This document shows positions 1 through 64,000 of a stretch of 64,000 nt of DNA, in pieces. The stretch lies in NCBI RefSeq assembly GCF_023078455.1, contig NZ_CP095740.1:124001-188000 (forward strand). Reading direction: 5' to 3'. The DNA is from Luteibacter aegosomatis. GTDB taxonomy: Bacteria > Pseudomonadota > Gammaproteobacteria > Xanthomonadales > Rhodanobacteraceae. The notes beneath the pieces were generated by a model, which ran no database searches, had not been told where the DNA came from, and saw only the letters and a program-made list of their open reading frames with translations. Made by a program: the position numbers and the translations under genes. Numbering within the stretch: the stretch's first letter is position 1; the number at the start of each line of letters is the position of its first letter.

Positions 1-1
1 G

Positions 2-343
2 GCATGCACGGGACTGTACTCCAGCCAGTCGGTCGAGGTCGTGGTGAAGCGTCACGATTTCGCGTTGCGCTCCGCATTGGGCGCTACGCCCACGGACCTG
101 GCGGCGGTGATCGTTTCGCGCAACGTGCGCACGGCCGTGATCGGTGCGTGCCTGGGACTGGGCTGCTCCCTGCTTGCGCACCAAGGTCCCCTTGGCCGGG
201 TATGGGCACCGGAGAGTCCGGTCGACGTGGCGGTGGCGTCCTCCGCATGCGCGGCGATGCTGATCGCGGCCGTCGCCGCCAGCGGCCTGCCCGCATGGCG
301 CGCGGCGCGGATCGACCCCATACATGTGATAAGGGAAGGATAA
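2..343 (+). CDS. FtsX/MacB-family ABC transporter permease, C-terminal part
   Basis: The gene is cut by the left edge; about 113 C-terminal residues are visible. The stretch ALRSALGATPTDL followed by a membrane segment, a short loop, a second membrane segment and a final ARIDPIHVIREG is the usual ending of MacB/FtsX permeases (arrangement around RxALGAs..I, then PARRAARLDPxxALR). Such permeases work with a cytoplasmic ATPase and move peptides or lipoproteins out of the inner membrane. The stop lies 4 bases before the nearest possible start of the response regulator downstream, so the genes are probably co-transcribed. A role in exporting the lanthipeptide encoded further on is inference from position. 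Confidence 0.8.
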   Translation, partial: ACTGLYSSQSVEVVVKRHDFALRSALGATPTDLAAVIVSRNVRTAVIGACLGLGCSLLAHQGPLGRVWAPESPVDVAVASSACAAMLIAAVAASGLPAWRAARIDPIHVIREG

Positions 344-383
344 AACGATGGATACCGTCTTCCGGCCGCCCGAAGGAGCGCCC

Positions 384-1757
384 ATGCATCGCAAGGATAC
401 GCGACCACCCGTTCTGATCGTCGACGATCACCCCGACGTGCGCCTCGCGATGCGCGTACTGCTGCGCACGGAGCATATCCCTTCCTTCGAAGTGGACTCG
501 CCCGGCGCGGCGTTGGATGCCCTGTCGCGCAGCGAGTTCTCGTGCGCCGTACTCGACCTCAACTACAGCGCCGATACCACCTCGGGCAACGAAGGGTTGG
601 CCCTGGTGGGACGACTGCGCGAAGAAGTACCCGACATGCCCCTGGTCGTCATGACGGCGTGGGGTAGCATCGACCTGGCCGTGAAGGCCATGCGCCTGGG
701 CGCGGCCGATTTCATCGAGAAGCCATGGAGCAACGCGCGCATGCTGCATACCGTGCGTGCCCAGCTGGCGCTGCGCGACATGCGTGAGGAGAACCTGCGG
801 TTGCGACATGAAGCGTCCCTGTCGCGCCAGTCGTCGGACGTGTTGAGGATCTGCGAATCCTCGTCGATGCGGCACGTGGTCGAATTGGTGTCGCGGGTCG
901 CCAAAACGCATGCGAACGTGCTTCTCCTCGGGGAGAACGGCACCGGGAAGTCGCTTTTCGCACGCGAGCTGCACGCCCTTTCGCCACGCGTGGAGCAGCC
1001 GCTCATCCGCGTGGACATGGGCAGCCTTCCCGAATCGCGCTTCGTCGACGACATGTTCGGCGAAGAGTGCCCCACGCCCAGGCCCGGACGGTTCGAACTG
1101 GCCCACCGAGGCACGCTCGTCCTCGAGGAAGTCGGCAACATCGCCCTGTTCAACCAGGTGAAGCTGCTGCGGGTGATCGAGGAGGGCGAGCTGGAACGGA
1201 GCGGCTCCACACGCACCCGCCGGGTAGACGTGCGGGTCGTTTCGACCAGCAATGCCGACCTGGAAGCGGCCATCCGCGCGAACCGCTTTCGCCGCGATTT
1301 GCTGTATCGCCTCAATGCCATGCAGGTTCGTCTGCCGTCGTTGCGCGAGCGCGTCGAGGACATCGTTCCGCTGGCGCGGCATTTCCTGCTGCGCGAATGC
1401 CGTCGGCTCGGTCGCGATGCGATGGTATTCGCCCCGTCGGCCGAGCGGGCCATGCGGACGTATGCCTGGCCGGGCAACGTGCGCGAGCTGGAGCATGCCG
1501 TGGAGCGCGCGATGCTCCTGGCCTCGGGCAAGGAGATCGATGCCGCCGACCTCGCACTGAGCCGGTCCACCGACACGCCGCTGGTGCTCGACAGCCTCAC
1601 GTTGCCGGATGCCGAGGAGATGCTGATCCGCAACGCGATGGAGCGCAACGACCACAACCTCCAGCGGGCCGCCGAAGCCCTGGGTATTTCGCGGCAGGCG
1701 CTCTACCGCCGCCTGGACAAGCATCGATCGAAAAGTCATTCCGAACAGGTGGACTGA
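384..1757 (+). CDS. NtrC-like response regulator lacking the GAFTGA loop
   Basis: Response regulator of 457 aa with receiver, AAA+ and Fis-type HTH domains. The receiver has the acidic pair in LIVDDHPD, the phospho-acceptor Asp58 in AVLDLNY and the Lys of IEKPW. The AAA+ domain has Walker A GENGTGKS, but Walker B reads LVLEEVG instead of LFLDEIG. The sigma54-contacting GAFTGA loop is missing: MFGEECPTPRPGRFE replaces the usual LFGHEKGAFTGA...GRFE and is about six residues shorter. The C-terminal helix-turn-helix is AAEALGISRQALYRRL. An ATG at 348 is also possible (AAGGA at 336-340). I prefer 384, with AAGGAG at 373-378 and Asp at the usual distance from the N-terminus. It is probably paired with the kinase 16 bases downstream and is unlikely to activate sigma54 promoters in the classical way. 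Confidence 0.9.
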   Translation: MHRKDTRPPVLIVDDHPDVRLAMRVLLRTEHIPSFEVDSPGAALDALSRSEFSCAVLDLNYSADTTSGNEGLALVGRLREEVPDMPLVVMTAWGSIDLAVKAMRLGAADFIEKPWSNARMLHTVRAQLALRDMREENLRLRHEASLSRQSSDVLRICESSSMRHVVELVSRVAKTHANVLLLGENGTGKSLFARELHALSPRVEQPLIRVDMGSLPESRFVDDMFGEECPTPRPGRFELAHRGTLVLEEVGNIALFNQVKLLRVIEEGELERSGSTRTRRVDVRVVSTSNADLEAAIRANRFRRDLLYRLNAMQVRLPSLRERVEDIVPLARHFLLRECRRLGRDAMVFAPSAERAMRTYAWPGNVRELEHAVERAMLLASGKEIDAADLALSRSTDTPLVLDSLTLPDAEEMLIRNAMERNDHNLQRAAEALGISRQALYRRLDKHRSKSHSEQVD

Positions 1758-1773
1758 ACGCACGGAGCGGACG

Positions 1774-3168
1774 ATGAAGGGCTTCCCGAAGCTGTCCGAT
1801 CCCTGGACCGACCGGACGCGGTTGCGCCGTCGTGCCATTCTCTGGGCGGTCGGGTTCACGTGGCCGGGCGTCCTGGCGGTCGTGCTGCTGGCCATCGCCG
1901 AACGCCTTCCGGCGAATGCGCGGATCGCGATCGGTGCGGCGGGCCTCGCGGGCATGGCCTTGATGGGCTGGTGGCTGGGCAAGTACCTGATCTTCACGCT
2001 GGAAGCGGTCTTCGCGTTGCTGACCTCGTTACGCGAGGGCGACTACGGCTTGCGCGGTCATGAGCCCAGGGCAGGCAGTCCCTTGCAGGGGCTGGTCGCC
2101 CACATGAACCAGTTGGCGGACGACCTGCGCACCGGCCGGCGCAAACAGACCGAGGCATCCCACCTGCTGAGCAAGATGCTCGTGGCGCTCAGCAGCGCCG
2201 TATTCGTCATGGACGACGAACGGCGTCTTCGCCTGATCAATCCCGCCGGACGTCGCCTCCTGGGCGCGGACCGTGTCGGCGTCATCGGACGACGAGCCTC
2301 GGAGCTGGGCCTCGATACCGTCATGGCGGTGGCGGACGACACGATCATGCAGCACCCCTTCGAGGCCACCGCCGGACGCTGGGCCGTGCGAAGGGCGGTG
2401 TGGCATAGCGACGGCCGCGAACACACGCTCATCATGCTGCATGACCTGAGCGCGGCCCTGAACGAGGAAGAGCGCCGCGCCTGGCAACGCCTGCTGCGCG
2501 TGCTGAGCCACGAACTGAACAACTCGCTGACACCGATCGCCTCGCTCGCCGGCAGCCTGACCGCCATGCTCGAGACGGACGACCACGACGCCAAGAACGT
2601 TCTGCGGGAAGGGCTCGACGCCATCGGACGTCGTGCCGACGCGCTGGCCAGGTTCCTTTCCGGCTACGGTCGACTGGCCGGCCTGCCGCCGTTGCAGCAA
2701 CGCGTGTTCCGTCTCGACGAGTCGCTCTTGCGTCTCGTGCGCCTGGAGGATCGACGGGAAATCCAGGTGCTGGGGCGGACGCCGATCACGGTTCGCGGCG
2801 ACGAAGACCAGCTCGACCAGGCGTTCATCAACCTGCTGCGCAATGCCGTGGAAGCGACGTTCGAGACCGGCGGCGCCGTGCGACTGAACTGGTGGGTGGA
2901 GGTCACCCACATCATGGTGCGCATCGAGGACGACGGCGTCGGATTGCCCGCGAGCGACGGCCTTTTCGTGCCGTTCTTCACCACCAAGCCCACGGGCTCC
3001 GGCATCGGGCTGAGCCTGACCCGATTGATCGTGGAGGCACACGGGGGGCAGGTGGACCTGGCCCCGGGGCCGAAGGGCCGCGGAGCCGTCGCCAAGGTAC
3101 GCCTGCCGCGCAGCGGCCTGGATCGTCCGCCCACGGACAACGATGTCCGCATCCGGACGACGACATGA
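1774..3168 (+). CDS. NtrY-like sensor histidine kinase
   Basis: Inner-membrane histidine kinase of 464 aa. Two membrane helices (about residues 22-41 and 50-74) are followed by a HAMP-like linker (LLTSLREGDYGLRGH), a PAS-like domain (about 135-225, ALSSAVFVMDDERRLRLINPAG), a dimerisation domain with the phospho-acceptor His246 in RVLSHELNNSLTP, and an HATPase domain with DQAFINLLRNAVEA, EDDGVGLP, FFTTKPTGSGIGLSL. The order and the HELNNSLTPI box match the NtrY family. It starts 16 bases after the response regulator stop, so the pair forms a two-component system. Its signal is not evident. Position suggests it controls the permease and lanthipeptide genes on either side. Confidence 0.92.
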   Translation: MKGFPKLSDPWTDRTRLRRRAILWAVGFTWPGVLAVVLLAIAERLPANARIAIGAAGLAGMALMGWWLGKYLIFTLEAVFALLTSLREGDYGLRGHEPRAGSPLQGLVAHMNQLADDLRTGRRKQTEASHLLSKMLVALSSAVFVMDDERRLRLINPAGRRLLGADRVGVIGRRASELGLDTVMAVADDTIMQHPFEATAGRWAVRRAVWHSDGREHTLIMLHDLSAALNEEERRAWQRLLRVLSHELNNSLTPIASLAGSLTAMLETDDHDAKNVLREGLDAIGRRADALARFLSGYGRLAGLPPLQQRVFRLDESLLRLVRLEDRREIQVLGRTPITVRGDEDQLDQAFINLLRNAVEATFETGGAVRLNWWVEVTHIMVRIEDDGVGLPASDGLFVPFFTTKPTGSGIGLSLTRLIVEAHGGQVDLAPGPKGRGAVAKVRLPRSGLDRPPTDNDVRIRTTT

Positions 3169-3274
3169 CCGGAATCGATCCACGGCCGAAAAAAAGGCGC
3201 GTGGGATGCGGGTTCCCGGCAAAAGCGCGCCCGCGCCCGTTGCGGCGCCCCGAAGGCCGATTACAGAATCTCGC

Positions 3275-3301
3275 CGCACTTCGCACTTCCCGCGAAGTGC
3301 G
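3275..3301 (+). promoter_or_regulatory. Hairpin just upstream of the precursor peptide gene
   Basis: A 10-bp perfect stem (CGCACTTCGC at 3275-3284, GCGAAGTGCG at 3292-3301) closes a 7-base loop. It ends 10 bases before the AGGAGG ribosome-binding site of the precursor gene and lacks a T-run. It could be an attenuator, a processing site or a 5' mRNA-stabilising structure. The 157 bases between the kinase stop and the precursor start contain nothing else recognisable. Confidence 0.45.
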
Positions 3302-3325
3302 CGGTCATCAAGGAGGAATAGGGAT

Positions 3326-3457
3326 ATGAACCAGATACTTGGCTTGCAATTGCTGCAACAGGACACGGAAGCGGGTGCGATCACGGACGTCACCAACCCC
3401 AGTGCGTGCAGCCTCACGAGTTGCTGCTTTGGAAACATCGACGCGTTCAACGAATGA
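3326..3457 (+). CDS. Class III lanthipeptide precursor peptide
   Basis: Small gene encoding 43 aa with a strong AGGAGG at 3311-3316, nine bases before the ATG. The N-terminal half (MNQILGLQLLQQ) contains the ILxLQ leader motif that LanKC enzymes recognise in class III precursors such as LabA and SapB/AmfS-type peptides. The C-terminal core (TNPSACSLTSCCFGN) has Ser26-x2-Ser29-x3-Cys33, fitting the Ser-x2-Ser-x(2-5)-Cys pattern that forms lanthionine or labionin rings, plus Ser32, Thr31, Cys28 and Cys34. The LanKC gene begins 158 bases downstream on the same strand. The assignment rests on motif and neighbour; ring pattern and cleavage site are unknown. Confidence 0.85.
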   Translation: MNQILGLQLLQQDTEAGAITDVTNPSACSLTSCCFGNIDAFNE

Positions 3458-3494
3458 GTCGGGCATGTCCCGATGAAAGTGACCGGGCGATCGC

Positions 3495-3516
3495 CACCCG
3501 CGCCGAGCCGCGGGTG
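3495..3516 (+). promoter_or_regulatory. Intercistronic hairpin 1 between precursor and synthetase
   Basis: An 8-bp perfect stem (CACCCGCG at 3495-3502, CGCGGGTG at 3509-3516) has a 6-base loop. It is the first of two stem-loops in the 158-base gap between precursor and LanKC genes and has no T-run. Confidence 0.4.
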
Positions 3517-3546
3517 ATCGTCGCCACAGCAATCACGGGAGGCAAA

Positions 3547-3582
3547 GGTGCGTGGAGCGACGTCCGGGTCGCTCCACGCACC
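3547..3582 (+). promoter_or_regulatory. Intercistronic hairpin 2, perfect 15-bp stem before the LanKC gene
   Basis: GGTGCGTGGAGCGAC (3547-3561) is perfectly complementary to GTCGCTCCACGCACC (3568-3582) across the loop GTCCGG. The structure ends 33 bases before the LanKC start. It lacks a T-run, so it is not a textbook intrinsic terminator, but it is strong enough to attenuate transcription or protect the 3' end of a short precursor mRNA. Either would keep precursor in excess over enzyme. Confidence 0.55.
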
Positions 3583-3615
3583 GGGTTCCATCGTATCGGC
3601 AAGGAACGGCGCGTC

Positions 3616-6318
3616 ATGGCACCTCGGATCGATCTGCTTCCTTACACGGGCGTGGACAGCGACTATTTCGACACCCATGGCCATCGACCGATCGACGAAG
3701 GCGATTTCGTCGACCCGGTCCGGCGTATCGTGCGCAGGCACGAGGGCCGGAAAGGCAAACATCGACGCTGGGATCTCAAGCGCAGCGGCATCTGGGTACA
3801 GTGCATGCCGGCCGATGCCGTGTTGCCCGCGCAGGGTTGGAAGATCCACGTCTCTTCGGTGTCCGCCACGGCGCGGATCGTGCTGTCGATCGCGGCGGCC
3901 GTACTCGTCAACGGCGGCATCGCATTCAAGTTCGCCGCCGACGCGGCCATGCTCGGGAACATCAACGGAAAACGTTGGCCGCGTGGCGGATCGGGCAAGT
4001 TCATGACGATCTATCCGCGCGATACGGAGGAATTCCGGCGCGTGCTGGAGGATCTCCATGCCTCGCTTTCCGGATACGTGGGCCCTTATGTCCTGACCGA
4101 TCGTCGATACCGCGATTCCCGCGTGCTGTACTACCGATACGGCGGTATACGGGGCGAATCGCTTATCGGTCTCGACGGACGAACGCAATGGACGCTGGTA
4201 AGCCCCGACGGCTTCCGCGAAGTCGACTCGCGGCAACCGTGCTTTCGCCTGCCGGAATGGCTGCGCGATCCGTTTCCCTCCGACGGCGGGGGCGAAGCGG
4301 GCCCCGTGTCGATCGGCGGCGGACGGTTTCGCATGCACCGGGCCTTGTCGTTCTCGTCGGCCGGCGGGGTCTATCTCGCCGACGATCTCGACGAGGGTCG
4401 ACGGGTCGTCGTCAAGGAGGCGCGGCCCTACATCGGCGGCGCCGATGCCGCCACGGCGACATTGCGCAAGGAGTTCCGGCTTCTTCGCCTGTTGGCCCCA
4501 CTGAATGTCGCGCCGCGACCCATAGCGCATTTTCGCGAGTGGGAGCACACCTTCCTCGTCGAGGAATACCTCGAGGGCGAGACGCTGCGCCGGTGGCTGG
4601 GACGTCGGTACCCATGGCTCAAGACCCGCGCCACGCGCGCGGACGTCGCGGTTTTCCTGGGCGATCTGTGCAAGGTATTCACGAACCTGGCGGCCGTCGT
4701 CGATCGCGTGCACGGGGCCGGCGTCTCGCTGGGCGACCTCTCTTTCCACAACTGCATCGTCGACGGCGAGGGAGGGGTGCGCATCATCGACCTGGAGGCT
4801 TGCGTCGAAGACGGGCTCGACGTATCCCCCGATCTGATCACCCCGGGTTTCGCCCCCGGCACACGGCGGCGGCAGGACCACGCGGCGGCATGCGCCGACG
4901 ATCGGTACGCGTTCGGCGCCAACCTGCTCGCGGCGATGACGCCCATCAACGCGATGCTGCCGCTGGACCGCGGCGCGGCGCAGCGCTTCACCTCGCGGAT
5001 GGCGAGGGACATGGGGTATCCCGCGGAGATCGGCGACGCGATCGTGGATCTTCTCGCCGACGACCCGGAGCGCAGGCCGCGTCCGCTGGACGCGATGCGA
5101 CGGATCCGCGATGCCGTGGAGCGCCTCGAAGGGGGTAATCCGCCGGTTCCCCATCGCGGGGGGCTCCATCTGCCCGCCTGCGATCCTTCGGCGGAGCTGT
5201 TCCGTTTCATCGAGGATCGGGCCGCCCATGCCCGGCCGGATCGCTACGTGCCGGCCGGCGCCGAAATCTTCCAGACGCATCCCTGGGGCGTGGCCCATGG
5301 CGCCTCGGGCGTCCTGCACGCGTACCTGAAAGGGCGGCGCACCCCACCGGCCGGACTCGTCGATTTCGTGCTCGACGGTGCGCGGAGCGCGCGGCCGCGC
5401 GGCGTGGACCTGGCCAACGGAGATAGCGGCATCGCCTGGGTGCTTTACGACGCCGGGCATGGCGAGACCGCCACGGCGCTGCTGCGGCGATCGTCGGGCG
5501 GGCCGGGCGAGTGGGTCTCCCGCGGCCTTCACGAGGGCCAGTCCGGGTGGGGGCTGGCCAGGCTGAAGGCTTGGTACGAAACCGCCGACGGCATGTTCCT
5601 GCGCGAAGCCATCGTGGCGGGTGACGCGTTGCTCGCCGCCGCCGTCGACGACGACCATGGCTGGCGGTGGCCGGAGAACGATGCGCAGCCGGTGGGTTTG
5701 GCCCATGGCGCATCGGGCGTCGCGCTGTTTCTGCTCCACCTGCATCTGGTCACGGGCGAAACACGCTTCATCGTCGGAGCGCGGCGCGCGTTGGCCTACG
5801 ACTTCGCGCAGCGGCGCCTCAACGTCGACGGCGACCCTACCTGGCCGCTTCAGGTCGGACACGGCACGGTCACGCCGTACCTTCGTCACGGTACGGCGGG
5901 CGTGGTCGCGGTGGCCGCGCGCATGCTGGCCGCCACCGGCGACCTCGGCTATCGCGACATGGTGATGGCGGCCGAAGCCGACCTGTTCCGTCCGCATGCC
6001 ATTTCTCCGGGACGGCAGGACGGACTGGCGGGCATCGGCGAAACCCTGCTCGATCTGGCCAGCTATCTGCCGGACCGCGCGGCGATCTATCGCCGCGAGG
6101 CCCATCGCGTGGCGAGCGGCATCGAGCCCTTCCTGGTGCGGCGTCCCGGTGGACTGGCCGTGCCGGGCGCGGAACTGGTTCGCCTCAGTTGCGATTTCGC
6201 CACCGGCAGCGCGGGCGTCGCCGCGTTCTTCGACCGTTTGTGGCGCGGTGGCGCGGCGTCGTTCATGCTCGACGAACACATGCCGTCGGTGGCGCATGCG
6301 TCCACCGAAGCGGCGTGA
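3616..6318 (+). CDS. Class III lanthionine synthetase (LanKC)
   Basis: Trifunctional enzyme of 900 aa that would phosphorylate Ser/Thr of the precursor, eliminate phosphate and cyclise. Residues 1-210 are the lyase-type N-domain with the family block GKFMTIYP...GPYVLTDRRYRDSRVLYYRYGG. Residues about 235-510 form a kinase with Lys267 (VVVKEA), LVEEYLEGETL, the catalytic-loop equivalent GDLSFHNC (373-380) and Asp392 in IIDLEA. Residues about 550-900 form a LanC-like cyclase with repeated HGASGV/HGTAGV/GLAGIGE blocks. The Cys and Cys-His zinc ligands of class I, II and IV cyclases are not seen, which indicates class III. The frame is open upstream to 3406, but ATG 3616 follows AAGGAA and begins the conserved domain. 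The length is normal for LanKC. Confidence 0.93.
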   Translation: MAPRIDLLPYTGVDSDYFDTHGHRPIDEGDFVDPVRRIVRRHEGRKGKHRRWDLKRSGIWVQCMPADAVLPAQGWKIHVSSVSATARIVLSIAAAVLVNGGIAFKFAADAAMLGNINGKRWPRGGSGKFMTIYPRDTEEFRRVLEDLHASLSGYVGPYVLTDRRYRDSRVLYYRYGGIRGESLIGLDGRTQWTLVSPDGFREVDSRQPCFRLPEWLRDPFPSDGGGEAGPVSIGGGRFRMHRALSFSSAGGVYLADDLDEGRRVVVKEARPYIGGADAATATLRKEFRLLRLLAPLNVAPRPIAHFREWEHTFLVEEYLEGETLRRWLGRRYPWLKTRATRADVAVFLGDLCKVFTNLAAVVDRVHGAGVSLGDLSFHNCIVDGEGGVRIIDLEACVEDGLDVSPDLITPGFAPGTRRRQDHAAACADDRYAFGANLLAAMTPINAMLPLDRGAAQRFTSRMARDMGYPAEIGDAIVDLLADDPERRPRPLDAMRRIRDAVERLEGGNPPVPHRGGLHLPACDPSAELFRFIEDRAAHARPDRYVPAGAEIFQTHPWGVAHGASGVLHAYLKGRRTPPAGLVDFVLDGARSARPRGVDLANGDSGIAWVLYDAGHGETATALLRRSSGGPGEWVSRGLHEGQSGWGLARLKAWYETADGMFLREAIVAGDALLAAAVDDDHGWRWPENDAQPVGLAHGASGVALFLLHLHLVTGETRFIVGARRALAYDFAQRRLNVDGDPTWPLQVGHGTVTPYLRHGTAGVVAVAARMLAATGDLGYRDMVMAAEADLFRPHAISPGRQDGLAGIGETLLDLASYLPDRAAIYRREAHRVASGIEPFLVRRPGGLAVPGAELVRLSCDFATGSAGVAAFFDRLWRGGAASFMLDEHMPSVAHASTEAA

Positions 6319-6331
6319 TATCGCTCGCGTC

Positions 6332-8620
6332 CTAGAGCCTGAACTTCGCCTCCGCCAGGAAGGTACGCGACGGATACGGGTAGTAGACGTAATAGCGGCG
6401 GTCGGTGAGGTTGTCGACGCCCACGCCCAGCTCCAGGTGCTCGTTCGCCTTCCAGGTCACCTTCGCGTCGAAGGTGAGGAAGTCGCTCGCGCCGCCGAAG
6501 GTGTCCGGATCGATGTCGCTATGGTCCAGCGTGTTGTACTGGCGCCCGGAGTAACGCCCGGCCAGGCTCAGCGTCGTGCGCGCATCGGCGTGGAGCGACG
6601 CCACCACGTTGGCCCGCCAGCGCGGGATGCGATAGAACTGCTTGCCCACCGACGCCGGATTGCGCGGGTTGCTCACGGTGGTGGCCTGCGTATAGGCGGC
6701 ATTGGCCGTGAGGTCGAGCCACGACCAGGCCACGCCGGTGCCGTCGTAGCTGGCCTCCGCGCCACGAGTGCGCACCAGCGCCACGTTCTGCACGCGGGTA
6801 ACGTTGGGGAACACGGTGACGTCGGTCTGGCTGAACAGGGTATCGCGCGTATCGCTGCGGAACACGGTGAAGCGCGTGACGCCGTTGCCGCGATACCATT
6901 CGGCGGACAACTCCCGCGAGAGATCGTTTTCCGGTTTAAGGTTCGGATCGTTGTTGATGATCGAGATGCCGTTGAAGGTGCCCTGGAAAAGTTCGCTCAC
7001 CGTGGGGAAGCGGTAGGCGCGGGCGCCCGACAGCCGCAGGGTGAGTTCGTCGCTGGCCGCGTACGCGAGCGACAGCTTGGGCGAGGTATGCGATTCCTCG
7101 CGTCGCGGGTAACCGGTGCGCGCGGTCGCGGTGGCGCGCCATCCGCCGAAGGCTCGCCATTGCTCGTAGCGCGCTCCGGCGGTGAGGCGCCAGCGGTCGT
7201 CGAGCTGCCAGGCGTCCTGGAGGTAGACGGCCTGCGTCTGCGTACTGCCGCCGTTGCCACCCGTGAAGCCGCCTGCGGCGCCGTCGCGCCAATCGTCCAG
7301 CGCAAGGTTCGCGTTGCGCAGGCGGTAGCCGTCGAAGTGGTAGCCGAAACTCACGGCATGGGTGTTCGCGCCGCCGCTGTCCGGGGTGTGGCTCGCGCGC
7401 AGGTCGAAGGTGCGCCAGCGGCTGCCGTCGCCCGCCGTGAGCAAGCCGGGGCCGTCGTCGTCGAAGGCGGAAGCGACGCGGTCGCGATTGCGGTCCATGT
7501 CGAAATACGACGCGTCGCCCTCCACGTTCCAGCCGCTTTCCCGGTGGGTCCCCAGCGAGATGCCGTAGAGTTCGTTGCGGCTCCGACGGGTGCTCGGCGC
7601 GAAGACATTCGCCGGTAGCTCGTAGCGGTGGCCGTCGATCGTCACCGGCCCCGCATACACCGGCCGTCCGGCGGCGTCGCGCAGGAAACTCTCCGTGCGA
7701 TGGGAAAGATCCTGCTTCCAGTAGCCTGCCGTCACGCCGCCGGTGAGTTCCGGCGTGAAGTCGTAGGTGAGCCGCAGGTGCGCTTCGTCCTGGCTCGTCG
7801 CTTCCTGGCCCTCGCTGTTGATGCCCAGCACTTCGCGCGGCAGGCCGTTGGGGCCGGTATCGCCGACGGCGCCGTTCACGACGGGCGCGACGCCCGTGGC
7901 CGTCGAACGGTTCTGGGTGGCGTACACCAGCGGCTGGCCGTTCGATTGCAGGTGCGACACGCCGACCAGGAAGGCGAACTTGCCGCTGCGATCGCCCAGC
8001 GTGGCGCTCTGGCGGCTGCCGCCGTAGTCGCGGTCCACGCCATAGGTATCCACGTGCTGGGTGAAGCCCTGCACGTCGGCGGTGACTTCGAGCCTGTCGG
8101 GCATGCGCGTGGTCATCAGCACGGTGGCACCGATGGCGTTGCCCGGATAGAGCGCCGAATAGGCGCCGTAGATCACCTCGACGCGGGCGAGGTTCTCGGG
8201 AAAGGCCATCGACCAGCGCGGCGGATTGGCCCAGTTGTTGCCCAGCAGGTTGGAAAGCAGCATGCCGTCGAGGTAGACGAGGCCGCGCGCGCTTTGCTGG
8301 TTGCTGGTGCCGCGCACGGAGAACGTCGCGTTCTCGTCGCCGATGAAGCGCTTGCGGATGCCGAAGGCGGGCAGGTACTTCAGCGCGTCTTCGGTATTGA
8401 CGACGTTGAGGCGGTCGAGTTTTTCGGCCGTGACGGTTTCGACGGCCGAGGGCATGTCGGGGTCGACGGCGCTGGCTTGCCGGGCGGCGGAGACGCGCAC
8501 CTCACGCAGCGTGGTGGCGTGTTGCGGATCGTCGGCGGCGTGCGCCGACAGGGTGCCCGCGCCGAGGGCGCAGGCGATGGCGCGCGCGAGCACGCGACCA
8601 TCGGACGAAAGGATGGGCAT
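6332..8620 (-). CDS. TonB-dependent outer-membrane receptor
   Basis: Outer-membrane receptor of 762 aa. A signal peptide ends near AHAADD. A plug domain follows (about 45-160, with VETVTAEKL, FSVRGTSNQQSARGLVYLDG and VEVIYGAYSALYPGNAIGATV), then a 22-strand-type barrel ending AEAKFRL. The ligand cannot be read from sequence. The gene directly upstream on the same strand encodes a His/Cys-rich DUF2946 protein, a family often found beside TonB-dependent copper receptors, so copper is a reasonable guess. The stop lies 13 bases from the convergent LanKC stop, so the receptor is not part of the lanthipeptide operon. Confidence 0.9.
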   Translation of the reverse strand: MPILSSDGRVLARAIACALGAGTLSAHAADDPQHATTLREVRVSAARQASAVDPDMPSAVETVTAEKLDRLNVVNTEDALKYLPAFGIRKRFIGDENATFSVRGTSNQQSARGLVYLDGMLLSNLLGNNWANPPRWSMAFPENLARVEVIYGAYSALYPGNAIGATVLMTTRMPDRLEVTADVQGFTQHVDTYGVDRDYGGSRQSATLGDRSGKFAFLVGVSHLQSNGQPLVYATQNRSTATGVAPVVNGAVGDTGPNGLPREVLGINSEGQEATSQDEAHLRLTYDFTPELTGGVTAGYWKQDLSHRTESFLRDAAGRPVYAGPVTIDGHRYELPANVFAPSTRRSRNELYGISLGTHRESGWNVEGDASYFDMDRNRDRVASAFDDDGPGLLTAGDGSRWRTFDLRASHTPDSGGANTHAVSFGYHFDGYRLRNANLALDDWRDGAAGGFTGGNGGSTQTQAVYLQDAWQLDDRWRLTAGARYEQWRAFGGWRATATARTGYPRREESHTSPKLSLAYAASDELTLRLSGARAYRFPTVSELFQGTFNGISIINNDPNLKPENDLSRELSAEWYRGNGVTRFTVFRSDTRDTLFSQTDVTVFPNVTRVQNVALVRTRGAEASYDGTGVAWSWLDLTANAAYTQATTVSNPRNPASVGKQFYRIPRWRANVVASLHADARTTLSLAGRYSGRQYNTLDHSDIDPDTFGGASDFLTFDAKVTWKANEHLELGVGVDNLTDRRYYVYYPYPSRTFLAEAKFRL

Positions 8621-8656
8621 GGCTAAGGGTCCGTGTCGTTGTCGGATCGAAGGCGA

Positions 8657-9031
8657 TCAGGATCGAACGACGTCGGGTGGGCCACGCGAGGGGGGAAGGA
8701 GAAACGCCACGCGGTGGAAACCGCGCGTGACGGGGCGGATCGCCGGCGGCGGCGCCACCACGAAGGCCACGCCATGCACGAAGAACGTGCCGCCGAGGGT
8801 CGGCGTACTGGCGAAGAGCGTGCAATACCCGCAGGCCTCGTCGCCTTCGTCGTGCCGACCGCCGTCGTGATGATGGTGTTCGTGCCCAGCGGCGACGTGA
8901 CCGCACGCCGCGGTCAGCTCGGGAAAAACGCAGGCCTCGGCGGTACGCGAGATCGTCGGCGCGAGCACGGCGATCCAGACGGCGAATGCCGCCATCCACG
9001 ACCACCAGCGATGTCCGGCCACGCGACGCAC
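8657..9031 (-). CDS. DUF2946-family His/Cys-rich protein
   Basis: Small protein of 124 aa with an N-terminal membrane or signal segment (WMAAFAVWIAVLAPTIS), then a cluster GHEHHHHDGGRHDEGDEACGYCTLF that looks made to bind metal, and a second hydrophobic segment near residue 85-95 (HGVAFVVAPPPAI). The H-rich run followed by CxYC is the DUF2946 signature. It lies 36 bases upstream of the TonB receptor on the same strand and is probably co-transcribed with it. Family neighbours suggest copper handling; this is not proved by sequence. Confidence 0.75.
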   Translation of the reverse strand: MRRVAGHRWWSWMAAFAVWIAVLAPTISRTAEACVFPELTAACGHVAAGHEHHHHDGGRHDEGDEACGYCTLFASTPTLGGTFFVHGVAFVVAPPPAIRPVTRGFHRVAFLLPPSRGPPDVVRS

Positions 9032-9052
9032 GTCGACGTCCCCTCTTCACGA

Positions 9053-9072
9053 CCCTGGACCCGGGTCCAGGG
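9053..9072. promoter_or_regulatory. Perfect 20-bp palindrome in the divergent promoter region
   Basis: CCCTGGACCCGGGTCCAGGG is a perfect 20-base palindrome centred between 9062 and 9063. It lies 22 bases upstream of the DUF2946 start on the minus strand and 129 bases upstream of modA on the plus strand. It could be an operator for a dimeric repressor or an RNA hairpin in the DUF2946 leader. Confidence 0.45.
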
Positions 9073-9126
9073 ATGATGGCATGGCGCGGCGTGAACGCGA
9101 TGCGACACGGTGTCGCGTCGCTCGTC

Positions 9127-9146
9127 GCACCGGCGCAGGCCGGTGC
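9127..9146 (+). promoter_or_regulatory. Hairpin upstream of modA
   Basis: GCACCGG and CCGGTGC form a 7-bp stem around a 6-base loop, 55 bases before the modA start. No T-run follows. It may be a leader structure or part of a repeat; no ModE-type or molybdenum-cofactor riboswitch pattern could be matched. Confidence 0.3.
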
Positions 9147-9200
9147 GGCGGCTTCGTGGAGCGCGATATAGTTTCGTAACTTTCGCTCTGGACCCTCCCC

Positions 9201-9947
9201 ATGCGGCTGCGCCCCCTCGTCGCGTTCCTCCTGCTGTCCGCGCCCACGCTCGCGCTCGCCGACGATCTCGTCGTCTCCGCCGCCGCCAGCCTCACGAACG
9301 CGTTCCAGGCGATGGGCAAGGCGTACCAGGCCAAGCATCCCGGGACCCACGTGGTGCTCAATGTCGCCGCCTCCGACGTGCTGCTGCGGCAGATCGCCAA
9401 CGGTGCGCCGGCCGACGTGTTCGCGTCGGCCGACGAGGAGGCCATGGACAAGGCCGTGGAAGCGAAAGCCGTGGAGGCCGCCACGCGCAAGGACTTCGCC
9501 AGCAACGAACTGGTGCTGATCGTGCCGAAGGACGGCAGCGGCGCCATCGGCAAGGCGGACGACCTCAAGGCCGGTTCGGTCAGGCGCGTGGCCTACGGCG
9601 ACCCGGCGTCGGTGCCGGCGGGTCGCTACACCCGGGCCGCGCTGGAGAAGCTCGGCCTGTGGGAGGCGGTGTCGGCCAAGGGCGTGCTGGCGCAGAACGT
9701 GCGGCAAGGCCTCGACTACGTGGCGCGCGGCGAGGTGGACGCCGGCTTCGTCTTCGCCACCGACGCCGCCGTCGCGAAAGACAAGGTCACGGTGGCCGCC
9801 ACCGTACCGACGCCCACGCCGATCCGCTATCCCATCGCCGTGGTCGCGGGATCGAAGCAATCCGGCGAAGCGAAGGCGTTCCAGGCGTTCGTGCTTTCTC
9901 CCGAAGGCACGGCGATCCTCCGTGGCTTCGGCTTCGGCGAGCCCTGA
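9201..9947 (+). CDS. modA: Molybdate ABC transporter, periplasmic binding protein
   Basis: Binding protein of 248 aa with a signal peptide (LLLSAPTLALA, cleavage before DDLVV) and the ModA blocks LVVSAAASLTNAF, NVAASDVLLRQIANGAPADVFASADEEAMDKA and TRKDFASNELVLIVP. Later parts carry YGDPASVPAGRYTRAALEKLGLW and VDAGFVFATDA. It captures molybdate or tungstate in the periplasm and delivers it to ModB. It is the first gene of modABC, with the modB start 6 bases after its stop. No clear Shine-Dalgarno sequence precedes the ATG. Confidence 0.95.
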   Translation: MRLRPLVAFLLLSAPTLALADDLVVSAAASLTNAFQAMGKAYQAKHPGTHVVLNVAASDVLLRQIANGAPADVFASADEEAMDKAVEAKAVEAATRKDFASNELVLIVPKDGSGAIGKADDLKAGSVRRVAYGDPASVPAGRYTRAALEKLGLWEAVSAKGVLAQNVRQGLDYVARGEVDAGFVFATDAAVAKDKVTVAATVPTPTPIRYPIAVVAGSKQSGEAKAFQAFVLSPEGTAILRGFGFGEP

Positions 9948-9953
9948 GGCCAC

Positions 9954-10628
9954 GTGGACGGCATCTGGGAACCGCTGCTCCTGTCGCTCAAGGTCGCCGG
10001 CTGGGCGACGGCGATCAACCTCGTGCTGGGCACGGCGGTGGCCTGGGGGTTGTCGCGCTGGCGATCGCCCGCACGCGAGCTGGTCGATTCCATCCTCACC
10101 TTGCCGCTGGTGCTGCCGCCGACGGTGATGGGCTATTACCTGCTCGTGCTGTTCGGCCGGCGCGGAACGTTCGGTTCATGGCTCGATGGCCTGGGCATCC
10201 ATCTGGTGTTCACCTGGCAGGGTGCGGTCGTCGCCTCCACGCTGGTGGCGTTTCCGCTGGTGCAGAAAGCCGCCCGCGCGGCGTTCGAGGCGGTGGACCC
10301 ACAGATGGAAAGCGCTGCTCGGGTACTCGGTCTTCGCGAGGCGGCGGTGTTCTTCCGCGTGTCGTTGCCTTTGGCGGCGCGCGGGATCACCGCGGGCGCC
10401 TTGCTCGCGTTCGCGCGCGCCATGGGTGAATTCGGCGCCACCCTGATGATCGCCGGCAACCTGCCGGGACGCACGCAGACGCTTTCGGTGGCGATCTACG
10501 CGGCCGTGCAGGCCGGCGACGACGCCGGCGCGGCGACGATGGTGGGGGTGACGTCGGCGACGTGCGTGGCTGCCCTGCTGCTGGCCGGATGGCTGGCGCC
10601 GCAGCATGCGAAAAGGCCGCGCGCATGA
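9954..10628 (+). CDS. modB: Molybdate ABC transporter permease
   Basis: Inner-membrane permease of 224 aa beginning with GTG. It has about five membrane helices and the EAA-type loop ESAARVLGLREAAVFFRVSLPLAARGI that docks with the ATPase. RAMGEFGATLMIAGNLPGRTQTLSVAIY is characteristic of ModB. It lies between modA (6-base gap) and modC, and its stop overlaps the modC start as ATGA at 10625-10628, indicating translational coupling. Confidence 0.95.
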   Translation: MDGIWEPLLLSLKVAGWATAINLVLGTAVAWGLSRWRSPARELVDSILTLPLVLPPTVMGYYLLVLFGRRGTFGSWLDGLGIHLVFTWQGAVVASTLVAFPLVQKAARAAFEAVDPQMESAARVLGLREAAVFFRVSLPLAARGITAGALLAFARAMGEFGATLMIAGNLPGRTQTLSVAIYAAVQAGDDAGAATMVGVTSATCVAALLLAGWLAPQHAKRPRA

Positions 10629-11290
10629 GCGTCGACGTCGACATCCGCCTGGCGCTCGGCGACGCGGGCAAGCGCTTCGATCTGGACGTGGCATTCACCT
10701 CGTCGCATCGGCGCATCGTGCTCTATGGCCCGTCGGGCGCGGGCAAGAGCGTCACGCTTCGCGCCATCGCGGGCCTGCTCAAACCCGATGCCGGCCATGT
10801 GCGCGTGGACGGTCGCGCGCTTTTCGACACCGGCGTCGACGTGCCGCCGAGCGACCGCGGCGTGGCCTACGTCTTCCAGGACTACGCGCTCTTTCCGCAC
10901 CTGACGGTGGCCCAGAACGTCGGCTTCGCCATCGCGCGCGGTTGGATCAATCCGCGGCGTCATGCACGAAACGATCGCGTGGCGCACTGGCTGGACCTGT
11001 TCGAGCTGGACGCCGTGGCCGACCACTATCCGGCGCAGGTGTCCGGCGGCCAACGCCAGCGTACGGCGTTGGCCCGTGCGCTGATCGCCGAACCGCGCAT
11101 CGTTCTGCTCGACGAACCGTTCTCCGCGCTCGATCCCGCGTTGCGCGGCCGCATGCGCGAGGAACTGCGTGCGCTCCAGGCGAGGCTCGACCTCCAGCTC
11201 ATGGTGATCACGCACGATCCGGCCGACGTCGAGGCGCTCGACGGGCACACCATCGGGATTCGCGACGGGCGCGTCGAGAGCCGAGGGTGA
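10625..11290 (+). CDS. modC: Molybdate ABC transporter ATPase, short form without TOBE domain
   Basis: ATPase of 221 aa with Walker A GPSGAGKS, Q-loop VFQDYALFPHLTV, signature SGGQRQRTALARAL, Walker B IVLLDEPFSALD and the switch His in VITHDP. It ends at GIRDGRVESRG, right after the nucleotide-binding domain. The C-terminal TOBE/MOP domain of typical ModC (about 350 aa), which binds oxyanion and regulates transport, is absent. The start ATG overlaps the modB stop. The cassette order modABC makes molybdate the likely substrate. Confidence 0.9.
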   Translation: MSVDVDIRLALGDAGKRFDLDVAFTSSHRRIVLYGPSGAGKSVTLRAIAGLLKPDAGHVRVDGRALFDTGVDVPPSDRGVAYVFQDYALFPHLTVAQNVGFAIARGWINPRRHARNDRVAHWLDLFELDAVADHYPAQVSGGQRQRTALARALIAEPRIVLLDEPFSALDPALRGRMREELRALQARLDLQLMVITHDPADVEALDGHTIGIRDGRVESRG

Positions 11291-11318
11291 CTTGTGGCGG
11301 AAGGGATCGCGGGGGATC

Positions 11319-12293
11319 ATGCCCGCCTTCGACCTTCCCACGAGCGACGCGGTGACCCCGACGCACCACAACACCACCGGCAGGCCGCTGGCGAGCCGCG
11401 CGGCGAAATACGCCTTCACACTGGCCTTCGTGGGTGTCGCGGTGTTCCTGCTGCATCGCTACATCGAGCGCATGGCCTGGCACGACGTGCGCGAGGCCAT
11501 CGACCGCATCCCGCGCTGGCACGTGATCGCCTCGGTCGCCAGCACGTTCGTCAGCTGGAGCTGTCTGGCCATCTACGACGCGATGGCGGTGGAGACGGTG
11601 GTGCCGGGCAAGGTGTCGCTGAAGATGAAGATCTTCTCCGGCTTCGTGGTGCACGCCATCACCAACGCCCTGGGCTTCCATGCCATCACGGGTACCGCGG
11701 TGCGCTACCGGATGCTCTCGCGGCTGGGCCTGAGCACGCCCGACGTCGCCCGCGTGGTGGGCCTGGTGGGTTTCGCCGTCGGCATGGGCTTCGCCGCCAC
11801 GATCTGCCTGGCGCTCATGCTCGAACCGTCCATCGCCAACGGCTGGGGGCGTTGGCTGGGCACCGCCATCATCGTGCTCTTCGTGCTGTTGCTGCGCTGG
11901 CTGGCCGGCATGCACGACGAACTGCGGCTATGGAAGTTCACCACGCCGGTGCCGTCCGCCCGCTCGGCGGGTGCGCAGATGGCGCTGGGCGTGGTCGAGA
12001 TGACCGGCGCCACCGCGGCCATGTACTTCCTGGTTCCCCCGGACATCGCCGGTCATTTCCTCGACTTCGCGCCGATCTACGTGGGCGCCATCATCGCCGG
12101 CATCATCAGCAACACGCCCGGCGGCATCGGCGCCTTCGAGGCACTGACGCTCGCCGCCTTCCCGCAGGAACAGCGCGCGCAGGTCCTCGCCGCCCTGCTG
12201 GCTTATCGTGTCATCTACGGGCTCGGTCCCGCGTTGCTGTCGTCGCTGGCGCTGGGCATCTTCGAGCTCGTGCGGCGCCGGAGCGTGGCATGA
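11319..12293 (+). CDS. YbhN/UPF0104-like membrane protein (MprF flippase-domain family)
   Basis: Polytopic inner-membrane protein of 324 aa with about eight helices. GFHAITGTAVRYRML, VGLVGFAVGMGFA and the near-C-terminal NTPGGIGAFEALTLA are the family blocks shared by YbhN proteins and the N-terminal half of MprF (lysyl-phosphatidylglycerol flippase). There is no synthetase domain, so it cannot make lysyl-lipid itself. A TTG at 11292 would add nine residues; the ATG at 11319 after GGGGGAT is preferred. It follows modC by 28 bases, and its stop overlaps the next ORF as ATGA at 12290-12293. Confidence 0.8.
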   Translation: MPAFDLPTSDAVTPTHHNTTGRPLASRAAKYAFTLAFVGVAVFLLHRYIERMAWHDVREAIDRIPRWHVIASVASTFVSWSCLAIYDAMAVETVVPGKVSLKMKIFSGFVVHAITNALGFHAITGTAVRYRMLSRLGLSTPDVARVVGLVGFAVGMGFAATICLALMLEPSIANGWGRWLGTAIIVLFVLLLRWLAGMHDELRLWKFTTPVPSARSAGAQMALGVVEMTGATAAMYFLVPPDIAGHFLDFAPIYVGAIIAGIISNTPGGIGAFEALTLAAFPQEQRAQVLAALLAYRVIYGLGPALLSSLALGIFELVRRRSVA

Positions 12294-13438
12294 GGTTGTC
12301 GCCACGTCGCGCGACCGTCTTCGCCGTCCTGCTGCTGGCCGCCTGCGCCACGCCGCATGCGCGCCGTACCGACGTGCTGTTCTGGAACCAGGGCGAGCGG
12401 GAGGCGGCGTTTCGCGCCATGGAAACACGCTACGCGAGCAACGTGGTACGGCATGGCACGGCGCATCCGCTGCCGCCGGGCGACCCCTTGAGGCCACGTT
12501 TCGACGACGGCCGTTCGCTCGACGACTACATGCGCGAACACCACGTGGCCGGCATCATGGTGCTGCAGGATGGCCGCGTCCGGCTCGAGCGCTATGGGCT
12601 GGGCGCCACGCCGGACACGCGCTGGACCTCGTTCTCCGTCGCCAAGTCGTTTACCTCGACGCTGGTCGGCGCCGCCTTGCGCGACGGCAGCATCCACGGT
12701 CTCGACGATAAGGTGACACGCTATATTCCCGAGCTGGCCACGGGCGCCTATCGCGACGTGACCGTGCGCCAGTTGCTCACGATGACCTCGGGCGTACGCT
12801 GGAACGAGGATTACGCCGATCCGCGCTCCGACGTGGCACGCATGTACGAAGGCGAGCGCGAGCCGGGCGTGCCCTTGCTCGTGACCTACATGGCGAAGCT
12901 GCCGCGCGAATTCGCGCCGGGCGAGCGTTGGGTCTACAAGACCGGCGAGACCGACCTGGTCGGCATCCTCGTCGAGCGCGCCACCGGACGCACGCTGGCC
13001 GATTACCTCTCCGACAAGGTCTGGAAGCCGTACGGCATGGCCGCGGACGCGCGCTGGCTGAAGGATGACGTCGACGGGACCGAAGCGGGCGGCTCGGGCG
13101 TCTCCGCCACGTTGGCCGACTATGCCCGCATGGGCCAGTTCCTCCTCGACGGCGGCGTGGCGGCAGGCCGCCACGTGCTGGCCGACGGCTGGATCGACGA
13201 CGCCACGCGGCGGCACGCCGACATCGGCGTGCCGGGCCGAGGCTACGGCTACCAATGGTGGACGTACGACGACGGCTCGTATGCCGGCATCGGCATCTTC
13301 GGCCAGCTGTTGCACGTCGATCCGAAGCGCCGCCTGGTGATCGTGCAGCTCGCCGCATGGCCCGTGGCCACCGACGACGCGCAGGCGAAGGATCGCGCGG
13401 CTTTCGTCCAAGCCGTGATCCGGGCGCTGGGGGAGTAG
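12290..13438 (+). CDS. Beta-lactamase-family serine hydrolase lipoprotein
   Basis: Exported lipoprotein of 382 aa. The signal ends in LLAAC with lipidated Cys19. The body is a class C beta-lactamase/DD-peptidase fold: nucleophile motif SVAK (Ser116, Lys119), then TMTSGVRWNEDY, ERWVYKTGETDL in the YxN region and YGYQWWTYDDGSYAGIGIFGQ near the end. These proteins are peptidases or esterases; a true beta-lactamase role is unlikely. The start overlaps the stop of the upstream membrane-protein gene by four bases. Confidence 0.85.
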   Translation: MRLSPRRATVFAVLLLAACATPHARRTDVLFWNQGEREAAFRAMETRYASNVVRHGTAHPLPPGDPLRPRFDDGRSLDDYMREHHVAGIMVLQDGRVRLERYGLGATPDTRWTSFSVAKSFTSTLVGAALRDGSIHGLDDKVTRYIPELATGAYRDVTVRQLLTMTSGVRWNEDYADPRSDVARMYEGEREPGVPLLVTYMAKLPREFAPGERWVYKTGETDLVGILVERATGRTLADYLSDKVWKPYGMAADARWLKDDVDGTEAGGSGVSATLADYARMGQFLLDGGVAAGRHVLADGWIDDATRRHADIGVPGRGYGYQWWTYDDGSYAGIGIFGQLLHVDPKRRLVIVQLAAWPVATDDAQAKDRAAFVQAVIRALGE

Positions 13439-13470
13439 ACTAGGCCATCCCCGCCGTCCCCCACCCGCTC

Positions 13471-13947
13471 ATGGAACTCTCCTGGAACGACCTCACCTGC
13501 ACGCCTGACAAGGCGGCCATCGAAGCCCTCGCCGACGCCTGGCGCTGGCGCATCGGCGATGCGTTCACCCCGCTGGTGTTCACCGCCCTCGGCGACATGT
13601 TCTACGAAGCCGACGAAGGCGGCGTGTACTGGCTCAATACCGGCACCGCCGAGGTGGAGCGCGTGGCCGACGACGTCGACGACTTCAACGCGCGCCTGCG
13701 CGAAGACGTGGCCGAGGACTGGCTGCTGCCGCCCCTGATCGAGGCGCTGATCGAGGCCGGAAAGACCCGCGAAGACGGCGAGTGCTACACGTACGTCACG
13801 CTGCCGATCTTCGCCGAGGGCGAATACGCCGTCGAAAACCTCAACCCGGTGTCGGCACGCGAGCACTTCGAACTGACCGGATCGATCCTGCAGCAACTGC
13901 AGGACGTGCCGGATGGCACGAAGGTGAACATCGACGTGACGCACTGA
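13471..13947 (+). CDS. DUF1851 protein (T6SS immunity Tdi1-like)
   Basis: Acidic cytoplasmic protein of 158 aa. The blocks GDMFYEADEGGVYWLNTGTAEVERVADDVDDFNA, DWLLPPLIEALIEAGKT and YTYVTLPIFAEGEYAVENLNPVSAREHF match the DUF1851 family, which includes the immunity protein Tdi1 that blocks the Tde1 DNase of type VI secretion. No toxin gene or T6SS component is adjacent, so it would be an orphan immunity protein or a domesticated relative. The start follows the upstream stop by 32 bases. Confidence 0.7.
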   Translation: MELSWNDLTCTPDKAAIEALADAWRWRIGDAFTPLVFTALGDMFYEADEGGVYWLNTGTAEVERVADDVDDFNARLREDVAEDWLLPPLIEALIEAGKTREDGECYTYVTLPIFAEGEYAVENLNPVSAREHFELTGSILQQLQDVPDGTKVNIDVTH

Positions 13948-13983
13948 CCAAGGACGCATCGCGCAGACCGGTTGCGCGGCGCC

Positions 13984-14070
13984 GGGTTCCTGCGTGCGCA
14001 GGAACGACGTGAGTTCGATTCGCGAGCAACGGTGAACCGTGCGGTTCGTCGTTCCCGCGTGCAAGAACCC
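13984..14070. repeat. REP-like inverted pair
   Basis: Arms at 13984-14009 and 14047-14070 are imperfect inverted copies (one reads GGGTTCCTGCGTGCGCAGGA, the other ends GTGCAAGAACCC), separated by 37 bases. They lie between the convergent ends of the DUF1851 gene and the sigma factor gene. The CGTCG-TTCC-GCG core resembles the repeat at 63158-63260, suggesting a shared REP family. Confidence 0.5.
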
Positions 14071-14100
14071 AGGTCGACGCGTTCGGGCGAGCGTGGCCTT

Positions 14101-15366
14101 TCAGGCGATCAGGCACGCATCCGCCCGGTGCGTCAGCAAGGCCTTTTCCCGCTCGTTGCGCGTCATCGACGCGGCACGTAGAAATGCCTCCCGCGCATCG
14201 CCCAACCGCCCCAGTCGGTATAGCAGATCCCCCTGCACGCTGGGCAGGAGGTGGTAATCCTTCAACACGGGTTCGTCGAGCAACGACTCCACGATGGCGA
14301 GTGCCGACGAAGGGCCGTCCGCCATCGACACGGCGACCGCGCGATTGAGTTCCACCACGGGTGACGGCATGACGTCCACGAGTTCGGCATATAGCGCGGC
14401 GATGCGCGGCCAATCGGTGTCGTCCGCCCGCGCGGCCCTTGCATGGCACGCGGCAATGGCCGCCTGCAGGGCATAGGGCCCGCGCGCGCCATCGAGGCGC
14501 TCCGCACGTTCGAGCGCCTTGAGGCCACGGCCGATCAGCAGGCGATCCCAGCGACCGCGATCCTGGTCGAGCAACAGTACGGGCTCGCCGTCCTTGCCGG
14601 TGCGTGCGCCGGTGCGCGACGCCTGGATCTCCATGAGTGAAACGAGGCCGTGGACTTCCGGCTCGTCGGGCATCAGCTCGGCCAGCACGCGGCCGAGTCG
14701 CAGGGCCTCGTCGCAGAGGGCCGGGCGCATCCAGTCGCCACCGGCGGTCGCCGCGTAGCCCTCGTTGAAGACGAGGTACACCACGCGAAGCACGGCGGAG
14801 AGCCGTTCACCCAGGGCGTCGCCGCGCGGCACCTCATAAGCGATCGCCGGATCGGCGAGGGTGCGCTTGGCGCGCACGATGCGCTGGGCCACGGTCGCTT
14901 CGGGCACGAGGAAGGCGCGGGCGATCTCGTCGGTGGACAGGCCGCCGAGCAGGCGCAGCGTGAGGGCTACCTGCGCTTCGATCGAAATCACCGGATGGCA
15001 GGCGGTAAAGATCAGCCGCAGCATGTCGTCGCCGATGTCGTCGTCGAGCGCGTCGATCAGGGCTTCGTCGGCGGATTCGAGCAGGCCTTCCATGTCCTTG
15101 CCCAACGCCTCGAGCTTGCGTCCGGCCATGCGTTCGCGTCGGATGCGATCCACCGCGCGATGCTTTGCCGTCTGCGTGAGCCAGGCACCGGGGTTCTTCG
15201 GCACGCCTTCGCCGGGCCAGCGTTCGAGTGCGGCCACGAGGGCATCCTGCGCCAGTTCCTCGGCGAGGTCGATGTCGCGCACCATCCGGGCGATGGTGGC
15301 GACGATGCGTGGCGATTCGATCTTCCAGATCGCGTCGATGGCGCGGTGGGTATCGTGCGTCGTCAT
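14101..15366 (-). CDS. ECF42-type RNA polymerase sigma factor with C-terminal extension
   Basis: Sigma factor of 421 aa. Region 2 (AIDAIWKIESPRIVATIARMVRDIDLAEELAQDALVAALERWP) and region 4 (LTLRLLGGLSTDEIARAFLVPEATVAQRIVRAKRTL) are followed by a helical extension of about 230 residues (GYAATAGGDWMRPALCDEALRLGRVLAELMPDEPEVHGLVSLM). This layout defines the ECF42 group, whose members are linked to YCII/DGPF proteins rather than to an anti-sigma factor. Three such genes lie directly upstream on the same strand. The frame is open to 15471; ATG 15366 begins the conserved part. Confidence 0.9.
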   Translation of the reverse strand: MTTHDTHRAIDAIWKIESPRIVATIARMVRDIDLAEELAQDALVAALERWPGEGVPKNPGAWLTQTAKHRAVDRIRRERMAGRKLEALGKDMEGLLESADEALIDALDDDIGDDMLRLIFTACHPVISIEAQVALTLRLLGGLSTDEIARAFLVPEATVAQRIVRAKRTLADPAIAYEVPRGDALGERLSAVLRVVYLVFNEGYAATAGGDWMRPALCDEALRLGRVLAELMPDEPEVHGLVSLMEIQASRTGARTGKDGEPVLLLDQDRGRWDRLLIGRGLKALERAERLDGARGPYALQAAIAACHARAARADDTDWPRIAALYAELVDVMPSPVVELNRAVAVSMADGPSSALAIVESLLDEPVLKDYHLLPSVQGDLLYRLGRLGDAREAFLRAASMTRNEREKALLTHRADACLIA

Positions 15367-15415
15367 AGGCCACGCATGACAGCACCCGCCGTCATGCGTG
15401 GCAAGCCGCATCGCG

Positions 15416-16180
15416 TCATGGCGACATGAGTTCTTCCATGCGGTACAGCTCGCGGATTTCCAGGCGGGCATCGTCCCCGTCGGGGAACGGGTAGGTTTCC
15501 GTCCAGGCGATGACCTCGTCGAGGGTTTCCACGCGGAGTACCCAGAAGCCCGCGACCATTTCCTTGATCTCGGCGAACGGGCCGTCGACGACGGTGGCCT
15601 TGCCTTTGGAAAAGCTCACGCGCTTCGCATGCCGGCTGGAAGACAGGCCCTGGCCGCCGATGAGGAAGCCGGTCTCCTGTCCCGCGCGGTTGGCTTCGGC
15701 CATGCGACCGAGTATTTCCGGCCCGGGGTTCCAGTCGGTTTCGCTGCGCTCGTTCGCCTTGAGCATCACGACGTAACGCGGCGTATCGGAGTTGCCCTCG
15801 GCGATGTCGTTGAAGCAGCTCAGTCCGCCGGGGCAACCGATCGGCCGGATGTCCACCACCGCCTCGCCGCGTGCGTCTTCGGCCGGCCATCCCTTCACCC
15901 AGTCGACGGCCTCTTCGATCGAGGCGGCCTCGATGATGCTGATGCCGGCCACCAGCTCCCTGCTTTCGGCGAACGGGCCGTCGACGACGATGGCCTTTCG
16001 TCCCGGGCCGAAGCTGACGCGCACGCCTGAACGGCTGGGCTTGAGCCCCTCGCCGGCGAGGAAGCGTCCGTGCGCCGCGAGCACGTCCACGTGGTCGGCC
16101 ATCGCCTCGATGAGTTCGCGATGGGGCGCGACGCCGGCCTCGCTATCGGGGTCCGCTTTACGGACGATCAGGAACTGCAT
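15416..16180 (-). CDS. Tandem YCII (DGPF) domain protein
   Basis: Protein of 254 aa made of two YCII domains. Each repeats the plan MxxxKA...EAGxxLxGEGL...VSF..GKxxVVDGPFAExxExVAGF...AxxWxxxxP. The signature DGPFAE occurs twice (about residues 67-72 and 197-202). Single-domain YCII proteins are usually about 120-140 aa, so this is a fusion. The function of DGPF proteins is unknown; family context ties them to ECF42 sigma factors such as the one 49 bases downstream. Confidence 0.85.
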   Translation of the reverse strand: MQFLIVRKADPDSEAGVAPHRELIEAMADHVDVLAAHGRFLAGEGLKPSRSGVRVSFGPGRKAIVVDGPFAESRELVAGISIIEAASIEEAVDWVKGWPAEDARGEAVVDIRPIGCPGGLSCFNDIAEGNSDTPRYVVMLKANERSETDWNPGPEILGRMAEANRAGQETGFLIGGQGLSSSRHAKRVSFSKGKATVVDGPFAEIKEMVAGFWVLRVETLDEVIAWTETYPFPDGDDARLEIRELYRMEELMSP

Positions 16181-16183
16181 GGT

Positions 16184-16636
16184 TCAGGGCCTCTTGGATC
16201 CGTCATCGACGTTGATCATCCAGGACACGCCGAAGCGGTCTTCGAACATGGCGAAGCCCTTCGACCAGAAGGTCTCCTGGAAGGGCATCTCCACCTTGCC
16301 GCCCTTGGACAGGGCCTCGAACACCTTCTTGCCTTGCTCCACCTCGGTGAAGTTGAGGTTGATCTTGAAGCCCTGCACCGTGCCGTGTTCGATGCCGTCC
16401 GAACCCATGATCGACTGGCCGTCGACCTCGAGATTCACGTGCATCACCTTGTCGCCCATGGCCGCGAGCTGCTCGGGCGACGGCCCGCAGCCTTCCTCGC
16501 CCGTGTTTTCGTGGCCTTCCTGTGGCGGCATGTCCTTGAAGTGGTGCAGTTCGATGATCTTTCCGCCGAGAACCTCCTCATAGAACCTGAAGGCTTGCTC
16601 GCAATTCTTCGGGAAAACGTAAGGTTGGATCTTCAT
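16184..16636 (-). CDS. VOC/PhnB-like protein
   Basis: Protein of 150 aa from the vicinal-oxygen-chelate fold, PhnB-like subgroup: MKIQPYVFPKNCEQAFRFYE at the start, VMHVNLEVDGQSIMGSDGI in the middle and FWSKGFAMFEDRFGVSWMIN near the end. PhnB-like proteins are often mislabelled as 3-demethylubiquinone methyltransferases; no methyltransferase motif is present. An upstream in-frame ATG at 16687 exists, but the conserved start is 16636. It sits 3 bases from the tandem YCII gene and 25 from the single YCII gene, inside the ECF42 cassette. Confidence 0.85.
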   Translation of the reverse strand: MKIQPYVFPKNCEQAFRFYEEVLGGKIIELHHFKDMPPQEGHENTGEEGCGPSPEQLAAMGDKVMHVNLEVDGQSIMGSDGIEHGTVQGFKINLNFTEVEQGKKVFEALSKGGKVEMPFQETFWSKGFAMFEDRFGVSWMINVDDGSKRP

Positions 16637-16661
16637 GTCCGTATCCTCGTCGACGGTGGGT

Positions 16662-17090
16662 TCAGCGGCGTGAAGCGATGTCGGCACGCAGGCGTTCTTC
16701 CTGCTCGCGGGCCTCTGGCGTGAATTCGGCGCCGAAGTCCTCGGCTTCGAAGACCTGGCGGATCTCGATCTCGCTGGTGCCGTACTCGAACGGGTTGGGG
16801 CAGCGCTTGACCCATTCGATGCACTCGTCGAGCGAGCGCGTCTGGAACAGCCAGAAGCCGGCGATCAGCTCGCGTGTCTCGGCGAAGGGGCCGTCGATCA
16901 CTTCCCGGCGATCGCCCGAGAAACGGATCCGTGCTCCCTTGGCGCTGGGCTGAAGGCCTTCCCCGGCGAGCATCACCCCGGCCTTGACCAGCTCTTCGTT
17001 GTAGTTGCCCATCGCCGTGAGCAGTGCCTCGCTGGGCATGTCGCCGGCTTCGGAGGACGGGGTGGCGCGTACCATCACCATGAAACGCAT
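16662..17090 (-). CDS. YCII (DGPF) domain protein
   Basis: Single-domain YCII protein of 142 aa: MRFMVMVRATPSSEAGDMPS, then VMLAGEGLQPSAKGARIRF, VIDGPFAETRELIAGFWLFQT and DECIEWVKRCPNP. The C-terminal tail is rich in charged residues (AREQEERLRAD). The ATG follows an AAGGAG on the minus strand, so this is the first gene of the four-gene YCII-VOC-YCII2-ECF42 cassette, and its promoter should lie in 17091-17412. Confidence 0.85.
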   Translation of the reverse strand: MRFMVMVRATPSSEAGDMPSEALLTAMGNYNEELVKAGVMLAGEGLQPSAKGARIRFSGDRREVIDGPFAETRELIAGFWLFQTRSLDECIEWVKRCPNPFEYGTSEIEIRQVFEAEDFGAEFTPEAREQEERLRADIASRR

Positions 17091-17412
17091 GGGATTTCTC
17101 CTTTGTTGCGGGCCGGGACATTCCCTGCCTTCATGGGGACGTCGATTGTGCAGCGCGCGAATCGACACGGGCGAGCATCTTTTTCGCCGTGCATCTTGGG
17201 CTGGTTTTCCGGGTCATTTCCATGGCCATGTCAGGTGCCTCCAAAACGCCCGAACGGTGGCGGGGCTGTGTCAGAATCGGTCACGGCCGCGACGGGAGAC
17301 GCGGCCAGACTGTGACATACGGGGACCTCACGCGACCGCCGCCACCGCCTCCGCGGAGGGCGCCGCCGTGTGCCGGTCCCGGCCACCAACCCTTAAGGAT
17401 CGGAAGGGAACC
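17091..17412. other. Divergent intergenic region with a hairpin
   Basis: This 322-base gap separates the ECF42 cassette (minus strand) from the alpha-2-macroglobulin gene (plus strand) and must hold both promoters; no confident -35/-10 pair can be named. A 7-bp stem (GGCCGCG at 17285-17291, CGCGGCC at 17300-17306) with an 8-base loop lies on the macroglobulin side. GGAAGGGA at 17402-17409 is the ribosome-binding site of the macroglobulin gene. No protein gene is seen. Confidence 0.5.
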
Positions 17413-20400
17413 ATGGACCTGCTGCGTTTCATCCTCATGCTGCCCGTGCGCCTCGTGCGTGGATTGCTCTGGCTGCTCGGCCGGGTACTCCGGCCCATCG
17501 TCGGCGGCATGGCCTGGTCGGCTCCCGCATGGGTGCCCGCGACGGGCCGCGTCGCGCGCAACCATCCCCTTAAATTCGCAGGCACCGTCGCGGGCGCGCT
17601 GGTGCTGGCGGCCGCGAGCTGGTTCGGCTGGCACTGGTGGCAGAACCGGCCTCGACCCGTGGAGCCCAACCGCATCACGTTCGAGGCACCTGCGCCGGAA
17701 GTGACCGACTACTCGCGTACCCCGGCGGTCATCCATCCCCTGACCATCACCTTTTCGGCCTCCGCGGCCCGGCTGGAGTCGCTGGGCAAGCCGGTGACCG
17801 ACGGCATCGCCATGGACCCTAAGCTGGCGGGCCAATGGACCTGGGAGAACGACCGCACGCTGAGGTTCGTACCGGCGAGCGACTGGCCGGTGGGTCGAAA
17901 GATCGACATCCGCTTCGACACGGCGAAGATGTTCGCGCCGCACGTGCTCATGGCCGACGACCACGTGGCCGTCGCCACGGCGCCGTTCACGGCGAAGCTG
18001 GTCAACGGCGAGTTCTACCAGGATCCCCAGGACCCCACCCGTAAGAAGACGATCATGCAGATCGGCTTCAACTATCCGGTGGATGCCGCCCAGTTCGAAA
18101 AGAGAGTGGCCCTCGACCTTCGCGGCCACGACGAAAAGCACGGCTCGCCGCTTCGCTTCAGCGTCACCTACGACGAGCGTCGCCTCAACGCCTTCATCCA
18201 TTCCCAACCCCTGCAACTGCCCCGCGACGACGGCGCGGTGGGCCTGAAGCTCGACGACGGCGTGGTCAGCAGCCGCGGCGGCGACGGCACGGACACGTCG
18301 CTGGAAACCGCGGTGAAGGTGCCCGGCCTCTACAGCCTCACCCTCGACGAGATGTCGGCGACCCTGGTCGACAACGAACGCTACGAGCCCGAGCAGGTCG
18401 TGGTGATGAACTTCGGCGGCGCCGTGAGCGACACGGAGCTGGCGAAACACGTGCACGCGTGGATCGTGCCGCCGGGCGACAAGTATCCGGGCGTCGAGAA
18501 CATCGGCGACGCCGACCTGAAGACCTTCACCGTCGTGAAGCCGGAGATGGTGCCCACCGAGAACGACTGGTCGCAGGCGCAGAGTTTCCGCTACCACGCG
18601 CAGCCTGGCCAGCGCATCTACGTGCGCGTGGACAAGGGCATCACCTCGTTCGGCGGCTACGCGATGGCCAAGGCGCGCGCCGAGATCCTCACCGTGCCGG
18701 ATTACCCGCGACTGCTCCGCTTCATGGCCGACGGTTCGCTGCTGTCGCTTTCCGGCGACAAGCGTATCTCGGTGGTGTCCCGCAACATGCCCGGCATGCG
18801 CGTGGAAATCGGTCGCGTGTTGCCCGACCAGCTGCAGCATCTGGTCACGCTCAACAACGGCTCGTACACGAAGCCGGAAATGTACGGCTTCACGGCCGAC
18901 CACATCATCGACCGTTTCGTGAAGAAGGTGTCCTTCCCCGACGAAGGACCGGGCAAGGCGCATTACGAGGGCATGGACCTCGCCCAGTACCTCGCCAGCG
19001 GCAAGCGTGGCGTATTCCTGCTGAAGCTCTCCGGTTACGACGCCAAGGCGGAGCGGGAAGCGCGCGAACGCAGGCAGAAGGCGGCTCGCGAAGCCGCGGC
19101 CCGCGAGGCGGGCGGCGACCCCGATGCCGCGGCGGCCGCCGTGGCCGATGCCGACGACGACAACGGGTACGTACCCTACGATTTTCCGAAGGACGAGCGC
19201 CTCGTGGTCGTCACCGACCTGGGCGTGATCGCCAAGCGTTCGGCCGACGGCAGCCAGGATATCTTCGTGCAGTCGATCCGTTCGGGCTCGCCGGTGGGCG
19301 GCGCCTCGGTGGCGGTCATCGCGAAGAACGGGAGCACCCTGTTCACCCAGGCCACGGGTGCGGACGGCCGTGCGCACTTCACCGACCTGAAAGGCTTCAC
19401 GCAGGAGAAGGCACCCGCGATGTACGTGGTGCGCCAGGGCGAGGATCTTTCCTTCCTCCCGGTGAGCGCCTACGACCGCACGCTCGATTTCTCCCGTTTC
19501 GACATCGGCGGCGAGCCGAACGCGCACAGCCAAGGCCAGCTGTCGGGTTACCTGTTCTCCGACCGGGGCATTTACCGGCCGGGCGACCTGTTCCATATCG
19601 GCATGATCGTGCGCGCCAACAGCTGGACGCGAAGCGTGGCCGGCATGCCGCTGATCGCCGAGGTGGTGGATCCGCGCGGCACCACGGTGAGCCAGCGCAA
19701 CGTATCGATGGACACGGCGGGTTTCGCCGAACTGGACTACACCACGGCCGAGACCTCGCCCACCGGCAACTGGACGGTCAATCTCTACATCGCCCGCGAC
19801 GGCAAGCCGTACTCGCAGATCGGCAGCACCACCGTGCAGGTGAAGGAGTTCCAGCCCGATCGCATGAAGGTGTCGGCGAAGCTTTCCACGGCCGTGGCCG
19901 AGGGTTGGGTGAAACCGGACGAGCTCAAGGCGCTGGTCGACGCGCAGAACCTGTTCGGCACGCCGGCGGCGGATCGTCGCGTGGAAGGCTCGCTGACCTT
20001 GCGCCCCGCCTTCCCGTCGTTCCCGAGCTATCGCGACTACCACTTCTACGACATCCGCCGCGCGAAGGAAGGCTTCGAGGAAAAGCTCGCCGATACGAAG
20101 ACCGACGAGAAGGGCCACGCGGAGTTCAAGCTCGACCTGTCGAAGTACGCCGACGCCACCTACCAGCTCTATTTCCTCGCCAAGGCCTACGAGGCCGAGG
20201 GCGGTCGCAGCGTGGCCGCCGCCACCCAGGGCATGGTTTCGTCCAACGCGTGGCTGGTCGGCTACAAGTCCGCGGACAACCTGGACTACGTGAGCCGCGA
20301 CGCCGTTCGCAAGGTGAATCTCGTCGCCATCGACCCAGGCGCAAAACGCATCGACCTGGGCGGCCTCAAGCAGGCCATCGTCGAGACGCGTTACGTGTCG

Positions 20401-23400
20401 GTGCTCACCAGGCAGGACTCGGGCGTGTACAAGTACGAGTCGAAGGCTCGCGAAACCACGCTGACGGAAACGCCGCTGACCATCCCTGCCTCGGGGACGG
20501 ACGTGACCCTTCCCACGGACAAGCCAGGCAATTTCGCCCTCGTGGTGAAGAACGCGGACGGCAAGGAGGTGAACCGCGTGGCCTGGTCGGTGGCGGGCGA
20601 GGGCAACGTCTCGCGTTCGCTCGAGCGCAACGCGGAGCTCCAGCTCTCGTTGTCGAAGAAAGACTATGCGCCGGGCGAATCCGTGGACGTGGCCATTCGT
20701 GCGCCTTACGCCGGTAGCGGCCTCATCACCATCGAGCGCGACAAGGTCTACGCGCACGCCTGGTTCCACGCCGACACCACCAGTTCGGTGCAACACATCA
20801 GCGTGCCGGCCGACTTCGAGGGCAACGGTTACATCAACGTGCAGTACGTGCGCGATCCATCGTCGGACGAGATCTTCATGAGTCCGCTATCGTTCGGCGT
20901 GGTGCCCTTCTCGGTCAACATGGACGCGCGCCGAAACGCCATCGCGGTGGAATCGCCGTCGCTGGTGAAACCCGGCGAAACGGTGACCTTCCACGTCACT
21001 TCGCCGACGCCCACCCGCGCGGTGGTGTTCGCGGTGGACGAAGGCATCCTGCAGGTGGCCCGCTACAAGCTGGGCGATCCGCTGCAGTATTTCTTCCGCA
21101 AGCGGATGCTCGAGGTATCCACGTCGCAGATCCTCGATCTCATCATTCCGGACTTCCAGAAGCTGATGTCGATGGCCGCTCCCGGCGGCGATGCCGACGG
21201 GGCCATCGGCCGGCAGCTCAATCCGTTCCGTCGCAAGCGCGACAAGCCGGTGGCCTACTGGTCGGGCATCGTCGACGTGGACGGCTCGCGCGACCTCACC
21301 TACACCGTGCCCGACTACTTCAACGGCAAGCTGCGGGTGATGGCCGTGAGCGTATCCCCGGACAAGATCGGCACGTTCGAAGGCGCCACCACGGTGCGTG
21401 GCGATTTCGTTCTCTCGCCGAACGTGCCGACCACGCTCGCTCCCGGCGACGAAGCCGAGATCAGCGTCGGCGTAGCCAATAACCTCACCGGCCTGGGCGG
21501 CAAGGCGATACCGGTCGCGGTGAACCTCGCCGTCGGTCCCCAACTGCAGGTGGTGGGCGATGCCTCGAAAACCCTGAGCCTGGGCGAGATGCGCGAAGGC
21601 GTGGCGGTCTTCCGCGTGCGCGCCACGGACAAGCTGGGTTCGGGCCACCTGGGCTTCACCGCGAGCGCCGGCGGAAAATCGGCGAAGCAAGGCATCGACC
21701 TGTCGATACGCCCCGCGTCGCCGATGCGCACCGACCTGGCGTTCGGCCGCATCGACGCGCACGCCCGTGGCGACGTCACCGGCTTGCGCGACATGCACGA
21801 GGAATACGCCCGTCGCGACGCGGCGTTCTCCAGCGTGCCGGTCGTGCTGGCCCGCGGCCTTGCCGCTTACCTCGTCGATTTCCCGCATTACTGCACCGAA
21901 CAGGTGATCAGCGCGGCGATGCCGGCGCTCGTTCTCGGCCAGCGTCCCGAATTCGGCGACGTGAAGCCCGCGCGGATGATCGGGGACGATACGCCGCCCG
22001 CCGATCCGGTAGCGGCCCTGTTCGACGTGCTGCACGCGCGACAGAACGGGCAGGGCGGTTTCGGCCTGTGGACGGCGACGCCGGACACGAATACCTTCGC
22101 CACGGATTACGCGGTGCACTATCTCGTCGAAGCGGCCGATCGAGGCGTGGCCGTGCCGCGGGACATGCTCGCCTCGGCCAACAACGCCCTGAAGCAGATC
22201 GCCGCCGACGACAGCGACGACTCGCTCGCGGGCATGCGCCAGCGCGCCTACGCCATCTACCTGCTGACCCGCCAGGGCAACGTCACCACCAACGACCTGG
22301 CCTCCTTGCAGCGTCGCCTGCAGGAAGCCCATGCGAAGGAATGGAAGGGGGATCTCGCCGCGGCCTGGCTCGCCGCGTCATACCAGCTGCTGCATCAGGA
22401 CAAGCTGGCGGCGCAGCTCATCGCCGGTCCGCGACAGCTGCTGGCGCGCAAGCCCACCGACGAAGCCTACGCATACGCGTCGTATTACGACCCGGTGACC
22501 CGTGACGCCTCGGTGCTCTACCTGCTGGCGAAGCACTTCCCCGAGCAGGCGCGCGCGTTGCCGCCGGAGACCGTGGACAACCTCGTACGGCCGCTCGGCA
22601 AGGGCCACTACAACACGTTGTCGTCCGGCATGATCATCCTTGCACTCGATGCCTGGGCGAAGGACACCGGCGGCGACGTCGGCAAGCTGTCGATCGGCGC
22701 GGTATCGGCCGACGGCAACGTCACGCCCGTCGGCAGCGTGAAGGGTTCGCTGGTGGATGCGCACTGGAAGGCGGGCACCCAGCGTTTGCGGCTGGTCAAC
22801 GATGCCGACGTGGCGGCGTGGTATGCGGTGTCGCAAGCGGGCTTCGACCGGAAACCCTCCACGGTCACGCGCAAGGACGGTCTCGAAATCACGCGCAGTT
22901 ACACCGATACCAAGGGCAAGGGCATCGACACGGTGGCCACGGGCGATGAGATCGACGTGCACGTACGCATCCGCTCGACCACCCGCGAAGGCGTGAGCGA
23001 CGTCGCCATCGTCGATCTGTTGCCAGGCGGCTTCGAACCGGTGCTGGATACGTCACCGCCCGCCGACGCGGAACCCGCGACGCAGGCCGAACCGGAAGAG
23101 GCGTCGGGCGACGAGTCGATGGAAGGCGAAGGCGGCGACGAAGGAGGAGCGGACGACACGCCGGCCTGGCACTCGCCCATCGGCAACCCCGAATCCACGT
23201 GGAAGCCGGACTACGCCGACGTGCGGGAGGATCGCGTCGTGGTCTACGGTTACGCGGACCCCGACGTGAAGGAGTTCGTCTATCGCATCAAGGCCACCAA
23301 TGCGGGCACGTTCGTCGTTCCGCCGGTGTTCGCCGAGTCGCTCTACGACCGTGGCGTGCAGGCGATGGCGCCCGGCGGCGGCACATTGAAGGTGGAACGC

Positions 23401-23409
23401 AAACCTTGA
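17413..23409 (+). CDS. Bacterial alpha-2-macroglobulin with intact thioester
   Basis: Very large periplasmic protein of 1998 aa, anchored by one N-terminal membrane helix (about 55-76). Many beta-sandwich MG domains follow, for example around GQLSGYLFSDRGIYRPGDLFHIG, with a bait-like stretch before MSMAAPGGDADGAIGRQLNPFRRKRDKP. The thioester motif is intact: Cys1494 in YCTEQ, as in CxEQ of E. coli YfhM. Bacterial macroglobulins trap invading proteases in the periplasm and are typically encoded beside pbpC, as here. An Ala/Asp-rich insert near residues 540-585 and an acidic stretch near 1880-1915 look like linkers. The start is set by GGAAGGGA four bases upstream; the open frame continues upstream to 17005. 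Confidence 0.93.
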   Translation: MDLLRFILMLPVRLVRGLLWLLGRVLRPIVGGMAWSAPAWVPATGRVARNHPLKFAGTVAGALVLAAASWFGWHWWQNRPRPVEPNRITFEAPAPEVTDYSRTPAVIHPLTITFSASAARLESLGKPVTDGIAMDPKLAGQWTWENDRTLRFVPASDWPVGRKIDIRFDTAKMFAPHVLMADDHVAVATAPFTAKLVNGEFYQDPQDPTRKKTIMQIGFNYPVDAAQFEKRVALDLRGHDEKHGSPLRFSVTYDERRLNAFIHSQPLQLPRDDGAVGLKLDDGVVSSRGGDGTDTSLETAVKVPGLYSLTLDEMSATLVDNERYEPEQVVVMNFGGAVSDTELAKHVHAWIVPPGDKYPGVENIGDADLKTFTVVKPEMVPTENDWSQAQSFRYHAQPGQRIYVRVDKGITSFGGYAMAKARAEILTVPDYPRLLRFMADGSLLSLSGDKRISVVSRNMPGMRVEIGRVLPDQLQHLVTLNNGSYTKPEMYGFTADHIIDRFVKKVSFPDEGPGKAHYEGMDLAQYLASGKRGVFLLKLSGYDAKAEREARERRQKAAREAAAREAGGDPDAAAAAVADADDDNGYVPYDFPKDERLVVVTDLGVIAKRSADGSQDIFVQSIRSGSPVGGASVAVIAKNGSTLFTQATGADGRAHFTDLKGFTQEKAPAMYVVRQGEDLSFLPVSAYDRTLDFSRFDIGGEPNAHSQGQLSGYLFSDRGIYRPGDLFHIGMIVRANSWTRSVAGMPLIAEVVDPRGTTVSQRNVSMDTAGFAELDYTTAETSPTGNWTVNLYIARDGKPYSQIGSTTVQVKEFQPDRMKVSAKLSTAVAEGWVKPDELKALVDAQNLFGTPAADRRVEGSLTLRPAFPSFPSYRDYHFYDIRRAKEGFEEKLADTKTDEKGHAEFKLDLSKYADATYQLYFLAKAYEAEGGRSVAAATQGMVSSNAWLVGYKSADNLDYVSRDAVRKVNLVAIDPGAKRIDLGGLKQAIVETRYVSVLTRQDSGVYKYESKARETTLTETPLTIPASGTDVTLPTDKPGNFALVVKNADGKEVNRVAWSVAGEGNVSRSLERNAELQLSLSKKDYAPGESVDVAIRAPYAGSGLITIERDKVYAHAWFHADTTSSVQHISVPADFEGNGYINVQYVRDPSSDEIFMSPLSFGVVPFSVNMDARRNAIAVESPSLVKPGETVTFHVTSPTPTRAVVFAVDEGILQVARYKLGDPLQYFFRKRMLEVSTSQILDLIIPDFQKLMSMAAPGGDADGAIGRQLNPFRRKRDKPVAYWSGIVDVDGSRDLTYTVPDYFNGKLRVMAVSVSPDKIGTFEGATTVRGDFVLSPNVPTTLAPGDEAEISVGVANNLTGLGGKAIPVAVNLAVGPQLQVVGDASKTLSLGEMREGVAVFRVRATDKLGSGHLGFTASAGGKSAKQGIDLSIRPASPMRTDLAFGRIDAHARGDVTGLRDMHEEYARRDAAFSSVPVVLARGLAAYLVDFPHYCTEQVISAAMPALVLGQRPEFGDVKPARMIGDDTPPADPVAALFDVLHARQNGQGGFGLWTATPDTNTFATDYAVHYLVEAADRGVAVPRDMLASANNALKQIAADDSDDSLAGMRQRAYAIYLLTRQGNVTTNDLASLQRRLQEAHAKEWKGDLAAAWLAASYQLLHQDKLAAQLIAGPRQLLARKPTDEAYAYASYYDPVTRDASVLYLLAKHFPEQARALPPETVDNLVRPLGKGHYNTLSSGMIILALDAWAKDTGGDVGKLSIGAVSADGNVTPVGSVKGSLVDAHWKAGTQRLRLVNDADVAAWYAVSQAGFDRKPSTVTRKDGLEITRSYTDTKGKGIDTVATGDEIDVHVRIRSTTREGVSDVAIVDLLPGGFEPVLDTSPPADAEPATQAEPEEASGDESMEGEGGDEGGADDTPAWHSPIGNPESTWKPDYADVREDRVVVYGYADPDVKEFVYRIKATNAGTFVVPPVFAESLYDRGVQAMAPGGGTLKVERKP

Positions 23410-23413
23410 TGGT

Positions 23414-23505
23414 TCGCTACATCCCATCGCGGACAGGGTCCGCTCCCACCCTTCGGTAGCTGTCTTCCTACCGAGGGGCGGGCTGTCCGCGGTGGGACGT
23501 AGCGA
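23414..23505. repeat. REP-like inverted repeat overlapping the pbpC start region
   Basis: Outer arms at 23414-23436 and 23483-23505 are 23-base inverted copies with two mismatches. Inside them CCTTCGGTAG and CTACCGAGG can also pair. The 3' arm contains the GTGGGA that would serve as the pbpC ribosome-binding site and reaches its start codon. The core TCGCGGACAGGGTCCGC recurs, inverted, at 57929-57949. Confidence 0.6.
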
Positions 23506-25874
23506 TGAATCGGCCGATGAGACAGATCCTCCGCACCCACTGGCACAACCTCCTTGCCGCGCTGCTGCTCGTCGGTGCCGTGCTGGTCGGCTTTCGCCTG
23601 TGGCCGCATGATCCGCTGCGCGCCTGGTTTCCCTCGTCGACGGCGATCTACGACGCCGACGGTCGCCTGCTGCGGCTCACCCTCGCCAGCGACGACCGCT
23701 ATCGCCTCTGGGTGCCCCTTGAAGACATCTCGCCGTCGCTCGTCGACGGGGTGCTGCTGCATGAAGACCGTTGGTTCCGCTGGCATCCCGGCGTGTCGAC
23801 CTGGGGCCTGATGCGCGGCGCCTGGATCACCTATGTGCGCCACGGCAATCCACAGGGCGGGTCGACGATCACGATGCAGCTGGCGCGCCTGATCTGGCAC
23901 CTGGATACGCGCCATCCGGCGGGCAAGCTGGTGCAGGCGGCGCGTGCCGTGCAGCTGGAGCTTCTGTATTCCAAGCACGACATCCTCGAGGCGTATCTCA
24001 ACGCCGCACCGTACGGCCGCAACGTCGAAGGCGTGGGCGCGGCGAGCCTCGCGTACTTCGGCAAGCCGCCCTCGCGACTCAGCCTGCCCGAAGCCTTGAC
24101 GCTCGCGGTCATCCCCCAGGAGCCCGCGCGTGGCGTTCCGGGACGCATCAACGGCAGCACGGTGATCGCCGCCAACCTGAAGGCCTCGCGCGACCGTCTA
24201 TTCGAACGCTGGGCGACAAGACACCCGGTCGACGAGGCCGCCAGGCCGCTCTTCGACCTGCCGCTGCGTTTGCGTTCGTTGTCGCGCCTGCCGTTCGAAG
24301 CGCCGCATTTCGTCGAACAGGTGCTGGCCGAACGCCGCATCGACGGCGACGACGACATGCGCGTGAAGACCACGCTCGACCTCGGCCTGCAGCACAGTCT
24401 CGAGCGTCAGGTGCGCCAGTACGTGGAGCATGCCGGCGACCGCGGTATCCGCAACGCCGCCGCCTTGCTCATCGATACGCGCGACATGGGCGTGAAGGCG
24501 ATGGTCGGCTCGGCGGATTACTTCGATGCCTCGATCTTCGGCCAAGTCAACGGCACGCTGGCGAAACGGTCGCCGGGCTCCACCCTGAAGCCCTTCATCT
24601 ACGCCCTCGGCTTCGACCAGGGCCTGCTGCATCCGGAAACCGTCTTGCGCGACGTGCCGTCCGCTTTCGGGCCCTATACGCCGGAGAATTTCGACGGACA
24701 TTTCCTCGGGCCCGTCACCGCGACGCAGGCTCTCGTGCGCAGCCGCAACATTCCCGCGGTACAGGTGGCCTCGCGGCTCGGGCATCCCACCCTCTACGAG
24801 TTCCTTCGCGATGCGGGCATCTCGCGCATGGCTAGCGAGCAGCATTACGGCCTCGCGCTGGTGCTGGGGGGCGGCGAAGTCACCATGCAGGAGCTGGGTG
24901 GTCTGTACGCGATGCTGGCCAATCGTGGCGAATGGCGTCCGTTGCGCATGCTTGCCGACGCGCCCCGTACGAAGGGCACGCGCCTGCTCAGCGAAGAGGC
25001 GGCCTTCATGGTGATGGACATGCTTCGGCAGAACCCGCGCCCGGACGACGCGGTGGCCGCGCAGCCTTCGCGACTGCCGTTGTACTGGAAGACGGGAACG
25101 TCGTGGAGCTTTCGCGATGCGTGGACGGCGGGGAGTTTCGGTCCTTACGTGCTGGTGGTGTGGGTCGGCAACTTCGACGGGTCGGGCAACCCGGCTTTCA
25201 TCGGCGTGGAAGCCGCCGCGCCGCTCTTTTTCCGCATCGCCGATGCGCTTCGCGCCGAACGGCCGGGGCTGGTCGAGCCGGTGCGACGCAATCCGCCGAA
25301 CCTGCGTCGCGTGCCCATCTGCATCGCCAGCGGTGATTTGCCCAACGCATGGTGCCCCCAGGTGGGCAGCACGTGGTTCATTCCCGGCAAATCACCCATT
25401 CGCGTAAGCACCGTGCACCGCCCGGTCGTCGTCGATACGCATACGGGCAAGCCGGCCTGTCCCCCCTACGATCCATCCCGCACGCGCACCGACGTCTACG
25501 AATACTGGCCTTCCGACCTGGCCCGCGTCTTCGCGCAGGCCGGCATGCCGCGCCGCGCGCCTCCACCGTTACCGGACTGCCAGGGCGGTGGGCAGGTGGC
25601 GGGGGATCCGCCGAGCATCACTTCCCCGCTCAAGGGCAGCACGTACCAGATCCGCGTATCGCGGCTGGGCAGCGAGAAGATCGCCTTCTCCGCGACCAGC
25701 GACGCGAGCGCGCGCATGCTTTACTGGTTCGTCGACGACGCCTACCTCGGTAGCGCGGCTCCCGGGCAAGCGCTGATGTGGGCACCCGAGCGCAGCGGGC
25801 GATTCCTGATCCGCGCGGTGGACGACCGGGGACGTGGCGATTCGCGCGAGTTGCGGATCGGGCTGATGGAATAA
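23505..25874 (+). CDS. pbpC: Penicillin-binding protein 1C
   Basis: Bifunctional murein synthase of 789 aa. A membrane anchor (about 14-32) precedes the glycosyltransferase domain, with catalytic Glu in HEDRWFRWHPG and GGSTITMQLARL. The transpeptidase domain has Ser359 in STLK, SRN in VRSRNIPAVQ and KTGTS from Lys529. The C-terminal BiPBP_C beta domain spans about 690-789. PBP1C typically follows an alpha-2-macroglobulin gene and is thought to help repair murein after periplasmic damage. The start codon lies at the base of an inverted repeat that may limit translation; ATG 23517 is an alternative. Confidence 0.94.
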   Translation: MNRPMRQILRTHWHNLLAALLLVGAVLVGFRLWPHDPLRAWFPSSTAIYDADGRLLRLTLASDDRYRLWVPLEDISPSLVDGVLLHEDRWFRWHPGVSTWGLMRGAWITYVRHGNPQGGSTITMQLARLIWHLDTRHPAGKLVQAARAVQLELLYSKHDILEAYLNAAPYGRNVEGVGAASLAYFGKPPSRLSLPEALTLAVIPQEPARGVPGRINGSTVIAANLKASRDRLFERWATRHPVDEAARPLFDLPLRLRSLSRLPFEAPHFVEQVLAERRIDGDDDMRVKTTLDLGLQHSLERQVRQYVEHAGDRGIRNAAALLIDTRDMGVKAMVGSADYFDASIFGQVNGTLAKRSPGSTLKPFIYALGFDQGLLHPETVLRDVPSAFGPYTPENFDGHFLGPVTATQALVRSRNIPAVQVASRLGHPTLYEFLRDAGISRMASEQHYGLALVLGGGEVTMQELGGLYAMLANRGEWRPLRMLADAPRTKGTRLLSEEAAFMVMDMLRQNPRPDDAVAAQPSRLPLYWKTGTSWSFRDAWTAGSFGPYVLVVWVGNFDGSGNPAFIGVEAAAPLFFRIADALRAERPGLVEPVRRNPPNLRRVPICIASGDLPNAWCPQVGSTWFIPGKSPIRVSTVHRPVVVDTHTGKPACPPYDPSRTRTDVYEYWPSDLARVFAQAGMPRRAPPPLPDCQGGGQVAGDPPSITSPLKGSTYQIRVSRLGSEKIAFSATSDASARMLYWFVDDAYLGSAAPGQALMWAPERSGRFLIRAVDDRGRGDSRELRIGLME

Positions 25875-25966
25875 GGCAAGTCGTGCGCATATTCGGCAGG
25901 TGCCGTTCAGCGGCGGCTGCCGAGGGTCGATAAGGAAGGCCGGCATCGGTTCAGAGGGATTCCCAC

Positions 25967-27289
25967 ATGGCTTACGCGCTTCTCAAGGGTATCCGTTCCC
26001 TTTTTCCGGGCACGACGGACGATGTCCGCGGCAAGCTCGAAGCGATCAACCGCACGCAGGCGGTGATCGAATTCGCGCTCGACGGCACCATCATTGCCGC
26101 CAATCGGAACTTCCTCGACGCCATGGGCTACGAGGAGGGCGACATCCTCGGCCACCATCACCGTATCTTCGTCGATCCGCAGGAAGGGGCGTCGGCGGAA
26201 TACGCCGCGTTCTGGGAACGCTTGCGCACGGGGCGGCCCGACGTGGGCCTCTATCGCCGTCTGGGCGCCGGGGGGCGCGAGGTGTGGATCCAGGCCAGCT
26301 ACAACCCGGTGATGGATCGCTGGGGCCGTCCGGCCAAGGTGGTGAAGTTCGCCACCGACGTCACCGAGCAACGCCTGCGCACCGCCGACATGGAGGGCCG
26401 CCTGGCGGCCATCGACAAGGCGCAGGCCGTGGTGAGCTTCACGCTCGACGGCCTCATTCTCGAGGCCAACGACAATTTCCTCGCGACCATGGGCTACTCG
26501 CGCGACGAGGTGATCGGCCAGCACCACCGCATGTTCGTCGATGCCGCGGATCGCGAAAGCGCGGAATACCGCCACTTCTGGGAGAAGCTCGGGCGCGGCG
26601 AATACGACGCGTCGCTCTATCGGCGGGTAGATAGCCGCGGCCGCGAAGTATGGATCCAGGGCACCTATAACCCGATATTCGACATGGCGGGCCGACCGTT
26701 CAAGGTGGTGAAGTACGCCACCGATGTCACGGCGCAGACACGGGCCACGCGCACCCTTCACACCTCCCTTGCCGAGCTCGCCGACACCGTACCGGCCATC
26801 GCCGAGCAGGCGCGGATCACCAACGCCCTGGCAACCGAGGCCAGCCGCTCCGCCAGCGACGGCAGCGCGATGGTCGACGCGGTGATCGCCACGATGTCGG
26901 CCATCCAGGATGGCGCGCGCGACATCGCCGAGATCGTCGGCCTGATCGATTCCATCGCTTTCCAGACCAATATCCTCGCCCTCAATGCCGCCATCGAGGC
27001 CGCGCGCTCGGGAGGCCAGGGGCGCGGCTTCGCCGTGGTAGCCCATGAAGTGCGCATGTTGTCGCAACGCAGTTCGGAGTCGGCCCGTGACATTCGCGAG
27101 CTCATCGAGCGTACGTTAGAGCGGGTGCGGGAGGGCAACGAACGCAGCGGCGAAGCCGGCGAAGCCATGCGCGCCATCCTGACCTGCGTGTCGTCGCTGT
27201 TCGACCGGGTGTCCGACGTGGCTCGCGCCACCCAGTTCCAGGCCGGCGGCATCGACACCGTGCGCAGGGCAGTGGCGGAGCTGGCCTGA
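25967..27289 (+). CDS. Soluble PAS-PAS methyl-accepting chemoreceptor (BdlA/Aer-like)
   Basis: Protein of 440 aa without membrane segments. Two near-identical PAS domains (about 25-135 and 147-257, each with ANxNFLxxMGY, GxHHRxFVD, GREVWIQxxYNP and VVKxATDVT) are followed by a short MCP signalling domain with the hairpin tip [45 protein letters not shown]. This layout matches the biofilm-dispersal regulator BdlA and soluble Aer-like receptors, which sense redox or small ligands through PAS cofactors. No chemotaxis gene lies nearby, so its partner cluster is elsewhere. Confidence 0.85.
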
Positions 27290-27329
27290 GCGACGTATGG
27301 TCGATCCGACCCCGACCGGAGCCAACGCC

Positions 27330-27752
27330 ATGCCCAGCACCGTCATCCCCTGCCTGCGATACCGTGACGCCCTCGGAGCCATCGATTTCCTCTGCAAGGC
27401 GTTCGGTTTCGAAAGGCAAGCCGTCTACGCCGACGAGAACGACGGGCGTCTCGTCGATCATGCGCAGCTCACCTATGGGGACGGCATGGTCATGCTGGGC
27501 TCGGTGCGTGACGATACGCCGTTCGCGAGGCACATGGTGCAGCCCGACGAAGTCATGGGTCGCGAGACGCAATGCGCTTGCGTGACGGTAAGGGGCGACT
27601 TGCGGGCGCACTACGAGCGCGCGAGGAACGCGGGCGCCGTCATCGTCGACGACTACGAGGAAAAGGAATATGGCGGCGCGGGCTACTCGGCACGGGACCC
27701 GGAAGGCCACCTCTGGTACTTCGGAACCTACGATCCCTGGGCCATCGCGTGA
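27330..27752 (+). CDS. VOC-family (glyoxalase/bleomycin-resistance-like) protein
   Basis: Protein of 140 aa: MPSTVIPCLRYRDALGAIDFLCKAFGFE, DHAQLTYGDGMVMLGS and YGGAGYSARDPEGHLWYFGTYDPW are typical VOC blocks. Substrate is unknown; the family covers glyoxalases, dioxygenases and antibiotic-binding proteins. ATG 27330 is preceded by CCGGAG; an ATG at 27297 would add 11 residues. It follows the chemoreceptor by 40 bases but no functional link is evident. Confidence 0.8.
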   Translation: MPSTVIPCLRYRDALGAIDFLCKAFGFERQAVYADENDGRLVDHAQLTYGDGMVMLGSVRDDTPFARHMVQPDEVMGRETQCACVTVRGDLRAHYERARNAGAVIVDDYEEKEYGGAGYSARDPEGHLWYFGTYDPWAIA

Positions 27753-27768
27753 CGGCGGCCTCGTAACG

Positions 27769-27800
27769 GCCGGCGCAAGCGGATGTCGTCTTGCGCCGGC
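27769..27800 (+). terminator. Strong hairpin after the VOC gene
   Basis: GCCGGCGCAAG (27769-27779) pairs perfectly with CTTGCGCCGGC (27790-27800) across a 10-base loop, 16 bases after the VOC stop codon. It has no T-run, so it is either a non-canonical terminator or an mRNA-end stabiliser. Confidence 0.5.
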
Positions 27801-27959
27801 TCGGCGGGCGCGCATAGCCCGGGAACGGAGCGCGGCGTGGCCTCGGACGTACCTTGGGCGAGAAACGACGATACCGAGGCCATCACGGTATCGGAACAGG
27901 TTCGCGAGGCGGCGACGGGCTCTGGTATACCTGTGCGCCTACCACTTCTGGAGCCCCCG

Positions 27960-28724
27960 ATGTCCTCGTTCGCCACCTATCCCAGCCTGCTCGACCGTAC
28001 CGTGCTCATCACCGGCGGGGCCAGCGGCATCGGCGAATCCTTCGTCGCGCACTTCGCCGCGCAGGGCGCGAAGGTGGCCTTCCTGGACATCGCCGACGAC
28101 GCCGGCAAGGCCCTGGCGTCGCGCCTGGCCGATAGCCGCCACGCCCCCCTGTTCATCCGATGCGACCTGACCGACGTGGACGCCCTGCGCGATGCGGTGG
28201 CACGGGCGCGCGACGCGTTCGGTCCGGTCGGGGTGCTCGTCAACAACGCGGCCAACGACGTCCGCCATGAGATCGCCGACACCGGCGTGGACGATTTCGA
28301 TCGCAGTATCGCCACCAACCTGCGCCACCAGTACTTCGCGACCCAGGCGGTCATGCCCGACATGCGCCTGGCGGGGGAGGGTTCCATCATCTGCCTGGGG
28401 TCGACCGGCTGGATGAAGAAAAACGCCGGGTACCCGATGTACGCCACCGCGAAGGCGGCCATCGTCGGCTTCGTGTACGGCATGGCACGTGAGCTTGGCC
28501 ACGACCGCATCCGCATCAACTGCCTCGTCCCGGGCTGGGTCATCACCGACAAGCAGCGCGAACTGTGGCTGGACGACGAAGGCGAAGCCGAAATCCGCCG
28601 GGTGCAGTGCCTTCCCGGTCACCTCATGCCGGAGGATCTTGCGAGGATGGCGTTGTTTCTTGCCGCCGACGACAGTCGCATGTGCACGGGACAGAACTTC
28701 ATCGTGGACGGCGGCTGGGTCTGA
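27960..28724 (+). CDS. Short-chain dehydrogenase, probably sugar 1-dehydrogenase
   Basis: NAD(P)-dependent oxidoreductase of 254 aa. Cofactor motif TGGASGIG, NNAAND, catalytic Ser in CLGSTGWM and YATAK are all present. GWVITDKQRELWLDDEGEAEI and RMCTGQNFIVDGGW resemble SDR enzymes that oxidise D-galactose, L-arabinose or D-xylose at C1 in non-phosphorylative pathways. A sugar/H+ symporter gene lies 95 bases downstream, supporting sugar catabolism. The open frame extends upstream to 27783, but ATG 27960 is the conserved start. Confidence 0.85.
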   Translation: MSSFATYPSLLDRTVLITGGASGIGESFVAHFAAQGAKVAFLDIADDAGKALASRLADSRHAPLFIRCDLTDVDALRDAVARARDAFGPVGVLVNNAANDVRHEIADTGVDDFDRSIATNLRHQYFATQAVMPDMRLAGEGSIICLGSTGWMKKNAGYPMYATAKAAIVGFVYGMARELGHDRIRINCLVPGWVITDKQRELWLDDEGEAEIRRVQCLPGHLMPEDLARMALFLAADDSRMCTGQNFIVDGGWV

Positions 28725-28819
28725 ACGATCACGGCGGACAGACACGAACGCGACGGGATCCATACATCACGCGGCATCCAATGCCATGAATCCTATCCTT
28801 CTCCAAGGGTTCACGACTT

Positions 28820-30214
28820 ATGGACGTCGCCATCAAGCAACAGGTCGAGGCCGCCCACCCCAAGGCGGCCGTCGTCACCACATGCATACTCGCCGCGCTG
28901 GCGGGCCTCATGTTCGGGCTGGACATCGGCGTCATCTCTGGCGCGCAACAGTTCATCCAGGCCGAATTCAAGATCGACGATCACATGATCGAATGGATCG
29001 TCAGCGCGATGATGGCCGGCGCTGCCGTCGGGGCGCTCGGCGCGGGCTGGATGTCCGCCTCGCTGGGCCGAAAGCGGTCGCTCCTCCTGGGCGGCGTGCT
29101 GTTCATCGCGGGATCCCTGTTCTGCGCTTCCGCATGGAGCCCTGAGATCCTCATCGTCGCGCGCTTCGTCCTCGGGCTGGCGATCGGCGTCGCTACCTTC
29201 ACGGCACCGCTCTATCTCGCCGAAGTGGCACCCGAGCGCATCCGTGGCGCCATGATCTCGACCTACCAGCTGATGATCACCACGGGCATCCTGCTGGCCT
29301 TCCTCTCCGACACCGCGTTCAGCGCGTCGGGCAACTGGCGGTGGATGCTCGGCATCATCGCCGCGCCAGGCGTGCTGTTCCTCGTGGGCCTGTTCTTTCT
29401 CCCCGATAGTCCCCGTTGGCTGCTCCTGAAAGGACGTCGCGAAGATGCGCAGGTCGTGCTGGCGAAGCTTCGCGGCGACGAGAAAGTGGTCGAAAAGGAA
29501 GTCGCCGATATCGAAGAGCAGCTGAAGACGCCGCAGCACGGGTGGAGCATGTTCCGCGAAAACCCGAACTTCCGCCGCTCGGTGGGCCTCGGTGTGCTGT
29601 TGCAGGCCATGCAGCAGTTCACCGGCATGAACGTGGTGATGTACTACGCGCCACGCATCTTCAAGGACATGGGATACGACACCCACGCGCAGATGTGGTT
29701 TACCGCAGCCGTTGGCCTGACCAACGTGTTGGCGACGCTCATCGCGTTCGGCCTGGTCGACCGTCTCGGCCGAAAGCCCATCCTTTACGCGGGCTTCGCC
29801 ATCATGGCCATCGGGCTGGGCGTGGTCGGCACGATGATGGGCATGGGCATCCACTCGCGCGGCGAGCAGTTCTTCACGGTGGGCATGCTGCTGCTCTTCA
29901 TCGTGGGATTCGCCATGTCCGCCGGCCCGCTCATCTGGACCCTATGCTCCGAGGTGCAGCCCCTAAAAGGACGCGACTTCGGCATCGCCTGCTCGACCTT
30001 CACCAACTGGGTCACCAACATGATCGTCGGCGCCACCTTCCTCAGCCTGCTCAGCGGGTTCGGCAACGCGCAGACATTCTGGCTATACGCCGCGCTCAAC
30101 GCCGTGTTCATCGTGCTTACGTTCTGGCTGGTGCCGGAGACCAAGGGCGTGACGCTGGAACAGATCGAACGCAACCTCATGGGCGGCAAGCCGCTGAGGC
30201 AGATCGGCCGATAA
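28820..30214 (+). CDS. Sugar/H+ symporter of the sugar-porter MFS family (GalP/AraE-like)
   Basis: Inner-membrane carrier of 464 aa with 12 predicted helices. The sugar-porter signatures are present: FGLDIGVISGA in helix 1, GRKRSLLLGG after helix 2, ARFVLGLAIGVATFTAPLYLAEVAPERIRG, PDSPRWLLLKGR in the central loop, QFTGMNVVMYYAP in helix 7, RLGRKPIL and a C-terminal VPETKGVTLEQIE. It imports a hexose or pentose with protons. The neighbouring dehydrogenase suggests that the sugar is oxidised directly. A weak AAGGG precedes the ATG. Confidence 0.93.
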   Translation: MDVAIKQQVEAAHPKAAVVTTCILAALAGLMFGLDIGVISGAQQFIQAEFKIDDHMIEWIVSAMMAGAAVGALGAGWMSASLGRKRSLLLGGVLFIAGSLFCASAWSPEILIVARFVLGLAIGVATFTAPLYLAEVAPERIRGAMISTYQLMITTGILLAFLSDTAFSASGNWRWMLGIIAAPGVLFLVGLFFLPDSPRWLLLKGRREDAQVVLAKLRGDEKVVEKEVADIEEQLKTPQHGWSMFRENPNFRRSVGLGVLLQAMQQFTGMNVVMYYAPRIFKDMGYDTHAQMWFTAAVGLTNVLATLIAFGLVDRLGRKPILYAGFAIMAIGLGVVGTMMGMGIHSRGEQFFTVGMLLLFIVGFAMSAGPLIWTLCSEVQPLKGRDFGIACSTFTNWVTNMIVGATFLSLLSGFGNAQTFWLYAALNAVFIVLTFWLVPETKGVTLEQIERNLMGGKPLRQIGR

Positions 30215-30362
30215 CTGCCGTGCGCGCGCGTAGCACATTCGGCTAGGCGGACGTCTGAGAAAAACGGTGAAACATCCGTTTCAACACGTCGGCGAATCGG
30301 CAAAAAATCCCGATTTTTGAGAATGTTTCTATATGTAAGCCTGTTTGATTCCGACAAAATTT

Positions 30363-30402
30363 CCACGTGGTCACGGTACATCGACGTACCGCGATCACGT
30401 GG
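30363..30402 (+). promoter_or_regulatory. Long hairpin in the leader of the fimbrial operon
   Basis: Arms of 17 bases (30363-30379 and 30386-30402) pair with one G-T wobble and one mismatch around a 6-base loop; both ends contain CCACGTG/CACGTGG. It lies 71 bases before the pilin start, after an A/T-rich stretch (30301-30362) that probably holds the promoter. It could be a leader RNA structure or a regulator-binding palindrome. The rest of 30215-30473 shows no gene. Confidence 0.5.
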
Positions 30403-30473
30403 GGCCGCGTCACGCCGTCCCTTTGCCGGGGCAAGCCGGCTCGGCCAGTCGAAATCAGTACAAGGTCAATTGG

Positions 30474-31025
30474 ATGAACCTCAAGGCAATCACCTCCGCC
30501 CTGCTCCTGGCAGGCTTCGCCGCGTCGCCCGCTTTCGCGGAGAGCGGGACGATCAACTTCACCGGCTCCATCGCTAACGTCACCTGCACCATCAATGGCG
30601 GCAGCAGCGCTCCGCTCGTCGCCGATATCGGCAGCATCAGCGCCGGCGACCTCGCCAATGTCGGCGACCGCCAGGGCAAGGCGTCCATCGTGATCACCGT
30701 CGGCGCCCCCGGTGAAACCTCGTGCCCGAACGGCACCAAGGTGTGGGCCCGATTCGATGAAGACCCCACCCTGGTCGACCTCGTGACCGGCATGGTCAAG
30801 GTCACCCCGGGCCCGAACGCCGCAGCCGGCGTCCAGATCCGCCTGTTCAACGAAAACAACGAGGCGATGCACCTCAAGGACGACCAGAAGATCTTCAAGA
30901 AGACGGTGCAGGACAACCAGGCCACCATCATTCACACGGCCTCGTACGAAGCGATCGGCCCGGTCACCGCCGGCACGGCGAATGGCCTGGTCCGCTACAC
31001 GGTCAACTACGAGCCGGCAGGTTAA
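30474..31025 (+). CDS. Type 1-like major fimbrial subunit (pilin)
   Basis: Secreted subunit of 183 aa. The signal peptide is cleaved after residue 22 (SPAFA). The mature start SGTINFTGSIANVTCTING is the donor-strand extension followed by the first Cys; the second Cys is in ETSCPNG. The C-terminus LVRYTVNYEPAG holds the penultimate-Tyr beta-strand recognised by the chaperone. It is probably the main shaft protein of the chaperone-usher fimbria encoded downstream. It is the first gene of the array that ends at 49431. An in-frame upstream ATG at 30345 would put the signal peptide inside the protein and is rejected. Confidence 0.9.
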   Translation: MNLKAITSALLLAGFAASPAFAESGTINFTGSIANVTCTINGGSSAPLVADIGSISAGDLANVGDRQGKASIVITVGAPGETSCPNGTKVWARFDEDPTLVDLVTGMVKVTPGPNAAAGVQIRLFNENNEAMHLKDDQKIFKKTVQDNQATIIHTASYEAIGPVTAGTANGLVRYTVNYEPAG

Positions 31026-31040
31026 AAGCCTCTCATGGAA

Positions 31041-31067
31041 AAGCTGCCGGCCGCTGGCCGGCGGCTT
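31041..31067 (+). promoter_or_regulatory. Hairpin between pilin and chaperone genes
   Basis: AAGCTGCCGGCC (31041-31052) pairs with GGCCGGCGGCTT (31056-31067), one mismatch, loop GCT. It sits 15 bases after the pilin stop and 17 before the chaperone start, without a T-run. Intercistronic hairpins after pilin genes are known to leave more pilin mRNA than assembly-gene mRNA; the same effect is likely here. Confidence 0.55.
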
Positions 31068-31084
31068 CATCAAGGATGTCGATC

Positions 31085-31819
31085 ATGGCTAGAAAGACGG
31101 GCTCGACACGAGCGCGGGCCGCAATCCTGGGACTTTCGCTTTCGGTGGTTTCTACGCTGGCCAGTGCCAGCGTCGTCATGAATGCCACGCGTTACATCTA
31201 TGCGGCGGACGACAAGGAAATTACGGTCAAGGTGTCGAATGTCGGCAAGTCGCCGGTGCTTTCGCAGGCATGGATCGACAGTGGCGATGCAAAAGCTACG
31301 CCGGAAACGGTCAACGTACCTTTCAATCTCACGCCTCCCATTGCGCGCATCGAGGCCGGGAAAGCCCAGACCCTTCGTATCTCGTTCACGGAAGCCGATC
31401 TACCCATCGACCGTGAAAGCCAGTTCTGGATCAACGTCCTCGAGGTTCCACCGAAACCTGCGGAAACCGAAAACGACAGCAATCATATCCAATTGGCCGT
31501 GCGATACCGACTCAAGCTCTTCTATCGCCCCAAAGGGCTCAAAGGCACGCCGGACGACGCAGCAAGTCACCTCGTATGGTCGAGAGTTGGCACGAACGCC
31601 GTCAGTGTTCATAACGACAGCGCTTTTCACGTCACGGTCAACGATGCCTCATTAAAGGCGGATGGAGGTTCACATTCCATCGAACCGTTTGCTCTTGCTC
31701 CCCGTTCCAGCAAGCGCATCGAGGTGGAGAGCTTGTCGTCCGGCACCGAAAAGGCCGACGTGACGTACCAGACCATCAATGACTATGGCGGCTTCGTCGA
31801 ACACTCGACGACCCTCTGA
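31085..31819 (+). CDS. PapD-like fimbrial chaperone
   Basis: Periplasmic chaperone of 244 aa after a signal peptide (LSLSVVSTLASA). Domain 1 has the subunit-anchoring Arg in MNATRYIYAADDKEITVKVSN and the Lys in AGKAQTLRISF. ESQFWINVLEVPPKP and QLAVRYRLKLFYRPKGLKG are the family signature around the F1-G1 strand. It folds pilins in the periplasm and carries them to the usher. ATG 31085 is chosen because AAGGA lies 8 bases upstream; ATG 31076 abuts it. It sits between pilin and usher genes, the standard order. Confidence 0.93.
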   Translation: MARKTGSTRARAAILGLSLSVVSTLASASVVMNATRYIYAADDKEITVKVSNVGKSPVLSQAWIDSGDAKATPETVNVPFNLTPPIARIEAGKAQTLRISFTEADLPIDRESQFWINVLEVPPKPAETENDSNHIQLAVRYRLKLFYRPKGLKGTPDDAASHLVWSRVGTNAVSVHNDSAFHVTVNDASLKADGGSHSIEPFALAPRSSKRIEVESLSSGTEKADVTYQTINDYGGFVEHSTTL

Positions 31820-31867
31820 CACATTACTCCACCGAACGCGGCGAACCCCCGCCGCTGGCGACGCATC

Positions 31868-34513
31868 ATGATCGACACCCCACGGACAATTCGATCCGGA
31901 CGTAGGCTGCTGCCTGTGCAAAAGCGACTGGCGGTTGCGCTATCGCTGGCAATCGCCTGCGTCGAGGAGGCAAACGCCCTTGTCGATCCCGAGCCGGCAC
32001 CGCAGGCGGCCTTCAGCAGCGATTTCCTTCACGTCGCGGGCCCGGTCGACCTCTCTCGATTCGAGCGTGGCAACGTCACCCTTGCGGGGGTTTACCGGCC
32101 CGCCATCCGGGTTAACGATACACCGGTCCCCGGTATGGGCGAAGTCACCTTTCGTCAGGTGCCAGGCATCGAGAGTGCGCAGCCCTGTCTGGATCGCGGC
32201 ATGTTGATCCGGTTCGGCCTCGATCCGGACAAACTCGCCACGCAGGTGGCATCCGGCAACTCCGTGAAGCCGCTCACCGATGAGCCCTTTTGCGGACACA
32301 TCGGCGACTACCTGCCCGGAGCGTCGATCGACTTCGACGATTCCGAGCAGATCCTTCACGTATCGATTCCCCAGGCTTTCATGGCCTCACGGGCACGGGG
32401 ATACGTCAGTCCCGATCTTTGGGACGACGGCGAAACGACGGCCATGCTCAACTACAACGTCAATACGTACCATGTGCGGTCCGGAGAGCGCCGTAGCACG
32501 GCCACGTTTGGAGGCATTCGCGCCGGGGCCAATCTCGGCGGATGGCGTCTCCGCCATACCGGCAACATGAGCCTGCGTGATGGACGGCACCGCTGGCAGA
32601 ACACGCAGACCTACGCACAGCACGACCTCACGGATGCACGGGCGCGACTGACGGTGGGCGATAGTTATACCAGCGGTGAGATCCTGGATAGCGTGCGGCT
32701 GCGCGGCATAGCGATCGCCAGCGATCAACGCATGCTACCGGCCTCCCAACGAGGATACGCACCGACCGTTCGCGGTATCGCGCAGAGCAACGCCCAGGTC
32801 GCCATCCGGCAGAACGGCTACCTCATTCACAGCACCACCGTGGCGCCGGGCGCGTTCGAGATCGACGACCTTTACCCCACCGGGTACGGAAGCGACCTGG
32901 AAGTGACCGTTACCGAGGCCGACGGCCGCACGCGAACCTTCGTCGTGCCCTATACCTCCGTGCCGCAGATGTTGCGCGAAGGAGCGTACCGATTCGCCGT
33001 CGCCGCGGGCCAAGTCGTGGATAACAGCGTGGCGGATACGCCGTTCGTATTCCAGGCTACCTACCAGCGTGGTCTCACGACGAACACCACGCTCTACGCC
33101 GGGACGACGGCCTCGAACAGCTATGGGTCGGGCCTGCTTGGCGGCGCCATCAACCTTCCGTTCGGTGCGGTATCGCTCGATGTGACGGCGTCGCGCGCCG
33201 CGTTCCGGTATGGCGGAGTGCGGCGAGGCGTGAGCACCCGGCTTCGCTACAACCGCTCGGTGCTTTCCACGGGTACGAACTTCGGAGTGGCGGCCTACCG
33301 CTTCTCGACGCGAGATTACCTGGGTGTCACGGACGCCGCTCGCATCCGTTCGTATCTGAAGTATGGCGGCCTTGATCCGCAAGCTGGCGGCGAACGCGGC
33401 CGATTCGAGGCGACCGTCGCACAGACATTGGGGCAGGGGCAGCTCTCGCTGACCGGCTCCATCAGCGACTACTGGGGCGCGCGGGGTCGCGACTCGGCCT
33501 TCTCGGTGGCCTACGGTGGTGGCTGGCGTTCCATGTCTTACAACGTCTCCGTCCAGCGTGCCAGGTTGGGCAACGTATTGAGTGCCATCCCGGGCAGGCA
33601 AAGCGGCGAGGTCGACACCACGGTTTATGTGTCTCTTTCGATACCGCTGGGTCATGCGCCCGGGGCGCCCAGCCTGAATACTACGCATACCCAGGGGAGC
33701 CGAGCCGGAAGCAGCACGCTCGCCTCATTGAACGGATATGCCGACCGCGATGGCACCCTGTCCTACAACGTCACGGCCAGTCGCTCGCGGCAGGATGGTC
33801 ATGGCAGCAACGCCGGTAGCGGAAGCCTCGCCTATCGTGCCCATGCCGGTAGCTACCGCATCGGCGCGGCTACCTTGAGCGGCGGGGGGCAGCAGTACTC
33901 CGTCGGTGCGGCGGGCGCCCTCGTCGTACATCGCGATGGCCTCACCCTGTCGCAGGAGCTCGGCGAAACCAACGCCATCATCCATGCGCCGGGCGCCGCA
34001 GGCGCTCGCGTGGAAAGCACGGCCGGGGTACGGCTCGACCGCCATGGCAATGCGGTCGTACGCGGACTGCTCCCCTACCAGATCAATACCATCGCCATCG
34101 ATCCGCGCGGCGCGTCCCACGATGTCGAACTCGAGAGCACGTCGGAGTCGGTCGCTCCCCGGGCGGGCGCCTTCGCCCGACTCGAATACAAGACATCGCA
34201 GGCCCAGTCCCTGCTCATTCATGCCACGAAGCCCGACGGACAAGCGCTTCCTTTCGGAGCATCCGTGTACGACGCCGCCGGGCAAGCGATAGGGGTCGTG
34301 GGACAGGGCAGCAAGATCTTCACGCGTGGCGCCAAGGCAGGGTCGCGCCTGACCGTCAGCTGGGGAACGAGCGAAGTCGATCGCTGTGAGATCGACGTCC
34401 CCGCGTCGATCGATTCGCTAGGCCTGCACGGCATGCATCGTTCCTTCAAGGCGCCATGCGCTAACGACTCGATGGTGTCGGCTCCGCCCATAAAAGCGGC
34501 CATCGCCGCTTGA
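31868..34513 (+). CDS. Outer-membrane fimbrial usher (FimD/PapC-like)
   Basis: Usher of 881 aa. After the signal region comes the N-terminal chaperone-binding domain (FSSDFLHVAGPVDLSRFERGN, usually FNxxFL). A 24-strand barrel with plug follows (RGIAIASDQRMLPASQRGYAPTVRGIAQSNAQVAIRQNGYLIHSTTVAPGAFEIDDL), then the C-terminal domains (LPFGASVYDAAGQAIGVVGQGSKIFTRG) and a final Cys pair (RCEID...KAPCAN). It secretes and polymerises pilins across the outer membrane. It is complete and of normal length. The trbB gene starts 70 bases downstream. Confidence 0.94.
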   Translation: MIDTPRTIRSGRRLLPVQKRLAVALSLAIACVEEANALVDPEPAPQAAFSSDFLHVAGPVDLSRFERGNVTLAGVYRPAIRVNDTPVPGMGEVTFRQVPGIESAQPCLDRGMLIRFGLDPDKLATQVASGNSVKPLTDEPFCGHIGDYLPGASIDFDDSEQILHVSIPQAFMASRARGYVSPDLWDDGETTAMLNYNVNTYHVRSGERRSTATFGGIRAGANLGGWRLRHTGNMSLRDGRHRWQNTQTYAQHDLTDARARLTVGDSYTSGEILDSVRLRGIAIASDQRMLPASQRGYAPTVRGIAQSNAQVAIRQNGYLIHSTTVAPGAFEIDDLYPTGYGSDLEVTVTEADGRTRTFVVPYTSVPQMLREGAYRFAVAAGQVVDNSVADTPFVFQATYQRGLTTNTTLYAGTTASNSYGSGLLGGAINLPFGAVSLDVTASRAAFRYGGVRRGVSTRLRYNRSVLSTGTNFGVAAYRFSTRDYLGVTDAARIRSYLKYGGLDPQAGGERGRFEATVAQTLGQGQLSLTGSISDYWGARGRDSAFSVAYGGGWRSMSYNVSVQRARLGNVLSAIPGRQSGEVDTTVYVSLSIPLGHAPGAPSLNTTHTQGSRAGSSTLASLNGYADRDGTLSYNVTASRSRQDGHGSNAGSGSLAYRAHAGSYRIGAATLSGGGQQYSVGAAGALVVHRDGLTLSQELGETNAIIHAPGAAGARVESTAGVRLDRHGNAVVRGLLPYQINTIAIDPRGASHDVELESTSESVAPRAGAFARLEYKTSQAQSLLIHATKPDGQALPFGASVYDAAGQAIGVVGQGSKIFTRGAKAGSRLTVSWGTSEVDRCEIDVPASIDSLGLHGMHRSFKAPCANDSMVSAPPIKAAIAA

Positions 34514-34521
34514 ATGACCGT

Positions 34522-34543
34522 GGCAGGCCTGGACAGGCCTGCC
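34522..34543 (+). promoter_or_regulatory. Hairpin at the usher/trbB junction
   Basis: GGCAGGCCTG and CAGGCCTGCC are perfect inverted copies separated by two bases, so a stem of about eight pairs with a small loop can form. It lies 8 bases after the usher stop and before the trbB ribosome-binding site (AGGAGG at 34568-34573). No T-run follows, so some transcription probably continues into the trb genes. Confidence 0.45.
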
Positions 34544-34583
34544 CATGTGAACGACGTGGCGACGACCAGGAGGGGCGCGCCAC

Positions 34584-35570
34584 GTGAGGAACTCCCGCAT
34601 TATGGAATCCCAGTTCAGTGGCGGCCTGTCGGCCGTAACGCGCGAACGCGCGCGCGACAAGCTGCGCCGAGACCTCGGCGACGTGTTCCTCGAAGCTTTC
34701 AATGACCCGAAAACGGTCGAAATCATGCTCAACGCCGACCACCGCCTTTGGCAGGAGCGATTGGGCGAAGGCATGCGCTGCATCGGCACGATGCGCCCAA
34801 GCCAGTCCGAAGCCGTCATCAAGACCACGGCCGGCTATTACGGCAAGGAAATCACGCGCTCGAATCCGGTGCTCGAAACCGAGTTTCCGCTCGACGGATC
34901 GCGCTTCGCCGCCCAATTGCCGCCCATCGTCAGCGCACCGACCTTCGCGCTCCGAAAAAAGGCGATCTCCATCTTCAGTCTGGAGGACTATGTCGCCTCA
35001 GAGGTCATGACGGAAGCGCAGCGACGAGTCATCGTGGATGCGATTCGCGCGCATCGAAATATTCTGGTGATCGGTGGGACCGGTTCCGGTAAGACAACAT
35101 TGGTCAACGCCATTATTCGCGGAATGGTCGAGACGGATGCCAGAGACCGCGTCTTTATCATCGAGGACACCGGTGAGATCCAGTGCGCGGCTGATAATTT
35201 CGTGCAGTACAGGACGTCTTGCGAAGTGAGCATGACTCAATTGCTACGGACGACGTTGCGCATGCGTCCGGATCGAATCCTGGTCGGCGAAGTGCGTGGG
35301 CCGGAAGCGCTCGACTTATTGATGGCCTGGAATACCGGACACGAGGGAGGCGCAGCGACCCTGCATGCCAATGATGCGCGCGCTGGTCTATCCCGATTAT
35401 CTCTACTGGTGAGCATGCATCGAGATGCCCCCAATCCGATTGAACCACTGATTGCCGAGGCAGTGCACGTGATCGTCCACATCTCGCGAACGCCTCATGG
35501 CCGTAGAGTCCAGGAGGTTCTCGCAGTAGACGGGTATGGAAAATCTGGATTTATAACTAAAAGGCTGTAG
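34584..35570 (+). CDS. trbB: Trb-type secretion ATPase TrbB (VirB11 family)
   Basis: Hexameric cytoplasmic ATPase of 328 aa. The N-terminal domain (KTVEIMLNADHRLWQERLGEG...RFAAQLPPIVSAPTFALRKK) and the RecA-like domain carry Walker A GGTGSGKTT (from Gly164), the Asp box FIIEDTGEIQC, Walker B RPDRILVGEVRGPEALDLL and the His box GHEGGAATLHAND. It powers T4SS assembly and transfer. GTG 34584 has AGGAGG ten bases upstream; ATG 34602 is an alternative. It is the first gene of a trbB-L run in RP4 order directly after the usher. Confidence 0.93.
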   Translation: MRNSRIMESQFSGGLSAVTRERARDKLRRDLGDVFLEAFNDPKTVEIMLNADHRLWQERLGEGMRCIGTMRPSQSEAVIKTTAGYYGKEITRSNPVLETEFPLDGSRFAAQLPPIVSAPTFALRKKAISIFSLEDYVASEVMTEAQRRVIVDAIRAHRNILVIGGTGSGKTTLVNAIIRGMVETDARDRVFIIEDTGEIQCAADNFVQYRTSCEVSMTQLLRTTLRMRPDRILVGEVRGPEALDLLMAWNTGHEGGAATLHANDARAGLSRLSLLVSMHRDAPNPIEPLIAEAVHVIVHISRTPHGRRVQEVLAVDGYGKSGFITKRL

Positions 35571-35583
35571 TCGGCCGAGGTCT

Positions 35584-35919
35584 ATGAGAGATATGAATAT
35601 AAAAATGGCAATCATCGTCGCTCTAATTTCGGGCGTAATGTTCCCTTCGCTCGCGCTCGCAGAAGGACTCCCCTTCCAAACCAATGCCGACCTGCTTGAG
35701 AAGGCGATGTCGGGTCCGATCGCGACCATCATCTCGCTTGTAGGAATCGTGGGTTGCGGTGCGATGCTTATTTTTGGTGGCGAACTGAGTGGGTTTGCGC
35801 GAACCATGGTGTTTCTGGTGCTCGTCATATCGGTCATCGTCCAAGCAGGCGCCATCGTAAGAGTTTTGCAAGGCGAGACGGGTGGATCCCCCAATGTCAC
35901 CGTCACCACAATGAGGTAG
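35584..35919 (+). CDS. trbC: TrbC/VirB2-like pilin of the T4SS
   Basis: Small protein of 111 aa with a signal peptide (ALISGVMFPSLALA) and two membrane helices (about 46-65 and 71-92), the usual form of VirB2/TrbC prepilins. In RP4 TrbC is cut and circularised into the conjugative pilus; the TraF-type peptidase needed for this is not in the window. Base composition is clearly lower in GC than the fimbrial genes. It follows trbB by 13 bases and precedes trbD by 5. Confidence 0.85.
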   Translation: MRDMNIKMAIIVALISGVMFPSLALAEGLPFQTNADLLEKAMSGPIATIISLVGIVGCGAMLIFGGELSGFARTMVFLVLVISVIVQAGAIVRVLQGETGGSPNVTVTTMR

Positions 35920-35924
35920 CCGAC

Positions 35925-36236
35925 GTGGGTATACGTACTGTTCCTATTCGTCGCGCAGGTAACCGAGACAATTTAGTGCTCGGAGGAGATCGTGAGCTCG
36001 TCCTGTTTACCGGACTCTTGGCCGGCGCACTAATATTTTCTGCGCACGATCTAAAGGCTGCCGTCTTTGGTGTGACCCTATGGGTCATTGGTCTTCAGAT
36101 ATTTCGAATCATGGCCAAGGCCGACCCGAAAATGCGCTACGTGTACCTGCGTCAGCGTCGTTATCGAAAATTCTACCCAGCACGCTCGACGCCATTCCGT
36201 GAAAACGGCCCAGCCGAGCAGGCGCAATTCCGATGA
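35925..36236 (+). CDS. trbD: TrbD (VirB3-like) inner-membrane T4SS protein
   Basis: Protein of 103 aa beginning with GTG. IRTVPIRRAGNRDNLVLGGDRELVLFTGLLAGALIF is the TrbD/VirB3 start: a short arginine-rich cytoplasmic tail with the motif NxxxLGGDRELV, then two membrane helices, then AKADPKMRYVYLRQRRYRKFYPARSTPF. It anchors the assembly near the VirB4 ATPase. Its stop overlaps the trbE start as ATGA at 36233-36236. Start chosen by family alignment. Confidence 0.88.
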   Translation: MGIRTVPIRRAGNRDNLVLGGDRELVLFTGLLAGALIFSAHDLKAAVFGVTLWVIGLQIFRIMAKADPKMRYVYLRQRRYRKFYPARSTPFRENGPAEQAQFR

Positions 36237-38767
36237 CACTCGTATGGTTCATCTGTGGCATGGCGGCGATCGTTGCCGTGCTGGTCATCATCCTGTTCAT
36301 CACGATTCGCAAGCTCGATAACGAACCCCGGCTGGATTTCCGTCGCCCGCACGGACAGGCGGCCGCGGATCTCCTGAACTACGCTGCCGTAGTCGCGGAT
36401 GGTGTCATCGTCTGCAAGAACGGCGCCTTCATGGCGGCGTGGATGTACGAAGGCGACGATGCGGCGAGCAGCACCGACGAGCAGCGTGAAACCACGTCCA
36501 TGCGTATCAACCAGGCGCTTGCACGGCTGGGCAACGGTTGGATGTTGCACGTGGATGCGGTTCGTCGGCCGGCGAGTGAGTACCCGGATGCCGCCAGCTC
36601 GCACTTCCCCGACCGTGTATCGGCGGCCATGGACGAGGAACGACGCCGGCTGTTCCAGATGCTGGGGACGACTTACGAGGGCTACATGGTCATGACCCTC
36701 ACCTGGTACCCGCCGCAGATCGCCCAGCGCCGCTTCGTCGAAATGATGTTCGACGACGAAGCCGAAGTGGCCGGCAAGACGGAGCAGACGACCAACCTCA
36801 TCGCCGAGTTCCAGCGCGAGTGCACAAGCTTCGAGAACGGCCTTTCCGGCGTGCTCAAGATGACGCGTCTTTGCGCGCACAGCAAACTGACGGAATACGG
36901 CCGTCGGTTGGTCTATGACGACTTCCTGCGTTGGCTCCAGTATTGCGTGACGGGCGTGGACCATCCCGTGGTGCTGCCGGAGAACCCGGTGTACCTGGAT
37001 GCCCTGATTGGTGGACAGGATATCTGGACCGGCGTCGCGCCGCGCATCGGACGTCGCTTCATCCAGGTGGTGGCCGTGGAAGGCTTCCCACTGGAGTCAT
37101 ATCCTGGGATTTTGGCATCGCTCGCCGATCTACCCAGCCAATATCGCTGGTCGAATCGCTTCATCTTCATGGATCCCCATGAGGCGTTGCGGCAGATGGA
37201 AAAGTTCCGCAAGAAGTGGCGCCAGAAGGTGCGCGGCTTCTTCGATCAGATTTTCCAGACCAGCAGCGGCTCGGTGAACTACGACGCCCTGTCGATGATG
37301 AAGGATGCCGAAGCGGCCATCGCGGAAATCAACAGCGGGCTGGTGGCCCAGGGTTTCTACACCAGCGTCGTCATCGTCTCCGACGACGATCGCGTGCGAC
37401 TGGACCGATCCGTGCGCCAGATCGAGAAGGCCATCAATGCGCGCGGGTTCGCCGCGCGTATCGAATCGGTCAACACCATGGATGCCCTGCTCGGAAGTTT
37501 CCCCGGGCATGGTGTGGAGAACGTGCGTCGTCCCCAGCTCAATACCCTCAACCTCGCCGACCTTCTGCCCACGGCCACGATTTGGACGGGGGAGCCGGAT
37601 GCTCCCTGCCCGATGTATCCGCCGCGGTCGCCGCCGCTCATGCATTGCGTTACCCAGGGAGCGACGCCGTTTCGTCTCAACCTGCACGTGAACGACCTGG
37701 GTCATACGTTCATCTTTGGGCCGACGGGCGCGGGCAAGTCGACCCATCTTGGAATCCTTGCGGCACAGTTCCGCCGGTATCCCGGCATGTCCCTCTACTG
37801 CTTCGACAAGGGGCGTTCCCTTTATCCGCTCGTGAAGGCATGCGGTGGCTTGCATTTCGACGTAGGTGGTGACGACGATGAGCTGGCCTTCTGTCCGCTT
37901 CAGTTCCTCGAGACGAAGTCGGACCGTGCCTGGGCCATGGAGTGGATCGATTCCATGCTTGCGCTGAACGGCGTGCAGACCACGCCCGCGCAGCGGAACG
38001 AGATCGGAAACGCCATCGTCTCGATGCACCAGTCGGGAGCGACCACGCTGTCCGAATTCGTACTGATGATCCAGGAGGAGTCGATCCGCGAGGCTTTGAA
38101 GGTTTATACCGCCGATGGAGCCATGGGGCATCTCCTCGACGCGAGTGTCGACGGCTTGAGGCTTTCCGACTTCGCGGTGTTCGAGATCGAAGACCTCATG
38201 ACCATGGGCGACCGATTCGTGCTGCCGGTACTGCTTTACCTTTTCCGGCGTATCGAGACGTCGCTGAAGGGCCAGCCCGCGGCCATCATCCTCGACGAAG
38301 CCTGGCTGATGCTCGGCCACCCGGTGTTCCGGGCGAAGATCCGTGAATGGCTCAAGGTGTTGCGCAAGGCCAACTGCCTGGTGGTCATGGCGACGCAGGG
38401 CCTGTCGGATGCGGCGAACTCCGGCATCCTCGACGTGATCGTGGAATCCACGGCCACGAAGATCTTCCTGCCCAACCCCTTCGCCAGGGACGAGGATGCG
38501 GCCGCGCTCTATCGGCGGATGGGTCTGAATGCCCGGCAGATCGAGATCCTCGCCACTGCCGTTCAGAAGCGGCATTACTACTACGTGTCCGACAAGGGCC
38601 GTCGCCTCTACGACCTGGCCTTGGGTCCGCTGGCGTTGGCGTTCATCGGTAACGCCGACAAGGAATCCATCGCGGCGATCCGGGCGCTCGAAGCTCGCCA
38701 CGGTGAAGGGTGGGTCGATGAGTGGCTGGCGGGCAAGGGCCTGCGCCTGGCCGACTATGGAGCATGA
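36233..38767 (+). CDS. trbE: TrbE (VirB4 family) T4SS ATPase
   Basis: Large ATPase of 844 aa. An N-terminal membrane helix (about 5-24, GMAAIVAVLVIILFITI) and a CagE/VirB4 N-domain (36-450) precede the motor domain with Walker A GPTGAGKST (from Gly496) and Walker B AIILDEAW (Asp688), plus VMATQGLSDAANSG. The length is normal for TrbE. It energises substrate translocation and pilus biogenesis. It is translationally coupled to trbD upstream, and its stop overlaps or abuts the start of trbF. Confidence 0.94.
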   Translation: MTLVWFICGMAAIVAVLVIILFITIRKLDNEPRLDFRRPHGQAAADLLNYAAVVADGVIVCKNGAFMAAWMYEGDDAASSTDEQRETTSMRINQALARLGNGWMLHVDAVRRPASEYPDAASSHFPDRVSAAMDEERRRLFQMLGTTYEGYMVMTLTWYPPQIAQRRFVEMMFDDEAEVAGKTEQTTNLIAEFQRECTSFENGLSGVLKMTRLCAHSKLTEYGRRLVYDDFLRWLQYCVTGVDHPVVLPENPVYLDALIGGQDIWTGVAPRIGRRFIQVVAVEGFPLESYPGILASLADLPSQYRWSNRFIFMDPHEALRQMEKFRKKWRQKVRGFFDQIFQTSSGSVNYDALSMMKDAEAAIAEINSGLVAQGFYTSVVIVSDDDRVRLDRSVRQIEKAINARGFAARIESVNTMDALLGSFPGHGVENVRRPQLNTLNLADLLPTATIWTGEPDAPCPMYPPRSPPLMHCVTQGATPFRLNLHVNDLGHTFIFGPTGAGKSTHLGILAAQFRRYPGMSLYCFDKGRSLYPLVKACGGLHFDVGGDDDELAFCPLQFLETKSDRAWAMEWIDSMLALNGVQTTPAQRNEIGNAIVSMHQSGATTLSEFVLMIQEESIREALKVYTADGAMGHLLDASVDGLRLSDFAVFEIEDLMTMGDRFVLPVLLYLFRRIETSLKGQPAAIILDEAWLMLGHPVFRAKIREWLKVLRKANCLVVMATQGLSDAANSGILDVIVESTATKIFLPNPFARDEDAAALYRRMGLNARQIEILATAVQKRHYYYVSDKGRRLYDLALGPLALAFIGNADKESIAAIRALEARHGEGWVDEWLAGKGLRLADYGA

Positions 38768-38769
38768 CG

Positions 38770-39486
38770 ATGGCTAAGCGGAAGATCGATTACAAGCGCG
38801 TTCCCAAGCCGGCCGACGGCCTGGCGCATCCTTATCTCAATGCCAAGCGCACATGGAATTCCCATGTCGGCGGCGTGATCGCCTCGCGCGCGCTCTGGCA
38901 GGCGATGGCGTTGCTTTGCCTGCTCGTCGTTTTCGTCGCCGTCGGTGGCGTCGTCTACATCGGCAGCCAGTCGAAGTTCGTGCCCTACGTCGTCGAAGTC
39001 GACAAGCTCGGCGAAGCGGCGGCGGTGGCACCGGCATCGCTGGCGACTCACTTCGATCAGCGCATCGTGCGCACGACGCTGGCGGAGTTCATCGTCAATG
39101 CGCGTACGGTAACGCCCGACATCGCCCTCCAACGGCGAAACATCTTCAAGGTGTACTCGCAGATGCGGGCCAGCAGTCCCGCCGCGCAGAAGATGACGGG
39201 CTATCTCAATGGCTCGCCCGAAAGCAACCCATTCAAGCGGGCGGAGAAGCAGACCGTCAATGTGGAAATCCTGTCGTCCATCCCGCAGAGCACGGCGACC
39301 TGGCAGGTCGACTGGATGGAGACGGAGCGAAACCGCAAGGGAGACATCCTAGGCAAGCCCTTCCGCATGCGGGCGCTCATCCACATCGATCCCACGCCGC
39401 AGGCACAGGACATGGACGAAGACCGCCTTCGCCTGAACCCGCTCGGTATCTTCATCACGGACTACTCCTGGTCCAAGCAGTTCTAG
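38770..39486 (+). CDS. trbF: TrbF (VirB8-like) T4SS protein
   Basis: Bitopic inner-membrane protein of 238 aa. The cytoplasmic tail (NPYLNAKRTW-type block HPYLNAKRTWNSHVGG) is the TrbF signature. One membrane helix (about 43-64, LWQAMALLCLLVVFVAVGGVVYI) is followed by a periplasmic VirB8-like NTF2 domain (FVPYVVEVDKLGEA...NPFKRAEKQTVNVEI...WQVDWMETERNRKG) and NPLGIFITDYSWSKQF at the end. GGAG at 38759-38762 favours ATG 38770; ATG 38764, overlapping the trbE stop, is also possible. Confidence 0.92.
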   Translation: MAKRKIDYKRVPKPADGLAHPYLNAKRTWNSHVGGVIASRALWQAMALLCLLVVFVAVGGVVYIGSQSKFVPYVVEVDKLGEAAAVAPASLATHFDQRIVRTTLAEFIVNARTVTPDIALQRRNIFKVYSQMRASSPAAQKMTGYLNGSPESNPFKRAEKQTVNVEILSSIPQSTATWQVDWMETERNRKGDILGKPFRMRALIHIDPTPQAQDMDEDRLRLNPLGIFITDYSWSKQF

Positions 39487-39496
39487 AGGCTCTCTC

Positions 39497-40390
39497 GTGT
39501 TCAAAGCAATCGCTCTCGCCGTACTGGCGCTAGGGCTGCCGTGCGCCGCCTTGGCAAATACCGACGCGGATCTGGCCAATCGCTTCCTGGCGACCGACAA
39601 CCCGAAGCTTACCCCCACCGAAAAGGCGGGACTGGATATCTCCCGTCAGTGGATCGCCAGCACCTCGGCGGCGGTCAAGCCGGTGCCGGGGCCGGACGGC
39701 GCCATCCGCTTCCTGTTCGGCCAATCCCAGCCGAGCATCGTCTGCGCCGTGCTCCAGGTGTGCGACGTCGAACTGGAGCCCGGTGAACAGGTGAGTTCCG
39801 TGAATCTCGGCGACGCGGTGCGATGGCTGGTGGAGCCGGCCCTTTCCGGCAGCGGCGACACCGCCATCCAGCACCTTGTCATCAAGCCCCTTGATGTGGG
39901 CCTGGAGACGTCGCTCATGGTGACCACGGATCGTCGGACCTACCATCTCCGACTGCGCTCGCATCGCACGGAGTACATGCCTCGGGTCGCGTTTTCCTAT
40001 CCCACGGCGTCGGCCTCCAAGTGGGCCGAGACCAAGAGGAAGGCGTCGACCGAGCAGGCAAGGAAGGGGAGCTCCGGCACCAACGAGTATCTGGGCCAGC
40101 TCGATTTCAACTACCGGGTCAGCGGCAATGCGCCGTTCAAACCGGCGCGCGTCTACAACGATGGGGTAAAGACGATTATCGAGATGCCGACGACGTTCTC
40201 CCAGGGGGAAGCGCCGACGCTTCTTGTCGTCCGGGATAGCGGAAGCCTCTTCCGGAAGGATGACGAGGTCCTGGTCAACTACCGTCTCCAGGATGGGCGC
40301 TACATCGTCGATACGCTGTTCGACAAGGCGATCCTGGTCGCAGGCGTAGGCCCGGCACAGCGCAAGGTAACGATCGAGAGGAAGCGTTGA
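39497..40390 (+). CDS. trbG: TrbG (VirB9-like) T4SS outer-membrane-complex protein
   Basis: Periplasmic/outer-membrane complex protein of 297 aa with a signal peptide (LAVLALGLPCAALA). The VirB9 N-domain (FLFGQSQPSIVCAVLQVCDVELEPGEQ...WLVEPALSG...HLVIKPLDVGLETSLMVTTDRRTYHLRLRSH) is followed by the C-domain (NYRVSGNAPFKPARVYNDGVKTIIEMP). With TrbI and TrbH it forms the envelope-spanning core channel. GTG start. The stop overlaps the next start (TTGA at 40387-40390). Confidence 0.93.
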   Translation: MFKAIALAVLALGLPCAALANTDADLANRFLATDNPKLTPTEKAGLDISRQWIASTSAAVKPVPGPDGAIRFLFGQSQPSIVCAVLQVCDVELEPGEQVSSVNLGDAVRWLVEPALSGSGDTAIQHLVIKPLDVGLETSLMVTTDRRTYHLRLRSHRTEYMPRVAFSYPTASASKWAETKRKASTEQARKGSSGTNEYLGQLDFNYRVSGNAPFKPARVYNDGVKTIIEMPTTFSQGEAPTLLVVRDSGSLFRKDDEVLVNYRLQDGRYIVDTLFDKAILVAGVGPAQRKVTIERKR

Positions 40391-40794
40391 ACGTGCGACG
40401 CCTCGCCATTGCCATCTTGGGTGGAGCGCTTGCGGCATGCGTACCGCTGAAGAAAGACATGCCGTCTCCGGGAGACATGGACCCGCTTCGTCGTGAGATC
40501 GTCAACGACGTGACCGGGCTGCTCGTCGTCGAGTTCGACCCCACGGTGATCGCCCTTCAACCGGTGTCATCCCAGGGTGCCCTGCGGTCGGCCCTCCACG
40601 CCTCGCTGCGGGACAGAGGCTACCGGATGGGCTCGACGTACCCGGACGCTCAGGCCTTCGACTGCGAGGTCATCCCCCTGTGGGATAACCAGTATCTCGT
40701 TCGGGTCGTCGTCGGCAGGCACCGTCTTTCGCGCCTATGGATCGCGAACGGTACGCATGCCTATGGCGGCGGTGCATGGACGCGAGGCCAGTGA
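40387..40794 (+). CDS. trbH: TrbH (VirB7-like) T4SS lipoprotein
   Basis: Lipoprotein of 135 aa: AILGGALAAC is a signal with lipobox, followed by an exported domain (FDPTVIALQPVSSQGALRSALHASLRDRGYRM...WDNQYLVRVVVGRHRLSRLW). The position between trbG and trbI and the lipobox match RP4 TrbH, which takes the VirB7 role of anchoring the core complex in the outer membrane. The start is TTG 40387 (GAGAGGAAG just upstream) or GTG 40393. Confidence 0.78.
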   Translation: MNVRRLAIAILGGALAACVPLKKDMPSPGDMDPLRREIVNDVTGLLVVEFDPTVIALQPVSSQGALRSALHASLRDRGYRMGSTYPDAQAFDCEVIPLWDNQYLVRVVVGRHRLSRLWIANGTHAYGGGAWTRGQ

Positions 40795-40799
40795 CCACC

Positions 40800-42038
40800 A
40801 TGGAAAAGATACCGAACGAAGCCGAGGCACTGGCACCTGAAGCCGGCGTCCCCGCGAAAGCCGACGACGTCGCCCCGGGCGTCCGTCGGGTCAATAACGT
40901 TCCGCTGATGATCATCGGCGGCGTGCTGGCGATCTTCGTGATCCTGGTCGGCACGATGGTCACGCGGCGTGACGACGGCGAACCTATCCGTCATGGAAGC
41001 TCCCAGGGAGCGCTTCCGGAAAGTGGTCACGTGCTGGATAAATTGCTCATTAGCGGCGCGACGGCCGGGGTCGTTGAGGCGGCCGACAAGCCAGGCTATC
41101 CGGCGATCCCTGTTGCGCAGCTGCCGAACGACGAGCTACCCCCCGCTCCACCGCGCGTGGAGGGTGCATCGCGGTCCGATACCGGACCCGCGGATGAACA
41201 TGCCGCGGAACGGATGAAGATGTTGCAGACGGCGCTGCATGCGAAAACGTCGATCACCAAGGTCGACAAGCCGCCGCAATCGCCAGGCGGCGAGCCGGCC
41301 GACGCCGACGCCGACGCGGCACAGGGAGGCAGCGCTGAACCCGATCCACGCGTCCCGGTACATGCGAACGGCGATTACGGCGCCTTCGACCGGAAAGGTG
41401 CGGCGGGTGAGGACCGCTGGGTGCTGGGTTCGAGGCAGGAATCGCCTCGCAGCCTTTATGAACTGCGTGCGGGTGCCGTCATCCCGGCCATCATGATTTC
41501 CGGCATCAATTCGGACTTGCCGGGCCAGATCATCGCGCAGGTCAGCCAGGACGTCTTCGATACCGCGACAGGGAAGTTTCGGCTGATCCCGCAAGGGGCG
41601 AGGCTCATCGGCCGGTATAACCACCAAGTGGTTTTCGGGCAGTCCCGCTTGCTCGTCGCCTGGCAGCGGATCGTGTTTCCGGACGGGAAGGCGCTGGACA
41701 TCGGCGCCATGGATGGCGTCGACGCGTCGGGATACGCCGGGTTCTCGGACAAGGTCGACAATCACTACCTGCGCATCTTCGGTTCGGCGATCTTCCTTTC
41801 CGGGATCACCGCCGGACTCACATCGTCCACGACCGATCCCCGCAACGATCCTTACGGATCCTCGAATGCCGCGGTACTCAGTCAGGCCCTGGCGCAGCAG
41901 ATCGGTACGGTGGCCGCGGACATGCTCCGCAAAAACCTGGACGTGGCACCCACGCTGAAGATACGGCCGGGCTATCGCTTTCACGTCATGGCGGTGAAGG
42001 ACATGACGTTCGACCGGCCTTACATTCCCTTCGAGTAG
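40800..42038 (+). CDS. trbI: TrbI (VirB10-like) T4SS core-complex protein
   Basis: Protein of 412 aa spanning both membranes. A short cytoplasmic tail and one inner-membrane helix (about 35-55, PLMIIGGVLAIFVILVGTMV) precede a Pro-rich periplasmic stretch (PNDELPPAPPRVEG) and the VirB10 beta-barrel domain (YELRAGAVIPAIMISGINSDLPGQIIAQVSQDVFDTATGKFRLIPQGARLIGRY) with the C-terminal RPGYRFHVMAVKDMTF. It couples inner-membrane energy to the outer-membrane pore. GTG 40791 overlapping the trbH stop is an alternative start. Confidence 0.94.
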   Translation: MEKIPNEAEALAPEAGVPAKADDVAPGVRRVNNVPLMIIGGVLAIFVILVGTMVTRRDDGEPIRHGSSQGALPESGHVLDKLLISGATAGVVEAADKPGYPAIPVAQLPNDELPPAPPRVEGASRSDTGPADEHAAERMKMLQTALHAKTSITKVDKPPQSPGGEPADADADAAQGGSAEPDPRVPVHANGDYGAFDRKGAAGEDRWVLGSRQESPRSLYELRAGAVIPAIMISGINSDLPGQIIAQVSQDVFDTATGKFRLIPQGARLIGRYNHQVVFGQSRLLVAWQRIVFPDGKALDIGAMDGVDASGYAGFSDKVDNHYLRIFGSAIFLSGITAGLTSSTTDPRNDPYGSSNAAVLSQALAQQIGTVAADMLRKNLDVAPTLKIRPGYRFHVMAVKDMTFDRPYIPFE

Positions 42039-42089
42039 CGAAGGGTTTCGCCTAGCCTCGAGGTGGCTAGTTATCCAGACGGAGGATCG

Positions 42090-42896
42090 ATGATGAAAAG
42101 AAAAATAAAGCCCGTTTTGTGTGCGGCGGCTATTTCCGCCCTCGGAAGCCAGAGCGCGTCCGCGATGGTTCTTGTGTGGGATATACCCAACTTCTTTGTC
42201 AATAAGATGAACCTTAAGGCGAACAAAAAACGCGAGGAGCAACTCGAGGCGATTCGGCACCAGCTTTCCACCAAAGAAGGGGACACAGTAAACCACTACA
42301 CGTCCATATCGGCAGATATCGATCAAACAAACATCAAGATCGATGCGGACTTTACGTGGATTATCAATGAAGGGGAGGGAGGTAACGAAGTCATACCAAT
42401 TCCCGCGCCGGTGAAAGACTTCTTCAAGAACATAGTCGACGCTGATAAAAGCGAGGATTTTATCGCCCGATATCGAGATGCACGTGATTATAAGGAAGTC
42501 AACCCAGACGATGAGGCCGGATTCGAGGGGTCGCGTGCGAGAAAAGTGTCGAACGACATGTGGGTGAAATCGATTGAGAGCCATCAAGAGAATCTGGCGA
42601 CCGACGCAAAGTCCCTCGCAGACCTGATAAGCCGAAGTAAGCCAAAGGGCGAAGAAATGGGTCACGCGAAGCAAATGCAAATCGCAAACGCCATCGCGCA
42701 ATCCCAGGTAAACCAGCTGATCAAGTTACGTTCCATGTTGCTCGTATCCGAAGCCGCTCGCGTGGCGGAATCACAGGCGGCCGCGGACAAGGAGGCGCGA
42801 GCGCTGGCGACGTCCGCCCGGCTGAGGGCGGGATTGAAGGAGGCGAGCAGCAGCTACGCTCGCCCACAGAAAACCACGCGTGTAGACGCATTCTGA
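42090..42896 (+). CDS. trbJ: TrbJ-like (VirB5-family) T4SS protein
   Basis: Exported protein of 268 aa with a signal peptide (LGSQSASA) and a helical body rich in Gln, Lys and Glu. VWDIPNFFVNKMN and EDFIARYRDARDY resemble the TrbJ blocks (xDPxNFxQN and FxxxYPxYxxY), and the long helical C-terminus (AKQMQIANAIAQSQVNQLIKLRSMLLVSEAARVAESQAAA) fits VirB5-type minor pilus/adhesion proteins. GGAGG at 42081-42085 sets the start (ATG 42090 or 42093). GC content is markedly lower than in neighbours. No TrbK entry-exclusion gene follows it, unlike RP4. Confidence 0.78.
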   Translation: MMKRKIKPVLCAAAISALGSQSASAMVLVWDIPNFFVNKMNLKANKKREEQLEAIRHQLSTKEGDTVNHYTSISADIDQTNIKIDADFTWIINEGEGGNEVIPIPAPVKDFFKNIVDADKSEDFIARYRDARDYKEVNPDDEAGFEGSRARKVSNDMWVKSIESHQENLATDAKSLADLISRSKPKGEEMGHAKQMQIANAIAQSQVNQLIKLRSMLLVSEAARVAESQAAADKEARALATSARLRAGLKEASSSYARPQKTTRVDAF

Positions 42897-42904
42897 TTTC
42901 CCCG

Positions 42905-42925
42905 GGAGCGGCGCATGGCCGCTCC
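42905..42925 (+). promoter_or_regulatory. Hairpin between trbJ and trbL
   Basis: GGAGCGGC (42905-42912) and GCCGCTCC (42918-42925) form a perfect 8-bp stem with loop GCATG, 8 bases after the trbJ stop. No T-run follows. It is one of several junction hairpins in this array. Confidence 0.4.
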
Positions 42926-42960
42926 TTCGTCCGCGAAAAAGACCAGTGTTTCCCACATCA

Positions 42961-45900
42961 ATGACTTTCATGCTTCGTGTCACGACGGTGCTTTTCTTGT
43001 GCGCCTTTGCCGGTGATGCCTCGGCCGGCGTCGCGGCGGACGACCTCGTCGAGGGCATAGGAAAGCTGTTCCGGGAGCACCCGAATGCGGGGTTCATCCT
43101 GGAGGCGGCGGAACGCCTGTTCTGGACCCTGGCGACCATCAGCCTCGTATGGACGATGGGGATGCAGATCCTGCGACAGGACATCGGCGAAGTGCTCATG
43201 GAGCTGACCCGGTTCGTCGTCGTGACGGGGATCTTCTTCTGGATACTTGACACTGCGTCGAGGGGAAAGGGTGATGACGGGTCCATCCTCAACATCGTCA
43301 ATTCATTTTTCGAGATGTCGAACGGATCGCCCGATGCCACCGCTTTCATCGATGATGCGAACTCGATCGCCCGGGTCGGTTTGCAGGTCTATACCGATGT
43401 GATCTATGCCACGGGATCGGCGCCCGATGCGGACAAGATCATCCTCAATTTGCTTGGCATCGGGACGATGATCGTCCTCTGTCTCATGGCGGCGCAGTTT
43501 CTCTTGTTGCTCGTTGCGGCCTGGATGATGGGGTACGCGGGTATCTTCCTTCTCGGATTCGGGGGTGCCCGCTGGACGTCGCCCGTGGCCATCCATTTCT
43601 ACAAGCATGTCTTCGCCATCGGGATGTGCATGCTCGTGCTGGGCTTCATCGGTCATCAGGGATATCCGCTGCTCGATGAGTTGGCCAATGCGTCGGCAGC
43701 CACGCGGTCGGGCATTTCAGGCTATACGAACCAGGGGCTGATGCTCTGCGTTTCGGTCCTGTTTCTCGTACTTTCGCTGAAAGTGCCACAGATCCTCTAT
43801 TCGGTCGTCACGGGGTCCCAGGTCGGCATCTACGTCGGCAGCGCGAGCATGGTGGGTTCGGCGATCGGCGCGGGCGGCGCAGCCGCACTGGCGTCCATGA
43901 ACACGTGGTCCAGCCCAGTCGATCAGACGTCCCGTCACGTCGACTCCCCGAGCCGGGTATCGGTAAGGGCGGACTCCGTCATGGAAGCGGTTCATCGATC
44001 GGCGATCGGAATCGACGGCCCTAGCGAGCCCTTCAACACGCGGGTGTCGAACTACGGCACCACGGTCGGCGATCGGCAGGCCAATCAGATCGCCGGGAAC
44101 GCGACGTTCGATCGCGGCCCGTCGTTCGGGGCTTCCCTGGGCGCGTCCACATCGTCAGGAGAACCGATGCGCCTCGCCGGGGATGCGTCGTCGCGTTTTT
44201 CCCATGAGCCGTATGCCGAAGCAAAGCGGCTGTCGTCCCCTATGAGCGAAACCGAGCCTGGGCCCGACTATGCGGCCGAGATGTCCGCGATCATGGAGTC
44301 ACGGCAGACCCACGGCTCGTTGGATTCGGCTCATCCGAGTGGAGGCGGTCACATGGCCACCTCGGGGGGCAATACGTTGCCGGGCGCGGGGAGTGCGCAC
44401 GCCGTTCGCGTTGCCGACGACGGGGAGCGGGTGATCTTGCCCGGTGAGTTCCTTGACGTCGAAGGAGCGCAAGGGGATGCGCGTGTCGGTTCGCAGACGG
44501 CGATATCCCTCGGTCCGCAAGCTTCCTCGGGCGCGGTAAACCATGCGGATGCCGATCTGCGAACGCACGGGCACCTTGAAGCCGGGGCTCCGGAGGTCCC
44601 TGAGCTCTCCATCGCCGCGGACGGCACAACCCTTGATCGCAGGGAGGTGAGCCAGACGCGGATGCACGATGTTTCCGTCAAGGCCTCGGTTGAAGCATCT
44701 CGGGAAGACTCGTCCGTCCGCGCCTTGGAAGGGGCCCGCGCGCATGAAACCTCCGCGGTAGTCACGGAAAGGGGTGCGCCAGTCGACGTCGTTCCGGGAC
44801 GGGTGGGGCCCACGAGCGCCCAGGCGGGCGAGGCGTCGTCGGGTGTCCGTTCGTCGGAGCACGTCGGCGGAAGCTCGGTTGGCGACGCTTCGACCCATGG
44901 GTCGCTCACGCACTCACATGTATTCGACCAGGACAGAGAAGCAGCAGGATTCGCGGGTCTCCCGTCAGACGATTCCGTCGGAATAGCGCAAGCAGAGCGG
45001 GCCGGCAACACGCCCGCCCACGCATCGAGCCGCGGCGTCGGTGGCTTGCCGGATGGCGTCACGGACGGCGTCGCCCCGTCCGTTCAACGGGCCTCGGGTA
45101 CGCCCGTCGATGCGTCGAATCATGGGGCGGATATGACTTCGTCGGGTTCGACGACGCCTTTCCCGTCGATGTCTTCGGACGGCAGCCCTGAAAAGATCTC
45201 CGTCCCGGATGCGTCGGTCGACGACGTCGGCCGAACCCGGACCCGTGGCGCGGTAGAGGTTCCCGTGCCCGGGTCGATCCCGGAGCGTGCCGAGGTTTCC
45301 TCGGTCGAGGCGAACGGAATGCACGGTACGCCGACCCAGGACTTCGGCGCCGCGTCCGACTCGGAACCTGGCGGGCTATTCGCGATGAAGGCATCCGTTG
45401 GACATTCGTTCGCCGGGATCGACGAGAAGGAAGGCACTCCGGCCCGCGCCATCGTGGAGCCGGTTCGGCAGGACGATGGAGCGGAAACGACCGGATCGGT
45501 GGCCGACGAGATGCCGAAAGGCGTCGACGAACATACGTCACTTGAAGTGGTGAACCGTGGGAGCGCTCGAGGCAGCGACGCAAGGCACGGTTCGAGCGCA
45601 ACGTCGTCAGCCTTGTCGACGACGATCGACTCAGCCTTGACCGGGCCTGCGGACATCGCCAACGTCGAGATCGGGCAGTTGTCTCGCGACGCATCGATCG
45701 ACGAGAAGGAAGGCACTCCGGCCCACGCCATCGTGGAGTCGGTTCGGCACGACGATGGGGCGGAAACGATCGGATCGGTGGCCGACGAGATGTCGAAAGG
45801 CGTCGACGAACATACGTCACTTGAAGTGGTGAACCGTGGGAGCGCTCGAAGCAGCGACGCAAGGCACGGTTCGAACGCAACGTCGTCAGCCTTGTCGGCG

Positions 45901-46293
45901 ACGATCGACTCAGCCTTGACCGGGTCTGCAGACATCGCCAACGTCGAGATCGGGCAGTTGTCTCGCGACGCATCGACATCGTCTTTGATCGAGAAGATCG
46001 AGAACGATCAAGACACGACCAGGCGCGAGACGCTGCTCGGCGCCGCCGACGTGGACGCCCCCGATGTCGAGTCCTGTACCACCGCGCAGGATCGCATCCG
46101 GGCCTCGACTTACGGAACAGCGGACAAGCCTTCCACGGCAAGTCACGTCCATCAGCATTCGTCCGACGCGTCGACGGAAGATCCTCGTGTGACGAACGTT
46201 CCCGCGAATCGAGATTGGAAGCGACACGATGAGCCCGATCCGGGCGATCCGCCCATGCTAAGCGACGACCCCGACGCGGACCCGCCCACATGA
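42961..46293 (+). CDS. trbL: TrbL (VirB6-like) T4SS protein with long repeat-bearing C-terminal extension
   Basis: Polytopic T4SS protein of 1110 aa, about twice the usual TrbL length (450-550). Residues 1-330 are TrbL: signal-like segment, then about six membrane helices including LLGIGTMIVLCLMAAQFLLLLVAAWMMGYAGIFLLGFGGARW and VPQILYSVVTGSQVGIYVG. Residues about 340-1110 are hydrophilic, low in complexity and rich in Ser, Asp, Glu, Gly, Ala and Thr, with almost no aromatic residues, and contain two copies of a 93-residue repeat. Such extended VirB6 tails occur in Rickettsiales and may be exposed or cleaved. ATG 42961 or GTG 42946 may be the start. The stop overlaps the next start (ATGA). Confidence 0.88.
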   Translation: MTFMLRVTTVLFLCAFAGDASAGVAADDLVEGIGKLFREHPNAGFILEAAERLFWTLATISLVWTMGMQILRQDIGEVLMELTRFVVVTGIFFWILDTASRGKGDDGSILNIVNSFFEMSNGSPDATAFIDDANSIARVGLQVYTDVIYATGSAPDADKIILNLLGIGTMIVLCLMAAQFLLLLVAAWMMGYAGIFLLGFGGARWTSPVAIHFYKHVFAIGMCMLVLGFIGHQGYPLLDELANASAATRSGISGYTNQGLMLCVSVLFLVLSLKVPQILYSVVTGSQVGIYVGSASMVGSAIGAGGAAALASMNTWSSPVDQTSRHVDSPSRVSVRADSVMEAVHRSAIGIDGPSEPFNTRVSNYGTTVGDRQANQIAGNATFDRGPSFGASLGASTSSGEPMRLAGDASSRFSHEPYAEAKRLSSPMSETEPGPDYAAEMSAIMESRQTHGSLDSAHPSGGGHMATSGGNTLPGAGSAHAVRVADDGERVILPGEFLDVEGAQGDARVGSQTAISLGPQASSGAVNHADADLRTHGHLEAGAPEVPELSIAADGTTLDRREVSQTRMHDVSVKASVEASREDSSVRALEGARAHETSAVVTERGAPVDVVPGRVGPTSAQAGEASSGVRSSEHVGGSSVGDASTHGSLTHSHVFDQDREAAGFAGLPSDDSVGIAQAERAGNTPAHASSRGVGGLPDGVTDGVAPSVQRASGTPVDASNHGADMTSSGSTTPFPSMSSDGSPEKISVPDASVDDVGRTRTRGAVEVPVPGSIPERAEVSSVEANGMHGTPTQDFGAASDSEPGGLFAMKASVGHSFAGIDEKEGTPARAIVEPVRQDDGAETTGSVADEMPKGVDEHTSLEVVNRGSARGSDARHGSSATSSALSTTIDSALTGPADIANVEIGQLSRDASIDEKEGTPAHAIVESVRHDDGAETIGSVADEMSKGVDEHTSLEVVNRGSARSSDARHGSNATSSALSATIDSALTGSADIANVEIGQLSRDASTSSLIEKIENDQDTTRRETLLGAADVDAPDVESCTTAQDRIRASTYGTADKPSTASHVHQHSSDASTEDPRVTNVPANRDWKRHDEPDPGDPPMLSDDPDADPPT
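45418..45975 (+). repeat. Two tandem 279-bp (93-codon) repeats in trbL
   Basis: Copy 1 spans 45418-45696 and copy 2 spans 45697-45975; both begin IDEKEGTPA and end QLSRDAS. The copies differ at only a handful of bases and stay in frame, which points to a recent duplication. Part of the repeat reads VADEMxKGVDEHTSLEVVN. Confidence 0.9.
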
Positions 46294-46766
46294 TCGACAT
46301 GCTCCCCGACATCCCGCCCGAAAAGCACGACATGGTGGCCTGCTCCCTGGGCGCCGCGCTCGCTTACGACATTCCCGCGAACATCCTTCTCGCCATCGCC
46401 GAGCAGGAATCCGGTCGTCCCGGACAGTGGGTTCGCAATCGCAATGGCACCTACGACGTCGGTGCCCTGCAGTTCAACACCTCTTACCTCCGGGAACTGT
46501 CGCGTTACGGCATTAAGGCTGCCGATGTGGCCGCCACGGGCTGTTACCCCTATCAACTGGCCGCGTGGCGCGTTCGTGGTCACTTGCGCGACGACAAGGG
46601 CGACCTGTGGACGCGCGCCGCCAATTACCACTCCCGCACGCCACGGTTCAACGCGCGCTATCGCGCGTCCTTGATCCATCGAGCCTCGTATTGGTCGGCG
46701 TGGCTCGAGGCGCATTTCCCTACCCGCGACATCCTCGCGGGCGAACCCGCTCAAGCAAGGAAATAG
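46290..46766 (+). CDS. T4SS-associated lytic transglycosylase (VirB1/TrbN-like)
   Basis: Murein hydrolase of 158 aa. The SLT core is clear: catalytic Glu in AIAEQESGRPGQW, then GTYDVGALQFNTSYL and a later AANYHSRTPRFNARYRASLI. VirB1 and RP4 TrbN open peptidoglycan for T4SS assembly. Position after trbL fits TrbN (trbM is absent). No signal peptide is obvious. The start overlaps the trbL stop by four bases (ATGA), so it belongs to the same operon. Confidence 0.88.
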   Translation: MIDMLPDIPPEKHDMVACSLGAALAYDIPANILLAIAEQESGRPGQWVRNRNGTYDVGALQFNTSYLRELSRYGIKAADVAATGCYPYQLAAWRVRGHLRDDKGDLWTRAANYHSRTPRFNARYRASLIHRASYWSAWLEAHFPTRDILAGEPAQARK

Positions 46767-46771
46767 CTTTC

Positions 46772-47746
46772 ATGAATAACGAACGATTGCGCCGCTGGCT
46801 GGCGTGTGGACTGGTGATGTCGGCGGGTATCGCCACGAAGTCCATGGCGGCACCGGGCTGCACCCAGGTCAACCTGGCCACCTATCAGATCGGCCAGACC
46901 ACCTACGTCGACGTTCGCAGCAGCGATCCGGAAGGGAAGTTGCTACGTGACGGGGAGGCTAAGGGGGAAGGCAAGCTCCTGTTGAGGTGCAACGAAGGAA
47001 GGGTAACGTTTCGAGGCCGCTGGCAAAATGCGCAAACGACCGATTTGCTTCCGTTGACCATCGGTGGCGAGCCGGCCGGTGTCGGACTCAAGCTGTTCCT
47101 TCGTGAAGGCGACGGCGAGCGCAGGCCCTTTCCGCACGACTTCGCCCGCACGATGACGAAAGGCGAAGAAGTCCGCAGCGACATGGATTCGGTCGGCTAT
47201 GAGCTCTATCGCACGACCGGCCGGGTCCACTTCGGCAAGCTCGACAGCAAGGCCGTGGCGCAATCGAGCGTCGACAAGGCAGGTGGCGGCCTGGTCGTGT
47301 TCCGTTCCATGCAGGTTTACGACCTGATCCTTCGCCGCGAGGCATGCGCCATCGTCGCGGACGACCTCAACCAGAGGATCGAGCTGCCGCCCTATAACCT
47401 GAGCAACTTCGCCACGGCCGATCGCGCCACGCCGTGGGAGGCCTTCCGCCTTCGCGTGGACCACTGTGTCGATCCCGTGGGCCTGATCGCGCGCGTCACG
47501 TTCGGTACCCGGGCCGACGCCGATGCGCTTCACGCCGACTGGTTCTCGTTGGTGGGGCCGAAGAACGTCGCGATGGAACTGGGCACGAAAGACTTCAACA
47601 CCATCGCTCCGGGCGTACCCGTGGAAATGAACGCGCTGGGCACGGGCGATGCCTATCAGTTCCACGTGCGTTTGCGTGAGACGAGGCCTACCGTCGTGGG
47701 AGGGGAATTCTCACGTCTGGTCAGGGTGCAGGTGGACTACCTCTGA
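46772..47746 (+). CDS. Two-domain fimbrial tip adhesin-like protein, paralog 1
   Basis: Secreted protein of 324 aa with a signal peptide (LVMSAGIATKSMAA). Mature domain 1 has one Cys pair (PGCTQV, LLRCNEG) and LLPLTIGGEPAGVGLKLF. Domain 2 looks like a fimbrial pilin domain: Cys in EACAIVADDLNQRIELPPYN, ATPWEAFRLRVDHC, GVPVEMNALGTGDAYQFHVRLRET and a final RLVRVQVDYL with penultimate Tyr. The two-domain plan is that of chaperone-usher tip adhesins. The gene lies 5 bases after the transglycosylase gene, at the far end of the trb run, and matches the fimbrial genes at the near end. The ligand is unknown. Confidence 0.72.
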   Translation: MNNERLRRWLACGLVMSAGIATKSMAAPGCTQVNLATYQIGQTTYVDVRSSDPEGKLLRDGEAKGEGKLLLRCNEGRVTFRGRWQNAQTTDLLPLTIGGEPAGVGLKLFLREGDGERRPFPHDFARTMTKGEEVRSDMDSVGYELYRTTGRVHFGKLDSKAVAQSSVDKAGGGLVVFRSMQVYDLILRREACAIVADDLNQRIELPPYNLSNFATADRATPWEAFRLRVDHCVDPVGLIARVTFGTRADADALHADWFSLVGPKNVAMELGTKDFNTIAPGVPVEMNALGTGDAYQFHVRLRETRPTVVGGEFSRLVRVQVDYL

Positions 47747-47775
47747 AACCTGCCTGAGTATGCTGGGTCGCACTG

Positions 47776-47794
47776 CCCGCGAGGTCTTCGCGGG
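47776..47794 (+). promoter_or_regulatory. Hairpin between the two adhesin-like genes
   Basis: CCCGCGA (47776-47782) and TCGCGGG (47788-47794) form a perfect 7-bp stem with loop GGTCT in the 72-base gap between the paralogs. No T-run follows. AAGGAG at 47803-47808 serves the second gene. Confidence 0.4.
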
Positions 47795-47818
47795 CTCCCG
47801 CCAAGGAGTGCGATCCCT

Positions 47819-48835
47819 ATGCCAACCCCCTTATCACGGAAGTTCGTCGTCATCGTGACCCTGATGTGTTCCACGCACGCATGCGACGTGTACGCGAAGC
47901 TCGGTTGCAGTTCGGTCGGCAAGGTGAGTTATCGGATCGGTACGGAATACCAGTATTCGGGTATCTCGATTCGGGGCGATGGACAGCCCGGCCAATCGGT
48001 TGCGTCGGGGCAGGGCGTTCGCTCGGGATCCACGGTGGTGTTTCAGTGCTTGAAGGGCGTCGTCACGTTCGATCACGAATGGGTACCGCTTTTCCCCGGC
48101 GCCGTCCGTCCGCTCACCATCGGCGGGTCGCCGTCGGGCCTGGGGCTTCGGGCATCGGTGAAACGCGGTGGATCGTTGCATTTTTCGTATCCGGGACAGA
48201 CCCAGCAAAGCCTCGAAAGCATCTGGATTCCCATTCCCAGCATCACCACGCCGGTGGATGTCGCCAGCGAGTCGGTGCACTACGACATCGTGCGTACCTC
48301 GGGCCCGCTCCGATTCGGTCGCATCGATGGCGGCCTCGTCGCGCGCTCGTTCGGCACGAATTCGAAAGGTGGCGGCCGCCTTCACTACGAAGACGTCGAG
48401 ATGGAGAGCATCGCCATCAACCGCCCGCCCTGCGGCATCGTGGTCGGAGACCTCAACCAGACGGTGAAGATGGGCGATTACCGGTCGGATCAATTCGCGA
48501 ACGCCGACAAGGCGACACCCTGGGTGCCGTTTCATTTCCGGGTGGCGGAGTGCCCCGCCCCGTCGGGGCTGATTGCGCGTTTCACCTTCGGTGTGAAGGG
48601 TGATGGCGCCTCGTCCCATGCGCAATGGTTTTCGCTGCCCGGTGGTCCTGGGGGCGTGGCGATGCAACTGGGCACATCCGATTTCCAGAACATCGCACCC
48701 GGCGTACCCGTGTCGCTTTCCGCGTTGGGCGATGGTCAGCGATATACCTTCCACGGCCGCCTCCGGCAGATCGGGTCCCCCGTTCGGGGTGGCCGATTTT
48801 CCCGAAATCTACGTCTAATGGTGGAATACCTATGA
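47819..48835 (+). CDS. Two-domain fimbrial tip adhesin-like protein, paralog 2
   Basis: Secreted protein of 338 aa, parallel to the gene upstream along its whole length: LGCSSV and VFQCLKG in domain 1, RPLTIGGSPSGLGLRA, YDIVRTSGPLRFGRIDGGLVARS, PPCGIVVGDLNQTVKMGDY, ATPWVPFHFRVAEC and the ending RNLRLMVEYL. Conservation is strongest in the pilin-like domain and weaker in domain 1, as expected if the two recognise different ligands. The signal peptide ends near THACDVYA. The stop overlaps the next start (ATGA at 48832-48835). Confidence 0.72.
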   Translation: MPTPLSRKFVVIVTLMCSTHACDVYAKLGCSSVGKVSYRIGTEYQYSGISIRGDGQPGQSVASGQGVRSGSTVVFQCLKGVVTFDHEWVPLFPGAVRPLTIGGSPSGLGLRASVKRGGSLHFSYPGQTQQSLESIWIPIPSITTPVDVASESVHYDIVRTSGPLRFGRIDGGLVARSFGTNSKGGGRLHYEDVEMESIAINRPPCGIVVGDLNQTVKMGDYRSDQFANADKATPWVPFHFRVAECPAPSGLIARFTFGVKGDGASSHAQWFSLPGGPGGVAMQLGTSDFQNIAPGVPVSLSALGDGQRYTFHGRLRQIGSPVRGGRFSRNLRLMVEYL

Positions 48836-49431
48836 ATCATCGATGGGGCGTCGTCGTCCTGCTGGCGGCCATGGCCGAAGGGTGCGCTCCCGTGACGGGC
48901 ATCGGCGCGCGTGGAGGCGACGCCGATGTGCCGGTGAAGCACATCGACGTGGTCTCGCTCCTGCCGCTGCATCCCGCGGCGGATGCGCGCCTCAGGGACG
49001 ACACGGTGACCTTCGCCGATACGTTGGCACGCCGACTTCGCGCGTCCCGTTTCGATTCGGAGGCTCTCGACGTCAGCGGACTGGTGCGGCGACACGACCT
49101 GCCGGTGGAAATACGCGTCCGCGACGACGGCACCGTGCGGCATCTCGATGGGGTCTTGCCGGAAAAGGCCTTGCTCGCCCTTCCGGCCGACCGCGAAGGA
49201 CATCGCCTGGTGCTGTTCCCGGCCCGGCTGGCGACCGACCGTCGCACCGGTGTCGTCGTGGGGACGGTGCATTGGCGGCTCGACCCCCCGGCCGGCGGCG
49301 CTTCGCTGGCGAGGGGCATCCTCCGCTACACGGTCGACGCGAGGGGATTTCCCGGCCGGCGGCTGGCCGGCGAGCTGGTGGCCGAACTTCAGCGCCAGGG
49401 CGTGCGTGGGGGCGAGGGCGCGCTAGACTAA
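48832..49431 (+). CDS. Exported protein of unknown function, possible lipoprotein
   Basis: Protein of 199 aa that I do not recognise. The N-terminus (WGVVVLLAAMAEGCAPVTG) is a signal with Cys18 in an imperfect lipobox (AEGC). The body is charged and mixed alpha/beta (SLLPLHPAADARLRDDTVTFADTLARRLRAS, LVLFPARLATDRRTGVVVGTVHWRL), without Cys or membrane segments. Its start overlaps the stop of the adhesin-like gene, so it is translated as part of that array. It could be a periplasmic or outer-membrane accessory of the fimbria or T4SS. Confidence 0.6.
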   Translation: MNHRWGVVVLLAAMAEGCAPVTGIGARGGDADVPVKHIDVVSLLPLHPAADARLRDDTVTFADTLARRLRASRFDSEALDVSGLVRRHDLPVEIRVRDDGTVRHLDGVLPEKALLALPADREGHRLVLFPARLATDRRTGVVVGTVHWRLDPPAGGASLARGILRYTVDARGFPGRRLAGELVAELQRQGVRGGEGALD

Positions 49432-49450
49432 GGCGCTTTCCCGCTATCAG

Positions 49451-50005
49451 ATGTCCGCCATGCGTAATCCCCTGCAGGAACAACTCCTCAAGGCCGGGCT
49501 GGTCAAGAAAGACAAGGTGGCCAAGGTCGTGCGTGACCAGGCGAAGCAGCGCCAGGGCAAGGCGCCGGCGGTTCCGGTCGAGGACAAGATCGATGCGCAA
49601 CGCCTGCAGGCGGAACGTGCCGAGCGCGATCGGGCCCTGGCCGCCGGGCGGAATGCCGAAGCCCGGGCGAAGGAGATCCGCGCCCAGGTGCGTCAGATCG
49701 TCGAGACCGCCCGGATCAAGCGCAACGGCGACATCGCCTACCGGTTCACGGATGGTGACCGTATCTCCAGCGTGCTGGTCGACGACGGCCAGCGCGCCCA
49801 GCTCGCCGCAGGCACGCTGGCCATCGTCCGCCATGGCGAGGGGTTCGAGCTGGTGCCGCGTGCGGCCGCCGACAAGATCCACTTGCGGGCGCCCGGACTG
49901 ATCGCACTCGATCACGGCCGCACCGTAGGCGATCCGCCGGCCGCGAGCGACGATGACGATGAGTACTACAAGCAGTTCGTGGTACCCGACGATCTCACCT
50001 GGTGA
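49451..50005 (+). CDS. DUF2058 (YaiL-like) protein
   Basis: Charged cytoplasmic protein of 184 aa. NPLQEQLLKAGLVKKDKVAKVVRDQAKQ at the start, a Lys/Arg/Gln-rich helix, AYRFTDGDRISSVLVDDGQRAQLAAGTLAIVR and the ending YYKQFVVPDDLTW are DUF2058/YaiL marks. The family is conserved in gammaproteobacteria and described as nucleoprotein-like; the exact role is unknown. It begins the ordinary chromosome right of the fimbria/T4SS array. The start could also be ATG 49460. Confidence 0.88.
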   Translation: MSAMRNPLQEQLLKAGLVKKDKVAKVVRDQAKQRQGKAPAVPVEDKIDAQRLQAERAERDRALAAGRNAEARAKEIRAQVRQIVETARIKRNGDIAYRFTDGDRISSVLVDDGQRAQLAAGTLAIVRHGEGFELVPRAAADKIHLRAPGLIALDHGRTVGDPPAASDDDDEYYKQFVVPDDLTW

Positions 50006-50009
50006 CTTC

Positions 50010-50996
50010 GTGACGATCCTCGTTACCGGCAGCGCGGGACACCTCGGCGAAGCCATCGTGCGTCGCCTGCGTGCCGGGGGCCGCGAAGCGCGGGGGCTGG
50101 ACGTCAAGTCTTCGCCGTTCACCGACCTGGTGGGCTCCATCGACGACGAGGCATTCGTCCACGATGCGATGTCCGGCGCCAAGGCGGTGATCCACTGCGC
50201 CACGTTGCACAAGCCTCACGTCGCCACGCACGGCAGGCGCCGGTTCGTCGACACCAACGTGGCCGGTACGCTGGCATTGCTCGAGGCGGCGGTCGCGCAT
50301 GGCGTGCGTTCGTTCGTGTTCACCAGCACCACCAGCGCGTTCGGTGCGGCGCTGTCTCCCGAGCCCGGTGAACCGGCCGCGTGGATCGACGAAACCGTGC
50401 GGCCCGTGCCGAAGAACATCTACGGCGCCACGAAGATCGCCGCGGAGGGCCTGTGTGAACTGGTGGCGCGCACGGATCGCCTGCCGATCGTCGTGTTGCG
50501 CACTTCGCGATTCTTTCCCGAAGACGACGACAACGCCGGCGTGCGTGCGGCCTACGGCACGCTCAACATGCAGGCCAACGAGTTGCTCTACCGCCGTGCG
50601 GACATCGCCGACATGGTGGATGCGCACCTGCTCGCGATCGAGCGCGCGCCGACGTTGCGCTTCGGCAGGTACATCGTCTCGGCGCCCCCGCCGTTCACGC
50701 GCGATGACGTCGCCGCGCTTCGTGTCGATGCCGCGGCCGTCGTGCGTCGGTATTTTCCCGATGTCGATGCGCTCTATGCCGCACGTGGGTGGAAGCTCCT
50801 GCCGTCGCTCGACCGCGTGTACGACTGTGCTCGCGCGGTACGCGACCTGGGCTGGGTGCCGAAGCGCGATTTCGCCTTCGTGCTGGATTGCCTGCGCGAG
50901 GGAAGGGAGTTCCGCAGCGAGGAGGCCCTGGCCGTCGGCAAGAAGGGCTACCACGACGAGCTATTCGTCGACGGACCGTACCCCGTCACCGGTTGA
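50010..50996 (+). CDS. NAD-dependent epimerase/dehydratase family protein
   Basis: Extended SDR of 328 aa starting with GTG. Cofactor loop TILVTGSAGHLGEAIVRRL, VIHCATLHKPH, catalytic-region TSTTSAFG and YGATKIAAEGLCE (YxxxK), and ERAPTLRFGRYIVSAPPPFTRDD near the C-terminus are typical of NAD-dependent sugar epimerases. Substrate is unknown. The start lies 4 bases after the DUF2058 stop. The last 36 bases overlap the convergent Ada-like gene. Confidence 0.85.
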   Translation: MTILVTGSAGHLGEAIVRRLRAGGREARGLDVKSSPFTDLVGSIDDEAFVHDAMSGAKAVIHCATLHKPHVATHGRRRFVDTNVAGTLALLEAAVAHGVRSFVFTSTTSAFGAALSPEPGEPAAWIDETVRPVPKNIYGATKIAAEGLCELVARTDRLPIVVLRTSRFFPEDDDNAGVRAAYGTLNMQANELLYRRADIADMVDAHLLAIERAPTLRFGRYIVSAPPPFTRDDVAALRVDAAAVVRRYFPDVDALYAARGWKLLPSLDRVYDCARAVRDLGWVPKRDFAFVLDCLREGREFRSEEALAVGKKGYHDELFVDGPYPVTG

Positions 50997-51419
50997 CCCG
51001 AATCGCCGACCCGCCGTGCGCCTCAGTCGGGCCATATCCAGGAAGCCGAGTCCCAGCTGGCGCTTGAAAGTACGGCTTACCGTCGAGGGGTCGTATCCGA
51101 GGGCCTTGAGGTCGGCTTCCGACCACGCCCTCGAGGGCTCGTCCTCGAGCCGGCGAAGCAGTGCGGACACCAGCGGTTCCCGTTGCCTGAAGGGATCGAG
51201 CGGCCGGCAGCGCAGGCAGGGCCTCAAGCCGGTTTCGAAACAGGCGGCCACCGAATCGTGGAACCGCACGTTTTCCAGGGTGGGCTTCGGTGCGGGGCAG
51301 GTGAGGCGGCAAAACGTGCCGCTGCCGGTCATGCCGGCATAGATATGCCCGTCGTAGGTCGGGTCGCGGTCGAGCAGGGCACGGTAGAGCGTGTCGTGGT
51401 CGGGCAGATCGAAAAGCAT
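50961..51419 (-). CDS. Shortened Ada-like protein: metal-binding N-Ada domain plus one HTH
   Basis: Protein of 152 aa. Residues 20-75 are the Ada N-domain that repairs methylphosphotriesters: YDGHIYAGMTGSGTFCRLTCPAPKP...RPCLRCRP gives the four zinc Cys (37, 41, 68, 71), matching Cys38, 42, 69 and 72 of E. coli Ada. A single AraC-type helix-turn-helix with following helix (SEADLKALGYDPSTVSRTFKRQLGLGFLDMARL) comes next, then the protein ends. The second HTH and the methyltransferase domain are absent. It may still act as a methylation-activated DNA-binding protein, or be decaying. Confidence 0.8.
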   Translation of the reverse strand: MLFDLPDHDTLYRALLDRDPTYDGHIYAGMTGSGTFCRLTCPAPKPTLENVRFHDSVAACFETGLRPCLRCRPLDPFRQREPLVSALLRRLEDEPSRAWSEADLKALGYDPSTVSRTFKRQLGLGFLDMARLRRTAGRRFGSTGDGVRSVDE

Positions 51420-51486
51420 CCCTACAGGTTACCCCACCGGCCCGGCTGGGCGGGGACCGGGCGCTCGCCCGATCCCCCTGCCGTCG

Positions 51487-52845
51487 TCAGGCCGCCGGCT
51501 TGGGCCGCTCCGTCTCCAGGGCCTTGTTGATGCGCAGGGCCAGCAGGGTGCAGACCACGCCCGACAGCAGGTAACCGCTTACCGCGACGAGACCGAACCG
51601 CTCCGACAGGCCCAGGGCCACCAGCGGGGCGAAGGCCGCGCCGAACAGCCAGGCGAAGTCGGTGGTGAGGGCGGCGCCGGTGTAGCGGTAACGTCGGGCG
51701 AAATTGGCCGTGACCGTGCCGGCCGCCTGGCCGTAGGACAGGCCGAGCAGGGCGAAACCGATCACCAGGAAGAGATCCTGCGCGACCTTGCCGCCGTCGA
51801 GCAGGAACGGCGAGGCGATGGCGAACAGGCCGATCAGCACGGCCATGGTGCCCAGGGTGTTGCGGCGACCGATCTTGTCCGCGATGACACCCGAGGCCAC
51901 CGTGGCCAGGATGGCCACGCACGCGCCCACCAGCTGCACGATCAACACGTTATTGATGTCCTGCGAGCGCGACAGGGCGATCCAGGAGAGCGGGAAGACC
52001 GTCACGATATGGAACAACGCGTAGCTGGCCAGGGCGGCGAAGGCGCCGATGAACAGGTTGTAGCCCTGGGCCTGGAACATCTCGATGGTACCGATGGGCT
52101 CCAGCTCGCGCTCTTCCAGCAGCTGGGTGTATTCCTCGGTCACCACCAGGCGCAGGCGGGCGAAGAGGGCCACCACATTGATGGCGAAGGCCACGAAGAA
52201 CGGGTAGCGCCAGCCCCAGCCGAGGAAATCCTCGCGGGACAGCTGGGTGTTCAGGAAGAGGAACAGGGCGCCGGCGATCAGGAAACCCATCGGCGCGCCG
52301 AGCTGGCCCAGCATCGAGTACCAGCCGCGGCGGCCCTTGGGGGCGTTCAGCGCCAGCAGGGACGGCAGGCCGTCCCAAGAGCCGCCCAGGGCGATGCCCT
52401 GGATGAAGCGCAGCACCGCCAGCACGACGATGACCCCGTACCCGCCGGACGTGTTGGTCGGCAGGAAGGCGATGCATACCGTCGAGGTGCCCAGCAGGAA
52501 CAGCGAGGCGGTGAGCTTGGTGCTGCGGCTCCAGTGGCGCTGGATCGCCATGAACAGCGTGGTGCCGATGGGCCGGGCGATGAAGGCCAGCGAGAAGATG
52601 GCGAAAGCCAGCAGGATGCCGTCCAGCTGGCTCAGGAACGGAAAGAACACCGACGGGAACACCAGCACCGAGGCGATGCCGTAGGTGAAGAAGTCGAAAT
52701 ACTCCGAGGCGCGGCCGATGACCACGCCCACGGCGATCTCGCCGGGAGCGACCGCCGCATGGGCGGCGCCGCCATGGTGGTGCGCCAGGTCCCTCTGGGC
52801 CTGGACGCCGGGATCCACGTGATGGGCATGTGAAAGGCTTGACAT
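51487..52845 (-). CDS. MFS transporter, metabolite:H+ symporter (MHS) family
   Basis: Inner-membrane carrier of 452 aa with about 12 helices. VVIGRASEYFDFFTYGIASVLVFPSVFFP is the MHS helix-1 motif (SxxEWYDFxxYG form), IARPIGTTLFMAIQRHW follows, then RFIQGIALGGSWDG and ADKIGRRNTLG. The N-terminus is His-rich (HAHHVDPG, DLAHHHGGAAHAAV). Substrates in this family are organic acids such as citrate, ketoglutarate or shikimate; none can be assigned. ATG 52845 is preferred, with ATG 52866 as an alternative. Confidence 0.88.
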   Translation of the reverse strand: MSSLSHAHHVDPGVQAQRDLAHHHGGAAHAAVAPGEIAVGVVIGRASEYFDFFTYGIASVLVFPSVFFPFLSQLDGILLAFAIFSLAFIARPIGTTLFMAIQRHWSRSTKLTASLFLLGTSTVCIAFLPTNTSGGYGVIVVLAVLRFIQGIALGGSWDGLPSLLALNAPKGRRGWYSMLGQLGAPMGFLIAGALFLFLNTQLSREDFLGWGWRYPFFVAFAINVVALFARLRLVVTEEYTQLLEERELEPIGTIEMFQAQGYNLFIGAFAALASYALFHIVTVFPLSWIALSRSQDINNVLIVQLVGACVAILATVASGVIADKIGRRNTLGTMAVLIGLFAIASPFLLDGGKVAQDLFLVIGFALLGLSYGQAAGTVTANFARRYRYTGAALTTDFAWLFGAAFAPLVALGLSERFGLVAVSGYLLSGVVCTLLALRINKALETERPKPAA

Positions 52846-53000
52846 CGTGTTACTACCCTGTTTCATGGCGTTGGGGACAGCATAGCGAAGATCGGGCGGG
52901 AAGGATTCCCCCTCCCCGCATGGGGCATGGGACAATGTGTCCTATGGCCGTGACAGGTGGAACGGCGTACCTTTTTGTGTCCCCACGATCTACTCCCATC

Positions 53001-54071
53001 ATGCGAATGTCCATGAAGCTGTTGCGCGGATTGCTGATCCCCGCCCTGGCCCTGCTTTTGTCGGGTTGCGATGCCGTGCTGCTCTCGCCGTCCGGCGACA
53101 TCGCCCGCCAGCAGCGCGACCTTATCGCCATCTCCGTGGTGCTGATGTTGATCATCATCATCCCGGTCATCGCGCTGACCCTGCTCTTCGCCTGGAAGTA
53201 CCGGGAGTCGAACAAGGCCGCCCACGGGGAATACGACCCGGACTGGAACCACTCCACCGTGCTGGAGCTGATCGTCTGGTCGGCCCCGCTGATGATCATC
53301 ATCGCCCTGGGCGCGATCACCTGGACCAGCACCCACAAGCTCGACCCCTACCGTCCCATCGACCAGCTCGACGCGTCGCGGTCCGTCGCCGCCGGCACCA
53401 AGCCCCTGGTGGTGGAGGTGGTGGCCCTCGACTGGAAGTGGCTGTTCCTCTACCCGGAACAGGGCATCGCCACGGTCAACGAGATGGCCGCCCCGGTCGA
53501 CCGTCCCATCGAATTCCACATCACGGCCTCCAACGTGATGAACGCCTTCTTCGTGCCCTCGCTGGCCGGCATGATCTACGCGATGCCGGGCATGGAAACG
53601 CAACTGCATGCCGTGATGAACAAAACCGGTGATTTCGCCGGCCTGTCGGCCAACTACAGCGGCGCCGGCTTCTCCGACATGACCTTCCGCTTCCACAGCC
53701 TGTCCGACGCCGATTTCGACGGCTGGGTGGCCAAGGCCCGCGCCAGCGGCGCCGAGCTGAGCCGAGACGATTACCTCAAGCTCGAGCAGCCCAGCGAGCG
53801 CGAGCCGGTGCGCTATTACGCCAGCGTCAGCAAGGGTCTGTACAACGCCATCCTCAACCGCTGCGTCGAGTCCAACCGCATGTGCCAGAGCGACATGATG
53901 GCGCTCGACAAGCAGGGTGGCCAAGGCATCGTCGGCGCCTACAACCTCGCTTCCAGCGCCGGCCTCCGGTCGCGCCTGGGCCTCACCGAGGCCGAGAAGC
54001 GCTATGTCGGCGCGCTCTGCCTGACCCGCGACGCCGACGTGGCGGCCGCTCCTGCCGGGCGCTCGCCCTGA
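53001..54071 (+). CDS. cyoA: Cytochrome bo3 ubiquinol oxidase subunit II
   Basis: Lipoprotein subunit of 356 aa. The signal with lipobox LALLLSGC is followed by two membrane helices (about 45-70 and 90-110), then the cupredoxin domain (VVALDWKWLFLYPEQGIATVNEMAAPVDRPIEFHITASNVMNAFFVPSLAGMIYAMPGMETQLHAVMNKTGDFAGLSANYSGAGFSDM). The CuA ligands of cytochrome c oxidases are absent, marking a quinol oxidase. Three in-frame ATGs (53001, 53007, 53013) are possible. It heads the cyoABCD-surf1 operon. Confidence 0.95.
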   Translation: MRMSMKLLRGLLIPALALLLSGCDAVLLSPSGDIARQQRDLIAISVVLMLIIIIPVIALTLLFAWKYRESNKAAHGEYDPDWNHSTVLELIVWSAPLMIIIALGAITWTSTHKLDPYRPIDQLDASRSVAAGTKPLVVEVVALDWKWLFLYPEQGIATVNEMAAPVDRPIEFHITASNVMNAFFVPSLAGMIYAMPGMETQLHAVMNKTGDFAGLSANYSGAGFSDMTFRFHSLSDADFDGWVAKARASGAELSRDDYLKLEQPSEREPVRYYASVSKGLYNAILNRCVESNRMCQSDMMALDKQGGQGIVGAYNLASSAGLRSRLGLTEAEKRYVGALCLTRDADVAAAPAGRSP

Positions 54072-54109
54072 GCGCGCCCCATCGAATTCAAGCCTAGCCG
54101 AGCCCGGTA

Positions 54110-56110
54110 ATGAACACGCCCGATCTAGTAAAACTGATCTTCGGCCGCCTCTCCCTGGAGGCGATCCCCTACCACGAGCCGATCCTCATCGGCACCTTCG
54201 CCATGGTCGCCATCGGCGGCATCGCCGTCCTGGGCCTCATCACCAAGGCGAAGCTGTGGGGCTACCTCTGGAAGGAGTGGTTCACCAGCATCGATCACAA
54301 GAAGATCGGCATCATGTACATGGTGCTGGGCATCGTGATGCTGCTGCGCGGCTTCGCCGACGCGCTGATGATGCGCGCCCAGCAGGCCATCGCCTTCAAC
54401 GGCAACCCCGGCTTCCTGCCGCCGCACCACTACGACCAGATCTTCACCGCCCACGGCGTGATCATGATCTTCTTCGTGGCGATGCCGCTGGTTACGGGCC
54501 TGATGAACTACGTGGTGCCGCTGCAGATCGGCGCGCGCGACGTGGCCTTCCCGTTCCTCAACAACTTCAGCTTCTGGATGACGGTGTCCGGCGCCATGCT
54601 GGTGATGGCGTCGCTGTTCGTCGGTGAATTCGCGCGTACCGGCTGGCTGGCCTACCCGCCGCTGTCCGGCCTGGTGCAAAGTCCCGACGTGGGCGTCGAC
54701 TACTACATATGGTCGCTGCAGGTGGCCGGCGTGGGCACCACGTTGTCGGGCATCAACCTGATCGCCACCATCGTCAAGATGCGCGCGCCGGGCATGACCA
54801 TGATGCGGATGCCCGTGTTCACCTGGACCTCGCTCTGCACCAACGTGCTGATCGTCGCCGCCTTCCCGGTGCTCACCGCCGTGCTGGTGCTGCTCTCGCT
54901 CGACCGCTACGCGGGCACCAACTTCTTCACGAACGACTTCGGCGGCAACCCGATGATGTACGTGAACCTGATCTGGATCTGGGGCCACCCCGAGGTCTAC
55001 ATCCTGATCCTGCCGCTGTTCGGCGCGTTCTCCGAGATCGTGCCCACCTACAGCCGCAAGCGCCTGTTCGGTTACGCTTCGATGGTGTACGCCACCGTGG
55101 TGATCACCGTGCTGTCGTACCTGGTGTGGCTGCACCACTTCTTCACCATGGGTTCGGGCGCGAGCGTCAACTCGTTCTTCGGCATCACCACGATGATCAT
55201 CTCGATCCCGACGGGCGCGAAGATCTTCAACTGGCTGTTCACGATGTACCGTGGCCGCATCAAGTTCGAAGTGCCGATGCTGTGGACGATCGGTTTCATG
55301 ATCACCTTCGTCATCGGCGGCATGACCGGCGTGATGCTCGCGGTGCCCCCGGCCGACTTCCTGCTGCACAACAGCCTGTTCCTGATCGCGCACTTCCACA
55401 ACGTGATCATCGGCGGCGTGGTGTTCGGCGTGTTCGCCGCCATCAACTACTGGTTCCCCAAGGCCTTCGGTTACAAGCTCGATCCGTTCTGGGGCAAGTG
55501 CTCGTTCTGGTTCTGGTTCATCGGCTTCTACGTGGCCTTCATGCCGCTGTACGTGCTGGGCTTCATGGGCGTCACCCGCCGCATGAACCACTTCGAGGAT
55601 CCCTCGCTGCAGATCTGGTTCCAGATCGCCGCGGTCGGCGCCGTCCTCATCGCCCTGGGCATCGGCTCGTTCCTGATGCAGCTGTTCGTCAGCTGGAAGC
55701 GTCGCGAGCAGCTGCGCGACGTCAGCGGCGATCCCTGGGGCGGCCGTACGCTGGAGTGGTCCACCTCCTCGCCGCCGCCGGTCTACAACTTCGCCTTCAC
55801 CCCGGTGGTGCACGACCTCGACGCGTGGGCGCAGATGAAGGATCACCACGCCGAGCGTCGCACCGAGGGCTACCTGCCGATCCACATGCCGAAGAACACG
55901 GGTGCGGGCATCATCATCGCGGGCTTCGCCTTCGTGCTGGGCTTCGCCATGATCTGGCACATGTTCCTCGTGGCGGGTCTCGCCTTTCTGGGCCTGCTGG
56001 TGACGGCCATCGGCCATACGTTCAACTACAAGCGTGACTACTACATCCCCGCGGACGTGGTCGAACGCACCGAGACCGCCCGTACGGAAGAGCTCGCCGC
56101 CCATGTCTGA
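54110..56110 (+). CDS. cyoB: Cytochrome bo3 ubiquinol oxidase subunit I
   Basis: Catalytic subunit of 666 aa with 15 predicted helices. It carries the haem-copper signature: [46 protein letters not shown] (CuB His and cross-linked Tyr), [12 protein letters not shown] and [12 protein letters not shown] with the haem His. It reduces oxygen at the haem o3-CuB centre and pumps protons. Length is normal for CyoB. It follows cyoA by 38 bases, and its stop overlaps the cyoC start. Confidence 0.97.
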
Positions 56111-56738
56111 TATGCATGCCACGTCTTCCGCGGGCACCGCGGACTCCAAGCTCCAGTTCTGGATGAAGGAAGACCATCACCCGGCCAACGGCACGTTGCT
56201 CGGGTTCTGGATCTACCTGATGAGCGACTGCCTCATCTTCGCTTGCCTGTTCGCCACCTACGGCGTGCTCGGTCGCAGCTACGCGGGTGGTCCCTCGGGT
56301 GCCGATCTCTTCGAGCTGCCGCTGGTCGCCGTCAACACCAGCATGCTGCTGCTGTCTTCCATCACCTACGGCTTCGCCGTGCTGGAGATGCAGAAGAACC
56401 GCAAGGGCACGATGATGGCCTGGCTCATCGTCACCGGCCTGTTCGGCGCGGCGTTCCTCGGCATCGAGCTCTACGAGTTCGCCCACCTCATCCACGAGGG
56501 CGCGGGTCCGCAGCGCAGCGCGTTCCTGTCGTCGTTCTTCACGCTGGTGGGCACCCACGGCCTGCACGTCACCTTCGGCATCATCTGGCTCATCACGCTG
56601 CTGTTCCAGGTGGGCAAGCTGGGCCTCACGCCGGCGAACAAGCGCCGCATCATGTGCCTGTCGATGTTCTGGCACTTCCTCGACGTCGTGTGGATCGGCG
56701 TCTTCACCTTCGTTTACCTGATGGGAGTGCTGCAGTGA
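56103..56738 (+). CDS. cyoC: Cytochrome bo3 ubiquinol oxidase subunit III
   Basis: Membrane subunit of 211 aa with five helices: [54 protein letters not shown] and [20 protein letters not shown] are typical. It stabilises subunit I and its proton uptake. ATG 56103 overlaps the cyoB stop by eight bases; its own stop overlaps the cyoD start (GTGA). Confidence 0.96.
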
Positions 56739-57139
56739 GCACGCACGTCGATTCGCACGATCACCACGACGATCACGGTCATCACGAGGACGACGCGCCG
56801 CACAGCACCCTCAAGGGGTATATGACGGGCTTCTTCCTGGCGGTGGTGCTCACGGCCATTCCGTTCTGGCTGGTGATGGGCAAGGTCATCCCCGACGCGC
56901 AGACGCTGGCGGTGGTGTTGCTCATCTTCGGCGCCATCCAGATCGTCGTGCACATGATCTACTTCCTGCACATGGACACCAAGGCGCAGGGTGGCTGGAA
57001 CATGCTGGCGCTGATCTTCACGCTGGTGCTGGTGGTGATCACGCTGTCCGGTTCCATCTGGGTGATGTACCACATGAACGCCAACATGATGCCGGGCATG
57101 ACGCACGACATGACCCAGCAGGTGAAGAACCTGCCTTGA
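56735..57139 (+). CDS. cyoD: Cytochrome bo3 ubiquinol oxidase subunit IV
   Basis: Small membrane subunit of 134 aa beginning with GTG. Three helices ([67 protein letters not shown]) match CyoD. The N-terminal tail is unusually His/Asp-rich ([20 protein letters not shown]), perhaps a metal-binding tail. Start and stop are both coupled to neighbours (GTGA and TTGA overlaps). Confidence 0.93.
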
Positions 57140-57912
57140 GCGTACCGGCCTCCAACGACACGAAGACGCCGCGCCGATCGCGCGGCGTCTTCGTTCTGGG
57201 CCTGCTGGCGCTGTTCGGCGCGGTGCTGTTCGCGGGTTTCGTCGCCCTGGGCACATGGCAGGTGCATCGTCGCGCGTGGAAGCACGAGCTCGTCGCGCGT
57301 GTCGATGCGCGCGTGCACGCCGAACCGGTGGATGCTCCCGACCGCAGCCAGTGGCCGCGCGTCGATGCGGCCAACGACGAGTACCGCCGCGTGAAGCTCA
57401 GCGGCACCTTCCTCGAGGACAAGAGCGTCCGCGTGCGCGCCAGTACCGAGCTTGGCCTGGGCTCGTGGCTGCTCACGCCCATGCGCCGCGCGAACGGCGA
57501 GGTGGTGATCGTCAACCGCGGCTTCGTTTCGCCCACGTGGTGCGCGGGCAAGGCCGATTGCCTGTTGGGCCCGTCCGGCGAAACCACGGTGACGGGGCTG
57601 TTGCGCATCAGCGAACCCAAGGGCGCCTTCCTGCAGGACAACCAGCCGGCGGCCGATCGTTGGTTCTCGCGCGACGTCGCCGCCATCGCGAAAGCCAAGG
57701 GCCTGGGGGACACCGCCCCTTATTTCATCGACGCCGACGCGGCCTCCTCACCGGCCGGGGGCGACGGCGGCGACGGCCCGGTGGGCGGCCTCACGGTGAT
57801 CGCCTTTCCCGACAACCATCTTCAATACGCCATCACGTGGTATGCCCTGGCCGGGTTGACCCTGGTGGGCGCGTGGATCGTGTGGCGCGACGAGCGGCGC
57901 AAGCGCCGGTAA
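57136..57912 (+). CDS. SURF1-family oxidase assembly protein
   Basis: Protein of 258 aa with two membrane helices, one at each end (about 18-38 and 233-250), and a periplasmic domain between them. FVALGTWQVHRRAWKHEL, VKLSGTFLED, SWLLTPMRRANGEVVIVNRGFV and NNHLQYAITWYALA-type DNHLQYAITWYALAGL are SURF1 marks. It helps insert haem into the oxidase. TTG start overlaps the cyoD stop, so it is the last gene of the cyo operon. Confidence 0.92.
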   Translation: MSVPASNDTKTPRRSRGVFVLGLLALFGAVLFAGFVALGTWQVHRRAWKHELVARVDARVHAEPVDAPDRSQWPRVDAANDEYRRVKLSGTFLEDKSVRVRASTELGLGSWLLTPMRRANGEVVIVNRGFVSPTWCAGKADCLLGPSGETTVTGLLRISEPKGAFLQDNQPAADRWFSRDVAAIAKAKGLGDTAPYFIDADAASSPAGGDGGDGPVGGLTVIAFPDNHLQYAITWYALAGLTLVGAWIVWRDERRKRR

Positions 57913-57928
57913 GCGTGTCGCAAGGGCC

Positions 57929-57949
57929 ATCGCGGACCCTGTCCGCGAT
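57929..57949. repeat. REP-like hairpin after the cyo operon
   Basis: ATCGCGGAC (57929-57937) and GTCCGCGAT (57941-57949) form a perfect 9-bp stem with loop CCT; flanking GTCGCA and TGCGAC extend the symmetry. The inverse of its core matches the repeat at 23428-23444. It lies 16 bases after the surf1 stop and could also end transcription. Confidence 0.55.
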
Positions 57950-58000
57950 TCCTGCGACGCGTGGCGTTTCAATTTTCGGGAAGTGGAACGTCTAGGGAGC

Positions 58001-58924
58001 ATGCAGTCCCGCTATCACTCCCCCCGAGCCTTGCACGATCTGCCCCTGGGCTGGGGCCATGTTTCCGGACAGAGTGGTTTCCGGCTGATGCTGGAGCACC
58101 TGCGCCGCCGGGCCGCGCTCCGTCGTCGCCAGCCGCTGCCCGAAAGCCGCCTGCGTTACCTGCTGGGTAGCCTGGCGGGTTGGCCGCGGCAGGCCGCGTG
58201 GCTGCGGCTGGTCGCGGCGTCGCGAGACGTGAGGGCGGCGGCGGAGTTCAATCCCCGCCTGTACGAGCGCTGGCGCTCGCACTACATCTCACGTGGGCTC
58301 GATCCGACGGCACGTGGCCGGATCGTCGAGGCGCATTACCGCTTCGTCACCCGCGAATTTCCCGAACGCCTGCGCGAACGCCTGCTGAAAGGCCATGACG
58401 TGCGTCTGGCCACCTTGCCGCTGGGCGAGGGGCGGATGGCGTACCTCCATGCGCGCGCACCCGAGGACGAGCGCAGCGGTGAGCTGGGCTTGTACCTGCT
58501 CAACGGCGACAAGGAAGTGGTGTCGTCCTGCGCAATCACCTTCGCCGGCGCGGAAGGACTGCTCATCGGCGCGGTAAGGGGCTCCTGGGCCTACCTGGGA
58601 CGCGGCGCGATGGCCGGTTTCACCCGGGCCAGCGGCGGGATGCGGCCGCGCGACCTGCTGTTGTCCGTGGTTCGCGCACTGGCCACCTACTACGGCATCC
58701 AGCGCATTCGCGGCGTCTCGGACGCCGCGCGGCCCGTCGAGCGCCGTGCGGGTGGCGCGTCGACCGCCCACGATCCGTTCTGGCGCCGCCATGGCGGTAC
58801 GCCGGGAGAAGATGGCTTTTACGAGATACCTTGCCTGCCCGTGGTGCAGGGGCGCGCCCACGTGGAAGCGTTCAGGCGGGAGGCCTGCGAAGTCACGCTG
58901 CGCGCGTTCGCTCGGCAGGCCTAG
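58001..58924 (+). CDS. VirK/YbjX (DUF535) family protein
   Basis: Protein of 307 aa. ERWRSHYISRGLDPTARGRIVEAHYRFV, LYLLNGDKEVVSSCAITF, LLIGAVRGSWAYLG, ALATYYGIQRIRGVSDAARPV and DPFWRRHGGT...FYEIPCLP are DUF535 blocks. VirK/YbjX proteins are linked to virulence and resistance to antimicrobial peptides in enterobacteria; the biochemical role is not known. GTG 57983 would add six residues. The stop shares the palindrome CTAG with the convergent receptor gene. Confidence 0.85.
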   Translation: MQSRYHSPRALHDLPLGWGHVSGQSGFRLMLEHLRRRAALRRRQPLPESRLRYLLGSLAGWPRQAAWLRLVAASRDVRAAAEFNPRLYERWRSHYISRGLDPTARGRIVEAHYRFVTREFPERLRERLLKGHDVRLATLPLGEGRMAYLHARAPEDERSGELGLYLLNGDKEVVSSCAITFAGAEGLLIGAVRGSWAYLGRGAMAGFTRASGGMRPRDLLLSVVRALATYYGIQRIRGVSDAARPVERRAGGASTAHDPFWRRHGGTPGEDGFYEIPCLPVVQGRAHVEAFRREACEVTLRAFARQA

Positions 58925-61422
58925 AAATCGTAGCTGCCCGTGAGCAGCACCACGCGGCCCTGCCGGATCGGTACGAAGGTCTCGTCGAAGTTCACGGCGT
59001 AGAGCGTGCGATCCAGCAGGTTTTTCACGCCCAGGGTGACGCGCCAGTTCTCCCCATAGCGCGACACGTTCGCTTCCACGCTGGCCTGGCCCGGGATGCC
59101 GAAGTACTGGCCGTCGGTGCTGGTCCGGCCGAGGCTGCGGCTGCGTGCGAGGACGCCGGCGGCGACGCCCCACGGCTTCGCCGCGCCGTTGCCGAAACGG
59201 TAGCTCGCCCAGGCCGCGGCCTGGTGCCGGGGCGCGCCGGTGGGGCGCGTATCGTCGTGATTGCGGATCCGCGTTTCGGTGAGGCTGGCGAGCACGTCGA
59301 AGTTGGGCGCCACGCGACCGGCGAATTCCACCTCGAGGCCACGATTGGTTTGGCCCGGCCCGGGAGTGGCGAAGAACGGCGGCTCGGGCGAAACCAGGCT
59401 GACGCTGTGGTCGACGCGGATGCGGTAGAGCGCGGCGGTCAGGCGGGCGCGCTGGTCGAAGAGGTCGAACTTGCCGCCCACTTCCACCTGGCGCGAGGTG
59501 GCCGCCGGCAAGGGTTGCCCATCCTTGCCCAGCAGCGGGTTCGGCTGGAAGCCGGTGGAGGTGTCGGCGTAGAGCGATACGTCGGGGGTGAGCTTGTAGA
59601 CGACGCCGAGCTTCGGAATCCAGCGCGACTTGTCCACCCTTCGCGGCCCGCCGTCCGCATAGCGCGTCTGGAGGCGATAGTCGGTGCGGCGCATCGCGGC
59701 CAGCACGTTCCAGCGATCGCCGATGGCGATCTGGTCCTGCAGGTAGATGCCGGAGTTGGTCTGCCATGAACCGGCCAGTGGCTGCACCTTGGTGCCGCCC
59801 GACGCCAGCGACTTCAGGCTGGCGAACCCCGCATTCAGGCTGAGGTCTTCGCCGGTGCGCAGGTCGAACGCCACCGGGCGGGTGATGACGAAGGAATCGC
59901 CGCCCTGGGTCGTTTCGGTGACGTCGTCCTGCTGGACGTTGGAGGCGCCGCTGTCGCCCGAGTGCGTGCGGGCCAGATCCACGCCCAAGAGCACGTCGTG
60001 GGTGACGTCGCCATGGCGGAAGCGCGCCGAGAGGTCGTTCTGCCAGGTCCAGTAGTCGGCCGAATAGCGAAAGCGGCGGGCCACGGGCGAGAGCATGCCG
60101 AAGAGGGCATTGGCGTCGTACGACCAGTTGCGGCCGTCGCTGCGCTGGCGAACGTACTGGCCCCGGCTGTGGAAGGTCCAGTCGTCCGCGAACGCGTGGT
60201 CCACCTCGAACACCGCGCGCGTGGTACGGAACGAGGCCACGTCGCTGGGCGTATCGGGGAGGTCGCGATAGGGCGAGGCCGACGACAGCGAAGGACCGAG
60301 CAGCACGGTGTGTTCCGGTCCCGGGATGCGGTTGTCGACGAATTCCCACCCTGCCATGACCCGGGTATCGCCGTCGCTCCAGGCCAGCGACGGGGCAAGG
60401 TAGCTGCCGCGCCCGCCGCCGTCGCCCTGCGGCGTCCTGGCGCCACGCTGGCCGGCGGCCACGAGGCGATACGTGACCTGGCCATCCCGTGACGCGCTAC
60501 CCGCCAGGTCGACGCCCAGCCGGGCGCCGTCGTATTCGCCCACGGAGTAGGTGAGCTGGCGCACGGTGTCCGCCTGCGGCCGCTTCATCACCACGTTGAT
60601 GGAGCCGCCGAAATTGTTGTTCTGCGAGGTATCGCCGAGGATCGCCTCTGGCCCGCGCAGCACTTCCACGCGCTCGATGCCGATCAGGGGGGGGAGGTCT
60701 TCCGTGCGCGCGACGCCGTTGGGCATCCCGTCGGTCATGCCGTGGCCCGCGTCGAAGCCTCGGATGAGAAAGAGCGGCGAGCTGCCGTAACCGTCGACGT
60801 ACTGCACCCCGGCCACGTAGCGCGCCACGTCGCCCAGCGCGACGGCCTGCTGCGATTCGATGACCTCGCGATTGACCACGCTGACCGACTGCGGCACGTC
60901 GGCCAGCGACGTGTCGGTGCGTGTCGCCGAGCGGGTGGTATCGGTCTTGAACCCGCCGTCGGTGATCAGCCCGCGCACGTCCACCGTCGCCAGTGGCACC
61001 ACGCTTCCGGTATCGAGCGTAAGGTCGGGCTCCAGCGGGGTGGCGTCGCCCGGCTTCTGTTTCTGGCGCACCACCACGGTATGCGGATCGTACGACTCGC
61101 GTTCGAGGTCGGTGCCTTCGAGCAACTCGTCGAGCGCGGCGTTCGGCGTCAGCACGCCCTGGGCGCCGCTCGAACGCCAGTTGGCGATCGAGCCCGACGA
61201 GGTGAGTACCTGCACGTTGGTCTGCTTGCCCCAGGCAAGCAACGCCGTGGCCAGGGGTTGGGGAGCGATAGCGAAGGAGATCGCCGCGCCCGGAACGCCG
61301 ACGGCGGGGTCAGGTGCCGGCCCGTTCGCCGCACCCGCGGGCAGCGCGAGAACCAGCGCGAATGCGCCGGTGGTGATGCGCCGACGCCCGCGAACCGAGT
61401 ACTGCAAGACTGGCGGCCCCAA
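58921..61422 (-). CDS. TonB-dependent siderophore receptor with signalling (STN) domain
   Basis: Outer-membrane transducer of 833 aa. After a signal region comes the secretin/TonB short N-terminal domain (AISFAIAPQPLATALLAWGKQTNVQVL...TPNAALDELLEGTDLERE), which talks to FecR. A plug follows (TDTSLADVPQSVSVVNREVIES, LFLIRGFDAG, RVEVLRGPEAILGDTSQNNNFGGSINVV), then the barrel, ending VVLLTGSYDF. It imports a ferric siderophore and signals its presence. The start codon is uncertain: no ATG is near, and TTG 61422 gives the full signal region. FecI and FecR genes lie immediately upstream on the same strand. Confidence 0.92.
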   Translation of the reverse strand: MGPPVLQYSVRGRRRITTGAFALVLALPAGAANGPAPDPAVGVPGAAISFAIAPQPLATALLAWGKQTNVQVLTSSGSIANWRSSGAQGVLTPNAALDELLEGTDLERESYDPHTVVVRQKQKPGDATPLEPDLTLDTGSVVPLATVDVRGLITDGGFKTDTTRSATRTDTSLADVPQSVSVVNREVIESQQAVALGDVARYVAGVQYVDGYGSSPLFLIRGFDAGHGMTDGMPNGVARTEDLPPLIGIERVEVLRGPEAILGDTSQNNNFGGSINVVMKRPQADTVRQLTYSVGEYDGARLGVDLAGSASRDGQVTYRLVAAGQRGARTPQGDGGGRGSYLAPSLAWSDGDTRVMAGWEFVDNRIPGPEHTVLLGPSLSSASPYRDLPDTPSDVASFRTTRAVFEVDHAFADDWTFHSRGQYVRQRSDGRNWSYDANALFGMLSPVARRFRYSADYWTWQNDLSARFRHGDVTHDVLLGVDLARTHSGDSGASNVQQDDVTETTQGGDSFVITRPVAFDLRTGEDLSLNAGFASLKSLASGGTKVQPLAGSWQTNSGIYLQDQIAIGDRWNVLAAMRRTDYRLQTRYADGGPRRVDKSRWIPKLGVVYKLTPDVSLYADTSTGFQPNPLLGKDGQPLPAATSRQVEVGGKFDLFDQRARLTAALYRIRVDHSVSLVSPEPPFFATPGPGQTNRGLEVEFAGRVAPNFDVLASLTETRIRNHDDTRPTGAPRHQAAAWASYRFGNGAAKPWGVAAGVLARSRSLGRTSTDGQYFGIPGQASVEANVSRYGENWRVTLGVKNLLDRTLYAVNFDETFVPIRQGRVVLLTGSYDF

Positions 61423-61434
61423 ACGGAAGGTATT

Positions 61435-62451
61435 TCAGCGCGGCTTGGCACTCCGCGTGGTCGAGATCTGGCGGGCGAGCTCGAGCCGGTCGGCATGAGA
61501 CTCCACCCTTACGGGAAACACGCGGGGAAGCGCGGCAACCCAACTGTCGATGGTATCGACCTGGACCGTGCCGGTAAACGTCAGCTTGCCCAGGTCGGGA
61601 TCGGCCAGCCGGATCGGTCGCTTGCTGTAGCGGCTCACGTTCGCCAGCACCGAATCCAGCGGCTCGTTCACGAATTCCAGCCGGTTGCCGCGCCAGGCGA
61701 GGGCGCTGTCCGGGTTCACGTCGAGGATCCGCATGGCCTGGGTCGCGGGATCGAACGACACCTGGCGCCCGGCGCCCAGTTCGACCTGGCCGAGGTCGCC
61801 GCCCTCCTGCGCCGGGGACACGCGTACGCGCCCCTCGGTGACCGTCACGGTCACCCGGTCGCCGGTACGGCGCACGTTGAACGCCGTCCCCAGGTCGCGG
61901 ATGCGCAGTGGACCGGCGTTGACCACGAAGGGCCGCTCGGCGTGGGCCACGCGGAAGAAGGCCTCGCCGGCGTCGAGGTCGACGGCGCGGACCTCCCGGC
62001 CGTAGTGGGCGGTCACCGAGCTGGCGCCGCCCAGTTCGATGCTCGAACCGTCGGGAAGGGAAATATCGCGATGGCCGGCCGGTTCGCTCGCGTACTGGCG
62101 GGGAGCCTGGGCGGATGGGCCGCGCCAGGCGAGGAACAGTCCGGCGGCCGCGACAGCCACCGCCACGCCGGCCGCGATGCCGAAAGCCAGCCGTGGCAGC
62201 CGCGGACGGGCACGGGTAGCTGGGGCAAAACGGGCGACGAAGGCGCTGCGCTCGGCGGCGCCCATGGCGCCCAGGCTCTCGGCGAGCGCGGCTACCCGGT
62301 CGAAGGCGGGGGCATGGCGCGGATCGGCCTCGAGCCAGTCGCTCCACTGCATCCATGCCTGCTCGGGCAGGGCGGGGTCGCGCAATCGCGCCCACCAGTC
62401 CGCCGCCGTATGGTCGATGTGCCGGTCCGGACCGGAGGAAAGGGTGTTCAT
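61435..62451 (-). CDS. FecR-like anti-sigma/signal transducer
   Basis: Inner-membrane regulator of 338 aa. The cytoplasmic DUF4880 domain (AADWWARLRDPALPEQAWMQWSDWLEADPRHAPAFDRV) is followed by one membrane helix (about 89-110), the FecR domain (ISLPDGSSIELGGASSVTAHYGREVRAVDLDAGEAFFRVAH...FNVRR) and a C-terminal STN-binding domain (NPDSALAWRGNRLEFVNEPLDSVLANVSRYS). It passes the receptor signal to the sigma factor. Its start overlaps the sigma-factor stop by four bases. Confidence 0.93.
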   Translation of the reverse strand: MNTLSSGPDRHIDHTAADWWARLRDPALPEQAWMQWSDWLEADPRHAPAFDRVAALAESLGAMGAAERSAFVARFAPATRARPRLPRLAFGIAAGVAVAVAAAGLFLAWRGPSAQAPRQYASEPAGHRDISLPDGSSIELGGASSVTAHYGREVRAVDLDAGEAFFRVAHAERPFVVNAGPLRIRDLGTAFNVRRTGDRVTVTVTEGRVRVSPAQEGGDLGQVELGAGRQVSFDPATQAMRILDVNPDSALAWRGNRLEFVNEPLDSVLANVSRYSKRPIRLADPDLGKLTFTGTVQVDTIDSWVAALPRVFPVRVESHADRLELARQISTTRSAKPR

Positions 62452-63014
62452 CGGGGGCTCTCCGCACGGTCGCGGCGTTCGCGGCAATGCGCCAGGGCAT
62501 TGCCGACGTGGTAGCGCACCATGCGCTCGCTGAGGTTCATGTCCCGGGCGATCGACGCGAAATCCCGCCCGTCGATCACGTGCATCACGAAAGCCCGGCT
62601 GGTTTTCGCCGGCAGTTCGTCCAGCGCTTCGCGCAGGTCGCGCCATTGTTCCACCGCCGAGGCGTGCTGCTCAGGGATCGGGGTGACGTGCCAGTCGTCG
62701 TGTTCGGGATCGACCGGTGCCGCGGCACGCACGTTGCGCATGCGCAGCTTGTCGACCGCCAGGTTGGCCGCGGCGCGAAACAGGAAGGCGCGCGGCGAGT
62801 CGATGGCCGTGTCAGGCCCCAGGGTAAGCAGCTTCAGGTAGACCTCCTGCGCCACTTCCTGGGCGTCGGCGAGCGAATTCAGCCGGGCCCGGAGGAAGGC
62901 CACGAGCGCCGCGTTGTGTTCGCGAAACAGGGCCACGACCTGGGTCGCCCTCGTGTCGCTGGCCGACGGACCCGCCGGCTCGGTTGGATCCATGGTTTGC
63001 CTGACCGCGTTCAT
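62448..63014 (-). CDS. FecI-like ECF sigma factor
   Basis: Sigma-70 family factor of 188 aa. Region 2 (LFREHNAALVAFLRARLNSLADAQEVAQEVYLKLLTL...RAFLFRAAANLAVDKLR) and region 4 (LPAKTSRAFVMHVIDGRDFASIARDMNLSERMVRYHVGNALAHCR) are as in FecI. With FecR and the STN receptor it forms a three-gene cell-surface signalling operon for iron. ATG 62993 is an alternative start. The promoter should lie in 63015-63382. Confidence 0.93.
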   Translation of the reverse strand: MNAVRQTMDPTEPAGPSASDTRATQVVALFREHNAALVAFLRARLNSLADAQEVAQEVYLKLLTLGPDTAIDSPRAFLFRAAANLAVDKLRMRNVRAAAPVDPEHDDWHVTPIPEQHASAVEQWRDLREALDELPAKTSRAFVMHVIDGRDFASIARDMNLSERMVRYHVGNALAHCRERRDRAESPR

Positions 63015-63382
63015 GGGGCTGGATGATTCTAAGAGGTTCGCACGGTGGGAAATCGGCGCCCGTACGGGCAGGAACGAACGCCGATTTCCGCACCGGCGAA
63101 ACCCCTAGACGTGCGAGGGGGCGAAAATTGAAATCGATCTGCGGTTGCATGGAGGAAAGACGCTGGGCTCCCGCCTTCGCAGGAGCGACGCGATGCAAGT
63201 TTCACGATGACATTCAGAAAAACCTCACGTCGCTCCTGCGAAGGCAGGAGCCCAGCGTCTCGAGCGGAGGCTTGCGACACCCCTCTCAAGCAACCCCTTG
63301 CCGAAAAACGATAAGGAGTTTGTAAGGGTCTCGACAGGGCCGTCCGCTAGCATGGTCGCAGACCCGACCAGCCACGGCCTGC
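63015..63382. other. Divergent intergenic region with a large inverted repeat
   Basis: This 368-base gap must contain the promoters of the FecI operon (leftward) and the glycosyltransferase (rightward). Its main feature is the inverted repeat at 63158-63260. No Fur box matching the usual GATAATGAT pattern could be found by eye, and no protein gene is seen. Confidence 0.5.
63158..63260. repeat. Near-perfect 33-bp inverted repeat, REP/BIME-like
   Basis: Arms 63158-63190 and 63228-63260 are inverted copies matching at 32 of 33 positions, 37 bases apart. Each arm itself contains the shorter dyad CTCCTGCGAAGGCAGGAG (or its variant). It resembles the paired REP elements common in Xanthomonadales and pseudomonads and shares its core with the pair at 13984-14070. 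Confidence 0.75.
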
Positions 63383-64000
63383 ATGCTCTCCCACGACGAA
63401 CGTTCTTCTCGCCGCGAATTCGGCTGGTTCATGCTCATCGCCCTGGTGGTGCTGGCCGCCGGCATCGGCATGCGCGGGCCCTGGCCGCCCGACGAGCCCC
63501 GCTTCGCGCTCGTGGCCCGGCAGATGCTCGAATCCGGCCAGTGGCTGTTCCCCCACCGCGGCATGGAACTCTACGCCGACAAGCCGCCGGTGCTGATGTG
63601 GACCGAAGCCTTCTGGATGTGGCTCACCGGCGGCTGGCGCGGCGCTTTCCTGCTCACCTCGCTGTTCTCCGGCCTGGGCACGCTCGCGGTGCTCTGGTAC
63701 CTCGGCCGTCGCCTGTGGGATGCCCGCACCGGCCTGTACGCCGCCGCCATCGTGCTGGCGTCGATGCAGTTCGTCGAAGTGGTCAAGCACGCGCAGATCG
63801 ATCCGCTGAACCTGTTCTGGATCACCCTGGGCAACGCCGGCATCCTCGTCCATTGCCTGCGCGGGCCGAACTGGCGCATGTACTGGCTGGGCTGCTTCGC
63901 GGCCGGCCTGGGGGTGATCACCAAGGGCGTGGGCGTCATCGCCCTGCTGATGCTGCTGCCCTACGTGGGAATGCGCATGCGCCGCTGGCCGGGCGTCACG
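63383..64000 (+). CDS. ArnT/PMT-like membrane glycosyltransferase, N-terminal part
   Basis: The gene is cut by the right edge; 206 residues are visible. RGPWPPDEPRFALVARQML is the first periplasmic loop with the catalytic Asp-Glu of GT83/PMT-type enzymes, and YADKPPVLMW follows, as in ArnT. Several membrane helices come next. These enzymes move a sugar from an undecaprenyl carrier to lipid A or protein; the acceptor cannot be told here. The start follows only a weak ribosome-binding site. Confidence 0.85.
   Translation, partial: MLSHDERSSRREFGWFMLIALVVLAAGIGMRGPWPPDEPRFALVARQMLESGQWLFPHRGMELYADKPPVLMWTEAFWMWLTGGWRGAFLLTSLFSGLGTLAVLWYLGRRLWDARTGLYAAAIVLASMQFVEVVKHAQIDPLNLFWITLGNAGILVHCLRGPNWRMYWLGCFAAGLGVITKGVGVIALLMLLPYVGMRMRRWPGVT

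Follow-up and report, generated by a model that had tools for sequence, protein, structure and literature searches.

Gene content of the locus

The array is encoded on one strand (+) of the chromosome of Luteibacter aegosomatis, in a window of 64,000 nucleotides, which is the whole stretch of DNA that was analysed. According to the list of open reading frames and family searches, it consists of genes for a pilin, a chaperone and an usher, followed by trbBCDEFGHIJL, trbN, two tip adhesin genes and a gene for a lipoprotein. The major fimbrial pilin (30474..31025; PF00419) is followed by a PapD-like periplasmic chaperone (31076..31819; PapD_N 143 bits, PapD_C 53 bits) and an outer-membrane usher (31868..34513; PF00577, 508 bits). 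The trb genes begin 70 bases downstream of the usher gene with trbB, encoding a VirB11 ATPase (34584..35570; Pfam match as T2SSE), trbC, encoding the VirB2 pilin (35584..35919; PF04956), and trbD, a VirB3 homolog (35925..36236; 151 bits to NCBIfam TrbD, cut-off 60) that presumably starts at a GTG codon. These are followed by trbE, the VirB4 ATPase (36233..38767; PF03135), trbF, related to virB8 (38764..39486; Pfam VirB8, 157 bits), and trbG, related to virB9 (39497..40390; Pfam CagX, 172 bits). A lipoprotein-like protein encoded at 40387..40794 had no match in Pfam or NCBIfam, and is assigned as TrbH from its position and conservation only. The VirB10 homolog TrbI (40800..42038; PF03743, 197 bits) probably starts at an ATG codon. 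The VirB5 homolog TrbJ (42090..42896) has a central part unlike that of plasmid TrbJ, and scored 67 bits in NCBIfam, far under the cut-off of 286. The set ends with trbL, a virB6 homolog with a long variable tail (42946..46293; PF04610; NCBIfam P-type TrbL 136 bits, cut-off 128.85), and trbN, encoding a VirB1-type lytic transglycosylase (46290..46766; NCBIfam TrbN 269 bits, cut-off 246). Homologs of TrbB, C, D, E, F, G, I, J, L and N are thus all present, in the order of a P-type (Trb) type IV secretion system (T4SS). No trbK, trbM or traF was found within the array.

Five bases downstream of trbN lies the likely ATG of a two-domain fimbrial tip adhesin (adhesin 1, 46772..47746; C-terminal PF00419). 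A related two-domain protein (adhesin 2, 47819..48835) also carries PF00419 in its C-terminal part, and its stop codon is overlapped by an open reading frame with a lipobox-like start (48832..49431), for which neither Pfam nor NCBIfam returned a family. Pfam and a structure model therefore account for all parts of a chaperone-usher fimbria, i.e. pilin, PapD-like chaperone, usher and adhesin.

The reading frames, their order, strand and short gaps, including the one between usher and trbB, agree with an earlier note on this DNA. The same note let the array end with two adhesins; both were recovered, but the end of the array is formed by the separate lipoprotein-like frame.

A scan of positions 30150-50050 gave no sigma-70-like site, against a mean of 4.4 in shuffled sequence, and 22 terminator-like sites, against 13.3; both figures carry little weight in this GC-rich genome. 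On the + strand, neither the gap between usher and trbB nor that between trbN and adhesin contains a terminator-like site.

The AlphaFold2 model of adhesin 1 has a mean pLDDT of 88.6, and its best matches in the PDB are the tip adhesins CupB6, LpfD and FimH. The whole-chain TM-score is only 0.3-0.5, the two domains being arranged differently. In the relatives examined both adhesins match one and the same gene, except at locus L053, where they match separate places. Relatives of the last reading frame were found at four of these loci (L032, L034, L037 and L053), and also at a site devoid of trb (L212).

Conservation of the array in related genomes

A search for this trb set covered 197 genomes of the family. 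The complete gene order, looked for in other Rhodanobacteraceae as the earlier note had proposed, recurs in all six other Luteibacter genomes carrying this trb set (L032-L037), there with one adhesin. It is also kept in G019, a genome of a second genus (L038). At the similar locus L039, a second chaperone gene lies between usher and trbB, and the usher is another one. Related trb sets adjoin other ushers in G094, which belongs to the same genus as G019, and in Stenotrophomonas rhizophila.

The spacing is also similar. Usher and trbB are separated by 65-110 bases in all eight loci where the two genes are adjacent, and the trbN-adhesin gap is 2-9 bases in the four loci where it can be read from longest-frame starts. 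An adhesin gene follows trbN in every composite locus examined, including that of S. rhizophila, where it starts 57 bases past trbN, with a traF gene interposed ahead of the pilin. Both trbC and trbJ are single-copy in each of the nine composite loci listed, a count that leaves out S. rhizophila because the available stretch begins inside trbE.

A near-related trb set is kept in Dyella flava (G172) with no fimbria beside it, which shows that the trb part can persist alone. Of 257 loci with trbE relatives the best 80 were named. Many of these are short contigs, on which missing fimbrial genes carry limited information.

Joint presence and block-wise loss

Among 19 Luteibacter genomes, with up to four usher candidates scored in each, an usher of at least 63% identity was found in all seven genomes with trb and in none of the 12 without. 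Ushers of 38-45% identity are present without this trb in many relatives. The locus occupies one chromosomal site across Luteibacter, and remains of it were found at the homologous site in 10 of the 12 genomes lacking trb, read as stretches of 11-12 kb (for G010 a further 15 kb; one more such genome, G470, stands outside the site survey). Nine of the 12 sites have an intact pilin gene and the first ~35 codons of the chaperone gene, fused to remains of trbN or the adhesin. Base ~31199, inside the chaperone gene of L. aegosomatis, matches the left end of these nine deletion scars.

The scars are deletions of the chaperone-usher-trb block: the composite was formerly present and was then lost in one piece. 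We looked for contiguous fimbrial genes with insertion scars and without trb, a pattern that would speak against the cooperation proposed in the earlier note, and the scars proved to be deletions, not insertions. The idea that trb was recently inserted into a fimbrial operon is rejected on these grounds. The leftover adhesins fit poorly as plain pseudogenes, with a dN/dS of 0.12-0.48 (nine computable of 10 pairs, from five genomes).

The block-wise keeping and loss suggests that the cell uses fimbria and T4SS jointly to hold cells or surfaces. Physical linkage accounts in part for the all-or-none presence, since one deletion removes both. Nine genomes have retained the pilin but not its usher, which means that the partnership of the parts is not strictly obligate.

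Pairing of trb sets with different ushers

In the usher tree, the ushers of the seven Luteibacter genomes and G019 form one clade (100/100). The G094 usher belongs to another clade (100/99), and that of S. rhizophila stands apart with unsure placement. As drawn, the tree contains three usher changes, of which firm branches force at least two. The chromosomal trbE genes of the Rhodanobacteraceae are grouped on one side of a branch supported by 100/99, with the plasmid-side trbE and that of S. rhizophila on the other. Related trb sets thus occur next to ushers of two or three lineages in two families, and the pairing may have been made or remade more than once.

These comparisons bear on the speculation that a fimbrial operon and a trb module are merely neighbours working separately. 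It could draw on the near trb relative standing alone in D. flava, on the more distant ushers that occur without trb, and on the linkage by which joint loss can be explained; moreover, the functional link is a prediction from the genes. Against it are the gene order common to two genera, the pairing with two or three usher lineages, the adhesin and its short spacing after trbN in each composite locus examined, and the all-or-none presence across Luteibacter. Given this genome comparison we consider a chance adjacency unlikely. The two parts, fimbria and T4SS, have the appearance of a single conserved unit.

Variable and conserved parts of the T4SS

Median identities were compared between 21 Luteibacter pairs and 170 plasmid-side pairs with trbE at 78-91% identity; the pairs are not independent, and the comparison is descriptive. 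Core genes are more conserved in Luteibacter than on the plasmid side (trbE 88.7 vs 83.0, trbB 87.9 vs 79.7, trbG 82.3 vs 73.8), whereas the presumed outer-surface parts are less so (trbC 59.8 vs 75.7, trbJ 41.1 vs 65.9, trbL 45.8 vs 65.6). The medians of trbD and trbI are also under the plasmid level, and the fimbrial pilin and adhesin are highly variable as well. TrbL has 1115 amino acids, with a long, variable and partly repeated tail, compared to 522-625 amino acids in 11 plasmid-side TrbL. The motif FFGRGAE, which we take to mark the TraF site in TrbC, was found in 9 of 11 plasmid-side and 0 of 10 chromosomal sequences, and is missing from the C terminus in L. aegosomatis. With neither this motif nor a traF gene in the array, where alone traF was sought, the set differs from RP4-type conjugation systems, and RP4-like processing of TrbC into a pilus might fail.

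Coupling proteins, relaxases and a second T4SS

Pfam searches of the reading frames of the array revealed no gene for a coupling protein or a relaxase, which together with a mating-pair formation set characterise conjugation systems. It is very improbable that the locus is a conjugative element or a decaying remnant of one. TrbE is 65-72% identical to many plasmid-side homologs, and a near trb relative is found on a 44-kb contig (G452) with frames resembling relaxase, TraG and TraF; likenesses lacking a family match, here as for an autotransporter, a response regulator and a transposase, were read from translations. However, relaxase PF03432 was above the cut-off in none of seven genomes searched, the search of the array gave no traG, traF, trbK or trbM, over much of the core plasmid pairs are less alike than Luteibacter pairs, and the chromosomal site is the same throughout the genus.

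At least one VirD4 is encoded elsewhere in 13 of 14 genomes checked, so a coupling protein could act in trans. A second VirB4, presumably of the X-T4SS type, XVIPCD effectors and at least one VirD4 occur in the nine Rhodanobacteraceae genomes with the composite and in S. rhizophila. All PF02534 and PF20410 matches in L. aegosomatis lie elsewhere in the genome, not at the locus. A dedicated orphan coupling protein was considered and rejected, as no single type is common to all composite genomes. One orphan VirD4 type, with 64-93% mutual identity, occurs in five of the seven Luteibacter genomes with the composite (G047, G123, G089, G170 and G101), and is absent from L. aegosomatis and G193. Coupling-protein matches numbered three, two and three in the trb-less genomes G010, G033 and G062 (counts only).

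This repertoire would allow contact-dependent delivery, in which a target cell is gripped by the fimbria and receives proteins through the Trb channel, with the help of a VirD4 borrowed from the X-T4SS or an orphan, or by a two-step route like that of Bordetella Ptl. Retention of both ATPases and of a highly conserved core is consistent with this, and T4SSs without VirD4 can still secrete, according to the part available of a review (PMC12857230). We nevertheless regard delivery as less probable than adhesion, because the array has neither a coupling protein nor a recognised effector, and the X-T4SS already accounts for VirD4 and effectors, both of which were also found in three Luteibacter genomes without the composite. 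In G193, the sole VirD4 gene lies within a run of XVIPCD effector genes, and D. flava keeps this trb set with no coupling protein detected by either of two families. Taken together with the variable surface parts, the lack of a coupling protein or relaxase in the array and of a coupling protein in D. flava fits an adhesion pilus better than secretion. The cooperation of fimbria and channel proposed in the earlier note is therefore retained as far as a conserved unit is concerned, by shared order and joint presence or absence, and not as secretion aided by fimbrial contact. The opposite-end position of pilin and adhesin, on which that proposal was built, may merely reflect a fimbrial operon in which the trb module separates usher from adhesin.

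Machines for DNA uptake or release in the manner of Helicobacter ComB are, as the same review states, further T4SSs without a coupling protein. ComB lacks VirB5 and VirB11 (PMC12857230, in part), whereas the Luteibacter set has both, VirB5 being highly variable, and such a function is hardly to be expected here.

A putative composite locus for adhesion

The explanation we favour, at a probability of about one half, is a domesticated T4SS without coupling protein that would serve adhesion, building a variable pilus alongside a fimbria of the chaperone-usher type. From the genes we infer a direction from plasmid to chromosome, co-transcription, pilus formation and a function in adhesion. A trb mating-pair formation module like that of IncP/PromA plasmids would have become chromosomal without its DNA-processing and coupling genes, and been lodged in a chaperone-usher operon, after the usher and before the adhesin gene. 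The single array would then give rise to two surface fibres: a chaperone-usher fimbria capped by a two-domain tip adhesin, and a TrbC pilus with TrbJ at its tip, assembled by the TrbB and TrbE ATPases through a core of TrbG, TrbH and TrbI, while TrbN would open the cell wall. Both fibres together could provide staged, target-specific attachment. As the set includes no coupling protein, the pilus is probably what the T4SS chiefly produces, which has also been proposed for Bartonella Trw. A hybrid machine encoded by one operon, where fimbria and TrbJ/TrbC pilus recognise the target cell and the apparatus then acts, the pairing having arisen repeatedly, is a more doubtful possibility.

A close parallel is Bartonella Trw, which has no TrwB and has variable TrwL and TrwJ, and whose mutants lose adhesion (PMC2883598, PMC12857230, each as far as available). 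Like Trw, which is related to plasmid R388 (IncW) and collinear with the plasmid set (PMC2883598, in part), the Luteibacter set is chromosomal, lacks a coupling protein, is apparently derived from a conjugation system, and varies in VirB2 and VirB5 beyond the core. In contrast to Trw, it is related to IncP/PromA Trb, has neither trbC nor trbJ amplified at the loci examined, and adjoins the genes of a chaperone-usher fimbria and its tip adhesins; its role in adhesion is predicted from gene content.

With the Trb (Tra2) systems of IncP/PromA plasmids, a label that we assume from likeness of plasmid names and gene order, the set shares the order trbB to trbL plus trbN and the similarity in TrbE. 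It differs in being chromosomal, in the lack of relaxase, coupling protein, TraF, TrbK and TrbM in the array, in TrbC without the motif, in the centre of TrbJ and in the longer TrbL tail. Pilin, PapD-like chaperone and usher are as in type 1, CupB and Lpf fimbriae, and the modelled adhesin domains fold as in CupB6, LpfD and FimH, but here a whole T4SS gene set stands between usher and adhesin. The X-T4SS, a bacteria-killing T4SS of Xanthomonadales described in Luteibacter (PMC6536674, in the part available), occurs in the same host family and has a VirB-type set. It is however encoded at a separate locus of the same genome (C1:3.384 Mb, L047), with 24% identity in the aligned VirB4 segment, and no VirD4 or XVIPCD match falls within the composite.

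The literature usually deals with T4SSs and chaperone-usher fimbriae separately. No described fimbria-trb locus could be recognised by title or start of abstract among the open-licence PMC papers listed, and neither "usher" nor "fimbria" occurs in the main text, as far as available, of a 2025 T4SS review (PMC12857230). The stable composite would be a further T4SS without coupling protein and with variable surface parts, beside Bartonella Trw and of other plasmid kin. It makes the role of such a T4SS testable in environmental strains, and with it whether a pilus alone is worth keeping.

Organisation of the composite locus

The earlier note placed a trb run inside a chaperone-usher array, and open reading frames together with family searches showed that this is the case. 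The whole array (30474-49431) is on the plus strand in the order claimed: pilin, chaperone, usher, trbB, C, D, E, F, G, a gene at the trbH position, trbI, J, L, trbN, two adhesins and a lipoprotein-like ORF. The two adhesins proposed for its end are thus present, but the last gene is the lipoprotein-like ORF. Several adjacent genes overlap, 70 bases separate usher and trbB, and 5 bases separate trbN from the probable adhesin ATG. An MFS-transporter-like gene (read from its translation) is located 5' of the array and a DUF2058 gene and an epimerase 3' of it, on a single 4.76-Mb contig. The translated TrbL tail (window 42946-46293) contains two near-identical copies of a ~90-residue stretch starting IDEKEGTPA.

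The structural model of adhesin 1 (mean pLDDT 88.6; alignment of 23 homologues) is consistent with the predicted two-domain fimbrial adhesin. Its best PDB structure match was CupB6 (E 1.8e-10), with LpfD and FimH within the first ten, all of them two-domain tip adhesins. TM-scores of only ~0.3-0.5 over the whole chain show that the two domains are set differently from those of the matches. For the N-terminal half the matches are receptor-binding domains (MrkD1P, with a TM-score of 0.67 normalised to target length). The C-terminal half matches pilin domains, with TM-scores of up to 0.82 against type 1 pilus subunits, in agreement with a PDB sequence profile search (FimF, 3.3e-11).

Distribution and conservation

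TrbE matches (threshold E 1e-60) were found in 24 of the 197 family genomes searched. Ten of these carry a near-kind TrbE, at 75-100% identity: seven Luteibacter including the window genome, G019 and G094 from a second genus, and Dyella flava. TrbE of the other 14 reaches 40-43% identity at best, and none of six fetched loci of that kind had an usher match. The window genome also has a second trb set (L046, G000:C1:1703214-1722956), with its own coupling protein and a TrbE ~40% identical. Among 398 genomes of the order there was one further near relative, on a 44-kb contig whose translated ORFs look like those of a conjugative plasmid, with a relaxase, TraG, TraF and partition genes. Relatives on plasmids are frequent, with 222 records at 60-80% identity. 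Fimbrial genes were found at four of the best 80 of 257 named loci, many of the 80 being short: three Luteibacter and Stenotrophomonas rhizophila GN_RF2.1, whose genus has a near trb in one of 91 genomes.

The order pilin-chaperone-usher-trb-trbN-adhesin, which the earlier note suggested looking for in other Rhodanobacteraceae, recurs in all six other trb-bearing Luteibacter (L032-L037) and in G019 (L038). In G094 (L039) a second chaperone precedes trbB and the usher is different. The usher-trbB distance is 65-110 bases in all eight loci where the two adjoin, and the trbN-adhesin distance 2-9 bases in the four loci whose longest adhesin ORF starts after trbN. S. rhizophila has the arrangement trb-trbN-adhesin-traF-pilin-chaperone-usher, trbN and adhesin being 57 bases apart, and D. 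flava (G172, contig of locus L056) has a trb set without adjoining fimbrial genes, its ushers being elsewhere in the genome. TrbL of G019 appears as two consecutive ORFs (L038 13374-17876), possibly reflecting a frameshift or a split gene. Judged from translations, S. rhizophila and G019 have large autotransporter-like ORFs adjoining their fimbrial genes (L146 1370-4123, L149 2424-5729), and G094 and S. rhizophila have response-regulator-like ORFs, possibly regulators, 5' of the composite (L151 6822-7469, L096 5365-6051).

In the usher tree the seven Luteibacter and G019 form a single clade (100/100), G094 groups with ushers having no such trb alongside (100/99), and S. rhizophila is placed elsewhere, unsurely, on a long branch. 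As drawn, the composite label changes three times, and firm branches force at least two changes. In the TrbE tree a 100/99 branch separates the ten near-kind Rhodanobacteraceae loci from the plasmid-side sequences, with S. rhizophila at the base of the latter. Related trb sets thus stand next to ushers of two or three lineages. Either the fimbrial genes were swapped next to a trb that stayed in place, or such pairings arose repeatedly.

Loss of the composite in other Luteibacter

All seven trb-bearing Luteibacter have an usher at ≥63% identity, and none of the 12 trb-less genomes does. The DUF2058 gene marking the site was found in all 18 other Luteibacter genomes searched, and the site was fetched from all 12 trb-less ones. 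At nine of these the pilin is intact and the chaperone leader is kept through the motif TR[YF][VI] and then one T. The sequence resumes mid-trbN in G152, at the trbN end in G178 and G076, in the C-terminal domain of the adhesin in G112, G033, G133, G143 and G196, and at the adhesin end in G161. The left end is thus common within about a base (window ~31199, in the chaperone), whereas the right end takes four forms. The joints (L204 8500-8990, L205 8780-9030, L206 2750-3240, L208 6800-7190, L209 2692-3200, L210 2698-3200, L211 4740-5060, L212 7200-7560 and L213 5870-6385) share few bases, and in a non-systematic look neither an insertion sequence nor a recombinase ORF was noticed there. In G143 the MFS gene and the leftover pilin are separated by two ORFs that, from their translations, resemble an insertion-sequence transposase pair (L210 4115-5253). 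A tenth deletion, in G010 (L207), differs at its left end. There an intact PBP1C gene precedes trbN (from ~residue 8) and then the adhesin, and pilin, chaperone, usher and MFS genes are absent from the 20 kb examined. In G186 the MFS and DUF2058 genes are 375 bases apart, and the G062 site has the DUF2058 gene only.

The earlier note had named contiguous fimbrial genes without trb, with insertion scars, as the case against it; the scars at the nine sites and in G010 are instead deletions. The composite was formerly present at this site in these lineages and was lost as a block. Since one deletion removes usher and trb together, the all-or-none presence is weaker functional evidence than it appears. 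We consider it improbable that fimbria and trb are merely neighbours.

Pairwise dN/dS was 0.13-0.68 for the leftover pilins of the nine scar sites (36 pairs) and 0.12-0.48 for the adhesin leftovers of five genomes (nine computable of ten pairs). In a neutral simulation with substitutions only, a stop-free 99-codon frame survived in 7.6% of runs at 0.5 substitutions/site and 3.4% at 0.8. Taken together, these results mean either that the deletions happened recently and repeatedly at the same bases, or that selection still acts on the leftovers.

Conjugation functions and divergence

No trbK, trbM, traF, traG or relaxase gene was found in the array. A PF03432 relaxase above cut-off was found in none of seven genomes searched; the window genome has a single sub-threshold match at C1:1.683 Mb, ~20 kb 5' of L046. 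The coupling protein VirD4 (PF02534) is encoded in 13 of 14 genomes, never inside the composite, and D. flava has no PF02534 VirD4, its sole PF10412 match falling within trbB. Orphan VirD4 genes distant from any VirB4 occur in the window genome at L154 (G000:C1:3640000-3650000) and L155 (G000:C1:4695500-4705500). Near the latter is a 715-aa frame with XVIPCD, the effector domain of the bacteria-killing X-T4SS, with small lipoprotein-like ORFs in between.

The TrbC motif FFGRGAE, which we take to mark the cleavage/cyclisation site, is present in nine of 11 aligned plasmid-side sequences but in none of ten chromosomal ones. A partly similar stretch remains in S. rhizophila, where TraF is present. 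In RP4, TraF is linked to C-terminal cleavage and cyclisation of TrbC (PMC12037004). The TrbJ centre reads P-x-x-YIWD in all 11 plasmid-side sequences and differs in the ten chromosomal ones, and TrbL measures 522-625 aa in the 11 plasmid-side sequences, against 708-1115 aa across eight composite loci and 895 aa for D. flava.

We compared identities in 21 Luteibacter pairs against 170 plasmid-side pairs drawn from 28 loci, with trbE at 78-91%, as a description, since pairs are not independent. Conservation is higher in Luteibacter for trbB, E, F, G and trbN, much lower for trbC, trbJ and trbL, and somewhat lower for trbD (75.7 against 84.5) and trbI (59.9 against 64.6). The Luteibacter loci also vary in their pilin (54.9), chaperone (57.9), usher (65.2), adhesin (47.0) and trbH-position gene (51.2).

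Possible role

No description of a trb-fimbria composite was found in the open-licence papers searched, judged mostly from titles and abstract openings, and the terms "fimbria" and "usher" are absent from a paper treating the X-T4SS in Luteibacter (PMC6536674). Systems without VirD4 include Trw, Ptl, Brucella VirB and ComB, according to PMC12857230. Bartonella Trw, as described in PMC2883598, lacks TrwB, has variable TrwL and TrwJ, and has a role in adhesion. The Luteibacter locus likewise has no coupling protein, and its VirB2 and VirB5 are variable. It differs in having an additional fimbria with adhesins and in not belonging to the Trw lineage, which is kin of IncW R388 and has amplified genes. 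Delivery through the Trb apparatus seems rather unlikely. The missing coupling protein, the variable VirB2 and VirB5 and the fimbria with adhesins favour the reading that the composite serves adhesion, to which we give a probability of about one half; by analogy, it may work like Trw in outline.
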